52,268 nucleotides of DNA from Candidatus Bathyarchaeota archaeon (GTDB lineage Archaea > Thermoproteota > Bathyarchaeia > RBG-16-48-13 > GCA-020355125), in assembly GCA_026015035.1 (NCBI GenBank), contig JAOZHB010000021.1, positions 1 to 52,268 of the forward strand, in the 5' to 3' direction. Made by a program: the position numbers and the translations under genes. Below are positions 1 through 52,268 of the stretch, piece by piece; position 1 is the stretch's first letter, and every line of letters begins with the position of its first letter. The notes under the pieces were generated by a model. The model ran no database searches, was not told where the DNA came from, and saw only the letters and a program-made list of their open reading frames with translations.

Positions 1-2
1 AA

Positions 3-887
3 TGGTGGAAAAAGGATCGGCGATGGGTTTGCAGTCTGATTTGTTATGACGGGGCGTTCAGCCAGATGTGGCTGGAAGCGGGTAGCAAATTGTCGTTCAA
101 GATGAAGCCGGGACGATACTGTGTCGGGTACGCCACAACCTCATCACACACGTCAACCTCACAGGTCGCGTTGGAGCCGTGGAAAGCCTTCGAGTCCTGT
201 CCCAGGAAGGCCTCCATTACGAAAGGGTATAAGTGTTCATCCTGCTCCCAGGCGGACACGGTGCATCCGTGCTTGATCTGCGATGGCGTAAAGTGTCTGG
301 CGGAACCGAGGCGTGAGAGAAGCTGTAAGGACGCAACGGCCTACGTGTATCTGGCGTCCTTTGGTCCAACGCTCGTAAAGGCTGGAGTCGCTCACCAGTC
401 AAGGATACCTCACAGGTGGATTGAGCAGGGAGCGAATTTAGCGAAGCGAATCATAATGGGAAACGGAATGGACGTGAGACGGTACGAGACAGCTATACAT
501 AAGTCCCTGAACGTGCTGTCCGGGTTGAGAACGAGTCTGAAAGTCGACACAATGTGGAAAATACAGACTCAAAAAGAGGCCTTTGCACTGACAAATATGG
601 AGGAACAAATCAGGCAGCGATTTCCAGACGTCCCCGTCTATCAAGAAGCCCTGCGAGACTTGTCCCCCCTCTACGCTTTGCCTTCGCTGGATCGACAGCC
701 CCTCGAGGTAAAGATTAAGAAAAACCAGCAAATAACGGGCACAGTCATGGCAGCCAAGGGAGCATTATTGCTATTGCGTGTCAATGGCCTCCCCCATTTT
801 CTCAATCTGAAGCATCTGGTCGGAAGGAAAATAACTATGAATACACCGGAAGGAATGGCGTCGCAGAGAGTTCTGGACGAATTTTAG
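3..887 (+). CDS. DUF2797 family protein (5' end probably outside the window)
   Basis: I recognise the DUF2797 pattern: a Cys pair region (CSSC, CLIC), then a segment reading VYLASFG, KAG, and RWIEQGA, which is the family's best conserved stretch. The function of the family is not known; the Cys clusters suggest metal binding. The first ATG is at 66, but the frame is open to the window edge and upstream residues look compatible with the family N-terminus, so the true start is probably outside. It stands alone: no partner gene follows, only a repeat-rich spacer. Confidence 0.65.
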   Translation, partial: WWKKDRRWVCSLICYDGAFSQMWLEAGSKLSFKMKPGRYCVGYATTSSHTSTSQVALEPWKAFESCPRKASITKGYKCSSCSQADTVHPCLICDGVKCLAEPRRERSCKDATAYVYLASFGPTLVKAGVAHQSRIPHRWIEQGANLAKRIIMGNGMDVRRYETAIHKSLNVLSGLRTSLKVDTMWKIQTQKEAFALTNMEEQIRQRFPDVPVYQEALRDLSPLYALPSLDRQPLEVKIKKNQQITGTVMAAKGALLLLRVNGLPHFLNLKHLVGRKITMNTPEGMASQRVLDEF

Positions 888-1440
888 AAATATCGTTGAC
901 CAACAGATTTAGGGGGAGGACGTTGAGGGGTGAACCAGTTACGCTTGATACAAGCTTGGAGAAGAAGTCGGTCACGCTGTAGGAAGATCGCGTGTTTCGG
1001 ACCGTCTCGAAAATATTTTGTGTGTAGAAGGCATGTTACCAATTTGGTAACGGATTTGGTACCACAAGGTGGACACCGCTCGGCTGGTTGATTCCTAGCC
1101 TTTTAGTCGAGCCATGTTGTTAGCGTGCACACGCTAGAAGGGAGGGGTGCCCAGGGTGAGATTTGCACACTAATTTACTAGTAAATCTAGCTAGAAATTG
1201 GCTAGCGCGCGCTAGTGAGTTAGCTAAGACAACCAGCCAAACGGGATAGAGAATAGAGTGCGCGCTAATGTTTGACCAGCCACTCTTCCATTAGGAATAT
1301 TAAATGAGATTAATTGAAAACCTAGTTTTGTGATTCCAAATCGTGCGCTTGAACTAGCTAGCAAGTTTCCTACCCCTATTCTTAGGGATTATCAATATAA
1401 AATGTAGCTAGCTATAAATGTACTGGGTGAATGGATAACT
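888..1440. other. Non-coding spacer rich in CTAG/GCGC palindromes
   Basis: No convincing reading frame on either strand. The second half is dense in short palindromes: CTAG repeats at 1181-1194, CTAGCGCGCGCTAG at 1202-1215, GTGCGCGCTA near 1258, CTAGCTAG at 1354-1361 and TAGCTAGCTA at 1405-1414. These belong to the dispersed family described in the findings. Confidence 0.6.
1202..1215. repeat. Mixed CTAG/GCGC perfect palindrome
   Basis: CTAGCGCGCGCTAG is a perfect 14-base palindrome joining both motif types of the dispersed family, in the spacer before the hemerythrin-like remnant. Confidence 0.7.
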
Positions 1441-1701
1441 ATGTTACCTATTGCTCCGTTAATGATTGAACATCGCATCATTGATCGAATGATACGCTTG
1501 GTCGCCCATGAATATGAAGTCGTAGTCACGACACGCAGTCCTAACGCTGCATTCATTGAGACAGCAGTAGCGCGCGCGCTGACTTCCCAGATATTGCAGC
1601 AATGCTGGAGTGGATTAAATGGAAGGACTACTATCTGCGTTGGGGTAGAGATACGCTGGTTTATGCTATATATATATTCAGAAAACCATAGCGCGTGCTA
1701 G
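1441..1701 (+). pseudogene. Remnant of a hemerythrin/HHE-domain gene interrupted by a GC repeat
   Basis: The first ~15 residues (PIAPLMIEHRIIDRMIRLV) look like the start of HHE cation-binding (hemerythrin-like) proteins, including the first His. After FIETAV the expected downstream His motifs are missing and the sequence loses family character. The change coincides with a TAGCGCGCGCGCT tract at 1568-1580, and the stop lies in another GCGTGCTAG motif. I infer a decayed gene in which the repeat sits at or near the break. At 86 codons it is about half the family length. It could alternatively be an unrelated small protein. Confidence 0.35.
1568..1580. repeat. (GC)n palindrome inside the hemerythrin remnant
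   Basis: TAGCGCGCGCGCT; the reading frame loses family resemblance from here on. Confidence 0.6.
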
Positions 1702-1789
1702 CGAGCATACGAACTAATGAATAAGGGTAATAGCGCACGCGAGTCGTCAGGTAGCTAGCTACGCAAAGGTATTCGCTTTAATTGTATTT

Positions 1790-2092
1790 CTATTCTTGGA
1801 TTCCCGCCTTTTGTGCCCAGGCCACTGCATCTGTTAACTTTAAGACCGGAACGATGTCATTAATATCGCCAACGAGTCGTAGTTGTTCAATGGCTTTATT
1901 AAGCTTCGCACCGTCGTCAGCTTCAACAACTAAATAAAATTGATGACCGGGCCCATCTATATACCCTTCAATTATTGTGACACCAGAAGTCTTACTTTGT
2001 TCTATTAATTTCGCTAAAAATTCTCGATCTGGATGCACTTTTCCACCTGGACACATCACCGCTGTATGTCGATGATAAACTATAAACAACAT
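1790..2092 (-). CDS. Small DUF3303-like / dimeric alpha-beta barrel-type protein
   Basis: A 100-residue protein with the beta-alpha-beta layout of dimeric ferredoxin-fold proteins: a beta start (MLFIVYHR), a conserved CPGGKVHPDRE segment, and GPGHQFYLVVEADD in the centre. I place it near DUF3303/GYD-type proteins; no reaction can be assigned. It is the last member of a minus-strand set of small proteins with the GYD gene (2189-2479) and the cupin (2537-2938), so the three may be co-transcribed. No signal peptide; cytosolic. Confidence 0.55.
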   Translation of the reverse strand: MLFIVYHRHTAVMCPGGKVHPDREFLAKLIEQSKTSGVTIIEGYIDGPGHQFYLVVEADDGAKLNKAIEQLRLVGDINDIVPVLKLTDAVAWAQKAGIQE

Positions 2093-2188
2093 ATTCTAAT
2101 TATCACCCCCTCTCATTTTTTATAATTTATGCGTGTAGTCGTAACTGTTCGTGCGTACAATAGGGTTGGAATATGGTTTCTTGAATAT

Positions 2189-2479
2189 CTATATTTCTTT
2201 CACTAGTTTAATCATTTCTTCTGCTGAGAATCCCGTCAATGTCTCTGTTCTAAGCAGTCCTTTACTACCCCAACTCAGAAGAGCCTTAGTCATTGTCTCT
2301 GCATCTGGCGCTTCACCTATTGCTACAAGATCATAACGTCCCATTGTAAAAATAAGAGAACTTATTTTTACTCCGAACGACTCAAAGACCTTGGGTCCTT
2401 CTTTTATGCTCTCAGGTAAACCCTTTATATTTTCCATCCTTTTCTGAGTGAAATTTCCGAGAATTACAAAAATTGGCAT
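2189..2479 (-). CDS. GYD domain protein
   Basis: This 96-residue protein fits the GYD family: MPIFVILGNFTQKR at the start and the diagnostic GRYDLVAIGEAPD core (residues ~66-78) in which GRYD stands for the family's GxYD. The family fold is a small alpha-beta barrel dimer of unknown biochemical role. A purine-rich AAGGGGAGGTG precedes the ATG on the minus strand, a strong Shine-Dalgarno. It lies between a cupin and a DUF3303-like gene in the same orientation. Confidence 0.8.
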   Translation of the reverse strand: MPIFVILGNFTQKRMENIKGLPESIKEGPKVFESFGVKISSLIFTMGRYDLVAIGEAPDAETMTKALLSWGSKGLLRTETLTGFSAEEMIKLVKEI

Positions 2480-2536
2480 TTTTTCACCTCCCCTTTTTCT
2501 TATTGACGTTTATACGGTTAATGCATGTCAGCTAGC

Positions 2537-2938
2537 CTATGTTGGCTTCTGTGCCTGTAACGCTTCCATGTTCTTCATAATCACGGACATCGTCCGCTCT
2601 TGTTCGGCTTTGGGACTTATTTCCAGAAACTCGAGGCCCTTTACTCCCCGGATCGGGATGTGTCCTGGTTTCATGTAGTATGCTTCGCCCGCCTTGATAG
2701 TCTCTTCATGATCCATGTATTTTAACACGATCTGACCCTTGAAGACATATCCATAATGAGGTGTCTGACACATGTCACCGGGCAACCCTTTAAACAATAA
2801 CGATGGTGGCTCCCAATCTACTTTCACCGTGGTAAAGGACACGACGTAATCGTCCGCCTCAATTGTGCGTACTTCCATTTGCTCGTTACTGAAGGCGATG
2901 GGGATATCGTTTTTCGACGCATGAGTTATCTCTTTCAT
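2537..2938 (-). CDS. Cupin-like small protein
   Basis: Beta-rich protein of 133 residues with a cupin-like middle: HYGYVFKGQIVLKY followed by the turn IKAGEAYYMKPGH. The frame extends 21 codons upstream, but AGGAGGTG lies about 8 bases before the internal ATG at 2938, so I take that as the start. Metal ligands are incomplete compared with classical cupins (few His), so catalysis is uncertain. The stop codon lies beside a GCTAGCCTA motif. It heads the cupin-GYD-DUF3303-like set. Confidence 0.6.
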   Translation of the reverse strand: MKEITHASKNDIPIAFSNEQMEVRTIEADDYVVSFTTVKVDWEPPSLLFKGLPGDMCQTPHYGYVFKGQIVLKYMDHEETIKAGEAYYMKPGHIPIRGVKGLEFLEISPKAEQERTMSVIMKNMEALQAQKPT

Positions 2939-3029
2939 ACAGTATTCACCTCCTTTTCTGCTAATTACTCTTGGCTTTTTTCTAGTCTGCACAAGCTCCA
3001 CGCATATAAACTGTGTAAAACTTTAGGTT

Positions 3030-3049
3030 AGCTAGTAGCTATCTAGCTA
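3030..3049. repeat. CTAG-type repeat at the FAD oxidase stop
   Basis: GCTAGTAGCTATCTAGCTA; the TAG stop of the FAD-linked oxidase (minus strand) is its last CTA. Confidence 0.65.
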
Positions 3050-4417
3050 TGGCTTGATGTTCTGGTTGATGTGGAAGACGTTGCTCGGATCGTATTTTGA
3101 TTTAACTTTGCGTAGCCGGTCGTAATTGCTGCCATAATTGACCGCAACACGATCGAGATCGTCGCCAGAGGCGAAGTTGATGTACCCCCCTAGCTCTGAA
3201 TGAGGCTCGAGGGCCTTGTGGTAGTCTCGGACCCAGCGGATGTTGGATTCATTATGGGCTGGGTCGGGCCACATTCCAGCTATAACAACAGCATACTTGG
3301 CATCTCGATGACCAAAAGCGGTGGCGTCGGGCGCCACGTCGTGCACCGCGCCATTAATTGAGTAGATGTGAGTTGTTGAATTTACGGTGGGTACCTTAGG
3401 GCCAAACGTCATATGCGCTTCAATGGCACCGTCCGTGATTCCCTTCGCGAACAAGGTCTTCCAGTAGTGTTGGAGACCAGGGGGGACTAAGCCGTCAAAG
3501 GCGCTGTTAAGCGATGGGTAGGGCATTGGTCCGACGTGCTCTGCTACGACTCGGGCAGCATCACGTAGTGGAGCGAATACATCCTTAGCTCGCTCTGACC
3601 GTCCGACCCAGCACACAACCATGCCGCAAAAGGTGTCGCCGTGTCGATCCTTGGGGATGAAAGGAAGTGGAGGAGCTGTCTGCCACAAGAAGAAGGCGCC
3701 GAGTTCACGAGGTGCGTCGGTGATATACTTGTCGTAAGCCCGCATGACCTCTGGGGCGTCTTCGATCTCGAAGAACATGGGCCCCCCTACGACTTCCTTG
3801 ACTTCGTGAAGGCGATACTGGAAGTTCGTGACTACGCCGAAATTGCCTCCACCCCCGCGGAGTGCCCATAAGAGGTCTTGATTCTCCCGTTCACTCGCCG
3901 TAACGAAGGAGCCGTCGGCCAAGACGACATCAGCCGACAGGAGATTGTCCACTGATAATCCGGCACCTCGGGTGAGGTAGCCGATCCCTCCGCCGAGGGT
4001 GAGTCCTCCGATTCCCGTGGTGGAGATAATTCCCCCTGTTGTGGCCAAGCCGAAGGCGTGGGTTGCGTGGTTGAAGTCTCCCCACGTGCATCCGCCTTCC
4101 GCCCAGACGGTCTTGGTTTTGGCATCCACTCGGATGCCCTTCATACGGTTTAGGTCTACGACGAGAGCGTGGTCAGCTGTTCCGAAGCCTGGCACACTGT
4201 GCCCTCCGCCGCGGATAGCGATGTCGATGCCCTCTGCGCGAGCAGCTTTCACTGAAGCGACGACATCTGCGACGCCTGTGCAGCGTACGATGGCGTTGGG
4301 TTGTTTATCGATCATCGCATTGTAGACTTTACGCGCTTTTTCATAGCCTTCATCACCAGGGAGGATCACTTCTCCCCTCAACTGACTCTTCAATTCGGAC
4401 ACGGTTTTTACATCCAT
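3047..4417 (-). CDS. FAD-linked oxidase, berberine-bridge-like (PCMH/BBE family)
   Basis: A full-length 456-residue flavoprotein. The N-terminal FAD-binding domain has GGGHS (His73, the residue that carries the covalent FAD in this family) and the TTGIGG...GGGIGYLTRGAG pyrophosphate-binding stretch. The second covalent site, a Cys seen in bicovalent members, is replaced by STTG, so one covalent bond is expected. The C-terminal BBE domain ends NYDRL...KYDPSNVFHINQNI. Such enzymes oxidise sugars or other alcohols with O2 as acceptor; the substrate is unknown. The family is mainly bacterial and fungal, so transfer from bacteria is plausible. Its TAG stop lies inside a CTAG repeat. Confidence 0.85.
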   Translation of the reverse strand: MDVKTVSELKSQLRGEVILPGDEGYEKARKVYNAMIDKQPNAIVRCTGVADVVASVKAARAEGIDIAIRGGGHSVPGFGTADHALVVDLNRMKGIRVDAKTKTVWAEGGCTWGDFNHATHAFGLATTGGIISTTGIGGLTLGGGIGYLTRGAGLSVDNLLSADVVLADGSFVTASERENQDLLWALRGGGGNFGVVTNFQYRLHEVKEVVGGPMFFEIEDAPEVMRAYDKYITDAPRELGAFFLWQTAPPLPFIPKDRHGDTFCGMVVCWVGRSERAKDVFAPLRDAARVVAEHVGPMPYPSLNSAFDGLVPPGLQHYWKTLFAKGITDGAIEAHMTFGPKVPTVNSTTHIYSINGAVHDVAPDATAFGHRDAKYAVVIAGMWPDPAHNESNIRWVRDYHKALEPHSELGGYINFASGDDLDRVAVNYGSNYDRLRKVKSKYDPSNVFHINQNIKP

Positions 4418-4433
4418 TAAAATACACCTATTT

Positions 4434-4444
4434 TCTAGCTAGCT
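4434..4444. repeat. CTAG repeat between slipin and FAD oxidase
   Basis: CTAGCTAGCT abuts the slipin TGA stop. Confidence 0.6.
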
Positions 4445-5305
4445 TCAGCCTTTTTCAAATTTGGTTTTAATTGCTGCCAGACTTGCTATCCCTTGTATAT
4501 CCGCTGTCCTCAATGTTTCGAGAGGTAACGCCATTATTATTGTGTTACTTTGGTCTTTGCTTACATCGTTTATCGTTGAAAGGATTCTCAATTGCATTGC
4601 GTTAGGGTCTTTCATATTTGCGGCAGCATCTGATAACATCTTTGGCGCTTCTAATTCAGCATTTGCCTTTATTAGAACTGCTCTTGACTCCCTTTCAGCT
4701 TCTGCTTGAGCCGCAAACGCCCTCTTCATGTCACCTGGCAGACTTATGTCTTGAAGTTCTGCCCTTGTTATGTCTATTCCCCAGTCTTTAGATAATTCGT
4801 CTATAACGTATTTCAAGGATTTTGCAATCTCTTCTCTACTTTCCAGCAGGTCATCAAGGCTGTAGCGACCGATCACGTCCCTTATAGATGTTTGAGCGTA
4901 TTTAGAAACAGCATCTGCATAGTCTTTGATTCTCAATATCACCTTTTCAGCGTCTTCAATCTTCATGAATACCACTGCATCTATTCCAACAGAAATGTTA
5001 TCTTTAGTAATTGCAGATTGTCCTCTCAAGTCCACAGTTTGCATCCTAAGATCCACTCTTTGAATAGAATCTATGAAGGGAACTCTAAAGTGAAGGCCCG
5101 TATCCACTATCTTTATAATCTTACCAAAGCGGATAACAGCCACTTTTTGCCATTGCTTCACGACGTAAATTGAACGAACAATCAGCAATACCGCTATTGC
5201 TACTATGATACCTGCTATACCTAAGGCGATTTCGTTTATCTTTTTCACCTTCTCACTTAAGAGCTGGCTAGCAATTTTTGATATTTCCTCAGTAACAACA
5301 ATCAA
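4445..5305 (-). CDS. Slipin/stomatin-like SPFH membrane protein
   Basis: A 286-residue protein with one N-terminal hydrophobic helix (about residues 27-46) followed by an SPFH/band 7 domain: QWQKVAVIRFGK, TGLHFRVPFIDSI, RMQTVDLRGQSAITKDNISV, RDVIGRYSLDDLL, DWGIDITRAELQDISLP and the helical AAQAEAERESRA segment. Stomatins form oligomeric rings on membranes and scaffold other proteins. The start is a TTG at 5305, sharing its last base with the divergent ATG of the GAF gene, so both promoters would have to overlap the coding starts or one start is wrong. No NfeD protease partner is adjacent, which is unusual for slipins. Confidence 0.85.
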   Translation of the reverse strand: MIVVTEEISKIASQLLSEKVKKINEIALGIAGIIVAIAVLLIVRSIYVVKQWQKVAVIRFGKIIKIVDTGLHFRVPFIDSIQRVDLRMQTVDLRGQSAITKDNISVGIDAVVFMKIEDAEKVILRIKDYADAVSKYAQTSIRDVIGRYSLDDLLESREEIAKSLKYVIDELSKDWGIDITRAELQDISLPGDMKRAFAAQAEAERESRAVLIKANAELEAPKMLSDAAANMKDPNAMQLRILSTINDVSKDQSNTIIMALPLETLRTADIQGIASLAAIKTKFEKG

Positions 5306-6066
5306 TGGAATCGATACTTAAGGTGGATGTCTACACTGCAAGACACTGCACTCAAAAGTATACACTAAATTTAATATTGATAATCTCAGAGAATAGAAAT
5401 AGAAAACTTGGGTGTGGAGCGATATTGACTGGGAGCGTAGAGGATTTTAGCATCTTGAAGCCCGTATTAGAAAGAATTCTCAACGAAATTCATGAGATTT
5501 CTGGTTGTGAAAGCGTCGCAATGAGATTACATAAAGACGGTGATTTTCCTTATTACGTGCATGAAGATTTTCCCGATTTCTTTGTCGGCAAAGAGAGTAG
5601 CCTTAACATTAAAGACGAAGACGGTAATGTTGTACTGGATGCTGATAGCGTTCCTCGTGTGGAGTGTATGTGTGGAAACATCCTCAAGGGACGCTTCAAT
5701 CCAACATTTCCCTTCTTCACGGAGACTGGAAGCTTCTATACTAACAGCACAACACAACTCCTCACTACAATGACAGAAGAAGAGCGTCGAGAAGTGGGTC
5801 GAACGAGGGACACATGTCACCATTTTGGATATGAGTCAGTTGCCTTGATCCCTATTCTAGTAAATGGTGATAATCTTGGTCTGATTCAGCTGAACGACCC
5901 CCGGGAGGACATGTTCACCCTTAAAAAGATTGAAAAATACGAGTTGATAGCAGGCCATGTAGGTAGAGTCGTTAGAAATATTCTTGAAGCTGCGGAGGAA
6001 ATGTTCCACGTTTTCGATCTAGTCTCTGAATTTAAAAAAGGTGAGGAGAAAAATCTTCCCCTTTGA
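5305..6066 (+). CDS. GAF-domain protein
   Basis: The C-terminal ~190 residues form a GAF domain of the type found in PAS/GAF sensor proteins: GCESVAMRLH, then Cys-rich ECMCGNILKG, then YESVALIPILVNGDNLGLIQLND and an end helix EKYELIAGHVGRVVRNIL. No kinase or output domain follows, so it is either a stand-alone sensor subunit or the surviving part of a longer sensor. The first ~40 residues are unlike a GAF and may not be translated; a later start is possible. It is divergent from the slipin gene with a one-base overlap. Confidence 0.65.
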   Translation: MESILKVDVYTARHCTQKYTLNLILIISENRNRKLGCGAILTGSVEDFSILKPVLERILNEIHEISGCESVAMRLHKDGDFPYYVHEDFPDFFVGKESSLNIKDEDGNVVLDADSVPRVECMCGNILKGRFNPTFPFFTETGSFYTNSTTQLLTTMTEEERREVGRTRDTCHHFGYESVALIPILVNGDNLGLIQLNDPREDMFTLKKIEKYELIAGHVGRVVRNILEAAEEMFHVFDLVSEFKKGEEKNLPL

Positions 6067-6104
6067 CTATGGAACCTTTTCTACATCAAGATTTTTATAT
6101 CTAA

Positions 6105-6339
6105 CACTTGATGCGTAATAGCGCTCGCGAAGCGTACGCGCTCTTGTTGAGGCTCTTTGTCAAGGCATCTATCAATACAGGCTAGGATGTCGTCGATGAC
6201 TCCATCCGGTTCCTTTTTTCGCGTGCGTTGGATACATATGAACGGATAAGATCCGACCATTTATGTCCATCAATGCCGTCTTGACTTTGGTGCCGCCAAG
6301 GTTGACATCCAAGGTAAAGAGTTCATCTCTCTGTCCCAT
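6105..6339 (-). pseudogene. Frameshifted N-terminal fragment of a ROK-family sugar kinase
   Basis: From an ATG at 6337-6339 the minus strand reads MGQRDELFTLDVNLGGTKV, the ATP-binding motif of ROK kinases (xxDxGGTK), followed by ALMDINGRIL and YPTHA. At a run of six A's the frame must shift by one to continue with PDGVIDDILACIDRCL, the normal ROK continuation; in the original frame a stop follows soon. The remainder of the ~300-residue kinase is absent, ending at a palindromic GCGCTCGCGAAGCGTACGCGC tract. A dead gene. Confidence 0.6.
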
Positions 6340-6418
6340 CTCGCATCATCCCAACACAACGCACAGGAAAACATCTTTCGTCCAATTTATGTACAGCGAG
6401 CCTGGTTTCTTTATTCTT

Positions 6419-6697
6419 TTAGCGCGCGGGCGCGTTGTGGATGTGGACGAGCTGCCCCATGGAAATCGGTTTGCTGGCTTTACCGACGAGCTCCCCATAC
6501 TTGTAGACCATATCACCCTTCGGAATATCTGTCAGGGCTACTTTAAAGCCAAAGGGGATCTTCTCCTTTGCCTCAACAGGTTGGACATCCCTTTCGAGCG
6601 TAGCTGAAATGTGGTCACCAACATCCACGTCTTCAGTAACCGTCGCAACGTTATCTTGAAAGTGAATTATCAACGCACGTTTTGACTTCATATTCAT
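6419..6697 (-). CDS. SAF-domain protein, UxaA N-terminal type (altronate dehydratase-like small subunit)
   Basis: The 92 residues match the SAF domain that forms the N-terminal part or small subunit of UxaA/altronate and sulfolactate dehydratases: KIPFGFKVALTDIPKGDMVYKYGELVGKA and a C-terminal GQLVHIHN. The large catalytic subunit that normally follows is not found nearby, so the gene may be an orphan or act with a distant partner. ATG at 6697 is preferred over a TTG one codon earlier. Its last residues (APAR) and TAA stop are encoded by a GC-repeat tract (TTTAGCGCGCGGGCGCG). Confidence 0.7.
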   Translation of the reverse strand: MNMKSKRALIIHFQDNVATVTEDVDVGDHISATLERDVQPVEAKEKIPFGFKVALTDIPKGDMVYKYGELVGKASKPISMGQLVHIHNAPAR

Positions 6698-7062
6698 CAA
6701 GGAATAGAGGGAACGCTCGCTAATAAGACATGTACCTCAGGATGGTAACGCACAACATTCTGCATGTAAAGGAGGAGGATGAAGCGGCTAGCTAGATAAG
6801 ACAGCATGTCCAAATGAAACGTCAATGAGGACTTTAACATAACAAAAAAATACCTCGAATTCCCGAACCCATACGGGGCGGGGAGACTGCGGGGGCATTT
6901 AAACGCTGTTTGTACTTCCTTTTAACAAGCGAGTTATCACAGTCTTGATCACGCACCCTAGGCTCTACATGAATCGAGGAGTGAGGGCCTTGAGATTACC
7001 TTATTGAGGCCTTCTCAAGAATCATACTATCGTTTGATAGTGGAAGAAAAAAATGGGGGTTG
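6698..7062. other. Non-coding spacer between AOR 3' end and SAF gene
   Basis: No supported reading frame. Contains a GCTAGCTAG repeat at 6787-6795 and, close to the AOR stop, two possible hairpins. Confidence 0.5.
6990..7042 (-). terminator. Possible 3' hairpins after the AOR operon
   Basis: Two inverted repeats lie 20-70 bases downstream of the AOR stop: ACTATC/GATAGT around 7027-7042 with a 4-base loop and CTTGAGA/TCTCAAG spanning about 6990-7018. No strong T tract follows, so a termination role is only inferred. Confidence 0.3.
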
Positions 7063-8898
7063 TTAGCCTTCTTCGAGGGTAACAACTTTCTCTAGGGAGG
7101 GAATGGTGAAGGCTAGGTCGAGGGTTCGAAGGGTCTTCTTCGTTGGGATGCCGTGTGTGTCGCAGCCTCTAAGTCGATACCACGTCTGTTTGTCTTCCTC
7201 GAATTGCTTCCGGTCGTAGACCGCTGCGGCGGTACCCGCTTTGGGGCCGAGGGTCAAGGGTTCTGTGAAGACGCGTTCGGGAAGGATGTCATCCCTGTCT
7301 GGTACAAGACCCTGCTGTATGTTCCAAGCGCGTTCAAGGATGATGAGGCGGTGTGCGAAGTGGTCCCATCCTTCTTGGCTGGTAAAGGGAGTCCATCCCG
7401 TGGCGGCCTTCAATGCACTCGCGATTGTTTCAACGGGTAAAGACCGAACGTTTCTGATACATATAGTCAGTGAGTCTGCCACGGCGAAATTGTTCTGTCC
7501 CTCAATCGTCGGACCGTAGAGGTGGACGCCGCCCCGGTCCGACATGACGTAGCAGAAGGTTTCCCTTTGATTTCGATTGTTGCCTGCGCCGCCGACACCC
7601 CATTCCACGCCCTTGCAGTGCATGGCAAACGCTTCTGAGCCCTTGCCCACCTGCTTTGATGCGATATTGATTCCTTCAGCCAGTAGGTCGCCGACGCCGT
7701 CCCTGCGAACGATCTTCCGCACAATCTCGAACATGGCGGGGACGTTGCCCCACGTCAGCTCGACGCCGTCTAGGTCGTCCTTGGTCAGTATCCCCTTCTC
7801 GTAGCACTCCATGGCCCAGGAGAGGGTGTTCCCCGTCGAGACCGAGTCCAGGCCGACTGAGTCGAGGAATGAACTCAACGCGTAGACCCCGTTGGGGTCC
7901 GTGACCATGCAGTTGGGGTGGAGGAGGTCAGTGGAGTCGTAGTCCGGTATGTCGAAGGTGCCTGCCCACGGGCCTTCACGGATGATCCCGAGTTGATTAC
8001 AGGGCGTCGGGCATCCGAAGCAGCCCCTATTCTTCACGCGGCATCGAGCCTCCCACTGCAGCGGGCCGCCAGTCTCGATATCGTCGCTCCAGTAGGATTC
8101 CCGCCAATTCTTCAGAGGTCCGGTGGAGGAGTCGCTGGAGCTTATGTTGGCGGTAGTGGATCCCCATCGGTTGCGTCCGTAGACGTAGGCTTCGTTGCTT
8201 CGAAGGAGCTTGTGGAAGGTCTCTTCCAAGAGGAGGAGTTCCTCGATGTCGACGACGGGTATGTCCAAGGTTCCCCTGACTGCGATGGCCTTGAGCTTCT
8301 TCGAGCCCATGACGGCTCCTCCACCACAGCGCGATGCGGAGTAGAAGTACTCCTGATTGATGCACGCGTAGCGAACCTGGTTTTCGCCTGCGGGGCCAAT
8401 CTGTAAGACGCGTACGAAGGGATCGATCTCTTCCTTCAGCCGTACCTCGGTCTCAAAGATGGAGGCGCCCCACAGATGTTTCGCGCTCCGTATCTCGGCC
8501 TCCCCGTTATTCACGTAGAGGTAGACCGGTTCGTCTGCCTTGCCTGTGACGATGACGCCGTCGAACCCAGCGTTTTTGAGTTCGGGGCCCCAGTTACCCC
8601 CTGTTGAAGTGTGTCCCATCAGGTTCAGTCCAGTCGAAGTCGCTGAAAGAGGTGACTTGAACCGTACGATTGTCCTGTTTCCGCTCAACAGACCGGTTAA
8701 GGGACCCGTGAAGAACATGATAAGGTTCTCGGGGCTAAAGCCCTGAGTCTCGGGCTGCAGTCGATCCCAGAGGAGCTTCGTCATGATGCCCCGAGCACCT
8801 AAGAACTTCTTGGCATCCTCGGAGTCTAACGTCGTCTTCTCGACGGTTCCTTCAGACAAGTTCACGTCCAGAATCTTCCCAGCGTATCCACCGATCAT
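7063..8898 (-). CDS. aor: Aldehyde:ferredoxin oxidoreductase (tungsten-pterin enzyme)
   Basis: A complete 611-residue AOR-family protein. The N-terminal pterin domain begins GGYAGKILDVNLSEG and continues with ARGIMTKLLWD, FFTGPLTG and GRTIVRFKSPLS-type sequence; the cluster motif C293-x2-C296-x3-C300 plus Cys480 would bind the [4Fe-4S] cubane next to the bis-pterin tungsten site. The family oxidises aldehydes to acids and reduces ferredoxin, with a pterin-bound W in the cytoplasm. The preferred aldehyde cannot be read from sequence. It is the second gene of a pair with a four-cluster ferredoxin (8903-9439, 4 bases apart), which is the likely electron partner. Confidence 0.93.
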   Translation of the reverse strand: MIGGYAGKILDVNLSEGTVEKTTLDSEDAKKFLGARGIMTKLLWDRLQPETQGFSPENLIMFFTGPLTGLLSGNRTIVRFKSPLSATSTGLNLMGHTSTGGNWGPELKNAGFDGVIVTGKADEPVYLYVNNGEAEIRSAKHLWGASIFETEVRLKEEIDPFVRVLQIGPAGENQVRYACINQEYFYSASRCGGGAVMGSKKLKAIAVRGTLDIPVVDIEELLLLEETFHKLLRSNEAYVYGRNRWGSTTANISSSDSSTGPLKNWRESYWSDDIETGGPLQWEARCRVKNRGCFGCPTPCNQLGIIREGPWAGTFDIPDYDSTDLLHPNCMVTDPNGVYALSSFLDSVGLDSVSTGNTLSWAMECYEKGILTKDDLDGVELTWGNVPAMFEIVRKIVRRDGVGDLLAEGINIASKQVGKGSEAFAMHCKGVEWGVGGAGNNRNQRETFCYVMSDRGGVHLYGPTIEGQNNFAVADSLTICIRNVRSLPVETIASALKAATGWTPFTSQEGWDHFAHRLIILERAWNIQQGLVPDRDDILPERVFTEPLTLGPKAGTAAAVYDRKQFEEDKQTWYRLRGCDTHGIPTKKTLRTLDLAFTIPSLEKVVTLEEG

Positions 8899-8902
8899 CC
8901 TT

Positions 8903-9439
8903 TTACCACCTCCCCTCCTCGATCTTCTTTTTAACAGGGTAGAACTGGTCGGCGATCCTGCTCGCTATGACTTGAGCGGGCTTCGCTAACCGTTTGGGAA
9001 ATCTAGAGAGCGGTAGAAAGTGGAGGGTGCTAGACGGACAGTATTTGGCGCATTGGGGCTCACCGCCACAGAGGTTGCATATCTGGGCGATGCCCTTCTG
9101 GGGATGGAAGGTTATACAGCCGCCTCTACCTGCGTCGATGCATGCTTGATTACACAATTCACAGCTTGTACAGAGAGCCTCATCGACTGTCATCTGGTAT
9201 GCGTCGCCGTCGTAGGTCAAGGCTCCTGTTGGACAGGCACTGACGCAGGGTCGATCGTCGCAGTACTGGCACACGATGGGAACATCGATAGGGCCTGGAT
9301 AGAATTGGTAGACCTGAATCCGCGAGTAGGCTTCGTTGTATTTCTTCTCGTGTTGAAGAGCACACATTTTCTCGCATATTCGGCAACCGCTACACCCTGG
9401 CAGGTTATGATTGATGAAAAGTTGCATTGGATTCTCCAT
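8903..9439 (-). CDS. Polyferredoxin-type 4Fe-4S protein, AOR partner
   Basis: Cysteine groups CSGCRICEKMC, CQYCDDRPCVSACP, CTSCELCNQAC and CNLCGGEPQCAKYC give ligands for four [4Fe-4S] clusters, as in HycB/DmsB-type electron transfer subunits. Several ATG codons lie in frame; I choose 9437-9439 because GAGG lies about 9 bases before it on the minus strand, giving 178 residues. It sits directly upstream of the AOR gene and was probably recruited as the dedicated electron carrier or second subunit of the enzyme. No signal sequence; cytosolic. Confidence 0.85.
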   Translation of the reverse strand: MENPMQLFINHNLPGCSGCRICEKMCALQHEKKYNEAYSRIQVYQFYPGPIDVPIVCQYCDDRPCVSACPTGALTYDGDAYQMTVDEALCTSCELCNQACIDAGRGGCITFHPQKGIAQICNLCGGEPQCAKYCPSSTLHFLPLSRFPKRLAKPAQVIASRIADQFYPVKKKIEEGRW

Positions 9440-9530
9440 GAAAGTCATCCTCGTTTCTTTTATATTACAAAACATACATATCTATTCAGAGTATTAAGAA
9501 TTTCCTGTTAGCAGAGGACGTTGGAAGACC

Positions 9531-9779
9531 ATGGGCGTGATGAGGACCCTGAAGATCATGCGTCAGCTACTCCCTGAGTGGACCCTACCCGAGGAGATGA
9601 CCGTCACCTGGGACATCGAGAACCGTCGAGAGGTGACCTACGCCCAGGAGAAGTTTCGCGAGTATTTAGCTGACGGCTGGATGGCTTTCAGTGAGGAGTC
9701 AAGGGGACGACGGCAGATATTCACATTCAACCCCCAGCTTGAGCGGATAGTCTTGATGCCGCCCCTGGGAGGCGGATGA
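9531..9779 (+). CDS. Small conserved-looking protein with a C-terminal Gly-Gly-Gly tail
   Basis: An 82-residue protein divergent from the AOR operon. It starts MRTLKIMRQLLPEW, has a central helix EVTYAQEKFREYLADGWMAF, and ends with hydrophobic residues then PPLGGG. From memory, similar small proteins with a common pattern (VEWDPEN...FDPxAExIVLxPxxGG) occur in phage and bacterial genomes. The exposed di-glycine end is reminiscent of ubiquitin-like modifiers and sulfur carriers such as MoaD/ThiS, which would fit beside a pterin enzyme, but this is inference. Start codon may be the second Met. Confidence 0.5.
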   Translation: MGVMRTLKIMRQLLPEWTLPEEMTVTWDIENRREVTYAQEKFREYLADGWMAFSEESRGRRQIFTFNPQLERIVLMPPLGGG

Positions 9780-10229
9780 AGAAAAGCCAGTAGAGAGAGT
9801 GAAGTGGAAAAGGAGATCGCGAAAAGAAGATAAGGTAAACGGGTCAGACTTGGAGTCCCAGGGCAGCCATTTTTCCCGCAAAGTACGGTAAAAGAGGGAA
9901 CGTGGTGCGAGTCATCTATTTGACAAGAACATAAGCGTGTGCGCTAACGCCAAATAAATCCTAGCGTTCGAAACTACCAGTTAACATAGGTATAGAAAGG
10001 GCATCCCCTTTTGGCTGATGCGTCGAGAAGAGTGAAGAGGCACACGCTAAAAACAGGGGAAGGAACAGTTTGGAGAGCGAGGGCGACGACCTCTCTAAGG
10101 AACCCGTGGCAACTTTCCCGTTCAGAAAAAGCTAACTATCTCATTTAGTCCCTCATACGCCGCTGATGTCGGCATGTGGGAATCCCTTTTTATTTCAAGG
10201 ATACATCCTCTAGTAGGGAGTCAGAAGGT
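9780..10229. other. Non-coding spacer upstream of the M20 peptidase
   Basis: No supported gene. A degenerate repeat AGCGTGTGCGCTA is found near 9934. The stretch CTTTTTATTTCAAGG at about 10187-10201 could hold a TATA element for the peptidase. Confidence 0.4.
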
Positions 10230-11510
10230 ATGATGATGTCAGTTGAAGAGGTCTTCACTCACATTGAGAAGCATCGAAGGGAGTTAGCAGAGGTCTGTTC
10301 TCAGCTGATACAACGTCCCTCAGCGCACCCCGAGGGACGCACTGCGGAATGTGTTACGTACATTCAGGATTACTTCGATCAACTGGGAATCCCCCACGAG
10401 GTCTACAGGAGGAATGAGGAGAAACCGAACATTGTCGTGCGGGTAAAGGGGACTGGAAACAAGAAGATCATGTGGGTTGGCCACCTCGATGTGGTGCCCG
10501 AGGGAACTCCTGAGCTCTGGACTCACCCGCCCTACGGTGGTGAGATTACGGAGGACGGCTTGATCTGGGGACGGGGATCCAGCGATATGAAGGGAGCGTG
10601 CGCAGCAGCAATGGTCGCGGCTCGAGTTCTGAGTGCCCTCAAGGAGGTGCCCAACAGCATAGACTTCTGGTTCACCGCGGACGAAGAGGTGGGAGGCGGC
10701 GACGGGGCGCTTTGGCTTGCCCAGGAACGGCTTTTCGACGGCGATGTGTGCATCATCGGTGACGGAAGCCCCGGAACACCCGAATCCCCAGCAATAGATT
10801 TGGGCTGTAAAGGGGTCGCGGGCGCGAGGCTCAGAGCCCGAGGGCGAACCGCCCATGGGAGTCGACCCTTCTTGGGGGATAACGCCCTGGATAAGCTCCT
10901 GAAGGTGATTCCTTATGTGAAACAAATCGCCGATTATCCACTTGAGGTTCCCGACGAATTGGAAGCCACTGTCGCGGCAACCATTGAGTACATGATGAGG
11001 GAGGAGTTCGACGAAGACCAACAGAACGCCCTTACGAGACTCTTCAACTACCCCTCGGTGACTCTGAACCTCCTCAACGGGGGTGTCAAGACCAATGTCG
11101 TCCCCGACTATGCTGACGCCTACTTCGATATCCGCCTCACCCCAGGGAGTAATCCCGTCAAGGTTAGAGAGCGAATCTCCGCACTCGTCAAAGCTGCGGG
11201 GGAACCCGAGGTAACCGTGGAGTTTCCTCGGCCCTCAAAGACCGCGGGTTACTACGATTCCCCTAACACCCCCTTTGCCCGACAGCTCGCAGAGGTCGTT
11301 GAGAAGGCAACGGGGAACCAGCCCATATATAAGCTACTCACAGGGGGCACCGATGCTGTCAGAATCAAGCAGTTCATCGACCTCCCGTGTCTGGGCTTTG
11401 GATCGAGTATAGAAGCTCAAGCACATTCTCCGAACGAGCATAACAGCGTCGAACTGCTCGATATGAGTTGTAAGGTTTACGCAGCCTTCCCGTTGATCTA
11501 CAAGGGTTGA
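10230..11510 (+). CDS. M20 family metallopeptidase / ArgE-DapE-like deacylase
   Basis: About 426 residues with the M20 di-zinc site: GHLDVVPEG (His and catalytic Asp), WGRGSSDMKGA (bridging Asp), ADEEVGGGDGA (catalytic Glu pair) and the lid-domain GRTAHGSRPF with its His; the last ligand His lies in AQAHSPNEHNS. The family hydrolyses N-acyl amino acids or short peptides in the cytosol; DapE, ArgE and dipeptidase roles cannot be separated here. The ATG at 10230 follows AGAAGGT and is preferred to an upstream ATG at 10176. An AGCGCGCGCGCT palindrome begins at the base after the TGA stop. Confidence 0.85.
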   Translation: MMMSVEEVFTHIEKHRRELAEVCSQLIQRPSAHPEGRTAECVTYIQDYFDQLGIPHEVYRRNEEKPNIVVRVKGTGNKKIMWVGHLDVVPEGTPELWTHPPYGGEITEDGLIWGRGSSDMKGACAAAMVAARVLSALKEVPNSIDFWFTADEEVGGGDGALWLAQERLFDGDVCIIGDGSPGTPESPAIDLGCKGVAGARLRARGRTAHGSRPFLGDNALDKLLKVIPYVKQIADYPLEVPDELEATVAATIEYMMREEFDEDQQNALTRLFNYPSVTLNLLNGGVKTNVVPDYADAYFDIRLTPGSNPVKVRERISALVKAAGEPEVTVEFPRPSKTAGYYDSPNTPFARQLAEVVEKATGNQPIYKLLTGGTDAVRIKQFIDLPCLGFGSSIEAQAHSPNEHNSVELLDMSCKVYAAFPLIYKG

Positions 11511-11522
11511 AGCGCGCGCGCT
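11511..11522. repeat. AGCGCGCGCGCT palindrome abutting the M20 stop
   Basis: Perfect 12-base palindrome starting directly after TGA; a shorter copy AGCGCGCGCT lies at 11620-11629. Confidence 0.75.
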
Positions 11523-11669
11523 TTCCCTATTATGTGTTCGATTGGCGTTGTCTCTTTACTCATGTTATTCACGCCGTATGTTTGCCTTCGTTTTGCACAT
11601 GAATTGATACACCGTTCATAGCGCGCGCTTGAAACATGTATGTAGCAAACAAGTATCAGGCCATATATC

Positions 11670-12595
11670 TTAACCTTCTTTTTTGGACACTATTACTTTT
11701 ACGCGATGTAACCTCCCTAATCCCGAAGGATAAGCGTCTTTCCCGTCGATTTGAACTCTTCCCCTTTCATCAATCGCCCTAGCAGTCACCACATAAGGCC
11801 CCTCTGCTGGAGGAACCCAAAGAAGTCACCATATGACCCAGGCATAGTGGTGTGTAGGCCTCCAGATGATCTTTGCTGGGTTCCACGTTAGGCCCTTGTC
11901 AAAGCTGACGTCTACACGATGGATCGGTTTCTCCCCACCCCAAGAGACACCGGCTATAAAGTAGGGCTTCCTGTTAATGACCTCATCGTTATGGGGTTTC
12001 AGGATCTTTGTTGTAAGCACAACTTTCTTAGATTTTACTAATTTCATAGATTTTAGCCATTGAGGATCCGCGTATTTCACCTCTGTCAAGATAAGTTCCT
12101 TCAGCCACTTTCTCCATAAGAAACCATAATACCCTGGAACCACCAGTCTCAGGGGAAACCCATACTCGACGGGGAGGGTCTGTCCATTCATCTCGTAAGC
12201 TAAAAGCGTTAAGGGATTTTGAAAAAAGTCCAACGGTAAACATCGATTTACGCCATCTTCACTTTTACAAAAAAGTTCTACAGTTCCCTCTTTAACCTCT
12301 ACCTCATTTAATATGTCTCTAAGCGGAACACCTGACCAGATCTCAGTTCCCACTAACCAACCTCCAACTGGGTTTATTGCACACTCCATGGTTATCACCT
12401 CAGAAACGCGGGGATAACTCTCAGTCAATTCTTCATAGGAACGCTCCACGGACTTATGAACTGATCCACCTACCTTTAGAACCCATTTGTTGACGTCGAT
12501 TTTGGAGCCCTTTTAACGGGATAGGATAAAAAATCTTCTATCTTCGTTATGGGATGGAGAACATTTCCATCGCCCAAAGATATTTCCTCAATCAT
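11670..12595 (-). pseudogene. Sulfite-oxidase-family molybdopterin enzyme, broken by a frameshift and an in-frame TGA
   Basis: The longest open piece (12449-11826) carries the family core: TMECAINPVGGWLVGTEIW with the Mo-ligand Cys, then GVPLRDIL, LPVEYGFPLRLVVPGYYGFLW and the C-terminal beta domain HRVDVSFDKGLTW. Upstream, an ATG at 12593-12595 opens a frame (IEEISLGDGNVLHP, YPVKRAPK) that joins family sequence IDVNKWVLKVGG only after a one-base shift at an A run near 12501. Downstream, the same frame continues past a TGA at 11826-11828 with PPAEGPYVVTARAIDERGRVQ, which is the normal family ending, to TAA at 11670-11672. Two lesions argue for a pseudogene, but sequencing error or recoding is not excluded. 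A signal peptide is not seen. Confidence 0.65.
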
Positions 12596-12620
12596 GTTTA
12601 AGACACCTTCAACTAAACTG

Positions 12621-12646
12621 GCTAGCTAGCTAATAGCACGCGCGAG
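12621..12646. repeat. GCTAGCTAGCTA followed by AGCACGCGCGAG
   Basis: CTAG tandem and a degenerate GC tract side by side, upstream of the sulfite-oxidase-like pseudogene. Confidence 0.6.
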
Positions 12647-12742
12647 ATTGATGTTCCTGCCTTCAAGCAACCAAATCATCTCCTAACCGACTAAGCTAAC
12701 CAGCTAAATGTATGAATCTTGAGATATAAATACCCACACAAA

Positions 12743-12781
12743 ATCCTCACCCGCGCATCCGCCTGAATCTAATCTAGTTAG
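12743..12781. repeat. Dispersed ~38-bp repeat, copy 1
   Basis: Shares CTCACNCGCNCATCCGCCTG, then AATC and TAGTTAG, with 23200-23236. Both copies have a TATA-like A/T-rich stretch tens of bases before them (GATATAAATA here), so a small transcript is possible. Confidence 0.45.
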
Positions 12782-12801
12782 CACTAAATAGATAAATAGA
12801 A

Positions 12802-12810
12802 AGCGCGCGC
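12802..12810. repeat. AGCGCGCGC tract abutting the MFS stop
   Basis: Lies two bases from the TGA stop of the MFS gene on its 3' side. Confidence 0.6.
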
Positions 12811-12812
12811 AC

Positions 12813-14030
12813 TCACATCCTTGGTTTTTCTCCTTCTGGTTTGATGTCCTTAAAAAGGAAGTACATTAGGCTCGCTGAAGCAAGTCGGAATGCGGACGCA
12901 AAATAGAAGGGTAAATCTATTGACACATATTCGAAGAAGTATCCTGTAAGACTAGGAATTCCAGCGGATGTTACTCCCCTCACGACGGTTACGACTCCCA
13001 CCGCAGATGCCCTACTTCGGCTCTTGATCACTCCCATTAAATATGATTGGCGGAGGGGAACATCTATGCTAGAGAACAAAGACATGAAAAGTCGTAGAAT
13101 AGCCACCAACATATAACTCGGCATAAGTGGAGTGAGTATTGTTCCAACGACCACTGGAAGACGAGAGATAACTGTTGCTCTTATTGTTCCCACTCTATGA
13201 GCCATCTTAAGACCGAGAACGTATGAGAAAAGTGTCAGGAATCGCGTTAATCCAAACAAGGTGCCAATCTGTCCGAGTCCGACACCGAACCTGAGATAAT
13301 ACCAATACGACAAGAATTTTCCTGTGAACGATCCGCCAACGATGTCCAAAGCGATGACTCCCGACCATTTTATAAGAATCATGCGTTCGTCTTTATCAGG
13401 ATCATCAACATTCTCAACCGTCGTTGAACTTCTACTCATTGTCTCGTTAAGAAGCGTGAAAAATAAGAAGGTTACAACACCAATCACAGCAAATATCATG
13501 AAGATCGGTTTATATGATTCAATCTCGGAAAATCCTATGGATTGAAATGTCTCAGGCAATACTGCTGAGAATGATCCGAAAATTGATCCAATCGTTCCAA
13601 GGAAGGCATTAACACTGAAAGCAGTAGTTCTCTCATCGCTCGAAACTTTCTCCGTCAACATCGCCTGCTCTGCTGGCGTGTATCTGACACCAACACCGAA
13701 TATCACAGCTGTGACCATAAGAACCGAAATATTATTAGTCAAAGCCATGATGACTCCTCCAACAACTATTAACCCAGAAGTGAAGAGGAGGACTGGCTTC
13801 CTCCCGTATCGGTCTGCCATCATTCCTTCCAATAGACTGCGGAAGGCAGAAAACAGAGCCACCCCAGTGAAAGTCAAGCCGATTGCGACTGAAGAAGCTC
13901 CTAGTTTGCTTAGATATATTGAGAAGATCACGCTGAGAATAGCAGAGCCGAAACTTCGGAGAACGCGAGTCGTTACAAGGATTTTCACATCTCTGGGAAA
14001 AGCTCTTAGAACCAATAGTCCGCTAAACAT
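12813..14030 (-). CDS. MFS transporter
   Basis: A 405-residue protein with 12 predicted membrane segments and the major-facilitator signature between helices 2 and 3 (MADRYGRKPVLL). The central loop (about residues 190-215) is charged, as usual between the two six-helix halves. Substrate cannot be named; the family includes drug, sugar and metabolite exporters. It follows, on the same strand, a GNAT acetyltransferase whose stop at 14052 lies just upstream, so the two may be one unit, for instance acetylation plus export. Confidence 0.85.
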   Translation of the reverse strand: MFSGLLVLRAFPRDVKILVTTRVLRSFGSAILSVIFSIYLSKLGASSVAIGLTFTGVALFSAFRSLLEGMMADRYGRKPVLLFTSGLIVVGGVIMALTNNISVLMVTAVIFGVGVRYTPAEQAMLTEKVSSDERTTAFSVNAFLGTIGSIFGSFSAVLPETFQSIGFSEIESYKPIFMIFAVIGVVTFLFFTLLNETMSRSSTTVENVDDPDKDERMILIKWSGVIALDIVGGSFTGKFLSYWYYLRFGVGLGQIGTLFGLTRFLTLFSYVLGLKMAHRVGTIRATVISRLPVVVGTILTPLMPSYMLVAILRLFMSLFSSIDVPLRQSYLMGVIKSRSRASAVGVVTVVRGVTSAGIPSLTGYFFEYVSIDLPFYFASAFRLASASLMYFLFKDIKPEGEKPRM

Positions 14031-14047
14031 GAATAATCACGAGCACA

Positions 14048-14059
14048 CTAGCTAGCTAA
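14048..14059. repeat. CTAGCTAGCTAA repeat containing the GNAT stop
   Basis: The TAG stop of the acetyltransferase (minus strand) is inside this tandem; another CTAGCTAG is found at 14551-14558, just upstream of the same gene. Confidence 0.65.
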
Positions 14060-14543
14060 GAATTTTTTCTAATTCTATCATGTCTCGAAGGGGGATATCA
14101 TCCATTCCAATCAAGGGAAGATCTGGTTTTAGTTTTCGAACGTATGTCATAGCATCTCGATGTATCGCAACCAATCGATAACCCCTCTTTTGATAGAAGC
14201 GGAGTGCATTTAGATTATCGTTTGTGGTCATGACCCATAAACGTATACAGCCCACGTCTTTTACAGATTCCTCTAATCGATTCATTAAACTTATACCCGC
14301 TCCAAAGCCTTCTTCGAGGCTGTTTATACTCGTGACTTCGCACTCAGCATTCGTAATCATATACGTGATCAATCCAATAGGCTTGCCTTCTTTCTCAGCG
14401 ATAAAGCCCTCCACGTCATCGATGTGATGGATCTGCCCCTCTTTGCTGACTACAAATGGGGCTGACCACGACTCTATCCACAGGTTTCGCATCCATTCTC
14501 TATCGTCCTTGGTTATAGGTCTAATAGAGGACAACAGTATCAC
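14052..14543 (-). CDS. GNAT family N-acetyltransferase
   Basis: A 163-residue GNAT domain: substrate-side start IRPITKDDREWMRNLW, strand 4 GLITYMITNAECEVTSINSL and motif A region EGFGAGISLMNRLEESVKDVGC, then motif B LNALRFYQKRGYRLVAIHRDAM with the characteristic FYxKxGY. It transfers acetyl from acetyl-CoA to an amine; whether this is a small molecule or a protein terminus is unknown. CTAG repeats bracket the gene on both sides, and one supplies its stop codon. Confidence 0.85.
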   Translation of the reverse strand: MILLSSIRPITKDDREWMRNLWIESWSAPFVVSKEGQIHHIDDVEGFIAEKEGKPIGLITYMITNAECEVTSINSLEEGFGAGISLMNRLEESVKDVGCIRLWVMTTNDNLNALRFYQKRGYRLVAIHRDAMTYVRKLKPDLPLIGMDDIPLRDMIELEKILS

Positions 14544-14613
14544 CCTTCAACTAGCTAGTTACACCGAGTTTACCAAGATGATTGATGAGATTAAAGACTT
14601 ACCGAAGTGATAC

Positions 14614-14625
14614 TTAGCGCGCGCT
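14614..14625. repeat. TTAGCGCGCGCT palindromic tract
   Basis: In the short spacer between the LarA-like gene 3' end and the GNAT gene. Confidence 0.65.
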
Positions 14626-14651
14626 CTACTTCATTATTCAATCTAGTTAGC

Positions 14652-15896
14652 TCAACGCGCCAGCGTTCCCAAGACATCGAACTGCATTTCCCTTGGCTCT
14701 CCTTTTATCTCTAGCTTCTTTTGAAGCTCAGTGTCGGCTTTAACTGTCTGGTATAAGCTCTCTGAAATCCATATTCTTTCGAGCTCTTGAGTGTTCTTAA
14801 TTCTAACAACCTTTGCCTTTTGGGGAGAAATGTCTCCGCAGACATGTAGAGCCATAGTGATAGCGTCGCGGTCATTGGGAAGAAATACTGGCGTCTTTCC
14901 AGTAATTGTATTTCCACTGGTTAAAACGTTTACGAACATTGCTTGATAATCGATTTTAGAGACCAGCTTCTGAGTCGTTATGTCCGCTAATCCTATTCCT
15001 ATAGCGTTTCCATGAGTTCCTTCAGTGAGATCTAAAACTACTATTCTCTTTATATTAGGCGCTAGGGGATCATGTTCACCAGGAAGCCAGAATTTTCCCG
15101 TTACGTTGGTGTCCATCCCGGTACCGCTGATTTCCTTTCCAATTTCCCCAACTATGAGTACATCTATCTCTTTGAATGGAAGTCTCCCCAGTAAACCCTT
15201 AGCCTTCGTAAGAAGTTCCATCTCTTCCCTTTCAAAGTTTTCAGGCTTAACAGCCTTAATGATTGCTATTTGGTGCCAAGCGTTTTCAACAATCGCCAGA
15301 CCCAAGATTATAGGCGCCTTTTTCATGATTAACCTCGCTGCTTGAGGCAGCAATCTATGAAATCCCTCAGATTTAAATCGATGAATCATCTCAGCACCCC
15401 TTTGTTTACCCAGTCCTATAACCATCATCTTCATCAGACCGCTCTCAATTTGATCCTTGAAGTCAGTGTGAGGTTTTACTCGCCCTACCACTATGATTCC
15501 ATCAGCCTTCAAAGCGTTTCTATCCACATAAACAGGATTACCGTTATCCAATCTTCCTATAAAGTCGACCTCCATTGTTGCGAGTATTGGAGCTCCCACA
15601 CTTTCCTGAGTAACACCTAAGCTTCTCAAGACTTCAATTTGACCTTCAGGAGTTGCGCCACCATGGCTTCCCATAGCGGTGATGAGGAAAGGCTCACCTC
15701 CGACCTTCTTTACCTCTTCAACTACCGCTGCCATGATCTCAGGGAGCTGAGCTATTCCTCGGCTGCCCACAGTGATTGCTATCTTAGCACCAAGTTTAAT
15801 CCGTTTTGAGAGACCAGCCTTCTCTAATTCGTCCCTTATGTCTGAAGCAAAATCCTTTAGTCTAGGAGAAGGAATCTTCTGATGAACCTCAACCAT
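14652..15896 (-). CDS. Lactate racemase-domain (LarA/DUF2088-like) protein
   Basis: 414 residues resembling the LarA N-terminal domain family: AITVGSRGI, TAMGSHGGATPEGQIEVL (the conserved MGxHxxxT region), VVGRVKPHTDF with the His next to Lys, and GLGKQRGAEMIH. True lactate racemase uses a nickel-pincer cofactor made by LarB/C/E; none of those genes is nearby, so racemisation of a different hydroxy acid or another role is possible. It is a single gene. The TGA stop sits within a CTAGTTAGCTCAACGCG tract. Confidence 0.75.
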   Translation of the reverse strand: MVEVHQKIPSPRLKDFASDIRDELEKAGLSKRIKLGAKIAITVGSRGIAQLPEIMAAVVEEVKKVGGEPFLITAMGSHGGATPEGQIEVLRSLGVTQESVGAPILATMEVDFIGRLDNGNPVYVDRNALKADGIIVVGRVKPHTDFKDQIESGLMKMMVIGLGKQRGAEMIHRFKSEGFHRLLPQAARLIMKKAPIILGLAIVENAWHQIAIIKAVKPENFEREEMELLTKAKGLLGRLPFKEIDVLIVGEIGKEISGTGMDTNVTGKFWLPGEHDPLAPNIKRIVVLDLTEGTHGNAIGIGLADITTQKLVSKIDYQAMFVNVLTSGNTITGKTPVFLPNDRDAITMALHVCGDISPQKAKVVRIKNTQELERIWISESLYQTVKADTELQKKLEIKGEPREMQFDVLGTLAR

Positions 15897-16185
15897 TCTG
15901 GGAAGTTCAATCTTTGGAAACGATATGACTTGTACCTCCTTAATTCATTCCTAAACAGTAAAAAACAAAATTTTAATTTTTCTATCACTGGGAAACGCTT
16001 AGAAGCGCGCGCTAAAATTATTACTGTTGCAATAGATAAAGCGATGCAGACTGCTCCTAATAAAATGGTGACTTTTCCACTCAATTTTACCCCACACCTG
16101 ATTTTAATGATAATAAAGATATTATTAAAAAATATGTAGTGCACGCTATAATGCTAGTTAATTTTCACAGATCTATTAGCGTGCG
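15897..16185. other. Spacer with GC palindrome; no supported gene
   Basis: AGCGCGCGCTA is at 16004-16014 and a degenerate GTGCACGCTATAATGCTAG near 16137. A short minus-strand frame with one hydrophobic segment (KVTILLGAVCIALSIATVIILA) crosses the palindrome and overlaps the LarA-like start; I do not consider it a gene. Confidence 0.4.
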
Positions 16186-16865
16186 CTAGATCGTCATGAG
16201 GAGGCTTGTTTCGATGAGAGCTGCGACTATGAGGAGGAGGTAGATGGTGGTGAAGTAGTTTTTGCCGGTTTTATAGAGGGGTATGATCGTTTCGGTTGTG
16301 AGTTTTTTTCGTAGGTGGAGTTCGTAAAGGAACGCGATGGCGAGAATGAACACAAGGAGCTCAATGGAGGCGGGTACGATCGGTAGGTTGAAAATCGTTG
16401 AAATGGAGAAGGAGGAAAGAAGAAAGCCGGCAACAATCCCTTGAAGGATTCCGAAGATAATTGAGATGGCGGCGTAGGGTTGCGGGAAGTTCGGAAGTGA
16501 ATCGCTAACATTGTTACAGACTTTTCGATACCAGCTACTCTTGTTAAGGGTATATTCCTCTATAATCTCAACGAGCGGAAGAGGACTAGGAAAGATAAGA
16601 GTAGCGCGTTATTTGTGAGAATGCCTAAGAAGGTTCGTACATACCGATTGAAGACGGAGACTCCTCCTAATTGGCTTGCGACATATTCAGGGAAAACTTG
16701 GACGCGTTCCACAATATCTTCCGACTTCACTTCAATAACAATCGTTCCAACGCGCAAAGAGAAAGAAGACCACACCTGACCGACAGCGAAGCCTACGAAC
16801 AAGGGTAAAAGTAACGTAATAGTTGCATAGAGTAACGCTTTTCTCCGAACAATCGTTTTGATCAA
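16186..16865 (-). pseudogene. SpoIIM-like membrane protein split by a frameshift
   Basis: The first frame (16865-16560) gives a membrane helix near the start (LYATITLLLPLFVGFAVGQ) and a conserved LGILTNNALL segment typical of the archaeal SpoIIM/DUF95 family. It then reaches TAG, while the frame two bases over continues with FPSPLPLVEIIEEYTLNK and two or three further membrane helices (GILQGIVAGFLLSSF, IELLVFILAIAFLY, IYLLLIVAALIETSLL) to TAG at 16186. Together the pieces make ~226 residues, the usual family length. The break is around 16570-16605, at an AGTAGCGCGTTAT sequence. Recent inactivation or a sequencing error; both stop sites lie near repeat motifs. Confidence 0.6.
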
Positions 16866-17129
16866 GATTCACGGCCTCCAGTCGTTTCGTTGGCGGAGTC
16901 CTGAGTGCGATTGCGATAGGAGGGATTGAGAATCCACCCGAAGCAAGTATTATCGGAGCCACGTATTATGGTTATCCTTTCGTTTGACTATGATTAAGTG
17001 GTATGGAAATTAATAACTTATGGAACATTTTAGCGCGCGCGCACATACTTAGTCTTAAATCCCTATGCAACCTCTGTAAAAACGAGTTTAAGTTGTGTAT
17101 ATAGCGAAAGGACGGAGAGGTGAAAGCAT
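16866..17129. other. Spacer with TAGCGCGCGCGCA at 17031-17043
   Basis: No supported gene; the palindrome is in the likely 5' region of the carboxymuconolactone decarboxylase-like gene. Confidence 0.4.
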
Positions 17130-17702
17130 ATTCGATTAAATAAAGCACGCATTCTCCCTATAGAGGAGGAAGATAGGACGCCAGAGCAGCAAGAGATCAT
17201 CGACTCATTGATAGTAGGACCAACGGGGACGCGCATACAAAACCTCAGAAAAACGTGGCTTCAACACCCCACGCTCATGAAACGCTGGCAAGAGTTTGCG
17301 CGTTATCTGTATTTTGAATCAACGTTACCACCCCGCGATCGCGAGATCGCGATTCTGCGACTCAGTTGGCTATGTCAAGCAGAATATGCCTGGTCACGCC
17401 ATGCTCTCATAGGAAAACACACGGGACTCACGGAGCACGAGATCCATCGAATCGCACAGGAATCTCCTTCAGATACTTGGAGCGCCTTTGACGCCACCCT
17501 ACTACGTGCCGTTGATGAACTCCATGGGGATGCGTTCATCAGCGATACAGCTTGGAACGCCCTCGTAAAGCACTATTCTACGCAACAACTCATGGACTTT
17601 ATCCTTTTCGTCGGTGAATATACGATGATTTGCATGATGGTCAATAGTCTGGGTGTCCAATTAGATGATGGCGTATCGGGATTTCCCGATGTGAAACATT
17701 AG
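17130..17702 (+). CDS. Carboxymuconolactone decarboxylase / AhpD-like family protein
   Basis: The helical CMD fold is visible: a segment reading LPPRDREIAILRLSWLCQAEYAWSRH, in which the usual CxxxH peroxidatic motif is CQAEYAWSRH (only one Cys), followed by GLTEHEI and a helix bundle end TMICMMVNSLGV. Members act as decarboxylases or peroxide-handling enzymes; the single Cys makes AhpD-type disulfide chemistry unlikely. The family N-terminus (RILPIEEEDRTPEQQEII) lies before the first TTG at 17208 without a usual start codon, so the start is uncertain between 17130 and 17208. A CTAG/GC repeat follows the stop. Confidence 0.7.
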   Translation: MRLNKARILPIEEEDRTPEQQEIIDSLIVGPTGTRIQNLRKTWLQHPTLMKRWQEFARYLYFESTLPPRDREIAILRLSWLCQAEYAWSRHALIGKHTGLTEHEIHRIAQESPSDTWSAFDATLLRAVDELHGDAFISDTAWNALVKHYSTQQLMDFILFVGEYTMICMMVNSLGVQLDDGVSGFPDVKH

Positions 17703-17706
17703 AAGC

Positions 17707-17732
17707 TGGCTAGCTTTTTTGACGCGCGCGCA
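17707..17732. repeat. GGCTAGC plus GACGCGCGCGC repeat after the CMD-like gene
   Basis: Both motif types within 26 bases, starting five bases after the stop codon. Confidence 0.6.
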
Positions 17733-17800
17733 TACGCAAATAATTTTATCTGTGTCATGCTTTTTCCTAATATTATCGTTCTTATGAGAGATGATATGTG

Positions 17801-18187
17801 ATGAAGGGAAAAATTACTCGTGTTTGGCTATCAATGGTCACTGTGTCTGACTTAGATAAAGCCTTAACATTTTATAGTGAGATTCTTGGGTTACCGATCG
17901 CTCTTGATGCTAGAGCGTTTAATCATATCGAAGTGGGTCCTCATGAACCATTAGCTAAGATCGGTATCGAATCAACAGGCAAACAATCCAAGAGGAGAAA
18001 GTGGACTGGCATTGTGTTAGATACAGACGATATCTATGCACTCTATGAAAGACTAACAAAGAAAGGTGTAACATTCACACTTAAACCAACCAAAATGCCT
18101 TGGGGTGGAATAGTGGCTAACTTTCTTGATTCAGATAAAAACGAACTTCAGGTCGTTCAAGATCCAGAACATTATACAAGAGAATAG
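17801..18187 (+). CDS. VOC superfamily (glyoxalase/bleomycin-resistance) protein
   Basis: A single VOC domain of 128 residues built of two beta-alpha-beta-beta-beta halves: VWLSMVTVSDLDKALTFYSEILGLP and, in the second half, DDIYALYERLTKKGVTF...WGGIVANFLDSDKNELQVVQ with the closing Glu metal ligand. Members bind a divalent metal and catalyse isomerisation, epimerisation or dioxygenation, or sequester small molecules; this one cannot be assigned. ATG at 17801 is one codon after a GTG. It is a single gene with its own upstream A/T-rich region. Confidence 0.8.
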   Translation: MKGKITRVWLSMVTVSDLDKALTFYSEILGLPIALDARAFNHIEVGPHEPLAKIGIESTGKQSKRRKWTGIVLDTDDIYALYERLTKKGVTFTLKPTKMPWGGIVANFLDSDKNELQVVQDPEHYTRE

Positions 18188-18221
18188 ATCGTCTAACTTG
18201 TTAATTCAACGAATTTCAATG

Positions 18222-18240
18222 TTGGGTTTGGGAGCTAAAA
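18222..18240. repeat. CCCAAACCC / TAAAATT element, copy 1 (reverse)
   Basis: TTGGGTTTGGGAGCTAAAA is the reverse-strand version of the element at 23239 and 23963, and leads directly into a GC palindrome at 18241. Confidence 0.45.
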
Positions 18241-18254
18241 TTAGCGCGCGCGCT
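18241..18254. repeat. TTAGCGCGCGCGCT palindromic tract
   Basis: Between the convergent VOC and cupin genes. Confidence 0.7.
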
Positions 18255-18260
18255 CATCAT

Positions 18261-18286
18261 AAAAAAAGGGAGGGGATAACTCCCCT
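18261..18286 (-). terminator. Hairpin plus T-run terminator-like site after the cupin gene
   Basis: On the minus strand AGGGGA-GTTA-TCCCCT forms a 6-bp stem, followed by CCCTTTTTTT. It lies 38 bases after the cupin stop and resembles an intrinsic terminator; the T-run alone would be enough in archaea. Confidence 0.5.
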
Positions 18287-18323
18287 GATACAGTTCTAAT
18301 TGATAACCAAACATAACATTTGG

Positions 18324-18665
18324 TTATTTGACAATAGCGAGGTAGTCGGCTCTCGGCGGAGAAAAGGACTCTAACAGAGTGGCTCCACCCTCACTTAGCG
18401 GTCGACAACCATGCTTTTCGTTGGACTTGAAGACGTACGCTGTGTTCTCCCCAACGACGACAGGTCCATTCTCCGTCTGGAATTCAACGGTGCCTTTGAG
18501 GCAGACCCCGATCTGCTCATTCATGTGACCGTGGAGAGGTATCACTGCTGTGGGATCAAGATCTATGAGCATGAACATCTGTTTATCCCCGGAAACGAGG
18601 ATCTTGTTATTAACACCGGGTATGGTGGAGAATCCCTTCGCGTCTTCTCTTGTGACAACTATCAA
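18324..18665 (-). CDS. Cupin-domain protein
   Basis: A single cupin barrel: motif 1 reads PLHGHMNEQIGVCLKGTVEF (two His, a Glu) and motif 2 is GENTAYVFKSNEKHGCRP (last His). These form the usual metal site. Function is unknown. The frame opens at an ATG at 18728, but a TTG at 18665 has AAGGAAG about 8 bases upstream and begins with the family-like TREDAKGF sequence, so I prefer it (113 residues). It faces the VOC gene convergently, with a terminator-like hairpin between. Confidence 0.7.
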   Translation of the reverse strand: MIVVTREDAKGFSTIPGVNNKILVSGDKQMFMLIDLDPTAVIPLHGHMNEQIGVCLKGTVEFQTENGPVVVGENTAYVFKSNEKHGCRPLSEGGATLLESFSPPRADYLAIVK

Positions 18666-18926
18666 AACATACACTTCCTTAAATGACTGTTTTTCATGAG
18701 TGCCTAATAGACCTCTAAAGCACTCCATTTAAAGCTTTCCATGTACAATCGCCCCTGCTCAAAGCACGCTTCAGGCTCACCACCGCTCCATTTCGCGCTA
18801 GCGCACGCTATTCGGTTCAAGAGGCAGGCTAGCTATCTTGGAAGTAGCCTACATTGAAACGTACCTGACTTCCAGAAAAATCGACAGAGGAGTTATGCTA
18901 TAGGTACTCACGACATAGGTTGAATG

Positions 18927-19319
18927 CTACGCCAGTCGTGACTTCTCGGCATCGAACAGTACAACGATGACGGCGTTGGCCATGACGACCCCATGGATGT
19001 TGGGGAGATCGGTGGTCTGTGGTGTGGGGAAGCGTATACCTCCTTCCACAACGGTTATTCGCCTGGCTCCTTCAGGGAGTATCGAGAGGACAGCTGCCTT
19101 ATCCACTTTTTCAGGGTGTGGAGTTGCCACGGTTACATCGACCAAGAGGGCTTCGTCGAGGTCTTCGCGGCGCTTAATCTTCAGGATCTCACGTAGGCCG
19201 ATCATGCTTGAGTGGCTTATGGCGTCTTTTACAGCTCGCTGCGCAGCCTTCGTTTCATCTTCTCCGTGAAGATCGATTCCTGTGCCGACTTCAAGGACAT
19301 ATCTCCGCCAATCGGGCAA
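18927..19319 (-). CDS. Lin0512 family protein
   Basis: 130 residues that match the Lin0512 family: YVLEVGTGIDLHGEDETKAAQRAVKDAI at the start, with GTGxDLHG as the best conserved stretch, and later VTVATPHPEKVDKAAVLSILPEG and GIRFPTPQTTDL. The family is of unknown function, shared by bacteria and archaea, and probably forms a ring-like oligomer through its beta-alpha folds; that last point is inference. No operon partner on the minus strand. Confidence 0.75.
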   Translation of the reverse strand: MPDWRRYVLEVGTGIDLHGEDETKAAQRAVKDAISHSSMIGLREILKIKRREDLDEALLVDVTVATPHPEKVDKAAVLSILPEGARRITVVEGGIRFPTPQTTDLPNIHGVVMANAVIVVLFDAEKSRLA

Positions 19320-19598
19320 TTCTACGTCACCTCAAAAAAGAATAGCTCTCTCAAAATAAAAGGTTTGATACCATAATCGACTATCGTTGATGTAAGATAC
19401 GTTTTTCAATTCTTCATTACACTATACTAAATACACCATAGATAATCAAAATAAAAAGGGCAAAACCCGATTTAACCATATTTCCTAGTCAGACGCGCAC
19501 GAAACCCCCTACACTCTCAGATTCTGATATGACTTTAATATGGCTGTATGCGCACGGATTTTTCATGGTGAGAATCTATATCCTAAAACAGGTCTGTT

Positions 19599-20177
19599 TC
19601 ACTTCTTGATAGCGCGCGCGCTCTTTCTGTGATTTCCAATCTCGTAGACGTGTATTTGAGTTTGGTTATCAGCATTTATCGGTCGCCAACCGTCAAAGGT
19701 GTAGGTATGAGAGACCACTCGAGTTCCCGGTTTTAACTCTGTTTCAAGTTTGTGTTGCAGACTGTCATTCGTTATCTGTGAAAGGTACAGTGTCACGACA
19801 TCAGCCTCGCTGAGATCCTTACGAAAAACGTCCCCCCATACCACATCCACATTATCCTCTAAATTCAAACGGCGTATCCTCCATCGGATCCACACAACCC
19901 AGAGTGGATTCACTTCGATGCCAACAGATCGCGCGTGAAACTCTTTCGCAGCCGTTAGTATGATCCTGCCATCACCCGATCCAAGGTCGTAGACTACATC
20001 ATCGGGATTGATCTCGGCCATCGACAATATCTTACGCACAGTGTTTATCTTCGTAGGAATCCAAGGTGCTCCGAGGAAACCCGGGACAAGTATGAAGATA
20101 GCCACAATTACAATGATTAGTATCCAGAATTCTATGGAACCAAACTCAAATTGAAAAGCATCCTGCATTAATTCCAC
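19599..20177 (-). CDS. Membrane-anchored class I SAM-dependent methyltransferase
   Basis: One N-terminal membrane helix (about residues 18-36, WILIIVIVAIFILVPGFL) precedes GAPWIPT and a Rossmann methyltransferase: motif I VVYDLGSGDGRI, acidic strand 2 end GIEVNPLWV, and WGDVFRKDLSEADVVTLYL. Archaeal proteins of this build are usually annotated as DOT1-like or protein lysine methyltransferases; the target is unknown. The start is GTG 20177 or ATG 20168; a TTTATA element lies about 20-30 bases upstream, so the mRNA may be nearly leaderless. The last residues SARAIKK are encoded by the TAGCGCGCGCGCT repeat, so the C-terminus appears extended or replaced. Confidence 0.8.
   Translation of the reverse strand: MELMQDAFQFEFGSIEFWILIIVIVAIFILVPGFLGAPWIPTKINTVRKILSMAEINPDDVVYDLGSGDGRIILTAAKEFHARSVGIEVNPLWVVWIRWRIRRLNLEDNVDVVWGDVFRKDLSEADVVTLYLSQITNDSLQHKLETELKPGTRVVSHTYTFDGWRPINADNQTQIHVYEIGNHRKSARAIKK
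19610..19622. repeat. TAGCGCGCGCGCT inside the methyltransferase C-terminus
   Basis: The palindrome encodes Ser-Ala-Arg-Ala-Ile near the C-terminal end of the methyltransferase. Confidence 0.7.
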
Positions 20178-20237
20178 TCATTCCACTATCGTTAGGAGGA
20201 GGTATAAAGGATACCTGGTCTCTTAGCTAACTCATTA

Positions 20238-20254
20238 AGCGCGCGCGCTAGCTA
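20238..20254. repeat. AGCGCGCGCGCTAGCTA composite repeat
   Basis: Full GC palindrome fused to a CTAG tandem in the spacer before the secreted protein at 20373. Confidence 0.7.
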
Positions 20255-20372
20255 TAAGTCAATCATTAATTATTAGTAAATTAGTTTCGTAAATGTTATA
20301 AGAATTAAGTACATAATAAGCATTAACAATATACATAATAATTTTATAATGAAGTATGGAGAGTGTAGATTA

Positions 20373-20951
20373 ATGAAGAAGATTCTGACTTTCGTAGTCA
20401 TCTTGTCAATGTTTATTTTAACAGTTACAATACCAGAAGCTACTTACTGTGTAAACGAGTGGCCACCTGTAGAGGAATGGAATCCTATGCATCCAAGGGA
20501 AGCTCGACCTGATATAAATCCAATAGTTATCATGTGGGATGGAGTGTTCGATCTTTCGGAGAATGAGCCTTTCTATCTCTATTATGGGTGGGGTTTTACT
20601 CCAACTAATTTAGCCTATACATTTGATGGTGACCCGATTTCGCCTATAATCTGGAGCCTTCAAGGTCAGACTGATAGTGCTTACTGTCTATATACTGTAA
20701 CAATGAATGGGGAGTCCCTGAAGCCGACAAGCACTTTCACTGCGACTTGTAAGTGGCAAAGGGTTACGGGACAAGATCCTAGTGATGAAGATGCTTGGGT
20801 AATTATTCCGATAGGAGTACTCCATGAGTATTACATCGAGTTCCCAGACGGTTTACCTATAGAGGACTATGAAATTATCCTTCATGGTCAATGTACGGGT
20901 AACATCCCTGATGGAACTGTCGATAGCATCGTAACACTGCATGTAGAATAG
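20373..20951 (+). CDS. Secreted protein of unknown function
   Basis: I do not recognise this protein. MKKILTFVVILSMFILTVTIPEA is a typical Sec signal peptide region, followed by a mature part of about 170 residues, rich in Trp, Asp, Pro and beta-prone segments, with two or three Cys. It likely sits outside the cell. The ATG at 20373 places the signal peptide at the very start and is preferred to one at 20349. A second secreted protein, metzincin-like, follows in the same orientation 125-145 bases downstream. Its TAG stop is part of a TAGCTAGTTAGC repeat. Confidence 0.6.
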   Translation: MKKILTFVVILSMFILTVTIPEATYCVNEWPPVEEWNPMHPREARPDINPIVIMWDGVFDLSENEPFYLYYGWGFTPTNLAYTFDGDPISPIIWSLQGQTDSAYCLYTVTMNGESLKPTSTFTATCKWQRVTGQDPSDEDAWVIIPIGVLHEYYIEFPDGLPIEDYEIILHGQCTGNIPDGTVDSIVTLHVE

Positions 20952-21094
20952 CTAGTTAGCCAATTACTCGAGCGCGTACCGATTTCCTCAGGGAAGTTGT
21001 CGCCGATATCGCGCGATAGTGTTAGCTGGAGATTCAGAATTATTCTTCATAACAGCTTTATAGTACCTTCTTAAACGTGTTTAAGGATGTAATT

Positions 21095-21913
21095 TTGAAG
21101 AAGCGAATATCCTCAACGATTATGTTAAGCGTAATACTTTTACTGTCTTTGACGACTGTTACTGTGACATCTGTTGCATCTCCTCTTCAAGTCACCAAGC
21201 TGATGGATAAACCATCGTGGGCGGGTAACCCTGGTGGACCTAACGGTGGGGACGATGGTGAAGACACGACCGGTACTTATGTGTTGAATATCGAGATAGA
21301 CTACATGGAGGGACATGAACCAACACCAGAAGTATTAGATTACATAGTCAATTACTATGAAGCAAAGGGAATAGACGTGACGTTCTATCTTGATGGTTAT
21401 CCTGAAGACATTGTTATTAGCGAAGAGGTGCCACTTGCCAGTGAAGGCTGGAATGCGGTTGACGGTATTTCTGATAGTGAATTCGCAACTATTGAAGCTG
21501 AATACAATAATAATGACAATGGATACTTCGATAATTGGAAATGGGTTCTATTTGGAACAACCGTTGAAGGCGAACCCGATGTGGTGGGATACTGTTGGGT
21601 GCTGATAAGCGGTAAGGATTATGTGACTGGAAACTACATCTTCATAGCGGATGAGACTGCTGACGAATGGGGTGGCTCTGACGATCAACTCGTAATAGGG
21701 GCAGAGGCGTCGGTTCTGATGCATGAGATGGGACACAGCATAGGCATAGGTAAATTACACCCCAAGTTTGGGGAAAAATATGACCCCGATTCAGGTAGTG
21801 TCATGAGCTACCTCTCAGAAGTAAATGCGGGACTCTACGAGATGTGGTACTACAGCGACGCATACTGGGCCACGAGAAATATGGAGTATTACGAAGAAGA
21901 GCTGGTTACCTAA
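21095..21913 (+). CDS. Secreted zinc metalloprotease-like protein with a variant metzincin motif
   Basis: Signal peptide (KKRISSTIMLSVILLLSLTTV), a Gly/Asn/Asp-rich linker (NPGGPNGGDDGED), then a domain ending in LMHEMGHSIGIGKLHP (about residues 209-223) with HExxH for zinc and general base, a Gly, and a third His two places later than in classical metzincins (HExxHxxGxxxxH). SVMSYLS supplies the Met-turn about 15 residues on. I infer a secreted endopeptidase. The TTG at 21095 follows AAGGATG; a GTG lies at 21077. It may work with the neighbouring secreted protein. Confidence 0.65.
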   Translation: MKKRISSTIMLSVILLLSLTTVTVTSVASPLQVTKLMDKPSWAGNPGGPNGGDDGEDTTGTYVLNIEIDYMEGHEPTPEVLDYIVNYYEAKGIDVTFYLDGYPEDIVISEEVPLASEGWNAVDGISDSEFATIEAEYNNNDNGYFDNWKWVLFGTTVEGEPDVVGYCWVLISGKDYVTGNYIFIADETADEWGGSDDQLVIGAEASVLMHEMGHSIGIGKLHPKFGEKYDPDSGSVMSYLSEVNAGLYEMWYYSDAYWATRNMEYYEEELVT

Positions 21914-21967
21914 CAAATAAGAGCTAACACCTCTTTCTTTTTTCACTTACGCTTTTATATTAAGCTA

Positions 21968-22004
21968 TTAGCTAGCTAACTCGACACCATGGGACGCGCG
22001 CGCG
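21968..22004. repeat. TTAGCTAGCTAA and ACGCGCGCGCG repeat pair
   Basis: Both motif types 15 bases apart between the metzincin-like gene and the ICMT-like gene. Confidence 0.65.
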
Positions 22005-22118
22005 AGAAATATTCTCGTTTTGTTAGCTTTATTGAATTATTTTCTAAGAAACACATCGTAATGTTTTTCTTGATAACAGTTTTCCAACCAGTTATCTGGA
22101 TAAAGGAAGGTAGGGTGT

Positions 22119-22628
22119 ATGAGTGAAGGTGCACTAAGGAAACTGGATATAAAAGAGGATTGGGCAGGCATACTTTACATCCTCGTCGCGAGCAGTGGCT
22201 TCATCGTATCCTTATACGACTTCGTCGTCATCCAAAACCTGAATTTTCGGGTAAACATCTCGGTAATCTTCGGTATCCTACTGCTGATTATAGGAGGCAT
22301 CTTGAGGATTACAAGCAGAAAAGCGTTGATGAAAGCCGGGTTCGGTTTAGTGAATAGTGGTCGTCTCCAGATCGTTGAAGACCAGCAACTAGTAACCGAC
22401 GGCGTTTATCAGCATGTCCGTCACCCCCTCTACCTCGGGGAGATTACCCGGAACCTTGGATTCGCAATAACGCTTTCTAGCTTAGTTGGGTTTATGGTCA
22501 TGTTGGTTGGCAACGTATTCCTAGTTCTCAGACTTGAGATTGAGGAAAAGATGCTCATCGAAGAGTTGGGTCAAGGGTATACCGAGTACCGGAAAAGGAC
22601 AAAAAAACTAATACCTTTTATCTACTGA
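22119..22628 (+). CDS. ICMT-like integral membrane methyltransferase
   Basis: 169 residues with four to five membrane helices and the family's C-terminal catalytic pattern: VRHPLYLGEI (RHPxYxG binds S-adenosylmethionine) and a distal ...EEKMLIEELGQGYTEYRKRTKKLIP. Isoprenylcysteine carboxyl methyltransferase/PEMT relatives in prokaryotes methylate small lipophilic substrates at the membrane; the substrate here is unknown. SD-like GGAAGG precedes the start. A second, longer ICMT-like gene is at 24065-24733. Its TGA is followed after three bases by CTAGCGCGTGCTA. Confidence 0.8.
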   Translation: MSEGALRKLDIKEDWAGILYILVASSGFIVSLYDFVVIQNLNFRVNISVIFGILLLIIGGILRITSRKALMKAGFGLVNSGRLQIVEDQQLVTDGVYQHVRHPLYLGEITRNLGFAITLSSLVGFMVMLVGNVFLVLRLEIEEKMLIEELGQGYTEYRKRTKKLIPFIY

Positions 22629-22630
22629 AA

Positions 22631-22686
22631 CTAGCGCGTGCTATAGCTAGCTATCTGCGTACAGGTTTTTCTTCGTAAGCACGCGC
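22631..22686. repeat. CTAGCGCGTGCTATAGCTAGCTA cluster between convergent genes
   Basis: Three adjacent motifs (imperfect GC palindrome, CTAG tandem, ACGCGCG) fill the gap between the ICMT-like gene and the convergent zinc-ribbon gene. Confidence 0.65.
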
Positions 22687-22688
22687 GT

Positions 22689-23060
22689 TTATCGACGGGT
22701 TAAGCGATATACAACTCCAGAAATGATCAGTATTCCAACGATGATTATCGCGATAGGCCCTAGATAACTCCATATGTTTATGTTTGCTAGCAAAGCGAAT
22801 CCGAGGATAAGAATTATGACGCCAAAAATTATTCCCACAATTGCACCGCCATGGGGGAGACCGAAACATTCATCCTTAAACTCTCGTTCCATTTGCTTTC
22901 CCCAATTTTCAGCACGCTTACCAAAATCTTCTCCCCACTCGTCTACTCGTCTCTCCCAGTCCCATTTTTTCTCCTGTGAACTGGTTAGGTTTTCCCCGCA
23001 CTTAACACAGAAGGTAGCATCATCCGAATTTTTCACACCGCACTTCACGCAATAGACCAT
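22689..23060 (-). CDS. Zinc-ribbon membrane protein
   Basis: The ATG at 23060 gives 123 residues. An N-terminal zinc ribbon (YCVKCGVKNSDDATFCVKCG, two CxxC pairs) is followed by a charged, Trp-rich helix (about residues 33-65) and two C-terminal membrane helices (GAIVGIIFGVIILILGFALL and YLGPIAIIIVGILIISGVVY). Proteins with this plan are common and uncharacterised in archaea; the ribbon would face the cytoplasm. It is convergent with the ICMT-like gene and single. Confidence 0.7.
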   Translation of the reverse strand: MVYCVKCGVKNSDDATFCVKCGENLTSSQEKKWDWERRVDEWGEDFGKRAENWGKQMEREFKDECFGLPHGGAIVGIIFGVIILILGFALLANINIWSYLGPIAIIIVGILIISGVVYRLTRR

Positions 23061-23199
23061 AACAATTATCACTTCATTTAGCACTCAATACTCTAGATAG
23101 CTATATTAGGTTAAATTATAAGTTTACTAGCTAGCTGTATGCTTACGTATTTAAGGGCAAAAAGCCTAGATAAAACCGTTCTGTTTCCCCGCACATAAT

Positions 23200-23236
23200 T
23201 CTCACTCGCTCATCCGCCTGAATCGAGTATAGTTAG
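23200..23236. repeat. Dispersed ~38-bp repeat, copy 2
   Basis: CTCACTCGCTCATCCGCCTG followed by AATC and TAGTTAG; matches 12743-12781 with few differences. A TATTTAAGGG stretch lies about 50 bases upstream. Confidence 0.45.
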
Positions 23237-23238
23237 TT

Positions 23239-23270
23239 GGGATTAAAATTTAATCCCCAAACCCAAACCC
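23239..23270. repeat. GGATTAAAATTTAATCC palindrome with CCCAAACCC tail, copy 2
   Basis: A 17-base perfect palindrome continued by a CCAAACCCAAACCC tail; matches 23963-23995. It directly follows copy 2 of the 38-bp repeat. Confidence 0.55.
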
Positions 23271-23286
23271 TAAAAAAAATAAAATA
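23271..23286 (-). terminator. T-run after the PNPOx-like gene
   Basis: On the minus strand a TTATTTTATTTTTTTTA tract lies about 65 bases downstream of the PNPOx-like stop, a plausible archaeal T-rich terminator. Confidence 0.35.
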
Positions 23287-23348
23287 AGAGAGGGGATTAG
23301 GAGCTGTCAGCGGATTGTTAGTGAATAACCTCCTCTATTCGATACCTG

Positions 23349-23807
23349 TTACGTTAAGAGTTTGTCAAATCCTTGTTGAGCCATCGCTTTCAGTTTATCG
23401 GTGAGCTGAACTCGAATCCCCTGCGATATGGGCACCCATGTGAGTGCATCGCTTTTCACTTCCAAGATGTCAATCTCGACCATAACCACTTGGAAGGGAT
23501 AGCTCTCCATCCGTTCTTTAATGACATGAGCGTGTCCTCGAATACCTAACGCGATGTTACCTTCAGCCAGCACACACACCATCACCTTGCCGTCACGTAT
23601 AATGTTCGCAAAGGTTCGTTTGCTTGGACCGATTCCTACACGCAGAGTCTTCCGATCGAGGGCACGGAATATGCCATAGGGCGCGGTCCTAGGGAAACCA
23701 TCCTCATCAACCGTCGCAATCACAACGTGCGTGGATTGCGTATGTAGGAACTCAAACGCATTTTGCGGTAACTCGTCTCCCAATACGTCTACTGGCACAG
23801 TCAACAC
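23349..23807 (-). CDS. Pyridoxamine 5'-phosphate oxidase-like FMN-binding protein
   Basis: 152 residues with the split-barrel FMN-binding pattern: THVVIATVDEDGFPRTAPYGIFRALDRKTLRVGIGPSKRTFANIIRDGKVMVCVL, closely following the PNPOx/flavin reductase fold in which a strand-turn-strand over the DGxPxxxP segment holds the FMN phosphate. The substrate is unknown; F420- or heme-related variants are also possible. No ATG is present near the start; GTG at 23807 or the TTG after it is used. Confidence 0.75.
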   Translation of the reverse strand: MLTVPVDVLGDELPQNAFEFLHTQSTHVVIATVDEDGFPRTAPYGIFRALDRKTLRVGIGPSKRTFANIIRDGKVMVCVLAEGNIALGIRGHAHVIKERMESYPFQVVMVEIDILEVKSDALTWVPISQGIRVQLTDKLKAMAQQGFDKLLT

Positions 23808-23962
23808 CTTATAAAAATAATAATCTGGTTCTGGGATTTAAGACTTCAAACAAAAGAGAAAGAAAAAGCGCGTGCTATCGACGCAGAGCAAGTTTCTGAT
23901 TAACTTATATCTTAATTATGAGATAACTATTCATTTAATTTGGTCTTTAGTTAGCTAGCTTT

Positions 23963-23995
23963 GGGACTAAAATTTAGTCCCCAAACCCAAACCCC
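23963..23995. repeat. GGGACTAAAATTTAGTCCC palindrome with CCCAAACCC tail, copy 3
   Basis: A 19-base perfect palindrome followed by CCAAACCCAAACCCC. A CTAGCTAG tandem (23950-23960) abuts it. On the complementary strand three G-runs spaced by TTT are produced. Confidence 0.55.
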
Positions 23996-24064
23996 TAAGG
24001 TAATGATAATTAAATAAAAGGTGAAAATAAGTAGAATTGTTAACAGCTACGTGGGGGGGTTTGT

Positions 24065-24733
24065 ATGAAAGAGAGGGATGATGGAAAAGTAAGGGATATA
24101 GAGGATAGACTTCAGAAAGGGGAGATTAATCACAAAGAGGCATATAAAATACTAATTGAAAGAGGATTTACCGAAAGTGGAGCAAGCATCGCGCGCGCGG
24201 GTTTACTAGTCTTATTTATTGCCTTATGGATTGCGTTTTTTGCTCTATGGCTGCTTCCCCCTATTTCAAAATCACTAAATCTAGATGTTCTAGCGTTCTT
24301 CAGCGGGCTGCAGAGCTTCACAATTCCATTGGTCGTTATATATGTATCAATTTTTATATTCGCACTTGGTACCGTTCTTTTTATCTGGGCTAACCTTACA
24401 CATAAAGCCAGAGGCGGGATTAACAGAGCTGATGAAACAATTATATTTCACAGGGAGGGGCTTTACAAGTTTGTAAGACACCCACAAAATCTAGGCGGTG
24501 GTACATGGTTCATATTTTTACCAGTTATTCTAAGTCAATACACCCACTTCACAATCCTTACGGTTTTCGCCATCGCCTCGATGATTGTATACATATACAT
24601 CGCATCACATCTAGAAGAAAAAAACAATATAGAGAAATGGGGCGATGAATACCGACAATACTTGAGAGAAGTCCCAAGATTCAACATACTTTTGGGGGTT
24701 TGGAGACATATTAGGAGAAAGAAATCAAAGTAA
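24065..24733 (+). CDS. Second ICMT-like membrane methyltransferase with a short cytosolic N-terminal domain
   Basis: 222 residues: a charged ~40-residue N-terminal helix pair (RLQKGEINHKEAYKILIERGF, SHOCT-like in character), four to five membrane helices, the SAM-binding FVRHPQNLGG and the distal HLEEKNNIEKWGDEYRQYLREVPRF. In the family RHPxYxG the Tyr is replaced by Gln-Asn here. Substrate unknown. A CGCGCGCGCG run at 24191-24199 encodes Ala-Arg-Ala just before the first membrane helix, which looks like the intergenic repeat but within a gene. GGGGGGG upstream of the ATG may act as the ribosome binding site. Confidence 0.75.
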   Translation: MKERDDGKVRDIEDRLQKGEINHKEAYKILIERGFTESGASIARAGLLVLFIALWIAFFALWLLPPISKSLNLDVLAFFSGLQSFTIPLVVIYVSIFIFALGTVLFIWANLTHKARGGINRADETIIFHREGLYKFVRHPQNLGGGTWFIFLPVILSQYTHFTILTVFAIASMIVYIYIASHLEEKNNIEKWGDEYRQYLREVPRFNILLGVWRHIRRKKSK

Positions 24734-24936
24734 TTCACGAATGGGTCAACAACTTAGCTCTATACTTCGAAAATTGGTATGAAAAAATAAAGGGATATTC
24801 CATCTGAATTAAAAGAATAGTTGTCAGGCTAAAGGTTTTGGAGTCATACAGAACGTTCTCATTCTTCACATGCCCTATAATTATTTTAAAATACTGACCA
24901 TAAGAATTCTATCCTTTAACATTTAGCGTGCTCATA

Positions 24937-25146
24937 CTATAGCGCGCGCGCTACTTGTACACCCCCACTTCCCCAGTTCTCAAACTCAACGTCATCAATG
25001 ATAACAGTAACATACGGAATCAATTTCTCTTTTGGATGGGGACGAGCCTCGATCTCAGTCACGACCTCACTGACCCGTGCGATCATTTCCTGTTTCTGCT
25101 CCTTCGATAACGTTCCTTTCAACACTTTAATATTGATAAATGGCAT
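24937..25146 (-). CDS. 4-oxalocrotonate tautomerase family protein
   Basis: 69 residues starting Met-Pro (PFINIKVLKG), so after Met removal the catalytic N-terminal Pro1 is exposed; then TLSKEQKQEMIARVSEVV and YVTVIIDDVEFENWGSGG complete the 4-OT beta-alpha-beta unit. These tautomerases form hexamers and interconvert enol/keto acids. An AAGGAAAGGTG sequence lies just upstream as Shine-Dalgarno. The last residues (VARAL) and the TAG stop are written by the palindrome TAGCGCGCGCGCTA, so the family's own C-terminus seems to run into the repeat. Confidence 0.85.
   Translation of the reverse strand: MPFINIKVLKGTLSKEQKQEMIARVSEVVTEIEARPHPKEKLIPYVTVIIDDVEFENWGSGGVQVARAL
24940..24953. repeat. TAGCGCGCGCGCTA perfect palindrome at the tautomerase stop
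   Basis: Full-length 14-base copy of the GC element; encodes Ala-Arg-Ala-Leu and overlaps the stop region. Confidence 0.8.
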
Positions 25147-25760
25147 GTCGTTTCACCTTCCTTTTCTTCTTGGTACTTGTAGGGCTCCCCACCTCGGAGC
25201 TCGATCACAAATCACTTCATCTTTTAGTGCTATATCGTATTTATGACTATGCCTTCGAGATACAAAGAATAGAAGAGAGGTGTTTAACTGCTTGTGGTGG
25301 CTTGTGGCTGTCGTTTCTTCATCTCGTTGTAAAGGTACTCGAGACTGGTATAGAGTCTCGGGGTGCTCCGAAGTTGCCAAGAATGTTGTCGTATAGGGTT
25401 CATAGATGCCCACCACCAAACGATTCGGTCAGATCATAGGTCATCAAATAGACGTATGTCAAGTAACCCTCTTTTGACGGGCACCCCCATAGCGCACGCT
25501 AAATAGAAAGAAGCAAATCCACATTTTTCCTTAAGAAACCCTTGCTTTGCTGCTTCTTTGTTTTACCAGCTTATCGTCATCCTCATGTAAGAGACTGATG
25601 AGGTTATTACGTACATTATGAGCCTTTGAGTGTGAGATATCGAGAAGACACACGCGTGATAAGTGTTATGTTCTCTCTAGAGTTAACGACCGTAGTATAG
25701 ATAAGAGGGGAAAACCCTGAGGATAAGCGTAGGTGAAAGCGTCAAACTAGGGACTGCTGA
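25147..25760. other. Spacer without a supported gene
   Basis: Open frames on both strands (25140-25439 plus, 25153-25419 minus) show no recognisable family or composition. A degenerate repeat ATAGCGCACGCTA lies at about 25490. The minus strand carries the promoter region of the tautomerase. Confidence 0.4.
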
Positions 25761-26093
25761 TCAAAGGCTTTCGAAGCGTAGATCCATGATGTAATCTGAA
25801 AAGGTGTAGTCCTTTTTTACCTTGAGTTTTAGCTCGAGTTTCAAGCACAGATTTTCGAGAATGAGGTCTTCGATGACTGCGTGGTTTTTTCCGAGGATGC
25901 TGCGTAACGCGTGGGAAAAGACGCGGGGCTCCTGAGGGATTTCCTGTACTTCAAGATGGTATCGTTTCTTGATGGTTTGAAGCATCACCTTGGTGGATGC
26001 GATGCCAAAAATCTCTGTTAACACATTCTCCACTATTTCCAGAATTAAATCATCCAGTTTTTCCTCTGATACCAGATTCATGGAACTCATCAT
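25761..26093 (-). CDS. NitrOD5-like domain protein
   Basis: A helical 110-residue protein with two related halves: LILEIVENVLTEIFGIASTKVML and EIPQEPRVFSHALRSILGKNHAVIEDLILENL. The pattern (IFG... then P..F...L..ILG..A..IE..I) recalls the NitrOD5 output domain described in Thaumarchaeota and other archaea, function unknown. The ATG at 26093 follows GGGGT; later Met codons are possible starts. It stands alone, flanked by large spacers. Confidence 0.45.
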   Translation of the reverse strand: MMSSMNLVSEEKLDDLILEIVENVLTEIFGIASTKVMLQTIKKRYHLEVQEIPQEPRVFSHALRSILGKNHAVIEDLILENLCLKLELKLKVKKDYTFSDYIMDLRFESL

Positions 26094-26654
26094 CAGATTC
26101 AACCCCTTGAACAGCGGTAAGAGTGTGATTGGGAAGTGAGATGGGACTCTCTTGCTCGCTTTTCAATTCAAGCCTATGAGTTGAATCGGCTGTTTACAAA
26201 ATATAATATTTACTAAACTCAAATCCATGTTTCTAACCCGTATTTACAGTCCTTACTAATTATGCAAATAATGAAGAATGACCTACAAGAAACACGAGGC
26301 GACGCAAGTCGTTTATAAGATATAGCCACAGAACGTATCCAGAATTTTCAGTTGCTCATTCACGTCAATAATATCTCTCTTGAGCTTCTGAGGACATACA
26401 TCATTTTCTGTAATGTTTTCTTGTATGACTGGCGATAGAGTGGATGGTTCTGGCTTCTGAAAGACGACGGGCTTCAGCGATTACTGGTAGGGTAACGCGA
26501 AAAAGATGCTTGAAGCAGATAACTCTGCTTACCCGCACCGCATATACAGAGTTTTTAAAGAAAACACGCAAGCGACATTGGGTTATTCCATGAAGTCAAA
26601 ATGGGGACACACTCGTAACCTCGACGCGTAGGTTTGACAAACAACGATGGGTCG
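26094..26654. other. Spacer without a supported gene
   Basis: About 550 bases separate the NitrOD5-like gene and the aminotransferase. No reading frame with family character, no repeats of the CTAG/GC family and no clear RNA gene. Confidence 0.45.
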
Positions 26655-27830
26655 CTAAAGTAATGTCTCTACCGCCTTCTCTATCCTGTTACAGGCCTCC
26701 TCCAGCTGGCTGAGGGGTTGAGCATAGCTGAGCCGCAGATAGCCTTCACCTCCCGCGCCAAAGGCGGATCCGGGAACAACTGCCACACCTCCATTCTGGA
26801 GGAGAAACTGTGCCAAATCCTTCGAAAGCTTTCCCAGTCCCTCCACGTTCGGGAACGCGTAGAAGGCTCCTTTAGGCGTTGGACAACGGAACCCTTCGAT
26901 CTCATTCAGTCGGGGGACGAGGAACCGTCTTCTTTCGTCGAAGACTGCGACCATTCGTTCAATGAAGTCTTGTGGGCCGTTGAGGGCAGCTAAGGCCGCT
27001 CTCTGGGAGATCGCGGGCGCGTGAACCATGGTGTACTGCTGCAGCTTAACCATCTCGTCGATTATCTCCCTCGCTCCAACCGCATAGCCAATTCTCCATC
27101 CAGTCATGGCGTAGGTCTTCGAGAAGGAATTGACCGTCACCGTTCTATCTCTCATCCCTTCGAAGGCAGCGATGCTCTGATGACGCATCCCTTCATAAAG
27201 CATCGTCTCATAGACCTCGTCAGATACAACGTAGAGGTCATATGTTCTCGCCACCTCCGCTATACCTGCGACGTCTTCTCTGCGTTGGACGCCACCTGTT
27301 GGATTAGCCGGCGAGTTGAGGATAATCATCTTTGTCTTGGGGGTGACGGATTTCGCAATGTCCCCTGGGATCAGCCGGAAGTTTTCCTCCTCCCGGACAG
27401 CGACGAAGACGGGTGTTGCACCGACGACCCGAGCAACGGCTTCATACACGACGAAGCAGGGGTCGCTGAGAATCACCTCGTCCCCTGGGTCGACCAGAGC
27501 CAGCATTGCTAAGAGGAGGGCGCCCGTGCAGCCTCCGCCACTCACAAGCACCTCCTGAGGCGTGTAGTCCAAGCCATTGACTTTTGCTACCTTCGCAGAC
27601 AAGGCTTCTCGGAGATCGGGAAACCCCGCGTTTGGCGTGTAGCGGGTATACCCCGCGTCGAGAGCCTTCTTGGCTGCCTCACGTATGTGACGGGGTGTAT
27701 CGAAGTCAGGCTCACCTATTCCAAGGCTTATCACGTCGCCCATCGTCTGAGCCAAGTCAAAGAGCTTCCGGATTCCTGAAGAACGGATCCGCTGTATTCT
27801 CTGGCTGAACACGTGTTCTCTCTCAACCAA
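26655..27830 (-). CDS. PLP-dependent class I/II aminotransferase (aspartate aminotransferase-like)
   Basis: Fold-type I aminotransferase of about 391 residues: GIGEPDFDTP near the start, YTRYTPNAGFPDLREAL, NPxNPTGG as NSPANPTGGVQRRED, SDEVYE, and the Schiff-base lysine in SFSKTYAMTGWRIGY, with the terminal LRLSYA carboxylate-binding Arg. Aspartate, alanine or aromatic substrates cannot be distinguished. The frame opens at 27860, but AAGGAGAGG lies about 8 bases before a TTG at 27830, and MVEREHVFSQRI is a family-like start, so I choose that. Single gene. Confidence 0.88.
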   Translation of the reverse strand: MVEREHVFSQRIQRIRSSGIRKLFDLAQTMGDVISLGIGEPDFDTPRHIREAAKKALDAGYTRYTPNAGFPDLREALSAKVAKVNGLDYTPQEVLVSGGGCTGALLLAMLALVDPGDEVILSDPCFVVYEAVARVVGATPVFVAVREEENFRLIPGDIAKSVTPKTKMIILNSPANPTGGVQRREDVAGIAEVARTYDLYVVSDEVYETMLYEGMRHQSIAAFEGMRDRTVTVNSFSKTYAMTGWRIGYAVGAREIIDEMVKLQQYTMVHAPAISQRAALAALNGPQDFIERMVAVFDERRRFLVPRLNEIEGFRCPTPKGAFYAFPNVEGLGKLSKDLAQFLLQNGGVAVVPGSAFGAGGEGYLRLSYAQPLSQLEEACNRIEKAVETLL

Positions 27831-27860
27831 TACCGAATCCTCTCCTTTCATGAGACGCAT

Positions 27861-28231
27861 ATGTCTTAAATCGCAGAACCTAATATGTTTTCCACCGAAA
27901 CGAGAGTAGCGTGAACCAGAGATTTTCCACCAAAGCTCGATCCATAGTAGATAGATATGTGCTCAATACGTGGTTAGCAGTGACATAACACCTGTTTAGG
28001 CGAAGTCGAAGCAGTCTCACCGGGAGTTCTACCACGGAGGATCATTTCGGTGCGCTTACACAGTAATATACTACCTCAAAGCATCAACGTTTAAGAAGCT
28101 GATTCAAGAAGACCTAATAGCTAGCTAGCAGAAGCTGTTCCAGCGGTACCGATTTTCGTTTAGGCTTCGGGCTAGCGGATTTACGAATTGACGTTAGAAC
28201 GTTCATACGACCGTCTGTTCGGGTGTGATGT
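27861..28231. other. Spacer with CTAG tandem, no supported gene
   Basis: ATAGCTAGCTAGC occurs at 28118-28130; nothing else is recognised. Confidence 0.4.
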
Positions 28232-28381
28232 ATGACGAACCTCATTACGTGCGATATCTGTGGTCACCGAGTCAAGAAAGAAGAGATCTATCGATGTCTC
28301 AAGTGTGGTAGAGTATACTGTTCAGACTGCATGGTGGACTCAACAACGATTTGCCCGACTACGAAAACAATTAGTAATTGA
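28232..28381 (+). CDS. Small zinc-finger protein (49 residues)
   Basis: A short gene reading MTNLITCDICGHRVKKEE, then YRCLKCGRVYCSDCM, and a later Cys-Pro. Six or seven Cys plus a His arranged as CxxC...CxxC...CxxC form a treble-clef or RING-like zinc site. Such mini zinc proteins are frequent in archaea, with DNA, RNA or protein binding assumed. It precedes a methyltransferase by ~100 bases in the same orientation. The Cys spacing argues for a real gene. Confidence 0.55.
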   Translation: MTNLITCDICGHRVKKEEIYRCLKCGRVYCSDCMVDSTTICPTTKTISN

Positions 28382-28483
28382 AACCCAGGGAATATTTATC
28401 TGTATTCAGGTAATATGACGTCTAAAAGAAGCCACCCGCGAAACTAGAGTGTAAGCCGTTTTCAAGGACGGAGGGAGATCGGC

Positions 28484-28996
28484 TTGTCGTGGTATGGATC
28501 ACATTCATTTCTCAACGAATACATCTGCGAAAATACGTGTAAGAGGATCATGGAGATTGGGGTTTATACTGGTGAAAACGCGAGGACCATGGTTGAGGCA
28601 GCTGTCCGAAATGTTCCACCAGGCGAAGTAGAATACTACGGCTTCGACTTTTTCATGGGCGCTAGGTTACGGGAGGTGAGGCAGAAGTTGGAGAAGACAG
28701 GATGCAAGTTTCAACTTTTCAAAGGAGATACTGTTGACACGCTTCCTAAAGTCGTGACGACTCTGCCTATAATGGACGTAATCTTCATCGACGGAGGTAA
28801 ATCGTATTCAGAGGCGAGGAGCGACTGGGAGCACGCAAAAACCCTCATGCATGATGGAACGGCGGTATTCGTCCATAACGTTGATTTTTCAGGCGTCCGA
28901 TCCATGGTGGACAGCATTTCCCGAAGTCAGTATCGAGTTAAGTTGTTTCGCGCGCCCTTCGAAGGCGAGGTAGCCTTAATCAAGAAGAAGACTTAG
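28484..28996 (+). CDS. Class I SAM-dependent methyltransferase (Methyltransf_24-like)
   Basis: 170 residues: motif I is CKRIMEIGVYTGENARTM, strand 2 EYYGFDFF, strand 4 MDVIFIDGGKSYSEARSDWEHAKTLMHDGTAVFVHNV with the FIDGxHxY-type signature (here GKSY in place of GxHxY). Members methylate sugars, catechols or unknown small molecules. Start is TTG at 28484, with GGAGGGAGAT shortly upstream. The TAG stop is inside TTAGCTAGCTAG. Confidence 0.75.
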   Translation: MSWYGSHSFLNEYICENTCKRIMEIGVYTGENARTMVEAAVRNVPPGEVEYYGFDFFMGARLREVRQKLEKTGCKFQLFKGDTVDTLPKVVTTLPIMDVIFIDGGKSYSEARSDWEHAKTLMHDGTAVFVHNVDFSGVRSMVDSISRSQYRVKLFRAPFEGEVALIKKKT

Positions 28997-29004
28997 CTAG
29001 CTAG
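28993..29004. repeat. TTAGCTAGCTAG repeat supplying a stop codon
   Basis: The TAG stop of the methyltransferase is the first unit of this tandem. Confidence 0.7.
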
Positions 29005-29119
29005 ATATTACTACATTCGATATAAGAATAAACATCGATTGTGAAGTTCATTATAGGCTACGCTATGAAGTCTCGCCTGTGATTAATGTCTTATTCAATC
29101 GTGAGCTGGTTAGCTAATA

Positions 29120-30559
29120 TCACCCTGTATAGGTTTTTTCCCATATATCGAGAGGTGGTTTAGTGTCAGGTGAGATACATGGCTCGTAGGTTTTATCTCC
29201 TATCCTCTGTCTGTGTTCTTTCTTCGCCTCTTCCAATAGTTTCTCATCCGTCAATAGGTCTATCGTTGTTGCAGCCATGACCTTCGCTGTGAATATCAAG
29301 GATTTATGTCCTAATCCAACGCCGCTTTGAGCGACGTTCTGCCACGAATGGCCTGGTGTGCCCAAGACCCAGGTGGCCGAGTTGAATTCCACAGTGGGTG
29401 TCTGCCAGCTAACATCGGCCACATCTGTGCTGCCGTGGCTTACTTCCCCTTCACCCCACGGATCGGGAACCTCGTCGTCCATTAATTTATCAACCAGTTT
29501 CTCCCATCCAGGTCGCTTGGATTTTCTCAGCTGTTCACGCTTCATTTCGGGTTCGATAGACTTCGATATTTCCTCTGCGAATTGTATCTCTTTATCGGTA
29601 TACTGTGGCGTGCCGATTTCCCGCATGTTACGGATGATTGTTTCAGCTAGGGCTCTGTTAGGAATTACGTTATATATCCCGCTTATTAATTCGTGTCGTA
29701 GCTCTGTTCTCGTCATTTTAGCGGCACCAGCTGCGATGTCAAGAACCCAATCATAAATGAACTTGACTTGGCCTCTTTCTGGAGCCCTAATATAGTACCA
29801 GCTCCTTGCGTAGTCAGGGACGATGTTAGGTTGTTGACCGCTTCTCTCAATCATGTAGTGGATTCTCGCGTCCTGAATAATGTGTTCCCTCAAAAAGTTG
29901 ACCCCCACATTCATGAGTTCAACTGCGTCCAACGCGCTTCTGCCTTGATCTGGCGAACCACCAGCATGAGCGGTCTTTCCATGGAAATGGTACTTGACTG
30001 AATTCAACGCCAAACAGCTTTCGAGGGTCGCCGCGTTCATGGTCCCAGGATGATGACTGATCACCGCGTCCACCCCACTAAAATAGCCATCTCGAACCAT
30101 GAAAATTTTGCCGCTGAAGTTCTCTTCGGCTGGACACCCAAAGAACTTGATGATGCCTGCTAAGCCATGTTTAGCCATGGTCTTCTTGACCGCTATCGCT
30201 GCAGCCACGCCACTTGTTCCATGGATGTTATGGCCACAACCGTGTCCTGGACGTCCAAGTTCCACAGGTTCCTTATGAGGAACCCTTTTTTGTGAAAGGC
30301 CCGGTAGAGCATCATACTCTCCCATGAGCCCAATAACGGGCTTCAACTCTCCCCACGACGCGACGAAGGCGGTAGGCATACCTGCAATTCCTTTCTCAAC
30401 TGTGAAGCCATGCCTTTCAAGTTCCCCTGCTAGGAGATCCGAAGATTTGAATTCGATTAGGCCAAGCTCAGCGAACTCCCAAATCTTATCACTGATCGTG
30501 ACGATTCTCTTACGGTTCTCTTCTATCCAAGAGAAGGCACTGGATTTTTCAGATGACAT
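29120..30559 (-). CDS. M20 amidohydrolase, AbgB-like (p-aminobenzoyl-glutamate hydrolase type)
   Basis: 479 residues, longer than typical M20 deacylases, as in AbgB. Metal-site sequences: GLMGEYDALPGLSQKR, GRPGHGCGHNIHGTSGVAAA, FGCPAEENFSGK with the catalytic Glu pair, SHHPGTMN, and a C-terminal GTPGHSWQNVAQSGVGLGHKSL with the last His. The lid domain FHGKTAHAGGSPDQGRSALDAVELMNVG is characteristic. It probably removes glutamate or another amino acid from an aromatic acyl group, which is interesting in a genome that makes a p-aminobenzoate-derived pterin cofactor nearby, though a link is inference. Confidence 0.85.
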   Translation of the reverse strand: MSSEKSSAFSWIEENRKRIVTISDKIWEFAELGLIEFKSSDLLAGELERHGFTVEKGIAGMPTAFVASWGELKPVIGLMGEYDALPGLSQKRVPHKEPVELGRPGHGCGHNIHGTSGVAAAIAVKKTMAKHGLAGIIKFFGCPAEENFSGKIFMVRDGYFSGVDAVISHHPGTMNAATLESCLALNSVKYHFHGKTAHAGGSPDQGRSALDAVELMNVGVNFLREHIIQDARIHYMIERSGQQPNIVPDYARSWYYIRAPERGQVKFIYDWVLDIAAGAAKMTRTELRHELISGIYNVIPNRALAETIIRNMREIGTPQYTDKEIQFAEEISKSIEPEMKREQLRKSKRPGWEKLVDKLMDDEVPDPWGEGEVSHGSTDVADVSWQTPTVEFNSATWVLGTPGHSWQNVAQSGVGLGHKSLIFTAKVMAATTIDLLTDEKLLEEAKKEHRQRIGDKTYEPCISPDTKPPLDIWEKTYTG

Positions 30560-30686
30560 GCCAGATCACGATAAATAAGATTCAAAGTTATGTTATTAAA
30601 CAATATCGATAGCTAACTCAGTGACCCTGTAACTGAACTGAAGAAGAAGCTGAGTGAACGGAGGGTCATGCAGCGGCTCTACGCTC

Positions 30687-30698
30687 GCTAGCTAGCTA
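30687..30698. repeat. GCTAGCTAGCTA tandem
   Basis: Upstream of the MBL-fold gene, in the divergent region with the AbgB-like gene. Confidence 0.65.
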
Positions 30699-30780
30699 CG
30701 ACGCTTAAGGCTCCTGAAGCCTTTAATACTCAACAACCCACATTAGAACCATTCATCAAGATCGGGGGAGGAAGAAACTG

Positions 30781-31524
30781 ATGGTCACCTTCAGGTACCT
30801 GGGAATCTCGTTCTTTGAGTTGACAACAGGTAATGGCGTGAAGATCCTGATTGACCCCTGCATCACAAAGAACGTGCTATGCCCCATCGTCGTTGATGAT
30901 GTCACCGACGTGGACCTCATCCTCGTCACCCACGGGGCACCCGATCACATGGGGGACGCCATCGAGATCCAGAAGAAGACCGGCGCAACCCTCGTCTCCG
31001 ACTCCGCTGTCAAGATCCACGCCGAACGCATGGGCGTGGAGAATGACAAAGTCATCAGCATTCTATGGGGTGACCAGATCGAGGTTCAGGGCGTCACGGT
31101 CAAGGCCGTCGAATGCCGGCACATAAACCTCTTCCAGTCAGGGGACCGCTACCTCTCTGGGATTCCCCTAAGCTTCATCATCCATCCTGAGGACGGCGTC
31201 CGGATCTACAACGCAGGGGACACCGCCCTCTTCAGCGACCTGAAGCTGATTGGGCGGCTTCATCGACCCAACATCGCCCTGATCCCCATCGGCGGTGCCC
31301 CCGAGTTGACCGGGGGTTACAGTCACCTTCCCCCCCAGGAGGCGTCACTCGCCGCCCAATGGATAGGCGCCGACGTCGTCATCCCCACCCATTATCAGCC
31401 TGATGCTGAGGAAGTCGCGGCCTTCACCAAGTACCTAACACTCCTGGCCCCGTCCATCCGCGTCCTCGCCATGAAGCCAGGAGACACCCGCACCTACGAC
31501 CGCCACACTCTCCAAGTCACCTAG
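30781..31524 (+). CDS. MBL-fold metal-dependent hydrolase (UPF0173/UlaG-like)
   Basis: 247 residues with the metallo-beta-lactamase layout: GVKILIDPC, the metal motif LVTHGAPDHMGD (HxxxDH; the usual HxHxDH has Gly-Ala-Pro in place of the second His region), ECRHINL, IYNAGDTALFSDLKLIG with the bridging Asp, and ADVVIPTHYQP with the last His. The UPF0173 group contains hydrolases of unknown substrate; the lactonase UlaG is a relative. GGGGGAGGAAG precedes the ATG. GC-rich codon use is stronger than in the neighbours. Confidence 0.85.
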   Translation: MVTFRYLGISFFELTTGNGVKILIDPCITKNVLCPIVVDDVTDVDLILVTHGAPDHMGDAIEIQKKTGATLVSDSAVKIHAERMGVENDKVISILWGDQIEVQGVTVKAVECRHINLFQSGDRYLSGIPLSFIIHPEDGVRIYNAGDTALFSDLKLIGRLHRPNIALIPIGGAPELTGGYSHLPPQEASLAAQWIGADVVIPTHYQPDAEEVAAFTKYLTLLAPSIRVLAMKPGDTRTYDRHTLQVT

Positions 31525-31555
31525 GCCCAAACGACTGCAAACCAAAACAAGCCAA

Positions 31556-31568
31556 CTAGCTAGCTAGC
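31556..31568. repeat. CTAGCTAGCTAGC tandem
   Basis: Longest perfect CTAG tandem in the window, 32 bases after the MBL-fold stop. Confidence 0.7.
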
Positions 31569-31941
31569 CAAAGTACTGCACACAACATTATGGCATAATC
31601 TAGAGTCGCCAGTTCCCGAATTTTCCATACCGATAGCAATTTCTAGCTAGGTATTATTGACACCATTATCGTTTTACAGGTCCTGCTATGCCTATTACCC
31701 CAGAACCCTTTCAAATAACCACACGACGTTTCTATTCTGGATGAGGAACTGAAACATAGGATACGCATGTTAAATTCTGTTGGTACGGTGGGACAAGACT
31801 GACTAATTATAAACATATTACAATCATATTTGCCAAAGATAATCATAGAGCATGATAAATCGACAGTCTATAATAATAATTAGTAAGCAACCCCCACCAA
31901 AAAATTCCACCATTATTCTAAACAAGCTACTGGTAACATGG

Positions 31942-32014
31942 AGCCGGGGACCGGATTTGAACCGGTATAAAGTCGGTCTGCAGCCGACCGCCTCAACCAC
32001 TCAGCCACCCCGGC
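31942..32014 (-). tRNA. tRNA-Cys (GCA)
   Basis: On the minus strand the 73 bases fold as a normal tRNA: acceptor GCCGGGG/CCCCGGC, discriminator T, anticodon stem GTCGG/CCGAC around loop CTGCAGA (anticodon GCA), and T arm ACCGG-TTCAAAT-CCGGT. U73 and GCA are the accepted identity elements for cysteine. CCA is not encoded. No intron. Confidence 0.93.
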
Positions 32015-32077
32015 GATTTTACATTAGTAAACAGCGGAGAACAAAGGTCTCCTCTGATGCAGTCTTCAACTCATTTC

Positions 32078-32218
32078 TTAATATTTTTCTTGGATAAATT
32101 CTTTTTCCCTTGTCTTATTTAGGTCTTGCATCGCTTCAAAGACAGGGGGCTTCTCTGATTCTTTTAAACGTATCCGTTTTAAATTGATGTATGAGGTTTT
32201 AGCCTCTTTATAGTTCAT
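32078..32218 (-). CDS. Possible small hypothetical protein
   Basis: A 46-residue frame from an ATG at 32218, lysine- and glutamate-rich (NLKRIRLKESEKPPVFEAM), between the two tRNA genes. Nothing is recognised. It overlaps what could be the tRNA-Cys promoter region, so it may be chance. Confidence 0.2.
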   Translation of the reverse strand: MNYKEAKTSYINLKRIRLKESEKPPVFEAMQDLNKTREKEFIQEKY

Positions 32219-32392
32219 GTAGGAAATGGTTATTCTACTGCCACCAGGTACAGAAGCGTCTTCACGCAGTGTACACATCCACGTCTAAAAAGGAATATTG
32301 TAGATTCAGCCTCGTACGTCAAAGCTAAGATAAAAAGATAAAAAATCCTTGAAGGTGCTTATACTCTTTTGAAAAACTTCTTGGATGAGAAA

Positions 32393-32400
32393 CAATATAA
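32393..32400 (+). promoter_or_regulatory. TATA element for tRNA-His
   Basis: CAATATAA lies about 29 bases before the first base of the mature tRNA-His, the usual archaeal TATA-box distance for a tRNA. Confidence 0.45.
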
Positions 32401-32428
32401 GATTGATGTGGTTTTTCAAAGGACGTGT

Positions 32429-32558
32429 GGCCGCTGTAACGTAGAGGAAAGTAGAAGCTTTCCGCGGAATCTGGCAGCGTACTGGCCTGACGAAGACTTC
32501 CCTTCGAAGCTTCGGGCTAATGGAGCCAGGAGGTGGGGTTCAAATCCCCACAGCGGCC
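32429..32558 (+). tRNA. tRNA-His (GTG) with two introns, one splitting the anticodon
   Basis: The ends pair as an 8-bp acceptor including G-1:C73 (GGCCGCTG/CAGCGGCC), which is specific to tRNA-His, with T arm TGGGG-TTCAAAT-CCCCA. Removing 32448-32474 (27 nt, D loop; boundary ambiguous by two bases) and 32490-32520 (31 nt) leaves 72 nt: D stem ACGT/GCGT with loop AGAGGCA, anticodon stem CTGGC/GCCAG and loop CTGTGGA, anticodon GTG. The exon junction falls between G34 and T35. The second intron contains CGAAG/CTTCG, leaving a TGA bulge that fits bulge-helix-bulge cutting. If only a canonical 37/38 intron were removed the anticodon would read GAC (Val), but C73 and G-1 argue against it. Confidence 0.8.
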
Positions 32559-32666
32559 CTCAGACAATAACCAACGATTAAGCAGTTTAACACATCATCG
32601 ACGGAGTTTATTCCTTTTTCTCAAGTCTTATAACCCTATCAGGTAATAGGATATATGATGTTTTAG

Positions 32667-33350
32667 ATGGATAGGGATGCGATGACGGCCTTAGAAAAGT
32701 TGAGGTTTGTTAGAGGAGTGATTTTTGAGGCCATCGTTTCAACGTATACTCCAGATGGAAGACCTAACGCGGCGCCGATGGGTGTAGTATCGGATGACAT
32801 GAGACACCTGGCGATCAGTCCCTTTACAACGACGCAAACCTTTACAAACCTAAAACGTGGTGGATGCGCAGTCGTTAACTTCGTTGCCGACGCCTCTACC
32901 TTCTACAAGACCGCCTTCAAAAACGAGGGAGTGAAAAGTGCTTACGGCGACGATTTTTTTAAAAGGGCTGAGGTTGTTGACGCCCCCCAGTTGAAGGAAG
33001 TCGACGCCCTTCTAGAAGTGTCTGTAGTGAAGCTACAAGAAGAGGAGAACCGCGCGCAGGTTATTTGTCGGATAGACCGCTGGGAACGGAGGACTTCGCG
33101 GTTTCAACCATATTGCAGAGGGGGCTTCGCGGCGATAGAAGCCATAATCCATGCCACACGCATCAGGATGTTCCTCGCCCAGGGCAGTGAAGGTGAAGCG
33201 AGAAGGCTGATGGAATTGGTTGAGTACTATCAACAGTTAATTGCGAGGGTCGCGCCTGACAGCGAGTATTCAAGTATCATAGAGGACGTCATTGCTAGGA
33301 TCGACGTTTGGAAAGAGAAGTCAAGTCTCAAGGAGTCATCCTTCGTCTAG
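32667..33350 (+). CDS. DUF447 family protein
   Basis: 227 residues with DUF447 character: GVIFEAIVSTYTPDGRPNAAPMGV, where the split-barrel flavin-like fold and the NAAPMGV motif are family hallmarks, then ISPFTTTQTFTNLKRGGCAVVNFVAD and the later C-terminal helical part GGFAAIEAIIHATRI. The function is not established. From memory, DUF447 genes occur in C1/H4MPT gene sets of archaea and methylotrophic bacteria, and here it opens a run of pterin genes. The TAG stop is the first base group of CTAGCTAGCGCAGCTAGC. Confidence 0.8.
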   Translation: MDRDAMTALEKLRFVRGVIFEAIVSTYTPDGRPNAAPMGVVSDDMRHLAISPFTTTQTFTNLKRGGCAVVNFVADASTFYKTAFKNEGVKSAYGDDFFKRAEVVDAPQLKEVDALLEVSVVKLQEEENRAQVICRIDRWERRTSRFQPYCRGGFAAIEAIIHATRIRMFLAQGSEGEARRLMELVEYYQQLIARVAPDSEYSSIIEDVIARIDVWKEKSSLKESSFV

Positions 33351-33372
33351 CTAGCGCAGCTAGCACGCGCTA
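33347..33372. repeat. Composite CTAGCTAGC / GCTAGCACGCGCTA repeat, last dense copy
   Basis: Supplies the DUF447 stop codon. It is the rightmost complete member of the repeat family in the window; only one degenerate CTAG cluster follows, near 43760. Confidence 0.7.
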
Positions 33373-33429
33373 CGAACCCTCTAACTTATGTGTATATTAT
33401 GCTCAATAGATAATGGAGGTCACCCGGTT

Positions 33430-34899
33430 ATGATTTTAATCGTTGTTCTCGATGGGCTGCGTCCCGAGCAAATGACAAAAGAGCACATGCCTAACCTTTG
33501 TCGCTTAACCCAGAGGGGGGTTCGTTTTCTACGCCATCATGCTACCTTTCCCACCGAAACCCGTGTCAATGTGGCAAGTCTCGTAACAGGCTGTTATCCA
33601 AGTGGCCACGGCATTGTTGGAAACCAATTCTACATCCATGAGGACGGGTTACCCTTGAAGATTGACACAGGTAACCACCACAGCATCGCCTTCCTGGATG
33701 TTGTGACCAAGGGTAACGCCCTCCAGAGGAAGAGCTTGGGCGAAATCCTAGGACAGGCAGGTAAGATGATGGTCAGCATCAACGTGGGAAGCAGCGGCTG
33801 TGCCTACCTCAATAACCACAAGGCGGAGAAGACAGGGGGCTTGATAATCAATCCCCAATTCACCATTCCTGCAGCGACGGCAGGGGAGCTGCGTACGAGT
33901 GTTGGAGCCTGGCCTCCCGCGGGAATCCCCAACTCCGCCCGAGTACACCACGCCACCACCATCCTGATGGACGACGTCGTACCCAAATACAAGCCAACGG
34001 TCACCGTCCTGTGGCTGTCCGATCCAGACAGTACGCAACACAAAACAAGAGTCTCCTCGCGCGAAGCCCTTGCGGCCATCAGTCAAGTCGATTTGGAGAT
34101 CGGTCGGATTACGAAGTACTTGAAGGCTAAAGGGTTAGCCACCTCAACGGACATCCTAATAGTCTCCGATCACGGCCAATCGACGGTAAATCGTACGGTG
34201 GATGTTGCTGCGAAGCTGATCGAGGTAGGGCTTAAGGATTCCACTGAGTCCACCGATGTCCTCTTGACGGGGAAGGGGGGTTGTGTCCTCATTTATGTTC
34301 AAGACCACAACCAAGCCAAGGTGAAGGCTATCACCGAGTTCCTCACAAAGCAGTCGTGGTGTGGACCCCTATTTACATCCTCGTCCACTAACCCTGTGCC
34401 TTATTTGTTTCCCTTGCGTCTCATTCTGAACCAGAACCCGCGTTCGCCAGACATTCTCATGTCTTTCACCTGGGAAAGCTCTCCAAACCGCTCTGGCCTT
34501 ATGGGGGTGGGCGCCTTTGCTCAAGGCAACGTCGGCGTGGGAGGTGGAAACCACGGGTCCATAAGCCCCTACGAGATCAACAGTGTCCTCGTAGCTACGG
34601 GTCCCCACTTCAAGCAGGGAACGACGACCATTATCCCGTCTGGAAACGTGGATCTCCTTCCATCCATTTTACATCTTTTAGGACTGACTCCTCCAGAAGC
34701 AGTTGATGGAAGGGTGCTCTACGAGGCCTTGGAAAATGGCCCGAATCCAGAGGAAATTTTTGTAGAAACACAGGTACACGAGGCAGTTGATAGAACCGGA
34801 AACACCGCCTTTAAACAGAGGGTGCAAATCTCGAAAGTTGACCAAACCGTCTATCTGGTTAAGGGCCGGGTTGTACGTGAGGAAGACTGTGGCGTATGA
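33430..34899 (+). CDS. Alkaline-phosphatase superfamily phosphodiesterase/phosphatase
   Basis: About 489 residues. MILIVVLDGLRPEQM holds the first metal Asp; the nucleophile Thr is in FPTETRVNVASLVTGCYPSGHGIVGN, as in nucleotide pyrophosphatase/phosphodiesterases; DPDSTQHKTR, IVSDHGQS and GNHGSISPYEIN supply further metal ligands. This is the type I phosphodiesterase group acting on phosphodiester or pyrophosphate substrates. The ATG at 33430 follows GGAGGT by about 10 bases and removes 14 unlikely residues. Its position between DUF447 and MptE suggests a pterin or nucleotide step, which is inference. Confidence 0.8.
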   Translation: MILIVVLDGLRPEQMTKEHMPNLCRLTQRGVRFLRHHATFPTETRVNVASLVTGCYPSGHGIVGNQFYIHEDGLPLKIDTGNHHSIAFLDVVTKGNALQRKSLGEILGQAGKMMVSINVGSSGCAYLNNHKAEKTGGLIINPQFTIPAATAGELRTSVGAWPPAGIPNSARVHHATTILMDDVVPKYKPTVTVLWLSDPDSTQHKTRVSSREALAAISQVDLEIGRITKYLKAKGLATSTDILIVSDHGQSTVNRTVDVAAKLIEVGLKDSTESTDVLLTGKGGCVLIYVQDHNQAKVKAITEFLTKQSWCGPLFTSSSTNPVPYLFPLRLILNQNPRSPDILMSFTWESSPNRSGLMGVGAFAQGNVGVGGGNHGSISPYEINSVLVATGPHFKQGTTTIIPSGNVDLLPSILHLLGLTPPEAVDGRVLYEALENGPNPEEIFVETQVHEAVDRTGNTAFKQRVQISKVDQTVYLVKGRVVREEDCGV

Positions 34900-35107
34900 A
34901 GCGAAAATCCTCTCCCGACTCTTTTGAAATTGCTTTTTCGACAGGCCTGTTTTATCGTAATTAAAGAGGGAGTCGAAGGGGAAAGAACCACAGGGAACCA
35001 AGGTAGCAGAAAGAGAATAAGAAAAAGGGTTATGGCAATCTTTGCAGTATATTAAGGTACATGACGCTTCATTCATCATATGAACCACAAGGTGGTAGTT
35101 GAGAACC

Positions 35108-35869
35108 GTGAATGCGAAGGATTGGCAAGCGTGGTATGACCGGATCGTCAGCACGTTTGGCTATAGTCCAGAGGAGGATCAGCGTGCAGCTGACGTGTTA
35201 AGTCGTTTACTTAGAGGAAGGGTCGTGCCCCTTGTTCGACTGCGAAAAACGATTAGCAGTCAGCCGGTCTTGATTCTAGGGGCAGGACCGTCCTTGGAAG
35301 AGGACTTGAAGGAGATGATGGAGGTAGGGGTTCTCGGCGGATTCGTCCTCGTTGCGGCGGACGGAGCTACAACGGCGGTTCTTCACGTGGTCAAGTCGGT
35401 TCCGAGGGTTGTGGTCACGGATTTAGATGGGAGAACCCACGATCTCCTTCAGGCCGATAATGCAGGAGCACTCATGGCTGTGCATGGCCACGGCGACAAC
35501 ATTCCGATGCTTGAACAAGTCGTCCCTCAACTGGTCAACCCAATCGGTACGACTCAGGTCCAGCCCCGACCCAACGTATATAACTTTGGGGGCTTCACGG
35601 ATGGAGATAGAGCCGTTTTCCTTGCCACGGAGATGGATGCACGGCTCATAGTCGTGGCTGGAATGGATTTTGGGCTCAAAATCGGGAAATATTCGAAGGA
35701 CAAGCCCCGATCGATCAGTGTTAAGCGAAAGAAACTTGCGATGGGAAAAGCTCTTCTCGAGTGGCTGGCGAGCAGAACGAGGGTTCCCCTCTACGACGTT
35801 ACAAGTAGAAGTGAGGGAATTCGAGGGTTCCAGAAGATCACTCCGAGAGAGACCCGCCCCCTCCTTTAG
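35108..35869 (+). CDS. mptE: 6-hydroxymethyl-7,8-dihydropterin pyrophosphokinase MptE (DUF115)
   Basis: 253 residues with the archaeal HPPK-replacement (DUF115) signature: ILGAGPSLEEDL, VLVAADGATTAVL, RVVVTDLDGR, AVHGHGDNIPML, GTTQVQPRPNVYNFGGFTDGDRAVFLA and VAGMDFGLKIGKYSK. MptE transfers pyrophosphate from ATP to 6-hydroxymethyl-dihydropterin ahead of H4MPT assembly. GTG at 35108 aligns with the family start; TTG at 35099 is the alternative. It is convergent with mptA, two bases apart, so the two pterin genes end together. Confidence 0.88.
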   Translation: MNAKDWQAWYDRIVSTFGYSPEEDQRAADVLSRLLRGRVVPLVRLRKTISSQPVLILGAGPSLEEDLKEMMEVGVLGGFVLVAADGATTAVLHVVKSVPRVVVTDLDGRTHDLLQADNAGALMAVHGHGDNIPMLEQVVPQLVNPIGTTQVQPRPNVYNFGGFTDGDRAVFLATEMDARLIVVAGMDFGLKIGKYSKDKPRSISVKRKKLAMGKALLEWLASRTRVPLYDVTSRSEGIRGFQKITPRETRPLL

Positions 35870-35871
35870 CC

Positions 35872-36840
35872 TTAGCCAGCTGCGTCCATTTCCTCCCGGA
35901 TCTCCCCGAGGGTCGCGGTTCTCTCCGCAATGATGTCATGTTTGTGGACGCTTTCGTTGCTGAAGAGTTGAACGAAGACTTCGACGCTGTCTGGCAGGTC
36001 ATGGTACTTCCGCGATAACGCAAGCAGTACCTCCCGGACAACGTCCTCCGTAAACATCGCCCGTACATTCCCTTGCTCTACTACAGTGGCCTCCGCAGGC
36101 CGCTTCAAAATGGCGTAGGTTTGGCCGCTCATAGACGCCTCGACGATGGACGCTAAGTCCTCGACATTAATGTAATATCCTTCAGGAACCCGCAGCAGGA
36201 CGAAGCCGGTTGACCGCTGAGTGTGGGTGGCACAGGGCACGTTGTCAAGAATCTCCGCCACAGCTTCCTCCGCATACCCTCGTTTCATAAGCCGGTCCCT
36301 GGCTAAGGTCTTCAAAAGGGTCTGAGTACAAGGACAGGCAGTAAAACCAATAACCTTCACGCCAACCGCTCGATTGACGACGACGTTACCCACGCCGTCC
36401 CTGGTGGCCGTTGCCATCCCCAGAATGTCGCAAGGTTCTCGCGTGACCACGCTTTGTCCGGGAGCACGCCGCGAAAGCATGTACTTGCTTTGGAGGCTGA
36501 CTTCCGTCCGCGACGCATAATCGTGCTTTGCGAGGAGATCCCGGGCAAGGGTTTCACAGAAATCCTCTATTAAATAGAATTCAGAGCCCGACCTCTGTTC
36601 AAGAACCTCGTAGATGGATTCCGGATCCCTGGAGAGGTGGACGCCGCGCTTACTACTTGGGAGATCAACGTAGAGTTCAACTGTAGGCAGGAGGGAGATG
36701 ACTCCGTGTTTACCCCGAACCTTAAGTTCCACGATCAGGTTTTTCACGCCCACCCGCGTCAACTTTAGGCGTATCTTGGGAGAACTTTCCTGCAGGTCAA
36801 TCATCTGGCTTAAAAGATGAGGCGGAAAACTCAAGTTCAC
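35872..36840 (-). CDS. mptA: GTP cyclohydrolase MptA (type IB/IV)
   Basis: 322 residues of the MptA/FolE2 family: GKHGVISLLPTVELYVDLP near the start, the catalytic metal Cys in GFTACPCTQTLL, NVPCATHTQRSTGF with His ligands and LFSNESVHKHDIIAERTATLG at the end. It converts GTP to 7,8-dihydroneopterin 2',3'-cyclic phosphate, the first step of methanopterin synthesis. It is divergent from the DHPS-like gene at 36932, with a 90-base shared regulatory gap. Confidence 0.92.
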   Translation of the reverse strand: MNLSFPPHLLSQMIDLQESSPKIRLKLTRVGVKNLIVELKVRGKHGVISLLPTVELYVDLPSSKRGVHLSRDPESIYEVLEQRSGSEFYLIEDFCETLARDLLAKHDYASRTEVSLQSKYMLSRRAPGQSVVTREPCDILGMATATRDGVGNVVVNRAVGVKVIGFTACPCTQTLLKTLARDRLMKRGYAEEAVAEILDNVPCATHTQRSTGFVLLRVPEGYYINVEDLASIVEASMSGQTYAILKRPAEATVVEQGNVRAMFTEDVVREVLLALSRKYHDLPDSVEVFVQLFSNESVHKHDIIAERTATLGEIREEMDAAG

Positions 36841-36876
36841 TCACCATTGAATGGGATGTCTTTCAGAAGCAACAAA

Positions 36877-36898
36877 CTAATTTAAGCTTATAGCATTT
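36877..36898. promoter_or_regulatory. A/T-rich divergent promoter region between mptA and the DHPS-like gene
   Basis: Contains TTTAAGCTTATAG, which offers TATA-like sequences for both directions in the 91-base gap. Confidence 0.3.
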
Positions 36899-36931
36899 AT
36901 CCTTCCTTTGCGTTAAGGAACAGAAGAAGTC

Positions 36932-38536
36932 GTGAAGACCCGTCGTGAGGGAAAAGAATTGAGAGTGTTAATCATTACAGGACAGCTGGCGGAGGAACAC
37001 GTTAAGAAGTGCGTTGAGGAAAGCCCAGTTGATGTAGAGGTGCTGGCTCTACCGATTTCTGTCGCAGCATTATTATCCCCCACCACGATAACACAAGAGC
37101 TTAAAAACAGGGCCCTCAAGGGCTTTCATTTGATCCTAGTTCCGGGACTCGTCAGGGGAGACGTCTCAAATGTAGGAGAGGCCGTGGGGATCCCCACCGT
37201 TAAGGGACCAAAATACAGTGCCGACCTACCTCCAGTTATGAGGTTGATAGATCACGTGAAGCTCTCAAGCACACATGCATCGGATAAAATAGTAGCGGGC
37301 TATCATCGTCAACGAGCTTCAAACGACTTGGAAGTCAGCCGAGAAGCAAGAAGGCTCTTGCTGAAACGCCCAGGAAACCTGCTTATTGGAGGCGTTGAGG
37401 TGGGAAAGGACTTTCCTTTGAGGGTCATGGCTGAGATATTGGATGTACCTCTCCTCTCTGACAACGAAATATTTGCGAAGGCCGAATATTACGTGCAGTC
37501 GGGAGCCGACATCATCGACATCGGCATGATTTCTGGAGAGTCCCATCCGAAAGACGCCTCGAGAGCGGTGAAAGTTGTGAAGGATTCCTTCAATCTGCCT
37601 GTCAGCATCGACACCTTTAATGTTGATGAGGCCAGAGCAGGCGTTGATGCTGGGGCAGATATGGTGTTAAGCGTGGATGGAGGAAACGTCGAGGAGGTGG
37701 CTGAATTCGCCTCTGACATCCCCGTCGTTGTGACGCCAACGAACCAGCGGAGGGCATATCTTCCCAGAAGGGGGTTGAAGCAGGTGGAGGTCCTCGAAGA
37801 CAACGTGAAGCAAGCCATCAACCTCGGACTGAAGAAGGTTGTGGGAGACCTCATCCTCAACCCTCTCAACACGCCGGGAATCATTGAAAGCTTGGTCGCC
37901 TACTACGAGTTCTCGAGGAGAAACCCCGACATCCCCCTCCTCTTTGGCTCAGGTAACGTGACGGAGCTCATCGACGCGGATTCGGTGGGATTGAACGCGC
38001 TTCTCGCTGGCGTGGCCTCCGAGGTGAAGGCAAGCATCGTCTTAACGACGGAGGGAAGTCCCAAGACGCGAGGGAGCGTCAGAGAGCTTGCGGTCGCCTC
38101 CAAAATGATGGTTCTCGCGAAGAAGAGGTGTTCCGTCCCAAAGGATTTAGGCATCGACCTCCTCGTCTTGAAGGATAAACGGCTGAATGAAGCCGTCTAC
38201 GACAGACGTTTCGAGAGAGACGCACGGATACTGGAAGCGGAGAGGAGGGAGGGTGAAGCAGTAGACCCGAAGGGATTCTTCAGAATCCTCATCGACCGAA
38301 GGGAGAGAAAGCTAGTCGTCATCCACCACCTCAAAGAAAGGGAGCGAACAATCATCAAAGGAGACAGAGCTGAAGACATCACTTCGACAATCATCAACAT
38401 GAAGCTGGTTTCCACCCTCACCCATGCGTCGTACCTGGGAAGGGAGTTAGAAAAAGCTGAGACCGCCCTCAGAATTGGGAAAAACTACATACAAGATGAA
38501 CCCTTATTCTCATCCCACATGGAGGAGAGGACATGA
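36932..38536 (+). CDS. Dihydropteroate-synthase-like protein of H4MPT biosynthesis
   Basis: 534 residues: an N-terminal ~160-residue Rossmann-like domain (LRVLIITGQLAEEHV), a central DHPS TIM barrel with YVQSGADIIDIGMISGES, VSIDTFNVDEARAGVDAGADMVLSVDGG and a C-terminal ~120 residues. This three-part plan is that of archaeal dihydropteroate synthase-like proteins that are thought to couple the pterin to the arabitol/RFAP moiety in methanopterin synthesis; it lacks a plain bacterial DHPS length. GTG start. The stop overlaps the CitG-like start (ATGA), so they are translationally coupled. Confidence 0.85.
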   Translation: MKTRREGKELRVLIITGQLAEEHVKKCVEESPVDVEVLALPISVAALLSPTTITQELKNRALKGFHLILVPGLVRGDVSNVGEAVGIPTVKGPKYSADLPPVMRLIDHVKLSSTHASDKIVAGYHRQRASNDLEVSREARRLLLKRPGNLLIGGVEVGKDFPLRVMAEILDVPLLSDNEIFAKAEYYVQSGADIIDIGMISGESHPKDASRAVKVVKDSFNLPVSIDTFNVDEARAGVDAGADMVLSVDGGNVEEVAEFASDIPVVVTPTNQRRAYLPRRGLKQVEVLEDNVKQAINLGLKKVVGDLILNPLNTPGIIESLVAYYEFSRRNPDIPLLFGSGNVTELIDADSVGLNALLAGVASEVKASIVLTTEGSPKTRGSVRELAVASKMMVLAKKRCSVPKDLGIDLLVLKDKRLNEAVYDRRFERDARILEAERREGEAVDPKGFFRILIDRRERKLVVIHHLKERERTIIKGDRAEDITSTIINMKLVSTLTHASYLGRELEKAETALRIGKNYIQDEPLFSSHMEERT

Positions 38537-39540
38537 ACACCAAGTACAATACAATGGCAGACGACATCATGCAGTGTGCTCAACTCGCTGCCGCCATAGA
38601 AGTGTGTGGGTGGCCCAAACCGGGAAACGTCCATCGAACCGTTGACTTCCCCGACACCCGATTCGAACACTTCATAGCTGGCGCCATAGCGTTAGGCCCT
38701 ACCATGCGAGAAGCAGCCCTCAAGGGCATGATGGTGGGCTTGGGGAAACTTAAAAATGACGAGGTCAAAGTCGGAAAACTCGTGAAGAAGGCAGTCTCAG
38801 ACGTGAATAGATGGCACAGAGGCGGTAACACCCACCTCGGTGTAAGCCTCCTCTTCACGCCACTAGCGGTTGCGGCGGGATTAACCTACTCCACCAATGG
38901 GCGAGTAGAAACAGAAGGTCTGAGGGAGAACGTGGAGAGAGTCATGACGGCAACAACGTCTGAGGACGCCGAAAACGTCTACGACGCTATCCTCGCTGCA
39001 AGCTCTGCGGCCCTAGGTCGATTAGAAGGAGATGATGTCCCCGATCTAACGGACAGAGAGGCGAAAAGAAAACTGGAGGATCGACAGTTTACGTTGTACG
39101 ATGTTATGGTGGCTTCATCCAAATGGGACAACATTTCTAGGGAGTGGGCTACGGGAATGGAAATCTGCTTTCAAACGGGGTATCCAACGATTGTAAAGAT
39201 GTATCAGGAAACAGGAGACCCAAACATCGCGGTAGTCCACACGTTTCTGACCATAGTCTCCAAACACGCAGATACCTTCATCGCGCGGAAAGTCGGGGTC
39301 ACAGAGACGCCGAACATTAAACAGGCCGTGAAGATCGGTTTGAAGAGGACGACGTGGATTGCTGAAACTGCGGATAGGGTTTTGAAGAACGGGGGGTTAA
39401 CGACGGACGAGGGAACGAAGGCGTTACACGCGTTTGATGAGAGGCTTCAAGCAGGAGGGGGGATGTTTAACCCGGGCACTTCAGCGGATTTAACCGCGGG
39501 GTCCTTAATGATTTCTCTGTTATGCGGTTGGAGGTTTTAG
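38533..39540 (+). CDS. CitG-like triphosphoribosyl-dephospho-CoA synthase family protein
   Basis: 335 residues of the CitG/MdcB family: AAAIEVCGWPKPGNVHRTVDFPDTRFEHFIAGA at the start, with the KPGNVxR/D motif typical of the family, HRGGNTHLGVSLLFTPLA, and GGMFNPGTSADLTAGSLMISLL at the end. True CitG builds the citrate-lyase prosthetic group; no citrate lyase is here. Its overlap with the DHPS-like gene makes a role in phosphoribosyl transfer to a pterin-type precursor more likely, by inference. Confidence 0.85.
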   Translation: MNTKYNTMADDIMQCAQLAAAIEVCGWPKPGNVHRTVDFPDTRFEHFIAGAIALGPTMREAALKGMMVGLGKLKNDEVKVGKLVKKAVSDVNRWHRGGNTHLGVSLLFTPLAVAAGLTYSTNGRVETEGLRENVERVMTATTSEDAENVYDAILAASSAALGRLEGDDVPDLTDREAKRKLEDRQFTLYDVMVASSKWDNISREWATGMEICFQTGYPTIVKMYQETGDPNIAVVHTFLTIVSKHADTFIARKVGVTETPNIKQAVKIGLKRTTWIAETADRVLKNGGLTTDEGTKALHAFDERLQAGGGMFNPGTSADLTAGSLMISLLCGWRF

Positions 39541-39750
39541 CCGCCTGTGTCACATCGACGCTTTTCCCGAGATCGACGGGTATACACACACGAAAAAAGA
39601 AGTTTTTCACTCTTTTTAACGAAATCACGTCGTTCATTTAAGTTATACGATGCAGTGAAACCGAAAAGATATTATATTACAAAGAGTTTCATAGATTCCC
39701 GCAAAAAAACATGTACTTTGCCAGATGAAACCAGAAGTAGATGAGGCAAA

Positions 39751-40128
39751 ATGTCAAAACCATTTTACGTTAAACTCGATATACCCAAAGAACTTTCAGA
39801 CGTGGCCTATGAAGCCCTGCAGGTGGCTAGGGATACGGGGAAAATTGGTCGGGGAACCAACGAAACCACCAAAGCGGTGGAAAGAGGAGTGGCAGTCCTC
39901 GTCTATATAGCGGAAGATGTGGAGCCACCAGAGGTCGTGGCGCATCTGCCCATACTGTGTGAGGAACGACAGATTCCCTTCATCTTTGTCCCAAGCAAAT
40001 ATCGGCTAGGTGAGTCATCAGGCTTGGATGTAGGCTCAGCTGCCGTGTGCATTGTCGACCCGGGAAACGCCACGGACTTGGTGAAAGAAATTAGCGTGAA
40101 GCTCGATACGCTGAAGAAAGGGGGATAA
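39751..40128 (+). CDS. rpl7ae: Ribosomal protein L7Ae
   Basis: 125 residues with the kink-turn-binding L7Ae fold: GKIGRGTNETTKAVERGVAVLVYIAEDVEP (RNA-binding GTNETTK) and the CEERQIPFIFVPSKYRLGESSGLDVGSAAVCI region. Besides the ribosome, L7Ae is a core part of box C/D and H/ACA RNPs and RNase P in archaea. It leads the L7Ae-S28e-L24e-Adk-aIF5B-S6e run, a conserved archaeal order. Confidence 0.95.
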   Translation: MSKPFYVKLDIPKELSDVAYEALQVARDTGKIGRGTNETTKAVERGVAVLVYIAEDVEPPEVVAHLPILCEERQIPFIFVPSKYRLGESSGLDVGSAAVCIVDPGNATDLVKEISVKLDTLKKGG

Positions 40129-40137
40129 GCCTGAAAA

Positions 40138-40347
40138 GTGAGTGCAAGGGAAGACTTGACGCCTGCTGAAGTGATTCAAGTTATAAACAAAACAGGGGTC
40201 ACCGGAGAAGTGAACTTGGTTCGAGTGCGAATACTCGACGGAAGGGATAAGGGACGGATTATCACCCGTAACGTGAAAGGCTCAGTCAGACCTGGTGACA
40301 TGCTCATGCTCAGGGAAACGGAGAGGGAAGCGAGTAGACGGCGCTAG
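40138..40347 (+). CDS. rps28e: Ribosomal protein S28e
   Basis: 69 residues ending with the conserved [19 protein letters not shown] tail; [22 protein letters not shown] opens the OB-fold. GTG start 9 bases after L7Ae stop; GGGGGAT within the L7Ae end serves as ribosome binding site. Confidence 0.95.
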
Positions 40348-40379
40348 GAGATCTACCTCTCGATAGGTGAGTGACATAA

Positions 40380-40565
40380 TTGCCCAGAACCTATGAATGT
40401 TCCTTTTGTGGACACACCTTTCCTCAAGGACGAGGAATGATGTACGTCAAAAACGACGGCACTATTTACTGGTTCTGCTCCAGCAGATGTCGAAAAGCGA
40501 TGATAATCTTCAAGAAAGACCCTCGAAAACTGAAGTGGACGGAGCGATACGCAAAACCTTCATAA
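40380..40565 (+). CDS. rpl24e: Ribosomal protein L24e
   Basis: 61 residues: CSFCGHTFPQGRGMMYVKNDGTIYWFCSSRCRKAM, the L24e zinc finger with four Cys, ending PRKLKWTERY. TTG start. Placed directly after S28e. Confidence 0.95.
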   Translation: MPRTYECSFCGHTFPQGRGMMYVKNDGTIYWFCSSRCRKAMIIFKKDPRKLKWTERYAKPS

Positions 40566-40640
40566 GCCAGAATCATCCCGTAAACTTCGAAACATCAACA
40601 CTTATTGTTCTCGTTTTTCATTCATTTGTTCAACAGTAAC

Positions 40641-41345
40641 ATGAGAGGAGATGTAAACACGAAGATCATATTTCTTGGTCCACCGGGTGCCGGTAAGGGA
40701 ACCTATTCCACGCGTCTCTCAAGATTATTGGATATGCCACGCATTTCCACGGGCGATATATTTCGGGAGGCCATCAAGGAAGACAAGGACCTTGGAAAAC
40801 AGGTTAGCGAATACATACGAAAAGGCCGACTGGTTCCAGATGACATCACCAGTAACACTCTAAAAAAACGGATTGAAGAGCCGGACTGTCAGAAGGGATT
40901 TATTCTGGATGGGTATCCCCGGACCATCCCTCAAGCCCAGGCTTTAGACGAGGTAGTGAAGATTGATGTGGTTCTCAACTTGAGGATTCATGAAAAAATT
41001 TTGATTATGAAGCTTTCTGCCAGGCGAATATGCAACAAATGCGGAGAGATCTACAACATCATTGATGTACAGGAAACCTTGGGCGGTATGGAATATATTA
41101 TGCCCGCAATGCATTCTAAGACGCCAGGAATCTGCGACAAATGCGGAGGAACATTGATTCAGAGGAAGGATGACCGCGTCGAGGTGATAGAGACGCGATT
41201 GAAACTCTATCACCAACAGTCTGAACCGTTGGTGCGATACTATCGAAGTCGAGGGCTAGTAGAGGACATCAGCGTGCATTTGGGCATTGACAGAACAATT
41301 TCTCTTATCATGAAAAAATTAAAGCCCCACATGGTGATAACATAG
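40641..41345 (+). CDS. adk: Adenylate kinase with zinc-binding lid
   Basis: Long-type bacterial-like adenylate kinase, 234 residues from the ATG at 40641: P-loop LGPPGAGKGT, ISTGDIFREAI, FILDGYPRTIPQAQAL, and a LID with two CxxC pairs (CNKCGEIYN... CDKCGG) binding zinc. It interconverts ATP+AMP and 2 ADP. In many archaea the gene at this position is nucleoside diphosphate kinase; here it is Adk of a type common in bacteria, so displacement by transfer is possible. Confidence 0.92.
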   Translation: MRGDVNTKIIFLGPPGAGKGTYSTRLSRLLDMPRISTGDIFREAIKEDKDLGKQVSEYIRKGRLVPDDITSNTLKKRIEEPDCQKGFILDGYPRTIPQAQALDEVVKIDVVLNLRIHEKILIMKLSARRICNKCGEIYNIIDVQETLGGMEYIMPAMHSKTPGICDKCGGTLIQRKDDRVEVIETRLKLYHQQSEPLVRYYRSRGLVEDISVHLGIDRTISLIMKKLKPHMVIT

Positions 41346-41403
41346 TTCGCTCTTCTATGACGAAGAAAGGGCTTGAAGTGTCATTCAGAAGGCTTAATCA
41401 ATA

Positions 41404-41411
41404 GATATAAA
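41404..41411 (+). promoter_or_regulatory. TATA-like box upstream of aIF5B
   Basis: GATATAAA, about 50 bases before the aIF5B start; transcription would begin near 41436. Confidence 0.4.
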
Positions 41412-41461
41412 CGATTAGGAACACACTTCAGGGCGAGGGAAAAAGCTGAGGTCAGTAGTGG

Positions 41462-43258
41462 GTGGTGAAAAGACGGATGGAAAATCTGCGTCAGCCAATC
41501 ATATGTGTGTTAGGCCATGTTGACTCGGGAAAAACCACGTTGCTCGATAAGATCCGTGGCTCAGCCGTAGCCTCCAGGGAAGTAGGCTCCATGACCCAAC
41601 ACATCGGCGCCAGCTTCTTCCCCATTGAAACCTTGAAAGAGATCTGTGGAGTCCTCTACACCGATGTGAGTGAAAAGATTAAGGTTCAAGGACTCCTCGT
41701 CATCGACACTCCAGGACACAGTATCTTCATGAATCTGAGGAGGAGGGGGGGCTCAGTGGCCGATATCGCCATCCTCGTCATAGACGTCGTCCGAGGATTT
41801 GAACCTCAAACCTATGAAAGCCTCTCCATTCTAAAAAACCGGAAAACCCCCTTCATAGTTGCCGCCAACAAAATCGACGCCGTCCCAGGGTGGGTTAACC
41901 ATCCGAATGCAACCTTTCGCGAATCCTTCAACCGTCAAGACCCATCAGTCAAACGTCAACTCGACGACCTCCTCTACACGCTCATGGGCACGTTTTCTCG
42001 ACTCGGCTTTAAAACTGAACGCTTCGACCGAGTCACCAACTTCACCAAGACCATAGCCATCACCCCCGTTAGTGCAAAAACCGGGGAAGGAATTCCCGAA
42101 TTACTTGCCATTCTCATAGGTTTAACCCAGCAATACATGCAAGAGAAGCTAGTGACAAGTGAAGGCCCCGCGAGGGGAACTATTCTAGAGGTGAAAAAGG
42201 AGCCCGGACTTGGGACCACTCTTGACACAATCATCTATGACGGAAGTCTGAACAGAGGAGACACCATCATCGTCGGGGGAAAGGAGAAACCAATAACGAC
42301 GAAGGTCCGCGCCCTACTTCTACCGAAGCCATTGGACGAGATGAGGGACCCACGAGACAAGTTTACCCCGGTGAAATCGGTCTACGCAGCCGCAGGAGTC
42401 AAGATATCCGCTCCTAACATTGACGACGTAGTGTCAGGAGCACCCATATACGCTGTTGGAGCAGACGAATCCCCCAACAAGATAGTTAAAGCAGTCATGG
42501 AGGAAGTGAATAGTCTCAGGATCGTGGCCGATAAACTTGGCGTGATCTTGAAGACAGATACCCTCGGCTCATTAGAGGCCATCGTGAGTGAGCTGGAAAA
42601 CAATGGGGTGCCAGTGAGATTTGCCGACGTGGGAGACGTCTCCCGACGCGAAGTTGTCGAAGCCGCAATGATTAAAAGAGATGCGCCGTTTCAAGGCATT
42701 ATTTTAGCCTTCAACGTAAAAATTCTTCCAGACGCGGAAGCAGAAGCCCGAATTCAAGAAGTCCCTGTGTTCCAGAATAATGTAGTATACCAGTTGATCG
42801 AGGAATACAATGCGTGGGTTGATGAGGAAAGAAAAGCCCAAACTAAGAGGGAAATGGCTTCCCTCATTCATCCGGGAAAAATCAGAGTGCTTCCGGGTTC
42901 AGTCTTCCGAAAGAGTAAGCCCGCCGTATTCGGCGTAGACGTGCTATCGGGGAAGATTCAACCCCGAACCCCCCTCATCTCTGTTGAGGGGAGAAACGTC
43001 GGAGAAGTCTCGCAGATACAGGACAAAGGACAGGTTATATCTGTGGCAGGAAATGGAATGAAGGTAGCAATTTCCGTAAGAGGAGCCACGATTGGGCATG
43101 ACTTCGACGAAGGCGACATATTGTACGTTAATGTTCCAGAAGAACATGTAAGGAAACTCCACTCAAAGTTTTTAAAGGAACTCTCCTCCGACGACGTCCA
43201 AACCCTCAAAGAACTTAGTGAGATAATGAGGAAGACTCACATCCTGTGGGGTATTTAA
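41462..43258 (+). CDS. infB: Translation initiation factor aIF5B (IF-2 homologue)
   Basis: 598 residues with G1 GHVDSGKTTL, switch II DTPGHSIF, G4 NKID, an EF-Tu-like domain 2, domain III (SLEAIVSELENNGVPVRFADVGDV) and the C-terminal domain used for initiator tRNA contact. This is the archaeal/eukaryal form without the long N-terminal IF-2 extension. It is a GTPase for subunit joining. GTG start (two GTGs in a row). S6e follows by 62 bases. Confidence 0.95.
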   Translation: MVKRRMENLRQPIICVLGHVDSGKTTLLDKIRGSAVASREVGSMTQHIGASFFPIETLKEICGVLYTDVSEKIKVQGLLVIDTPGHSIFMNLRRRGGSVADIAILVIDVVRGFEPQTYESLSILKNRKTPFIVAANKIDAVPGWVNHPNATFRESFNRQDPSVKRQLDDLLYTLMGTFSRLGFKTERFDRVTNFTKTIAITPVSAKTGEGIPELLAILIGLTQQYMQEKLVTSEGPARGTILEVKKEPGLGTTLDTIIYDGSLNRGDTIIVGGKEKPITTKVRALLLPKPLDEMRDPRDKFTPVKSVYAAAGVKISAPNIDDVVSGAPIYAVGADESPNKIVKAVMEEVNSLRIVADKLGVILKTDTLGSLEAIVSELENNGVPVRFADVGDVSRREVVEAAMIKRDAPFQGIILAFNVKILPDAEAEARIQEVPVFQNNVVYQLIEEYNAWVDEERKAQTKREMASLIHPGKIRVLPGSVFRKSKPAVFGVDVLSGKIQPRTPLISVEGRNVGEVSQIQDKGQVISVAGNGMKVAISVRGATIGHDFDEGDILYVNVPEEHVRKLHSKFLKELSSDDVQTLKELSEIMRKTHILWGI

Positions 43259-43320
43259 AAAGATTAATAAGGGCAGCCCGTAGCATTAACTGAGACGCCA
43301 CAGAAGGTGAAAAAAGGGAA

Positions 43321-43740
43321 ATGGCGAGGTTTAAACTGGTAATTTCGTCACCAGATGGAAGCGCAAAAACCGTTGATTTAGAAGGAGCAAGAGCGCAAAC
43401 CCTGGTCGGTAAAAGGGTGGGTGAAACCCTCGACGGGTCAATAGCAGGAGTAGACGGCAAACTTTTGATAACTGGTGGAAGCGACAAAGACGGCTACCCC
43501 GTAAGAGGGGACGTTCACGGCGGAGCTCGAAAAGCCATAATCCTCAGCGGCGGCACGGGCTTCAACCCAACCCTTAAGGGCGAACGAAGGCGGAAGGCCG
43601 TCCGCGGAAACGTAATCACCGACAACCTAATACAGATAAATATCAAAGCAATTGAGGAACCTACAACAAAAGCAAAGAAGCCTACAACAAAAGCAAAGAA
43701 GCCTACAACAAAAGCAAAGAAGAAAACGACGAAAAAGTAG
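43321..43740 (+). CDS. rps6e: Ribosomal protein S6e with a repetitive lysine-rich C-terminal tail
   Basis: The first ~112 residues are a normal archaeal S6e: FKLVISSPDGSAKTVDLEGA, LVGKRVGETLDGS, ITGGSDKDGYPVRGDVHGG and KGERRRKAVRGNVI. Then follows an additional tail of repeated PTTKAKK units ending KKTTKK, encoded by three perfect 21-bp repeats. Eukaryotic S6 also carries a basic C-terminal extension, but this one looks like simple expansion. It resembles histone H1 tails in composition. Confidence 0.93.
   Translation: MARFKLVISSPDGSAKTVDLEGARAQTLVGKRVGETLDGSIAGVDGKLLITGGSDKDGYPVRGDVHGGARKAIILSGGTGFNPTLKGERRRKAVRGNVITDNLIQINIKAIEEPTTKAKKPTTKAKKPTTKAKKKTTKK
43660..43722 (+). repeat. Three perfect 21-bp tandem repeats in S6e
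   Basis: Unit CCTACAACAAAAGCAAAGAA plus G, three identical copies, each encoding PTTKAKK. Confidence 0.95.
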
Positions 43741-43933
43741 GTTCTTGAAGAAGTTCTATAGCTAGGTGTGCTAGCTTGCTTCTCATTAAAAGGTCAGAAT
43801 CAGGATATCTTAACATAGTCAAGTTCGTCAGGGACGTGTTTAGGAGACGAATTCAACAGCTCGAAAACCATGATTGGGACGGAAAGAAAAACAAATTATT
43901 TTTGTAACAGCTAGTCCCCTAAAGAGTTGATGA
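43741..43933. other. Spacer with a degenerate CTAG cluster
   Basis: ATAGCTAGGTGTGCTAGC at about 43759-43776 is the only CTAG-type cluster in the right-hand part of the window. Confidence 0.45.
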
Positions 43934-44086
43934 ATGATGATATGTCCAACCAACAGGTTTGACACCAAAGCCAGGGTTAAATGCCCCTTTGACAATAAGC
44001 ATCTATTGTGTAAAAGCATCCCTTGGTGGACCTGTCGCAACTATCAATTTAAAGAAAAACAGCGTCAGGCTGAGTTAGTTAGCTGA
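43934..44086 (+). CDS. Small Cys-rich protein (50 residues), possible zinc ribbon
   Basis: Reads MMICPTNRFDTKARVKCPFD, then LLCKSIPWWTC: four Cys with CP pairs separated by 12 and then 8-10 residues, a plausible zinc site. A basic, glutamine-rich tail follows. Not a known family to me. It lies alone between S6e and S27ae. Confidence 0.35.
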   Translation: MMICPTNRFDTKARVKCPFDNKHLLCKSIPWWTCRNYQFKEKQRQAELVS

Positions 44087-44433
44087 AAGAAGTAGTTAAG
44101 CAGGTTCAAGCATTTAATAATACACAATATCTATGCTCTTGTAAGATATTACAGACTACAGCCCAGAATGGCTGAAGAGGATATATGATTGAGTTGTGTT
44201 TAAGGTACATGATTAATGAGGAAAAATCTCGAAATTGATAGAAGAAGATAGGAGAAATTGAATCGAGATACTTCTTGAGTCAAAAATATTTAGGAAAAGA
44301 AGGAATATAAAATCCCATAAGCTGAATGTTCTTAAAGTAGATTAACTAAAAAAAATGCTAAACCAATAAAACGTTAGTGCATTTTCGTTTTTATTCGTTA
44401 AGGGTATAAAAGAGTAAACTGTGAAGGCAGTGG
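44087..44433. other. A/T-rich spacer, no supported gene
   Basis: About 350 bases, A/T-rich, downstream of the convergent S27ae gene; no RNA gene or reading frame recognised. Confidence 0.4.
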
Positions 44434-44616
44434 TTAAGAAACATATTCGGTGTATGAGCACTTGCCACAGGACCATCGAGTCTTGTTCACTTTGTGGAAG
44501 GCCATAAATACCCCGCAGCGAGGGCACTTCTTCAGACGTCTGACTAGTTTTTCCCCACTGATGTCATAGTAGGTATGGATCTTCTTGCCCGTCTTCCGTT
44601 TTTGACTTTGGCTCAT
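44434..44616 (-). CDS. rps27ae: Ribosomal protein S27ae
   Basis: 60 residues: HTYYDISGEKLVRRLKKCPRCGVFMAFHKV...WSCGKCSYTEY, the S27ae zinc ribbon without ubiquitin fusion, as in archaea. It follows S24e by 33 bases. Confidence 0.95.
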   Translation of the reverse strand: MSQSQKRKTGKKIHTYYDISGEKLVRRLKKCPRCGVFMAFHKVNKTRWSCGKCSYTEYVS

Positions 44617-44649
44617 CTCTTTTTCCTCTATTTGCGATTACATTTATTC

Positions 44650-44961
44650 TCAGGATGCATCCTTTTCGCTGCCACTACCTCGCCCCGGTAGATTTCGAAG
44701 TCGAATATGCTTAGGAAGTAATGAGCGGGTCGTCCCAGGTGGATCGTAGATTTCAGCTTCACCGACAGTCCGAGTGGTTCCCGCCAATGTCCTTAAGTTC
44801 AAGACGTAGACGAGGTCATCGCTAACGCCGTACATGGATGCGATGGCCGTTTTCACCTCGAAAAGCTGGGGGGTTCCCTGTGAATCGTGGTCTAGGAAGA
44901 AGGTTATTTCCTTTCGTTTGAGAAGCGGATTGTTTTTTTCCGAGGATTTCTTAACGTCCAT
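44650..44961 (-). CDS. rps24e: Ribosomal protein S24e
   Basis: About 103 residues from the ATG at 44961: NNPLLKRKEITFFLDHDSQGTPQLFEVKTAIASMYGV, then LRTLAGTTRTVGEAEIYD. The longer frame from 44973 is less likely. A CTTAAAGTA element about 50 bases upstream may be a promoter. Confidence 0.93.
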   Translation of the reverse strand: MDVKKSSEKNNPLLKRKEITFFLDHDSQGTPQLFEVKTAIASMYGVSDDLVYVLNLRTLAGTTRTVGEAEIYDPPGTTRSLLPKHIRLRNLPGRGSGSEKDAS

Positions 44962-45043
44962 TCCTACGATCACCGAGAGCGCATCGAATGTGACGTCTAA
45001 CTATTACTTTAAGCTTTCTAACAACTCCAATGGAGATTGGTAC

Positions 45044-45559
45044 TTACTCTTCCATTAGATCGATTATCGCGTCTATCTCCTTCCGTTTTTCAGCCGTTAC
45101 TTTCACTAGCACGAGTCCAACATGGGGTTGACCATATGCCACAAAAGCGTCGTTCGGAGCGAATTTTATGACGGGTAAGGTTAACAGATCCTCTTCTCCC
45201 TCTATGATGAGAAGGGATCGCGTATCCTCATCAGTTATTCTTTTTATTAGATCCCAAGACTCCGCGGTTATCCTTCCAGGGGGATTACAGGATCGATAGA
45301 CCTTCACTCGCTCAGGAAGGGGAACATTAAAGGGGTGTCTCATGACATGATTGTCAATGACGTACAAGTCAACGGGAATGTTGTATTCGATCGTTTTAAG
45401 GGCTGTAAAGTCCCCGACGACACATACTTTAGGGGGTTTTTCTCGGGCTATTGCTTCCGCTAAAACACTCATCGTGTGTTCCGGCGAACCGAGAATCAAG
45501 TTTCCGAGGGGATGTTTAAGCCTGGTCCGCACTTTCTCGTTAATCCGATATTCCTTCAA
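45044..45559 (-). CDS. GTP-dependent dephospho-CoA kinase (DUF359)
   Basis: 171 residues with the archaeal DPCK (DUF359) pattern: RTRLKHPLGNLI, VCVVGDFTALKTIEYNIPVDLYVIDNHVMRHP, VYRSCNPPGRITAESWDLI and LLIIEGEEDLLTLPVIKFAP followed by YGQPHVGLVLVKV. It performs the last CoA synthesis step using GTP. The order S24e-DPCK-Spt4-RpoE is conserved in archaea. Confidence 0.93.
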   Translation of the reverse strand: MKEYRINEKVRTRLKHPLGNLILGSPEHTMSVLAEAIAREKPPKVCVVGDFTALKTIEYNIPVDLYVIDNHVMRHPFNVPLPERVKVYRSCNPPGRITAESWDLIKRITDEDTRSLLIIEGEEDLLTLPVIKFAPNDAFVAYGQPHVGLVLVKVTAEKRKEIDAIIDLMEE

Positions 45560-45568
45560 GAAAGTCCG

Positions 45569-45754
45569 TCACCGAACTCGAAGAGCATACCTACCAGGCT
45601 TTTCGATAGTCATGATCTTAGCTATCTTTGATGTGCTTGAATCAAAGATTATGACCTCTCCAATCCAGTCGTCGGAAGCACTCATTGTTTTGCATTCGGG
45701 ACACAGGTTATCCGCGATGATTAATCGGCAGTTTTTACACGCTTTTTCCTTCAC
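45569..45754 (-). CDS. spt4: Transcription elongation factor Spt4 (RpoE'')
   Basis: 61 residues: KACKNCRLIIADNLCPECK as zinc ribbon and DDWIGEVIIFDSSTSKIAKIM. Spt4 pairs with Spt5 to make RNA polymerase processive. GTG start; 9 bases before the DPCK gene. Confidence 0.95.
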   Translation of the reverse strand: MKEKACKNCRLIIADNLCPECKTMSASDDWIGEVIIFDSSTSKIAKIMTIEKPGRYALRVR

Positions 45755-45767
45755 GTCAATCCATCCT

Positions 45768-46364
45768 TTAAGCGGTTTTAGCCAGGGCTTCTCTCCGTCG
45801 CTCCTCCAGCTGCTGTCTATTCTTCTCCACGTCCTCTTTAATCCAATCGATTTTTCCGAGGAAGGGCTGTCGCATAGTCATGCCAATTTTTCCAGAAGAG
45901 CCACCTCTGCCCAAGGAGACGACGGTGATTCTACCGCGAATGGTATCTCCCTGCTTCAACAGTCTCCCCGTACTCTTTGCCATGAGGGTTCCCCGTCGTT
46001 CGTCGTAGGAGACGAAGTCGTCAATCACTTGGGACACATGGAGGAGGGCGTCGATGGGTCCAACTCTTATGAAGGCTCCAAAGTCCTCTATCTCGACGAC
46101 TTCGCCTTCAACAATTTCTTGCACCTCAGGATGGTAAGAGAGTAGTGTGAAGGACACCGTGTGATAGGTCGCTCCATCGCCCGGGATCACTCTGCCAACG
46201 GGCGACACTTCCATGTTCGTAACAGCCACAACGAAGCCAAGTTCATTATTCACTATGCCCTCAAATTTACCACTTAATTCTTCGTGGGTCACGATTTCCA
46301 AGGCCTTATCAAATTTTTCAGGCGGTATCCGTACAGTATCCTCAAGGGTGATTAAGCTAAACAA
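45768..46364 (-). CDS. rpoE1: RNA polymerase subunit RpoE (Rpb7)
   Basis: 198 residues: the N-terminal RNP-like domain (FEGIVNNELGFVVAVTNME) then an S1 domain beginning GEVVEIEDFGAFIRVGPIDALLHVSQV. Rpb7 forms the polymerase stalk with RpoF. TTG start. It leads the minus-strand run RpoE-Spt4-DPCK-S24e-S27ae. Confidence 0.95.
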   Translation of the reverse strand: MFSLITLEDTVRIPPEKFDKALEIVTHEELSGKFEGIVNNELGFVVAVTNMEVSPVGRVIPGDGATYHTVSFTLLSYHPEVQEIVEGEVVEIEDFGAFIRVGPIDALLHVSQVIDDFVSYDERRGTLMAKSTGRLLKQGDTIRGRITVVSLGRGGSSGKIGMTMRQPFLGKIDWIKEDVEKNRQQLEERRREALAKTA

Positions 46365-46784
46365 CGTAATAACCTTCGCAACGGATCTCTAAGAAAGGTT
46401 TTTCGGTCTTATATATTTATAACGTTTCTCTCAGATATAAATGAGCCTGAAAACGTGTTTGTACTCGAGAGTGCCTGTGTTTACGAGGTGAAATCTCTGT
46501 CTATGCGTATATATTCCAGAAGTCTAGGCACGCATCGTCGATTATCACGCCACAATTAGGACGCGAAACGATACGTCGAAAACGTCTAGGGTTACTAAAG
46601 AGCAGGATTTTCAGGATGATTTCGTCAAGGTCTTGTCAAACAGCAGTCAAGACATGTGGAAGGGCTTCGCCCACCCCATAGTACCCACTCGTCAAACCCC
46701 AGAACGTGTTTTTCGCGGTTTAACCAGAAAAAACTCTATTAAGCCTTAAATTCTTGAGTGGACTACATACCTTTATGAAGAAAA
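46365..46784. other. Divergent intergenic region (rpoE / USP)
   Basis: Apart from the promoter signals nothing is recognised; no tRNA or reading frame. Confidence 0.4.
46409..46421 (-). promoter_or_regulatory. TATA box for the rpoE operon
   Basis: The minus strand reads ATAAATATATAAG, 45-57 bases before the TTG start; a good TATA match for the Spt4/RpoE/ribosomal operon. Confidence 0.5.
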
Positions 46785-47270
46785 ATGTTCGCCAAGATCT
46801 TAGTTCCACTCGACGGATCTGAACACTCATTAAAAGGCTTGGACTACGCCATTACATTAGCCAAAAAGTTTTCCTCGGTGGTTCATATAGTTCACATAGT
46901 TCATATAGTACAAGCCGTATCGGCTGCGACGTACGATACTGCGTTCATGATGCGGGGTCTATATACCAGAGCCTCCGATATGGCTGGACCGTCCTTCATG
47001 ATAGATCTCAAGAACCATCTTGAAGAAAACGGCAGACGAATCCTCGCCACGACTGAGGCTAAGACCAGAGAGGCAGGGATCAAAGCCGTCACCACCCTGC
47101 TCTATGGGAGTCCTGCAGAGGAAATCATTAACTTTGCAGAAAAGGAAGAGATGGATCTCATTGTCATCGGAGACCGGGGGTTAGGCTCAGTAACAAGGTT
47201 CTTTCTTGGTAGCGTGAGCAACAAAGTCAGTCGTCATGCGCCATGTCCAGTCTTAATCGTTAAAACGTGA
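46785..47270 (+). CDS. Universal stress protein (UspA family)
   Basis: 161 residues: KILVPLDGSEHSLKGLDYAI, GSPAEEIINFAEKEEMDLIVIGDRGLGSVTRFFLGSVSNKVSRHAPCPVLIVK with the ATP-binding GxxGx9GS/T motif. It binds ATP and is used in stress responses. A short tandem, HIVHIVHIV, is encoded by near-identical 9-base units at 46879-46907, within the first beta-alpha unit. ATG start; single gene. Confidence 0.92.
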   Translation: MFAKILVPLDGSEHSLKGLDYAITLAKKFSSVVHIVHIVHIVQAVSAATYDTAFMMRGLYTRASDMAGPSFMIDLKNHLEENGRRILATTEAKTREAGIKAVTTLLYGSPAEEIINFAEKEEMDLIVIGDRGLGSVTRFFLGSVSNKVSRHAPCPVLIVKT

Positions 47271-47380
47271 AAGGGTTTAGGGAGAGTGCGTAGCCTTCCA
47301 GCCGCGATGTAGCTGGAAGAATATTAATGTGAAGTCGAAAGGGCGTTACAAGGCTTTTAGAAGGTTGTGTAGGAGCGGCT

Positions 47381-48865
47381 TCATGCCTCTTCGTTTAAGG
47401 ATGAGCCGACCAATTGGTCCACTAGTTGGATAAAGTCATCAGCGAATTTTTCAGGGAGTTGGGCGCCGGCTGCAACATCGTGGCCACCGCCAATTCCACC
47501 AAATTCGGAGGACGCCTCTTGAAGGATGGTGCCTAGATTCAACTTCTTTTCGATGTTTACAGGTGTCGCTCGTCCAGAGATTTTAAGCATTCCGTTGTCG
47601 GCAGATGTTAAGGCAATGAGGGGCTTGTCCTTCACTAAGATGTTGCTGGAGATCACGATCGTGGTGACCGTGCCAAGCATGCTTTCGTTGATGGTTTCCC
47701 TGCCATTTAAGAGGTATATGTTGTCGCGTTCGTCTATTACGTTGGGCGTCGTCGTTATCCAATCCATGTATTTAGCTAAAGTCTTTTTATAATTGGTAAA
47801 CACGTCTTGCGCTTCTTCCAAGGCTCTATCGCGGTCTCCGACGCCGATGCTAATGCCTAAGCCAGCCTTATCCATTCTTCCACAGGCGTTTAGTAACGAA
47901 GAGTATTCCCGAGCGTCCCGCAAGTAGGTTCCCCGGTCCTCTTGAATCAGGGTGTACACGGCGCCGATGAGGCTCAGGGTTACCGTGTTAGGTAGCCGTT
48001 TCGAGGATAACAGCTTGGCTATCTCTGAGAAGATTTTTTGTTTCTCGTCAGCGTTGAGGTCGTTAAGGGCTCGCCAGCGACCTCCATTTTGTAATTCAAT
48101 GCCGAGATTAACTAGAAATCCTAAACATTTATCCTCCTCACCACTTAGGCCAGGTAGAAAGGGGTTTGTCGTGTAGGCCAAGGCTTTATGGAGTGGCCGC
48201 GTCTCCCGTCCGTAAAAAGTGAGGTCGTTTTCAACGCTTAAACATCCTGCGTCGACCCCGTCCTTTACAATGGTTTGATTCAGACTCACCAGTTCCCTCT
48301 TCGGATTCCGGTCTTGGGAGTCCCCGAGGGCGCCTACAACGGCTAAAGAAGCCAAGTCAACGTTTGACGCGTTCATTTCTTTTGCAACAGTGTAGGCAAC
48401 TCCGGAGCCACTGATCTCTTGCGCGCCATTGAAGCCATGGTTATGAGGATTGACCTGGGTGAGCGTGAGAAAGGCATCGCCTAGGGGTTGATGATGGTCT
48501 AAGACCACAATATCATTGCTTGAAAGCCTACTCTTTAATAGGTCAAGGTTTCCGCTTCCGAAGTCCGTGAAAATAAGTGGTGACACGCCTTCAGCTGCTA
48601 AGTCCTCAACTAAGCCTTCATCAAGTTGTTTCACGATTCGAATCCTGAAGAGGGCATCCGATCTATAGAGGCTTTTAGCCAGAATGCTTGCAGCGGTTAA
48701 GCCATCAGCATCAAGGTGCGAGACGACCCGAATGAATAGGCCCTTCGATATAAATTCGTTAATCTTTTCAGCGGCGTTTGCAGCAGATACATAAAACTCC
48801 TTCGAATTAGCGGCGTTTTCAGAATCCATCAAGCCATCGACTCGACTGAAGAAGCAACAGGCCAT
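47381..48865 (-). CDS. DHH-family single-strand nuclease (archaeal RecJ-like)
   Basis: About 494 residues with DHH motifs RVVSHLDADGL, DFGSG, VLDHHQPLG, GALGDSQ and the DHHA1 domain end GGIGGGHDVAAGAQLP. Archaeal RecJ/GAN-type nucleases act with GINS or in RNA/DNA repair. The start ATG overlaps the S15 stop (TAATG), so translation is coupled; S15-RecJ is a conserved archaeal pair. Confidence 0.9.
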   Translation of the reverse strand: MACCFFSRVDGLMDSENAANSKEFYVSAANAAEKINEFISKGLFIRVVSHLDADGLTAASILAKSLYRSDALFRIRIVKQLDEGLVEDLAAEGVSPLIFTDFGSGNLDLLKSRLSSNDIVVLDHHQPLGDAFLTLTQVNPHNHGFNGAQEISGSGVAYTVAKEMNASNVDLASLAVVGALGDSQDRNPKRELVSLNQTIVKDGVDAGCLSVENDLTFYGRETRPLHKALAYTTNPFLPGLSGEEDKCLGFLVNLGIELQNGGRWRALNDLNADEKQKIFSEIAKLLSSKRLPNTVTLSLIGAVYTLIQEDRGTYLRDAREYSSLLNACGRMDKAGLGISIGVGDRDRALEEAQDVFTNYKKTLAKYMDWITTTPNVIDERDNIYLLNGRETINESMLGTVTTIVISSNILVKDKPLIALTSADNGMLKISGRATPVNIEKKLNLGTILQEASSEFGGIGGGHDVAAGAQLPEKFADDFIQLVDQLVGSSLNEEA

Positions 48866-49281
48866 TAAGACGTGTACTTCCAATCCTCTGGAAGCACACT
48901 GCTATTCCGATAATATTTAGCGAGGCGACGGATCTTTGAAGTAATCAATTCAAGAGAACGTTTATTCACGGCGTCTTTCCTATTCCGAGCCATATGTCTC
49001 TGGAGTCGATTGGCCTTCTGTAAGAGGTTTTGCAGATCCTCTGGAAGCTCCAAGGAAACACCCGCGCTCTCCATGATTTCTGTTACAGATTTGCCTGTTA
49101 GAAACTTAGTCAGAGGAATGCCGTATTGGTCTCGAAGTAATACCCCGATTTGGCTTGGAGGGTGCCCTTCCCTTGCAAGTTGGATGACGAAGGCTTCTGC
49201 TTCTTCAGGGCTGTATCTACACCAGGATGGTGGTCGCTTACTCACAGGCCGTCTTGAATGCGATTTTCCTTTAGGAGCCAA
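48865..49281 (-). CDS. rps15: Ribosomal protein S15
   Basis: 138 residues including the archaeal N-terminal extension: MAPKGKSHSRRPVSKRPPSW, YSPEEAEAFVIQLAREGHPPSQIGVLLRDQYGIP and the RNA-binding helices HMARNRKDAVNKRSLELITSKIRRLAKYYR. Small-subunit protein that initiates platform assembly. Confidence 0.95.
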   Translation of the reverse strand: MAPKGKSHSRRPVSKRPPSWCRYSPEEAEAFVIQLAREGHPPSQIGVLLRDQYGIPLTKFLTGKSVTEIMESAGVSLELPEDLQNLLQKANRLQRHMARNRKDAVNKRSLELITSKIRRLAKYYRNSSVLPEDWKYTS

Positions 49282-49641
49282 CGTCGTTCCTCCGCACGCG
49301 TGTTCTCTTCTGGGTAACCCGTATATTAAAGTTTAACGTGGTAAGATGTACTCTTATAAAGTTTTTAGTTGCTGAATGTTTACCTGCATCTTCCATTCAA
49401 CGCGAGAAGCTGGTTGTTTATAGTTAGTCAGCTCAAGCCTATCCTCGTTTGAACCTCCTCTCGGAAAAACGTTGACTCTCAACCCGATTTTATCGATGGA
49501 GTCTACTTCAGAGGCTCAGCCCTCTTCGCTCATACGAGGCTTCTTGGGGGTAACCACGTGGTCACCGCATCGATATGGCTGATAAAACGGTTTAGTATTT
49601 TGGGTTCAGTACACTCCATTTGCAACATGAAATCAACTCGT
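49282..49641. other. Spacer upstream of S15 / downstream of the XTPase gene
   Basis: A TCTTATAAAG sequence near 49350 and a TTTGAACC tract at 49449 were inspected. No tRNA or gene could be supported; a plus-strand open frame here seems to be chance. Confidence 0.4.
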
Positions 49642-50235
49642 TTAATTTACGCCGTGAGTCAGAAGCCACTCTGCGAATCTTCTGACTGCAAGGGCTCGAT
49701 GGGAATAACGGTTCTTCTCGTCGTCGCCCAGCTCTCCAAAGGTCTCACCCCCACCGTCGTCGGGCTCAAATATGGGGTCGAAGCCGAAGCCATGGATGCC
49801 TCGTTCTTTGAGGGAGATGTTTCCGTGTACTTCGCCTGTAAAACAGATTGGTTTTATGCGCGGTGAGCAATAGGCAATGGCAGATTTGAAGACGGCCTTC
49901 CGGTTTTTCATGCCGTCTAGGAGCTTGAGTAATCCCCTGTTCCCAATCGTTTGATACGCATGGCTAGTGAAGGCTCCGGGAAACCCCCTCAGCTCCTTCA
50001 CGAAGAGCCCCGCGTCTTCTACAAATGTTGGGCAGCCACTTTTTTTCACGGTCCAGAGGACGCTGGTTCTGGCTATTTCTTTCAAGTCGTCGGATTGGAT
50101 TTCCAGTCCCTTCAAGTCTCTCTGCTCTATGATGATGGGATAGTCTTTCAGAATGGACGCTACTTCATGAAGTTTGTGTCGATTGCCTGTGGCAAAAACG
50201 ACTTCAATTTTTTTAGATCTTTTCGTCTCAGTCAG
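49642..50235 (-). CDS. rdgB: XTP/dITP diphosphatase (RdgB/HAM1)
   Basis: The family core begins VVFATGNRHKLHEVASIL (T/SxxxxK motif), then SGCPTFVEDAGLFVKELRGFPGAFTSHAY, GFGFDPIF and SHRALAVRRFAEWL. It hydrolyses non-canonical purine NTPs. The frame upstream of the TTG at 50115 contains essential family sequence but no ATG, GTG or TTG; the start must be a CTG at 50235, an ATT, or the gene carries a sequence error. It follows Bud32 by 26 bases. Confidence 0.85.
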   Translation of the reverse strand: MTETKRSKKIEVVFATGNRHKLHEVASILKDYPIIIEQRDLKGLEIQSDDLKEIARTSVLWTVKKSGCPTFVEDAGLFVKELRGFPGAFTSHAYQTIGNRGLLKLLDGMKNRKAVFKSAIAYCSPRIKPICFTGEVHGNISLKERGIHGFGFDPIFEPDDGGGETFGELGDDEKNRYSHRALAVRRFAEWLLTHGVN

Positions 50236-50261
50236 GTTTCTTCACACTCTCCGTGGTGAAG

Positions 50262-50912
50262 TCAGGTACCGGAGTATCGGCCTCTTTGGGCTATCTCCCT
50301 GACCCGTTTAACCACTTCTTCAGCGTTTTTCCTGGTGACTACACTTGCATACCCCGCTATGATGGAGGTAAAACACTCCTTTGCGTGGGGGTAATGAGTG
50401 CTTTCAAGAGCCCGCTTCATCAAGTGAAGGTCTACACCCTGTTTCTCCACTTCTACAGAGTATTCTGCAAGGCCAAAGTCTATGAAGAAGATCTTTTCAT
50501 GTTGGCCCAGGATCATGTTTGACGTCGTTAAATCTCCGTGGATGATCCCCTTCCTATGTAATTGTCCGATTAACGCCCCAATTCGTCTGCAAAGCACCTT
50601 CCGGTCTTGACTGGGAAGCTGGTTTAGACTTTCTTTCACTCGCGGGCCGTCAACGTACTCCATGACGAGGGTGGTTCGTTTCACATCGATGAGGTAGATG
50701 ATTGGCGTGGGAACACCTGCCCGCTTCGCGTCACTCATGATTTGGGCTTCATGCACGGTCCTGCTCCGACGTATTTCGTAGTCGATTTGACGAAGGCGAT
50801 AGGATTTGGGTATTCGTACCTTTTTAATCACCTTGAGGCCATACCACTCTTCCAAGTAGAGATTGGCTTCCGCCCCCTTCCTCACCAGCATAGAGATCGC
50901 CTTCAACGCCAC
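50262..50912 (-). CDS. bud32: KEOPS kinase/ATPase Bud32
   Basis: 216 residues of the PRPK/Bud32 atypical kinase: GAEANLYL, LVMEYVDGPRVKE, GIIHGDLTTSNMIL (catalytic loop) and FFIDFGLAEYS (metal DFG), followed by the short C-terminal lobe LMKRALESTHYPHAKECF. Subunit of KEOPS, needed for the t6A modification of tRNA. GTG start overlaps the end of kae1 by 10 bases. In many archaea Kae1 and Bud32 are fused; here they are separate. Confidence 0.95.
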   Translation of the reverse strand: MALKAISMLVRKGAEANLYLEEWYGLKVIKKVRIPKSYRLRQIDYEIRRSRTVHEAQIMSDAKRAGVPTPIIYLIDVKRTTLVMEYVDGPRVKESLNQLPSQDRKVLCRRIGALIGQLHRKGIIHGDLTTSNMILGQHEKIFFIDFGLAEYSVEVEKQGVDLHLMKRALESTHYPHAKECFTSIIAGYASVVTRKNAEEVVKRVREIAQRGRYSGT

Positions 50913-51916
50913 GGAATCCTGACCTCATCTAAACGCCACTTGGGTTTGACGAAGCTTCGTTCTACATCGACCCGGACCCCGCTTTGAAACGCTAAAATTC
51001 CGGTCCAAGCAATTTGGGCACCACTGTCCCCACTATACTCCTTGGGAACGACATAGGCTTCAGCCCCGTGATCTTGGGCAATGCTGTTGATCATGTTCTG
51101 GAGCCGTGCATTAGCGGCGACGCCGCCAGTCAAGAGCACCTCCTTTCGTTCCGTGTGGGCTAAGGCCCTCTCGGTGGCTTCGGTGAGCATCGAAAAGGCA
51201 ACTTCTTGCAAGGAGAAGCAAACGTCTTCAATCCCATTTCCATCCTTAAGCCTCTTCAAAGCCGCTGTCAGCAAACCGGAATACGATACATCGTTTCCCT
51301 TCACCACGTAGGGAAGCTCAATGTAGTTCCGCCCCTTCTTCGCCAAGTCTTCAATCACGGCCCCCCCAGGAAACGAGAGCCCTGCTTCCCGGGCGAAAAC
51401 GTCTAACAGGTTACCGAGGGTAATGTCCTCAGTCTCCCCGTAGACACGCCAAAACCCGTCGCCAAAAGCCGCTATGGAGGTGTGTCCTCCGGAAACCAGT
51501 AACACCAAGGGATCCTCAGCCCCCGTCATGAGACTCGCGATCTCTATGTGGCCAATGGCGTGGTGAATGGGGATGAGGGGCTTTTCAAGCCAAAGAGCTA
51601 ACGCCCGTGCAAACGTGGCTCCAGTGCGGAGAACAGGGCCTAACCCCGGTCCAGAGGAAAAGGAGATGCAGTCCACTGCATCTAAGCCGATGTCAAGTTT
51701 GTAGATGACTCTTCGTAGCATTGTTGGTAGTACGTCACAGTGGTGTTGAGCTGCTTCCCGGGGGTGGATGCCCTGCCCCATCGGGGCTTTATACACGGCG
51801 TTTACGTTTGTTAAGATTTCTCCCTTGGAAGAAGCTACGGCCATCCCCGCGGTGTGAGCGGTCGACTCGATGCCCAAACACACGAGGGCTTTTCCAGAAG
51901 CAGATCGGTGGATCAA
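50903..51916 (-). CDS. kae1: KEOPS tRNA threonylcarbamoyl-transferase subunit Kae1
   Basis: About 326-337 residues of the ASKHA family: CLGIESTAHTAGMAVAS, PGLGPVLRTG, HHAIGHIEIA (metal-binding HxxxH), LLVSGGHTSIAAF, SFPGGAVIEDLA and LTGGVAANARL. It makes t6A at tRNA A37 with Bud32, Cgi121 and Pcc1. The frame opens at a TTG at 51916; a GTG at 51883 fits the usual family start better. Confidence 0.95.
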   Translation of the reverse strand: MIHRSASGKALVCLGIESTAHTAGMAVASSKGEILTNVNAVYKAPMGQGIHPREAAQHHCDVLPTMLRRVIYKLDIGLDAVDCISFSSGPGLGPVLRTGATFARALALWLEKPLIPIHHAIGHIEIASLMTGAEDPLVLLVSGGHTSIAAFGDGFWRVYGETEDITLGNLLDVFAREAGLSFPGGAVIEDLAKKGRNYIELPYVVKGNDVSYSGLLTAALKRLKDGNGIEDVCFSLQEVAFSMLTEATERALAHTERKEVLLTGGVAANARLQNMINSIAQDHGAEAYVVPKEYSGDSGAQIAWTGILAFQSGVRVDVERSFVKPKWRLDEVRIPWR

Positions 51917-52085
51917 GGTTCTTGGATGTCCCTCACTTTTCCTTCTTATTCATTAAAGCTTTATTTAGATATCTCTTTGCAGGCTCTACTACGATTCAAG
52001 TGCTTCACTGTTCGGGGTAGAAGGCGCGATTCAAAAAGTTAAATTATGTGTATCATATTAACACAGGCATCAAGAAGGCATAGTC

Positions 52086-52268
52086 ATGAGTCAAAAACCT
52101 CTTCCAACCCAACCCGAAGTAAACATAGGCACCCTGGGGCATGTGGACAACGGAAAGTCCACGCTCGTACAGGCTTTAACGAGTCAGTGGACTGCGAGGC
52201 ACAGCGAAGAATTGAAAAGAGGCATCACCATTCGAATCGGGTACGCAGACGCTGCCTTCTATAAATGC
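52086..52268 (+). CDS. eif2g: Translation initiation factor aIF2 gamma subunit (3' end outside the window)
   Basis: 61 residues of the N-terminus: [26 protein letters not shown] (G1) and [16 protein letters not shown] (switch I). The eIF2-gamma GTPase carries the initiator tRNA with alpha and beta subunits. The first ATG is at 52086; the gene runs off the window. It is divergent from kae1. Confidence 0.93.

What the first reader, a model, noticed from the sequence alone, without database searches (positions are those of the whole stretch)
1170..33372. Dispersed family of CTAG-tandem and alternating-GC palindromes, restricted to the left two thirds of the window
Seen directly: about 40 intergenic copies of two short palindromic motifs, AGCGCGCGCGCT (and TAGCGCGCGCGCTA) and CTAGCTAGCTAG, often side by side (1202, 12621, 17707, 20238, 21968, 22631, 33347). 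They are dense from 1.1 to 33.4 kb and nearly absent from the H4MPT and ribosomal half (one degenerate cluster near 43760). CTAG is usually among the rarest tetranucleotides in prokaryotic genomes, so tandem CTAG is striking. The GC part is an alternating purine-pyrimidine run with Z-DNA potential. Possible roles: 3'-end processing or termination, a DNA-binding protein landing site, a methylation/modification target, or a minimal mobile palindrome. All of these are inference.
Basis: partly seen in the sequence, partly recalled or inferred. Interest (0 to 1): 0.72.

Follow-up and report, generated by a model that had tools for sequence, protein, structure and literature searches.

The report
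Palindromic scars at archaeal DNA junctions
An uncultured archaeon (Bathyarchaeia) carries roughly a thousand tiny self-complementary DNA strings, (TAGC)n and (GC)n, almost only between genes, and they sit where its chromosome has been cut, lost, patched or rejoined, so they look like the stitches of an unusual DNA-break repair process.

Summary
In 322-612 kb of the host MAG (Bathyarchaeia), runs of (AGCT)n and (GC)n are the only strongly over-represented 8-mers (41x and 27x over an order-2 model), 30-50x denser between genes than in genes, and genome-wide, not confined to this contig. The window holds 36 runs of >=8 bp, all between 1.19 and 33.36 kb; the right third has 0 against 6.0 expected (P=0.002). 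A complete chromosome of another genus shows the same pattern.

What they are: comparison with a same-genus genome shows that homologous blocks end AT the palindromes: 38 of 141 block edges against 8.6 expected from gene-context-matched positions (z 10.4; seven control repeats give nothing). Palindromes also replace unrelated bases in otherwise aligned DNA (13 bp of (GC)n for 14 unrelated bp), appear new at truncations inside copies of a dispersed ~475-bp element, bound that element, and one in the window replaces 247 bp. They are less conserved than their flanks. They are junction marks, not conserved sites.

Best explanation (inferred): end joining through self-complementary filler. Main rival: pre-existing recombination or transposon-end sites. 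Regulatory, terminator, methylation and artefact readings fit worse. Enzyme unknown; Ku is absent.

The parts
1187..1194 (.). (AGCT)n run CTAGCTAG
1205..1212 (.). (GC)n run in TAGCGCGCGCTA (1203-1214)
1354..1362 (.). CTAGCTAGC
1405..1414 (.). TAGCTAGCTA
1570..1579 (.). (GC)5 in AGCGCGCGCGCT
1752..1761 (.). TAGCTAGCTA
4435..4444 (.). CTAGCTAGCT; G001 homology ends at 4436
6787..6795 (.). GCTAGCTAG
11512..11521 (.). (GC)5 directly after the stop of M20 peptidase gene 10176-11510
11621..11628 (.). (GC)4
12621..12632 (.). GCTAGCTAGCTA
12803..12810 (.). (GC)4 next to 3' end of MFS gene 12813-14030
14048..14058 (.). CTAGCTAGCTA over the 3' end of GNAT gene 14052-14543 (minus strand)
14551..14558 (.). 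CTAGCTAG
14617..14624 (.). (GC)4 in TAGCGCGCGCT
16005..16012 (.). (GC)4
17033..17042 (.). (GC)5
17723..17731 (.). CGCGCGCGC beside GGCTAGCT at 17708
18244..18253 (.). (GC)5 in TAGCGCGCGCGCTC
18794..18842 (.). composite junction CGCGCTAGCGCACGCTA..GCTAGCTA; 42 bp here against 224 bp in G001
19612..19621 (.). (GC)5 at the 3' end of methyltransferase ORF 19599-20177
20239..20254 (.). joined run GCGCGCGCGCTAGCTA
21969..21978 (.). TAGCTAGCTA
21995..22004 (.). (CG)5
22631..22653 (.). composite CTAGCGCGTGCTATAGCTAGCTA right after ORF 22119-22628
23127..23136 (.). CTAGCTAGCT
23952..23960 (.). TAGCTAGCT
24190..24199 (.). (CG)5
24942..24951 (.). (GC)5 in TAGCGCGCGCGCTA
28118..28129 (.). TAGCTAGCTAGC standing in place of 247 bp present in G001; flanks 86-89% identical on both sides
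28994..29004 (.). TAGCTAGCTAG: supplies the stop codon of ORF 28484-28996; G001 homology ends at 28994
30687..30698 (.). GCTAGCTAGCTA
31556..31568 (.). CTAGCTAGCTAGC
31643..31650 (.). CTAGCTAG
33345..33373 (.). composite GTCTAGCTAGCGCAGCTAGCACGCGCTAC (29 bp) in place of 10 bp TTTTGACGAT in G001; supplies the stop codon of gene 32667-33350
43759..43776 (.). degenerate copy TAGCTAGGTGTGCTAGCT, the only trace in the right third
9926..18325 (.). 8.4-kb segment absent at this place in G001 (ends share TATTTGACAA, no palindrome at the join)
19366..25667 (.). 6.3-kb segment; G001 has 367 bp here

Best explanation
The palindromes (P) are scars written at DNA junctions. When the chromosome breaks, or loses a few to thousands of bases, or takes up a fragment, the joined ends carry 7-16 bp of self-complementary repeat, (TAGC)n or (GC)n. 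Because both repeats are self-complementary in every phase, any two ends so tailed can anneal to each other whatever their own sequence; equal loss and gain gives a patch, larger loss a deletion, a third fragment an insertion, ends from two places a rearrangement. The scars survive mainly between genes, are selected out of coding DNA (TAGCTAGCTAG holds a stop in all six frames) and decay by point mutation. Shown: intergenic restriction, absence of fixed phase and flanks, sharp position at homology edges, appearance as patches and at truncations where relatives have none, low conservation. Inferred: that an end-joining step makes them, and the tailing-and-annealing order. Unknown: the enzyme; a Ku-independent activity like archaeal primase PriSL (terminal transfer plus annealing on 2-4 GC pairs) is the best candidate.
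For: Block edges own/G001 carry P 38/141 vs 8.6 expected, z 10.4; 28/122 vs 7.8 (z 7.6) with the dispersed element masked; seven control repeats at expectation. Signed profile: 23 P centres 0-20 bp outside the edge, 4 just inside, about 3.5 per bin further out. P with a conserved flank are one-sided 32:12 and 30:6 against 130:160 and 366:598 for random intergenic sites, Fisher P=4e-4 and 5e-8. Patches: own ccgaatta[GCGCGCGCGCGCG]gcgg vs G001 ccaaatta[CGTCATAATTTTAG]gcgg; window 33345 (29 for 10 bp); window 28118 (12 for 247 bp). Fresh P at truncations and indels inside single copies of a ~20-copy element. P identity 71% vs flanks 79%. Ku absent from G000, G001, G003, G051, G054, G072. Literature: PriSL terminal transfer, GC-microhomology annealing and break repair in Ku-less Saccharolobus (PMC12019639).
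Against: Events are not polarised by an outgroup; only two genomes are close enough to align. The ~475-bp element nearly always ends in P, which looks like inherited terminal repeats. In about 4 of 21 P-bearing edges (within 10 bp) the other genome also has P there, so some P may predate the junction. The junction signal is strong for (AGCT)n, weak alone for (GC)n (4 vs 1.7, z 1.8). Many junctions have no P (e.g. 9926/18325, a 10-bp direct repeat). No enzyme has been tied to it. A 2x excess after stop codons is not required by the model.
Confidence: 0.5

Rival explanations
1. P are pre-existing hot spots: ends of mobile elements (the ~475-bp MITE-like family and others too decayed to see) or short shared sites at which a recombinase or strand annealing exchanges DNA. 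P then mark junctions because DNA moves at them.
For: Dispersed element bounded by AGCTAGCTAGCT at both ends with an inner TTTGAAT inverted repeat and unrelated flanks; own P-3.9 kb-P against a single P in G001 (event 15); edges of dispersed repeats carry P.
Against: Long alleles can lack P at their ends (window 28118); equal-length patch replacement and new P at truncations inside element copies are not made by recombination between existing P; two unrelated repeat types, any phase, variable outer length.
Confidence: 0.3
2. P are regulatory or 3'-end sites (terminator, processing signal, six-frame translation stop, insulator or protein-binding site) kept by selection, and homology merely tends to end near gene ends.
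For: About 2x excess within 20 bp after stop codons, deficit within 40 bp before starts; 41/685 genes stop inside P.
Against: Junction excess remains with gene-end distance matched; P less conserved than flanks; no T-tract downstream: T5 in 8.6% vs 5.4% of genes without P; found in convergent, tandem and divergent gaps alike.
Confidence: 0.08
3. A mutation or mismatch-repair bias tied to DNA methylation writes the palindromes, as proposed for HIP1 in cyanobacteria.
For: Palindromic, lineage-specific, patchy among relatives, like HIP and alternate HIP sequences (PMC4390886).
Against: 30-50x intergenic, no fixed core or phase, whole-patch replacement rather than stepwise substitution, location at junctions.
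Confidence: 0.05
4. Assembly or library artefact of metagenome contigs.
For: G000 and G001 are fragmented MAGs; G000 has 7.4% contamination.
Against: Artefacts would not avoid coding DNA 30-50x; same pattern in the one-contig G003/CP070659.1; absent from a probable contaminant contig in the same bin.
Confidence: 0.02
5. Ordinary microsatellites expanding by slippage.
For: Both are simple repeats with rotatable phase.
Against: Only these units stand out among di- and tetranucleotide repeats for length, lengths stop at about 13 bp, (GC)n prefers even lengths and T-A flanks, and slippage does not place repeats at homology edges.
Confidence: 0.05

Closest known systems
Microhomology-mediated end joining by archaeal replicative primase PriSL (Saccharolobus islandicus, PMC12019639)
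   Same: Ku-less archaeon; terminal transfer; annealing of ends on 2-4 GC pairs; small indels at breaks
   Different: Reported products are mostly 1-2 bp indels; in the passages read no (TAGC)n or (GC)n tracts and no genome-wide scar population are reported
Filler DNA / templated insertions at end joins (e.g. Pol theta)
   Same: Short inserted sequence at deletion and rearrangement junctions
   Different: Eukaryotic fillers are copied from nearby DNA or random (general knowledge); family-A polymerase absent here; here the filler is one of two self-complementary repeats
HIP1 and alternate HIPs of cyanobacteria (PMC4390886)
   Same: Short palindromes, hugely iterated, lineage-specific, patchy
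   Different: HIP1 has a fixed 8-mer core, is tied to methyltransferases and is not confined to intergenic DNA (last point from general knowledge)
REP sequences (PMC12306157)
   Same: Intergenic palindromes in many copies
   Different: REPs are stem-loops, mostly 10-30 nt; P are perfect self-complementary runs with no loop and no fixed sequence outside the repeat
MITEs
   Same: The ~475-bp dispersed element has inverted ends and many copies
   Different: Most P are solitary, with unrelated flanks and no recognisable element between them
Ab initio (template-free) DNA synthesis by polymerases in vitro (PMC13061963)
   Same: Polymerases without template make repetitive DNA, with palindromic repeats mentioned
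   Different: In vitro only; no link to genomic scars

Membership tests
Ku-dependent NHEJ | Ku protein in the genome | tested here: not met
   PF02735 found in 13 of 81 genomes, not in G000, G001, G003, G051, G054, G072; found in G004. G000 is 88% complete, so single absences are soft.
Pol theta-type end joining | Family-A polymerase in the genome | tested here: not met
   PF00476 absent from G000, G001, G003
PriSL-type primase end joining | PriS/PriL adds nucleotides and anneals ends in this organism | not testable with these tools
   Enzyme activity; only a candidate from PMC12019639
End-joining filler DNA | Short extra sequence at deletion/rearrangement junctions | tested here: met
   that it is non-parental is not proven because events are unpolarised
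HIP1-like iterated palindrome | Fixed palindromic core | tested here: not met
   All four phases of (AGCT)n and both of (GC)n, lengths 7-16
HIP1-like iterated palindrome | Cognate methyltransferase | not tested
   no methylation data
REP element | Stem-loop with a loop and a conserved sequence | tested here: not met
   Perfect self-complementary runs, random flanks beyond +2
MITE | Terminal inverted repeats and multiple copies with unrelated flanks | tested here: met
   For the ~475-bp element only
MITE | Target-site duplication | tested here: inconclusive
   None obvious by eye outside P
Intrinsic terminator | T-tract 3' of the hairpin | tested here: not met

The most novel reading that the evidence does not exclude
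A Ku-free archaeal break-repair route that tails DNA ends with self-complementary repeats so that any two ends become cohesive, and that has remodelled the intergenic DNA of several Thermoproteota lineages independently, leaving a readable record of its joins.
Probability: 0.35. Interest if true: 0.88.

Novelty: new variant of a known kind. Interest (0 to 1): 0.74.

Why it matters
How archaea without Ku join broken DNA is an open question. If these strings are scars of that process, genomes already sequenced hold thousands of recorded repair events: their sequence tells what the enzyme adds, their flanks tell how much was lost, and presence/absence within a genus points to the gene. They would also explain how intergenic DNA and gene order turn over so fast in this group, and give a marker for recent rearrangements. 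If the rival is right, they are ends or targets of an unseen mobile system of similar reach.

Tried and rejected
Slippage microsatellite (length spectrum and only two units). Terminator (no T-tract). Conserved regulatory site (less conserved than flanks). Gene-end proximity as the cause of edge association (matched null). Edge association caused only by the dispersed element (still z 7.6 with it masked). Ku NHEJ and family-A polymerase by co-occurrence. Replicating the junction test inside G003: too few repeats, no signal either way. Orthologous test against G003: too distant outside genes. Literature searches found no earlier description, within an open-licence library only. The two original papers on template-free synthesis by Thermococcus and Thermus polymerases are not held.
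Full report
WHERE IT IS. The window is bases 1-52,268 of contig C46 of a metagenome-assembled genome, G000 (2.06 Mb, 146 contigs, 88% complete, 7.4% contamination). Its IF2-like protein is closest to Candidatus Bathyarchaeota genomes. G001 is the same genus (aligned DNA mostly 85-89% identical), G003 the same family and a single contig that is identical to CP070659.1 in the stretch compared.

Call P any maximal run of >=8 bp (>=7 where stated) of (AGCT)n in any phase or (GC)n. The window has 36, all between 1187 and 33355. In 322 kb of the own genome CTAGCTAG occurs 98 times against 2.4 expected from an order-2 model, GCGCGCGC 70 against 2.5, TAGCTAGCTA 45 against 0.14, and no other 8-mer family comes near. 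Over 612 kb, (AGCT)n>=8 occurs 1.63 per intergenic kb and 0.05 per coding kb, (GC)n>=8 0.56 and 0.013. Part of the (AGCT)n ratio is trivial because TAGCTAGCTAG has stops in all six frames; that does not apply to (GC)n. Lengths run to about 13 bp and stop; (GC)n prefers even lengths and is followed by T (78%) then A, i.e. TA-GC..GC-TA; beyond that the flanks are featureless. The right third of the window has none where 6.0 are expected (P=0.0024). The figure of about a thousand copies per genome is an extrapolation from the 612-kb sample.

PHYLETIC SPREAD. TAGCTAGCTA: G000 207, G001 90, G003 81, the other sampled class members 0-9. AGCGCGCGCT: G000 65, G003 94, G004 42, G054 97, G051 28, G072 26. 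TAGCGCGCGCTA reappears in distant families of the phylum and is patchy inside a genus: G093 28, G128 14, G114 9 but G107 and G141 0; G261 12 but G290 0. The same strings thus arise or spread repeatedly. G003 repeats the intergenic restriction, the T-A flanks and the excess just after stop codons, which makes an assembly artefact very unlikely.

P SIT AT JUNCTIONS. I aligned 862 kb of G000 with about 210 kb of G001. Noncoding DNA inside blocks is alignable (82% identity; coding 88.5%), so block ends are mostly real losses of homology. Within -3 to +15 bp of block edges P (>=7) is found at 38 of 141 edges; positions matched for gene end and distance predict 8.6 (z 10.4). With the dispersed element masked it is 28/122 against 7.8 (z 7.6); a window of -3 to +5 gives 21 against 5.2; seven control repeats (CGAT, AAAG, AG, AAT, AAG, TTAA, AATT) give expectation. 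A few edges share one P, so z is somewhat inflated. P centres peak 0-20 bp outside the edge (23, against 4 just inside and about 3.5 per bin further out). Of P with at least one conserved flank, 32 of 44 (own) and 30 of 36 (G001) are one-sided, against 45% and 38% of random intergenic sites.

P APPEAR WHERE RELATIVES HAVE NONE. Where both flanks are conserved the other genome often has unrelated bases: 13 bp of (GC)n for 14 bp CTAAAATTATGACG on L045; CGCGCGCGACGCGTG for CACAAACACCAT on L034; in the window, 28118-28129 TAGCTAGCTAGC for 247 bp, 18800-18841 (42 bp) for 224 bp, and 33345-33373 (29 bp composite) for TTTTGACGAT, which also swaps the stop codon of gene 32667-33350 from TGA to TAG (the stop codons are read from the sequences shown there). 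P inside blocks are 71% identical, flanks 79%. One-off variants of P are mostly C-to-T/G-to-A, as expected for neutral decay. Parsimony says random bases became P, not the reverse, but no outgroup was available to prove it.

A DISPERSED ELEMENT. A noncoding element of about 475 bp occurs in some 20 copies in the sampled parts of both genomes. It starts AGCTAGCTAGCT-TTTTGAATTTACAG and ends CATTCAA-AGCTAGCTAGCT; the inner boundary is fixed, the outer length of P varies from about 7 to 13 bp, and what lies beyond is unrelated in every copy apart from the pair at an orthologous site (L011/L136). Single copies carry P where the others have none: at truncations (L069, L149, L005) and small replacements (L009 CGCGCGCGCT for GAGCGTC, L005 CGCGCGCT). 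Copies therefore show both terminal P that may be inherited and new P at breaks.

MECHANISM. Shown: P mark junctions, can be new, are not conserved, and come as two repeats whose common property is being self-complementary in every phase with GC steps. Inferred: ends receive such a repeat and join by annealing it. This explains one-sided junctions, deletions, patches of equal length, composites of two P, random phase and flanks, and both repeat types in one genome. Classical Ku joining is unlikely (Ku absent from the P-rich genomes except G004), and family-A polymerase is absent. Archaeal primase PriSL has terminal transfer, anneals ends on 2-4 GC pairs and promotes break repair in a Ku-less archaeon (PMC12019639); polymerases also make repetitive DNA without template in vitro (PMC13061963). 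Neither paper, in the passages read, reports these strings, so the enzyme is open. The main rival is that P are sites at which DNA moves; event 15 (P-3.9 kb-P in own, one P in G001) fits it better. Both may be true: scars that later serve as short homologies or element ends.

LIMITS. Home-made gene calls; unpolarised events; one close pair of genomes; edges are BLAST ends; (GC)n has a weak junction signal by itself (4 against 1.7). The conclusion that P mark junctions is much firmer (about 0.9) than the end-joining mechanism (0.5).

Noticed in passing
G000:C51 (L164): GC 37%, almost no palindromes and almost no match to the same-genus genome; probably a contaminant contig in the bin.
   Followed up: partly
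L011:13178-13670, L045:16545-17005, L162:1186-1680, L009:4078-4536, L020:32338-32791 and G001 copies: Dispersed ~475-bp noncoding element with inverted ends, about 20 copies in the sampled parts of two genomes; its mobilising enzyme is unknown.
   Followed up: partly
window 9926-18325: 8.4-kb own-only segment flanked by the 10-bp direct repeat TATTTGACAA, present once in G001; an insertion or deletion without a palindrome at the join.
   Followed up: no
G004, G011, G023, G048, G057 (control column): The reversed control ATCGATCGAT is itself frequent (8-29 copies) in these relatives; another self-complementary tetranucleotide repeat may play the same part there.
   Followed up: no
window 1-34000: Accessory genes lie singly between palindromes: AOR, M20 peptidases, MFS, GNAT, Mo-co oxidoreductase, methyltransferases.
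   Followed up: partly
own genome intergenic DNA: CCCAAACCCA / TTGGGTTTGG is also over-represented between genes (about 40-55x); apparently unrelated to the palindromes.
   Followed up: no

Follow-up and report, generated by a model that had tools for sequence, protein, structure and literature searches.

A tRNA-His(GUG) gene with two non-canonical bulge-helix-bulge (BHB) introns was identified in the genome of an uncultured archaeon of the class Bathyarchaeia. One intron lies in the D loop (position 15/16) and the other between G34 and T35, i.e., inside the anticodon triplet itself. The transcript would be spliced by an alpha-beta EndA and RtcB, a reading predicted from sequence to which we assign a probability of about 95%. 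As originally predicted, two introns interrupt this tRNA-His and one of them cuts the anticodon, which is supported by orthologues, by BHB structures at both sites, and by covarying pairing within the introns. The gene is a well-supported example of the known archaeal non-canonical tRNA introns, and is notable for its anticodon-splitting site and for the dense series of intron presence and absence found in this one tRNA.

Host genome and gene structure

The window (the whole stretch of DNA that was analysed, 52,268 nt) is contig 46 of a metagenome-assembled genome (MAG) of 2.06 Mb in 146 contigs (88% complete, 7% contaminated), whose host belongs to the Bathyarchaeia and not to the Thermoproteales. 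The tRNA-His gene spans 130 nt (32429-32558, forward strand; Table 1), and a split or permuted tRNA was ruled out, as all exons stand in order within these 130 nt. Read 5' to 3', the gene consists of G-1, GCCGCTG, TA, ACGT, and AG, followed by intron 1; TCTGGCA, GCGT, A, CTGGC, and CTG, followed by intron 2; and TGGA, GCCAG, GAGG, TGGGG, TTCAAAT, CCCCA, CAGCGGC, and C. After removal of both introns, the joined exons form a molecule of 74 nt (G-1 to C73) with the G-1:C73 pair, a 7-bp acceptor, and GTG in the 7-nt loop CTGTGGA; its minimum-energy fold is the cloverleaf and ARAGORN calls it tRNA-His(gtg). The gene is orthologous to contiguous tRNA-His genes of relatives. The 130-nt gene, the 8-bp acceptor including G-1:C73, and the T arm of the original prediction were thereby borne out, and its mature length of 72 nt had to be corrected to 74 nt.

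In unspliced form, the gene was missed by ARAGORN and Rfam, whose only tRNA in the window was tRNA-Cys; ARAGORN made no call on the unspliced gene or, when introns were allowed, an incorrect tRNA-Gly call. The tRNA-Cys(GCA) gene is intronless and lies on the opposite strand (31939-32014, reverse), approximately 415 bp upstream of tRNA-His. CCA is not encoded after exon 3 (CTC at 32559-32561), and most other host tRNA genes encode CCA directly after the discriminator. The promoter-like box upstream of the gene is kept in orthologues from the same order, as a GAAAyATTATAAG-like sequence at equal spacing.

Table 1. Coordinates of the tRNA-His gene, its introns, and the predicted BHB elements in the window
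Feature	Positions	Strand	Description	Basis
Promoter-like box	32389..32401	+	GAAACAATATAAG, BRE/TATA-like, about 28-40 nt upstream of G-1	
Exon 1	32429..32444	+	G-1, acceptor 5' strand, T8 A9, D stem 5' strand, A14 G15	Alignment to intronless orthologues
Intron 1	32445..32469	+	25 nt, D loop, position 15/16	Absent in orthologues, e.g., L050/L098, L051, L107; relaxed BHB
Exon 2	32470..32489	+	D loop remainder, D stem 3' strand, 26, anticodon stem 5' strand, C32 T33 G34	
Intron 2	32490..32520	+	31 nt, position 34/35, within anticodon GTG	Precise absence in orthologues and BHB
Exon 3	32521..32558	+	T35 G36 to C73 (anticodon 3' part, T arm, acceptor 3' strand, discriminator C73)	
BHB-1 central helix	32439..32442 with 32464..32467	+	ACGT with GCGG, 3 pairs and terminal A.G	
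BHB-1 5' bulge	32443..32445	+	AG/A, predicted cut after G15	
BHB-1 3' bulge	32468..32470	+	AA/T, exon resumes at T16	
BHB-2 central helix	32484..32487 with 32515..32518	+	GGCC (29-32) with GGCT, 4/4 pairs	
BHB-2 5' bulge	32488..32490	+	TG/A, predicted cut between G34 and the intron	
BHB-2 inner helix	32491..32495 with 32510..32514	+	CGAAG with CTTCG, 5/5 pairs	
BHB-2 3' bulge	32519..32521	+	AA/T, exon resumes at T35	

Exon boundaries

The positions of both introns were read from orthologous genes with and without them. Within the same family, two genomes (G001, G006) carry both introns and two (G003, G004) carry intron 1 only, with CTGTGGA uninterrupted; the match of G004 to the query ends at base 61 and restarts at base 93, i.e., it leaves out exactly intron 2. 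A 31-nt insertion had been predicted exactly between G34 (32489) and T35 (32521) of the loop CTGTGGA, and orthologues agree to the base, with precisely 32490-32520 being absent from G003, G004, G018, and G021. Conversely, G023, G060, and G061 possess the 34/35 intron alone, their D loop being uninterrupted (AGCTTGGTTA), and G073, G191, and G193 have neither intron. As the flanking letters differ, the intron junctions are free of slippage ambiguity. Within the genus, the locus shows 96% identity (E 1.9e-55); this conservation, together with orthologues that precisely lack the introns, shows that it did not arise by chance.

For the D loop, an insertion of 27 nt had been proposed; its presence was upheld, but orthologues and BHB geometry give 25 nt. 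That both introns are of the BHB type and intron 1 nevertheless comprises 27 nt, leaving a 7-nt D loop, is very unlikely: although ARAGORN still called His after 27-nt removals, intronless orthologues have a 9-nt D loop of the AGYYTGGYA type, with which the retained D loop (AGTCTGGCA) agrees, and the BHB geometry fits the 15/16 cut in 25/25 distinct introns. All 27-nt removals were rejected, as the resulting 7-nt D loop is unlike that of any orthologue.

BHB structure and covariation

BHB motifs were evaluated under the rule that the central helix contains four exon bases and that the 5' bulge consists of two exon bases and one intron base. Under this rule, every 34/35, 15/16, and 29/30 intron forms a BHB, and the geometry fits at both sites of the host gene. 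BHB-1 has three of four central pairs, five of five inner pairs (inner helix GGAAAG/CTTTCC), and no outer helix; its terminal central position forms an A-T pair in L044, L124, L126, and L130, and all four central pairs are present in some relatives. The outer helix of BHB-2 is weak, with only C-G and T.G beside an A.A mismatch (HBh' type). Given the absent and the weak outer helix, respectively, both motifs are of the relaxed kind. The unconstrained minimum free energy fold contains BHB-1 and not BHB-2, which costs 4.5 kcal/mol when forced. When every potential BHB site of the gene was scored, 34/35 tied for first place with another pair of cuts, and geometry alone was therefore not used as proof.

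Pairing was compared across genomes without regard to kinship, and helix types differ between families. On this basis, the 20 distinct 34/35 introns averaged 3.85/4 central and 4.9/5 inner pairs (shuffled introns: 1.4 and 1.7), every one of them having at least three central and at least four inner pairs. When the 3' halves of the 34/35 inner helix were swapped between genomes, pairing fell to 3.3 pairs and none of 5000 swaps reached the observed value; likewise, the 25 distinct 15/16 introns averaged 3.16/4 central and 4.32/5 inner pairs, with 0/5000 swaps as good. The intronic inner helix thus covaries, and at 34/35 takes forms such as CGAAG/CTTCG (host), AAGGC/GCCTT, AAGAC/GTCTT, AGGGT/ACCCT, and CCTTA/AAAGG.

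We give very little credence to the gene being a degenerate tRNA-His pseudogene with insertions whose working copy lies in the unassembled part of the genome. Such a copy would fit a MAG that is fragmented and 88% complete, from which a second tRNA-His could have escaped assembly, and a gene that is invisible to ARAGORN and Rfam as long as it is unspliced. However, the exons are conserved and fully paired, the same introns recur with compensatory changes both elsewhere in the family and in seven additional families, and the promoter-like box is conserved. A search of this MAG by DNA similarity and with a pattern for the tRNA-His 3' half, as suggested alongside the original prediction, also found no second tRNA-His. 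The other weak own-genome matches that were read (contigs C49, C79, and C25) were rejected as another tRNA, an apparently protein-coding sequence, and a tRNA-like gene, respectively.

The original prediction had rightly warned that a canonical 37/38 intron would mislead, since ARAGORN returns tRNA-Val(gac) both when intron 1 alone is taken out and an intron is permitted at 37/38, and for the 74-mer obtained by removing intron 1 and 32493-32523; that this anticodon-loop intron is real and yields tRNA-Val(GAC), either as the sole product or as a second splice product beside tRNA-His, has next to no probability, because central pairing of bases 32-35 with the intron 3' end drops to 2/4 at 37/38 vs 4/4 at 34/35 and no BHB is formed, orthologues without the intron all read CTGTGGA, the letters after G34 vary in relatives (GAC, GAA, GAG, GTC), G-1:C73 is specific to tRNA-His, and the host has separate tRNA-Val calls (tac in L003; gac in L008, itself with an intron).

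Splicing enzymes and proposed pathway

Two EndA genes were found in the host (contigs C38 and C61; PF01974, approximately 190 aa each), as well as an RtcB gene on contig C117 (E 1.3e-173). The C38 protein is of the catalytic type and retains Tyr, His, and Lys (within YERGPGIDHSPYLV and SVRKKFI); its nearest PDB entries are 3p1z (best) and 3ajv (E 1.9e-43), while the C61 protein is a second subunit without the catalytic His. The two genes provide the catalytic (alpha) and structural (beta) subunits of a heterotetrameric EndA of relaxed specificity, with a predicted (alpha-beta)2 assembly. It is this heterotetrameric form of the enzyme that tolerates diverse BHB motifs (PMC7714728, PMC4090602).

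For the reading with introns at 15/16 and 34/35, the following pathway is proposed. Once the gene is transcribed, the 3' end of each intron would mimic the exon strand that later pairs with the upstream exon, GCGG standing in for the D stem and GGCT for the anticodon stem. This mimicry would create a 4-bp central helix flanked by a 3-nt bulge on each strand, and alpha-beta EndA would cleave each bulge between nucleotides 2 and 3, releasing intron 1 from between G15 and T16 and intron 2 from between G34 and T35. RtcB would then ligate the exons to the 74-nt tRNA-His, so that the anticodon would become contiguous only after splicing. The two cuts would probably be independent of order.

Of the 20 host tRNA genes that score above the Rfam cut-off, at least 12 exceed the length of an intron-free gene, and intron-rich tRNAs are thus the rule in this genome. 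Several other host tRNA genes (L018 on contig C35, L015, L019, L014) have long or multiple introns which ARAGORN cannot place or probably misplaces.

Distribution in Bathyarchaeia and Thermoproteota

Among 257 Bathyarchaeia genomes, 129 contained matches to the 3'-half pattern, almost all of which were tRNA-His genes; further genes were added by similarity, and about 100 loci were read. Among these loci, the 34/35 intron was present in 24 genomes from eight families (f1, f4, f5, f14, f18, f19, f21, f22) and the 15/16 intron in ten families. An anticodon-stem intron at 29/30 was found in f8, f13, and f26 (L051, L053, L054, L125-L129, L131, L135), and no locus among the approximately 100 combined it with the 34/35 intron. 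T-loop introns at 59/60 occur in f21, f19, and f4, with one in f7, and variable-region introns in G032 and G063. Three introns per gene were found at 15/16, 34/35, and 59/60 (L088, G009:C1:83100-83172; L102, G062), and at 15/16, 34/35, and the variable region (L223, G063). The genes read from the large families f10, f12, f20, and f24 were mostly intronless. Two further tRNA-His genes had an apparent canonical intron at or near 37/38 (L226, G155:C8) and a T-stem insertion following query base 63 (L216, G156:C42), respectively.

A strict 34/35 pattern was run on 398 Thermoproteota genomes, as a lower bound, since it misses genes with an additional variable- or T-region intron (e.g., G032, G036). 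True cases were confined to three Bathyarchaeia (the host, G023, G028), with 0/323 among the sampled Thermoproteota outside the class; the remaining matches were rejected, as they had a contiguous anticodon (D-loop coincidences) or, once, were a chance match outside Bathyarchaeia. A pattern for the contiguous CTGTGGA matched in 198 of the 398 genomes. By these sequence patterns, the anticodon-splitting intron is uncommon across the phylum, in keeping with the original prediction, but recurrent within Bathyarchaeia.

Relation to known tRNA introns

Non-canonical and multiple introns of archaeal tRNAs, with as many as three in one gene, are well documented for Thermoproteales, Caldiarchaeum, Nitrososphaeria, and Asgard archaea (PMC8450103, PMC3293823, PMC11291895); for those of the BHB type, the reviews PMC4090602 and PMC8450103 name Thermoproteales and other Crenarchaeota, Nitrososphaeria/Caldiarchaeum, and Nanoarchaeota. 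The host introns resemble these in being short, in that such introns occur anywhere in the tRNA, in their BHB or relaxed BHB structure, and in the alpha-beta EndA and RtcB, here predicted from the genes. They differ in host lineage and in position: the list in the text of PMC4090602 includes 20/21, 22/23, 25/26, 29/30, 30/31, 45/46, 53/54, 56/57, and 59/60, and the positions 15/16 and 34/35 are absent from it. As that list ends on "etc.", novelty of the 34/35 position is not claimed. No publication on Bathyarchaeia tRNA introns turned up among the papers searched.

Similar multi-intron tRNAs are known from Atabeyarchaeia and Freyarchaeia, also from MAGs, where, according to PMC11291895, most tRNAs have introns, over half several, and often non-canonical ones; unlike the present host, these archaea are of the Asgard lineage. 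In Nanoarchaeum equitans, tRNA-His(GUG) is likewise assembled via a BHB by EndA (PMC3218864, PMC4090602), as predicted here, although from two genes joined in trans at 37/38, whereas the Bathyarchaeia gene would give one transcript with cis introns at 15/16 and 34/35. The canonical archaeal 37/38 intron shares the anticodon loop, BHB, and EndA with intron 2, but the cut is placed three nucleotides earlier here, inside the anticodon.

Possible role and implications

Extra fragments of the tRNA-His 3' part were observed in four Bathyarchaeia genomes without anticodon-arm introns (L240, G077:C2; L241, G035:C10; L242, G099:C1; L243, G016:C14), starting within the D arm or close to the anticodon loop and extending to the 3' end. 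One of them (L240) has an archaeal phage-integrase gene (PF00589/PF16795) approximately 100 bp away, so that tRNA-His looks like an integration site; in G095, a complete tRNA-His (L246) and another integrase gene are approximately 700 bp apart. The introns at 34/35 and 29/30 sit at the start of the segment covered by the fragments, which were found in these four genomes vs none with an anticodon-arm intron, numbers too few to weigh a protective role. It is conceivable, if improbable, that the anticodon-splitting intron, rather than being a passive remnant, is maintained because the anticodon region of tRNA-His thereby stays hidden or broken until it is spliced. If so, the intron might destroy an attachment site of archaeal integrases, or it might delay steps that depend on G34/U35, and the alternative 29/30 anticodon-stem introns of other families would serve the same end.

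Irrespective of its role, a tRNA whose anticodon is discontiguous in DNA escapes standard gene finders or is misassigned by them (ARAGORN, Rfam; tRNA-Val when 37/38 is forced), and claims of missing tRNAs for Bathyarchaeia MAGs are therefore unsafe. A single tRNA is found among close relatives of one class with no intron, with 15/16 only, 34/35 only, or 29/30 only, and with pairs and triples of introns, and such a series of snapshots of intron gain and loss is what reviews call for (PMC4033280).
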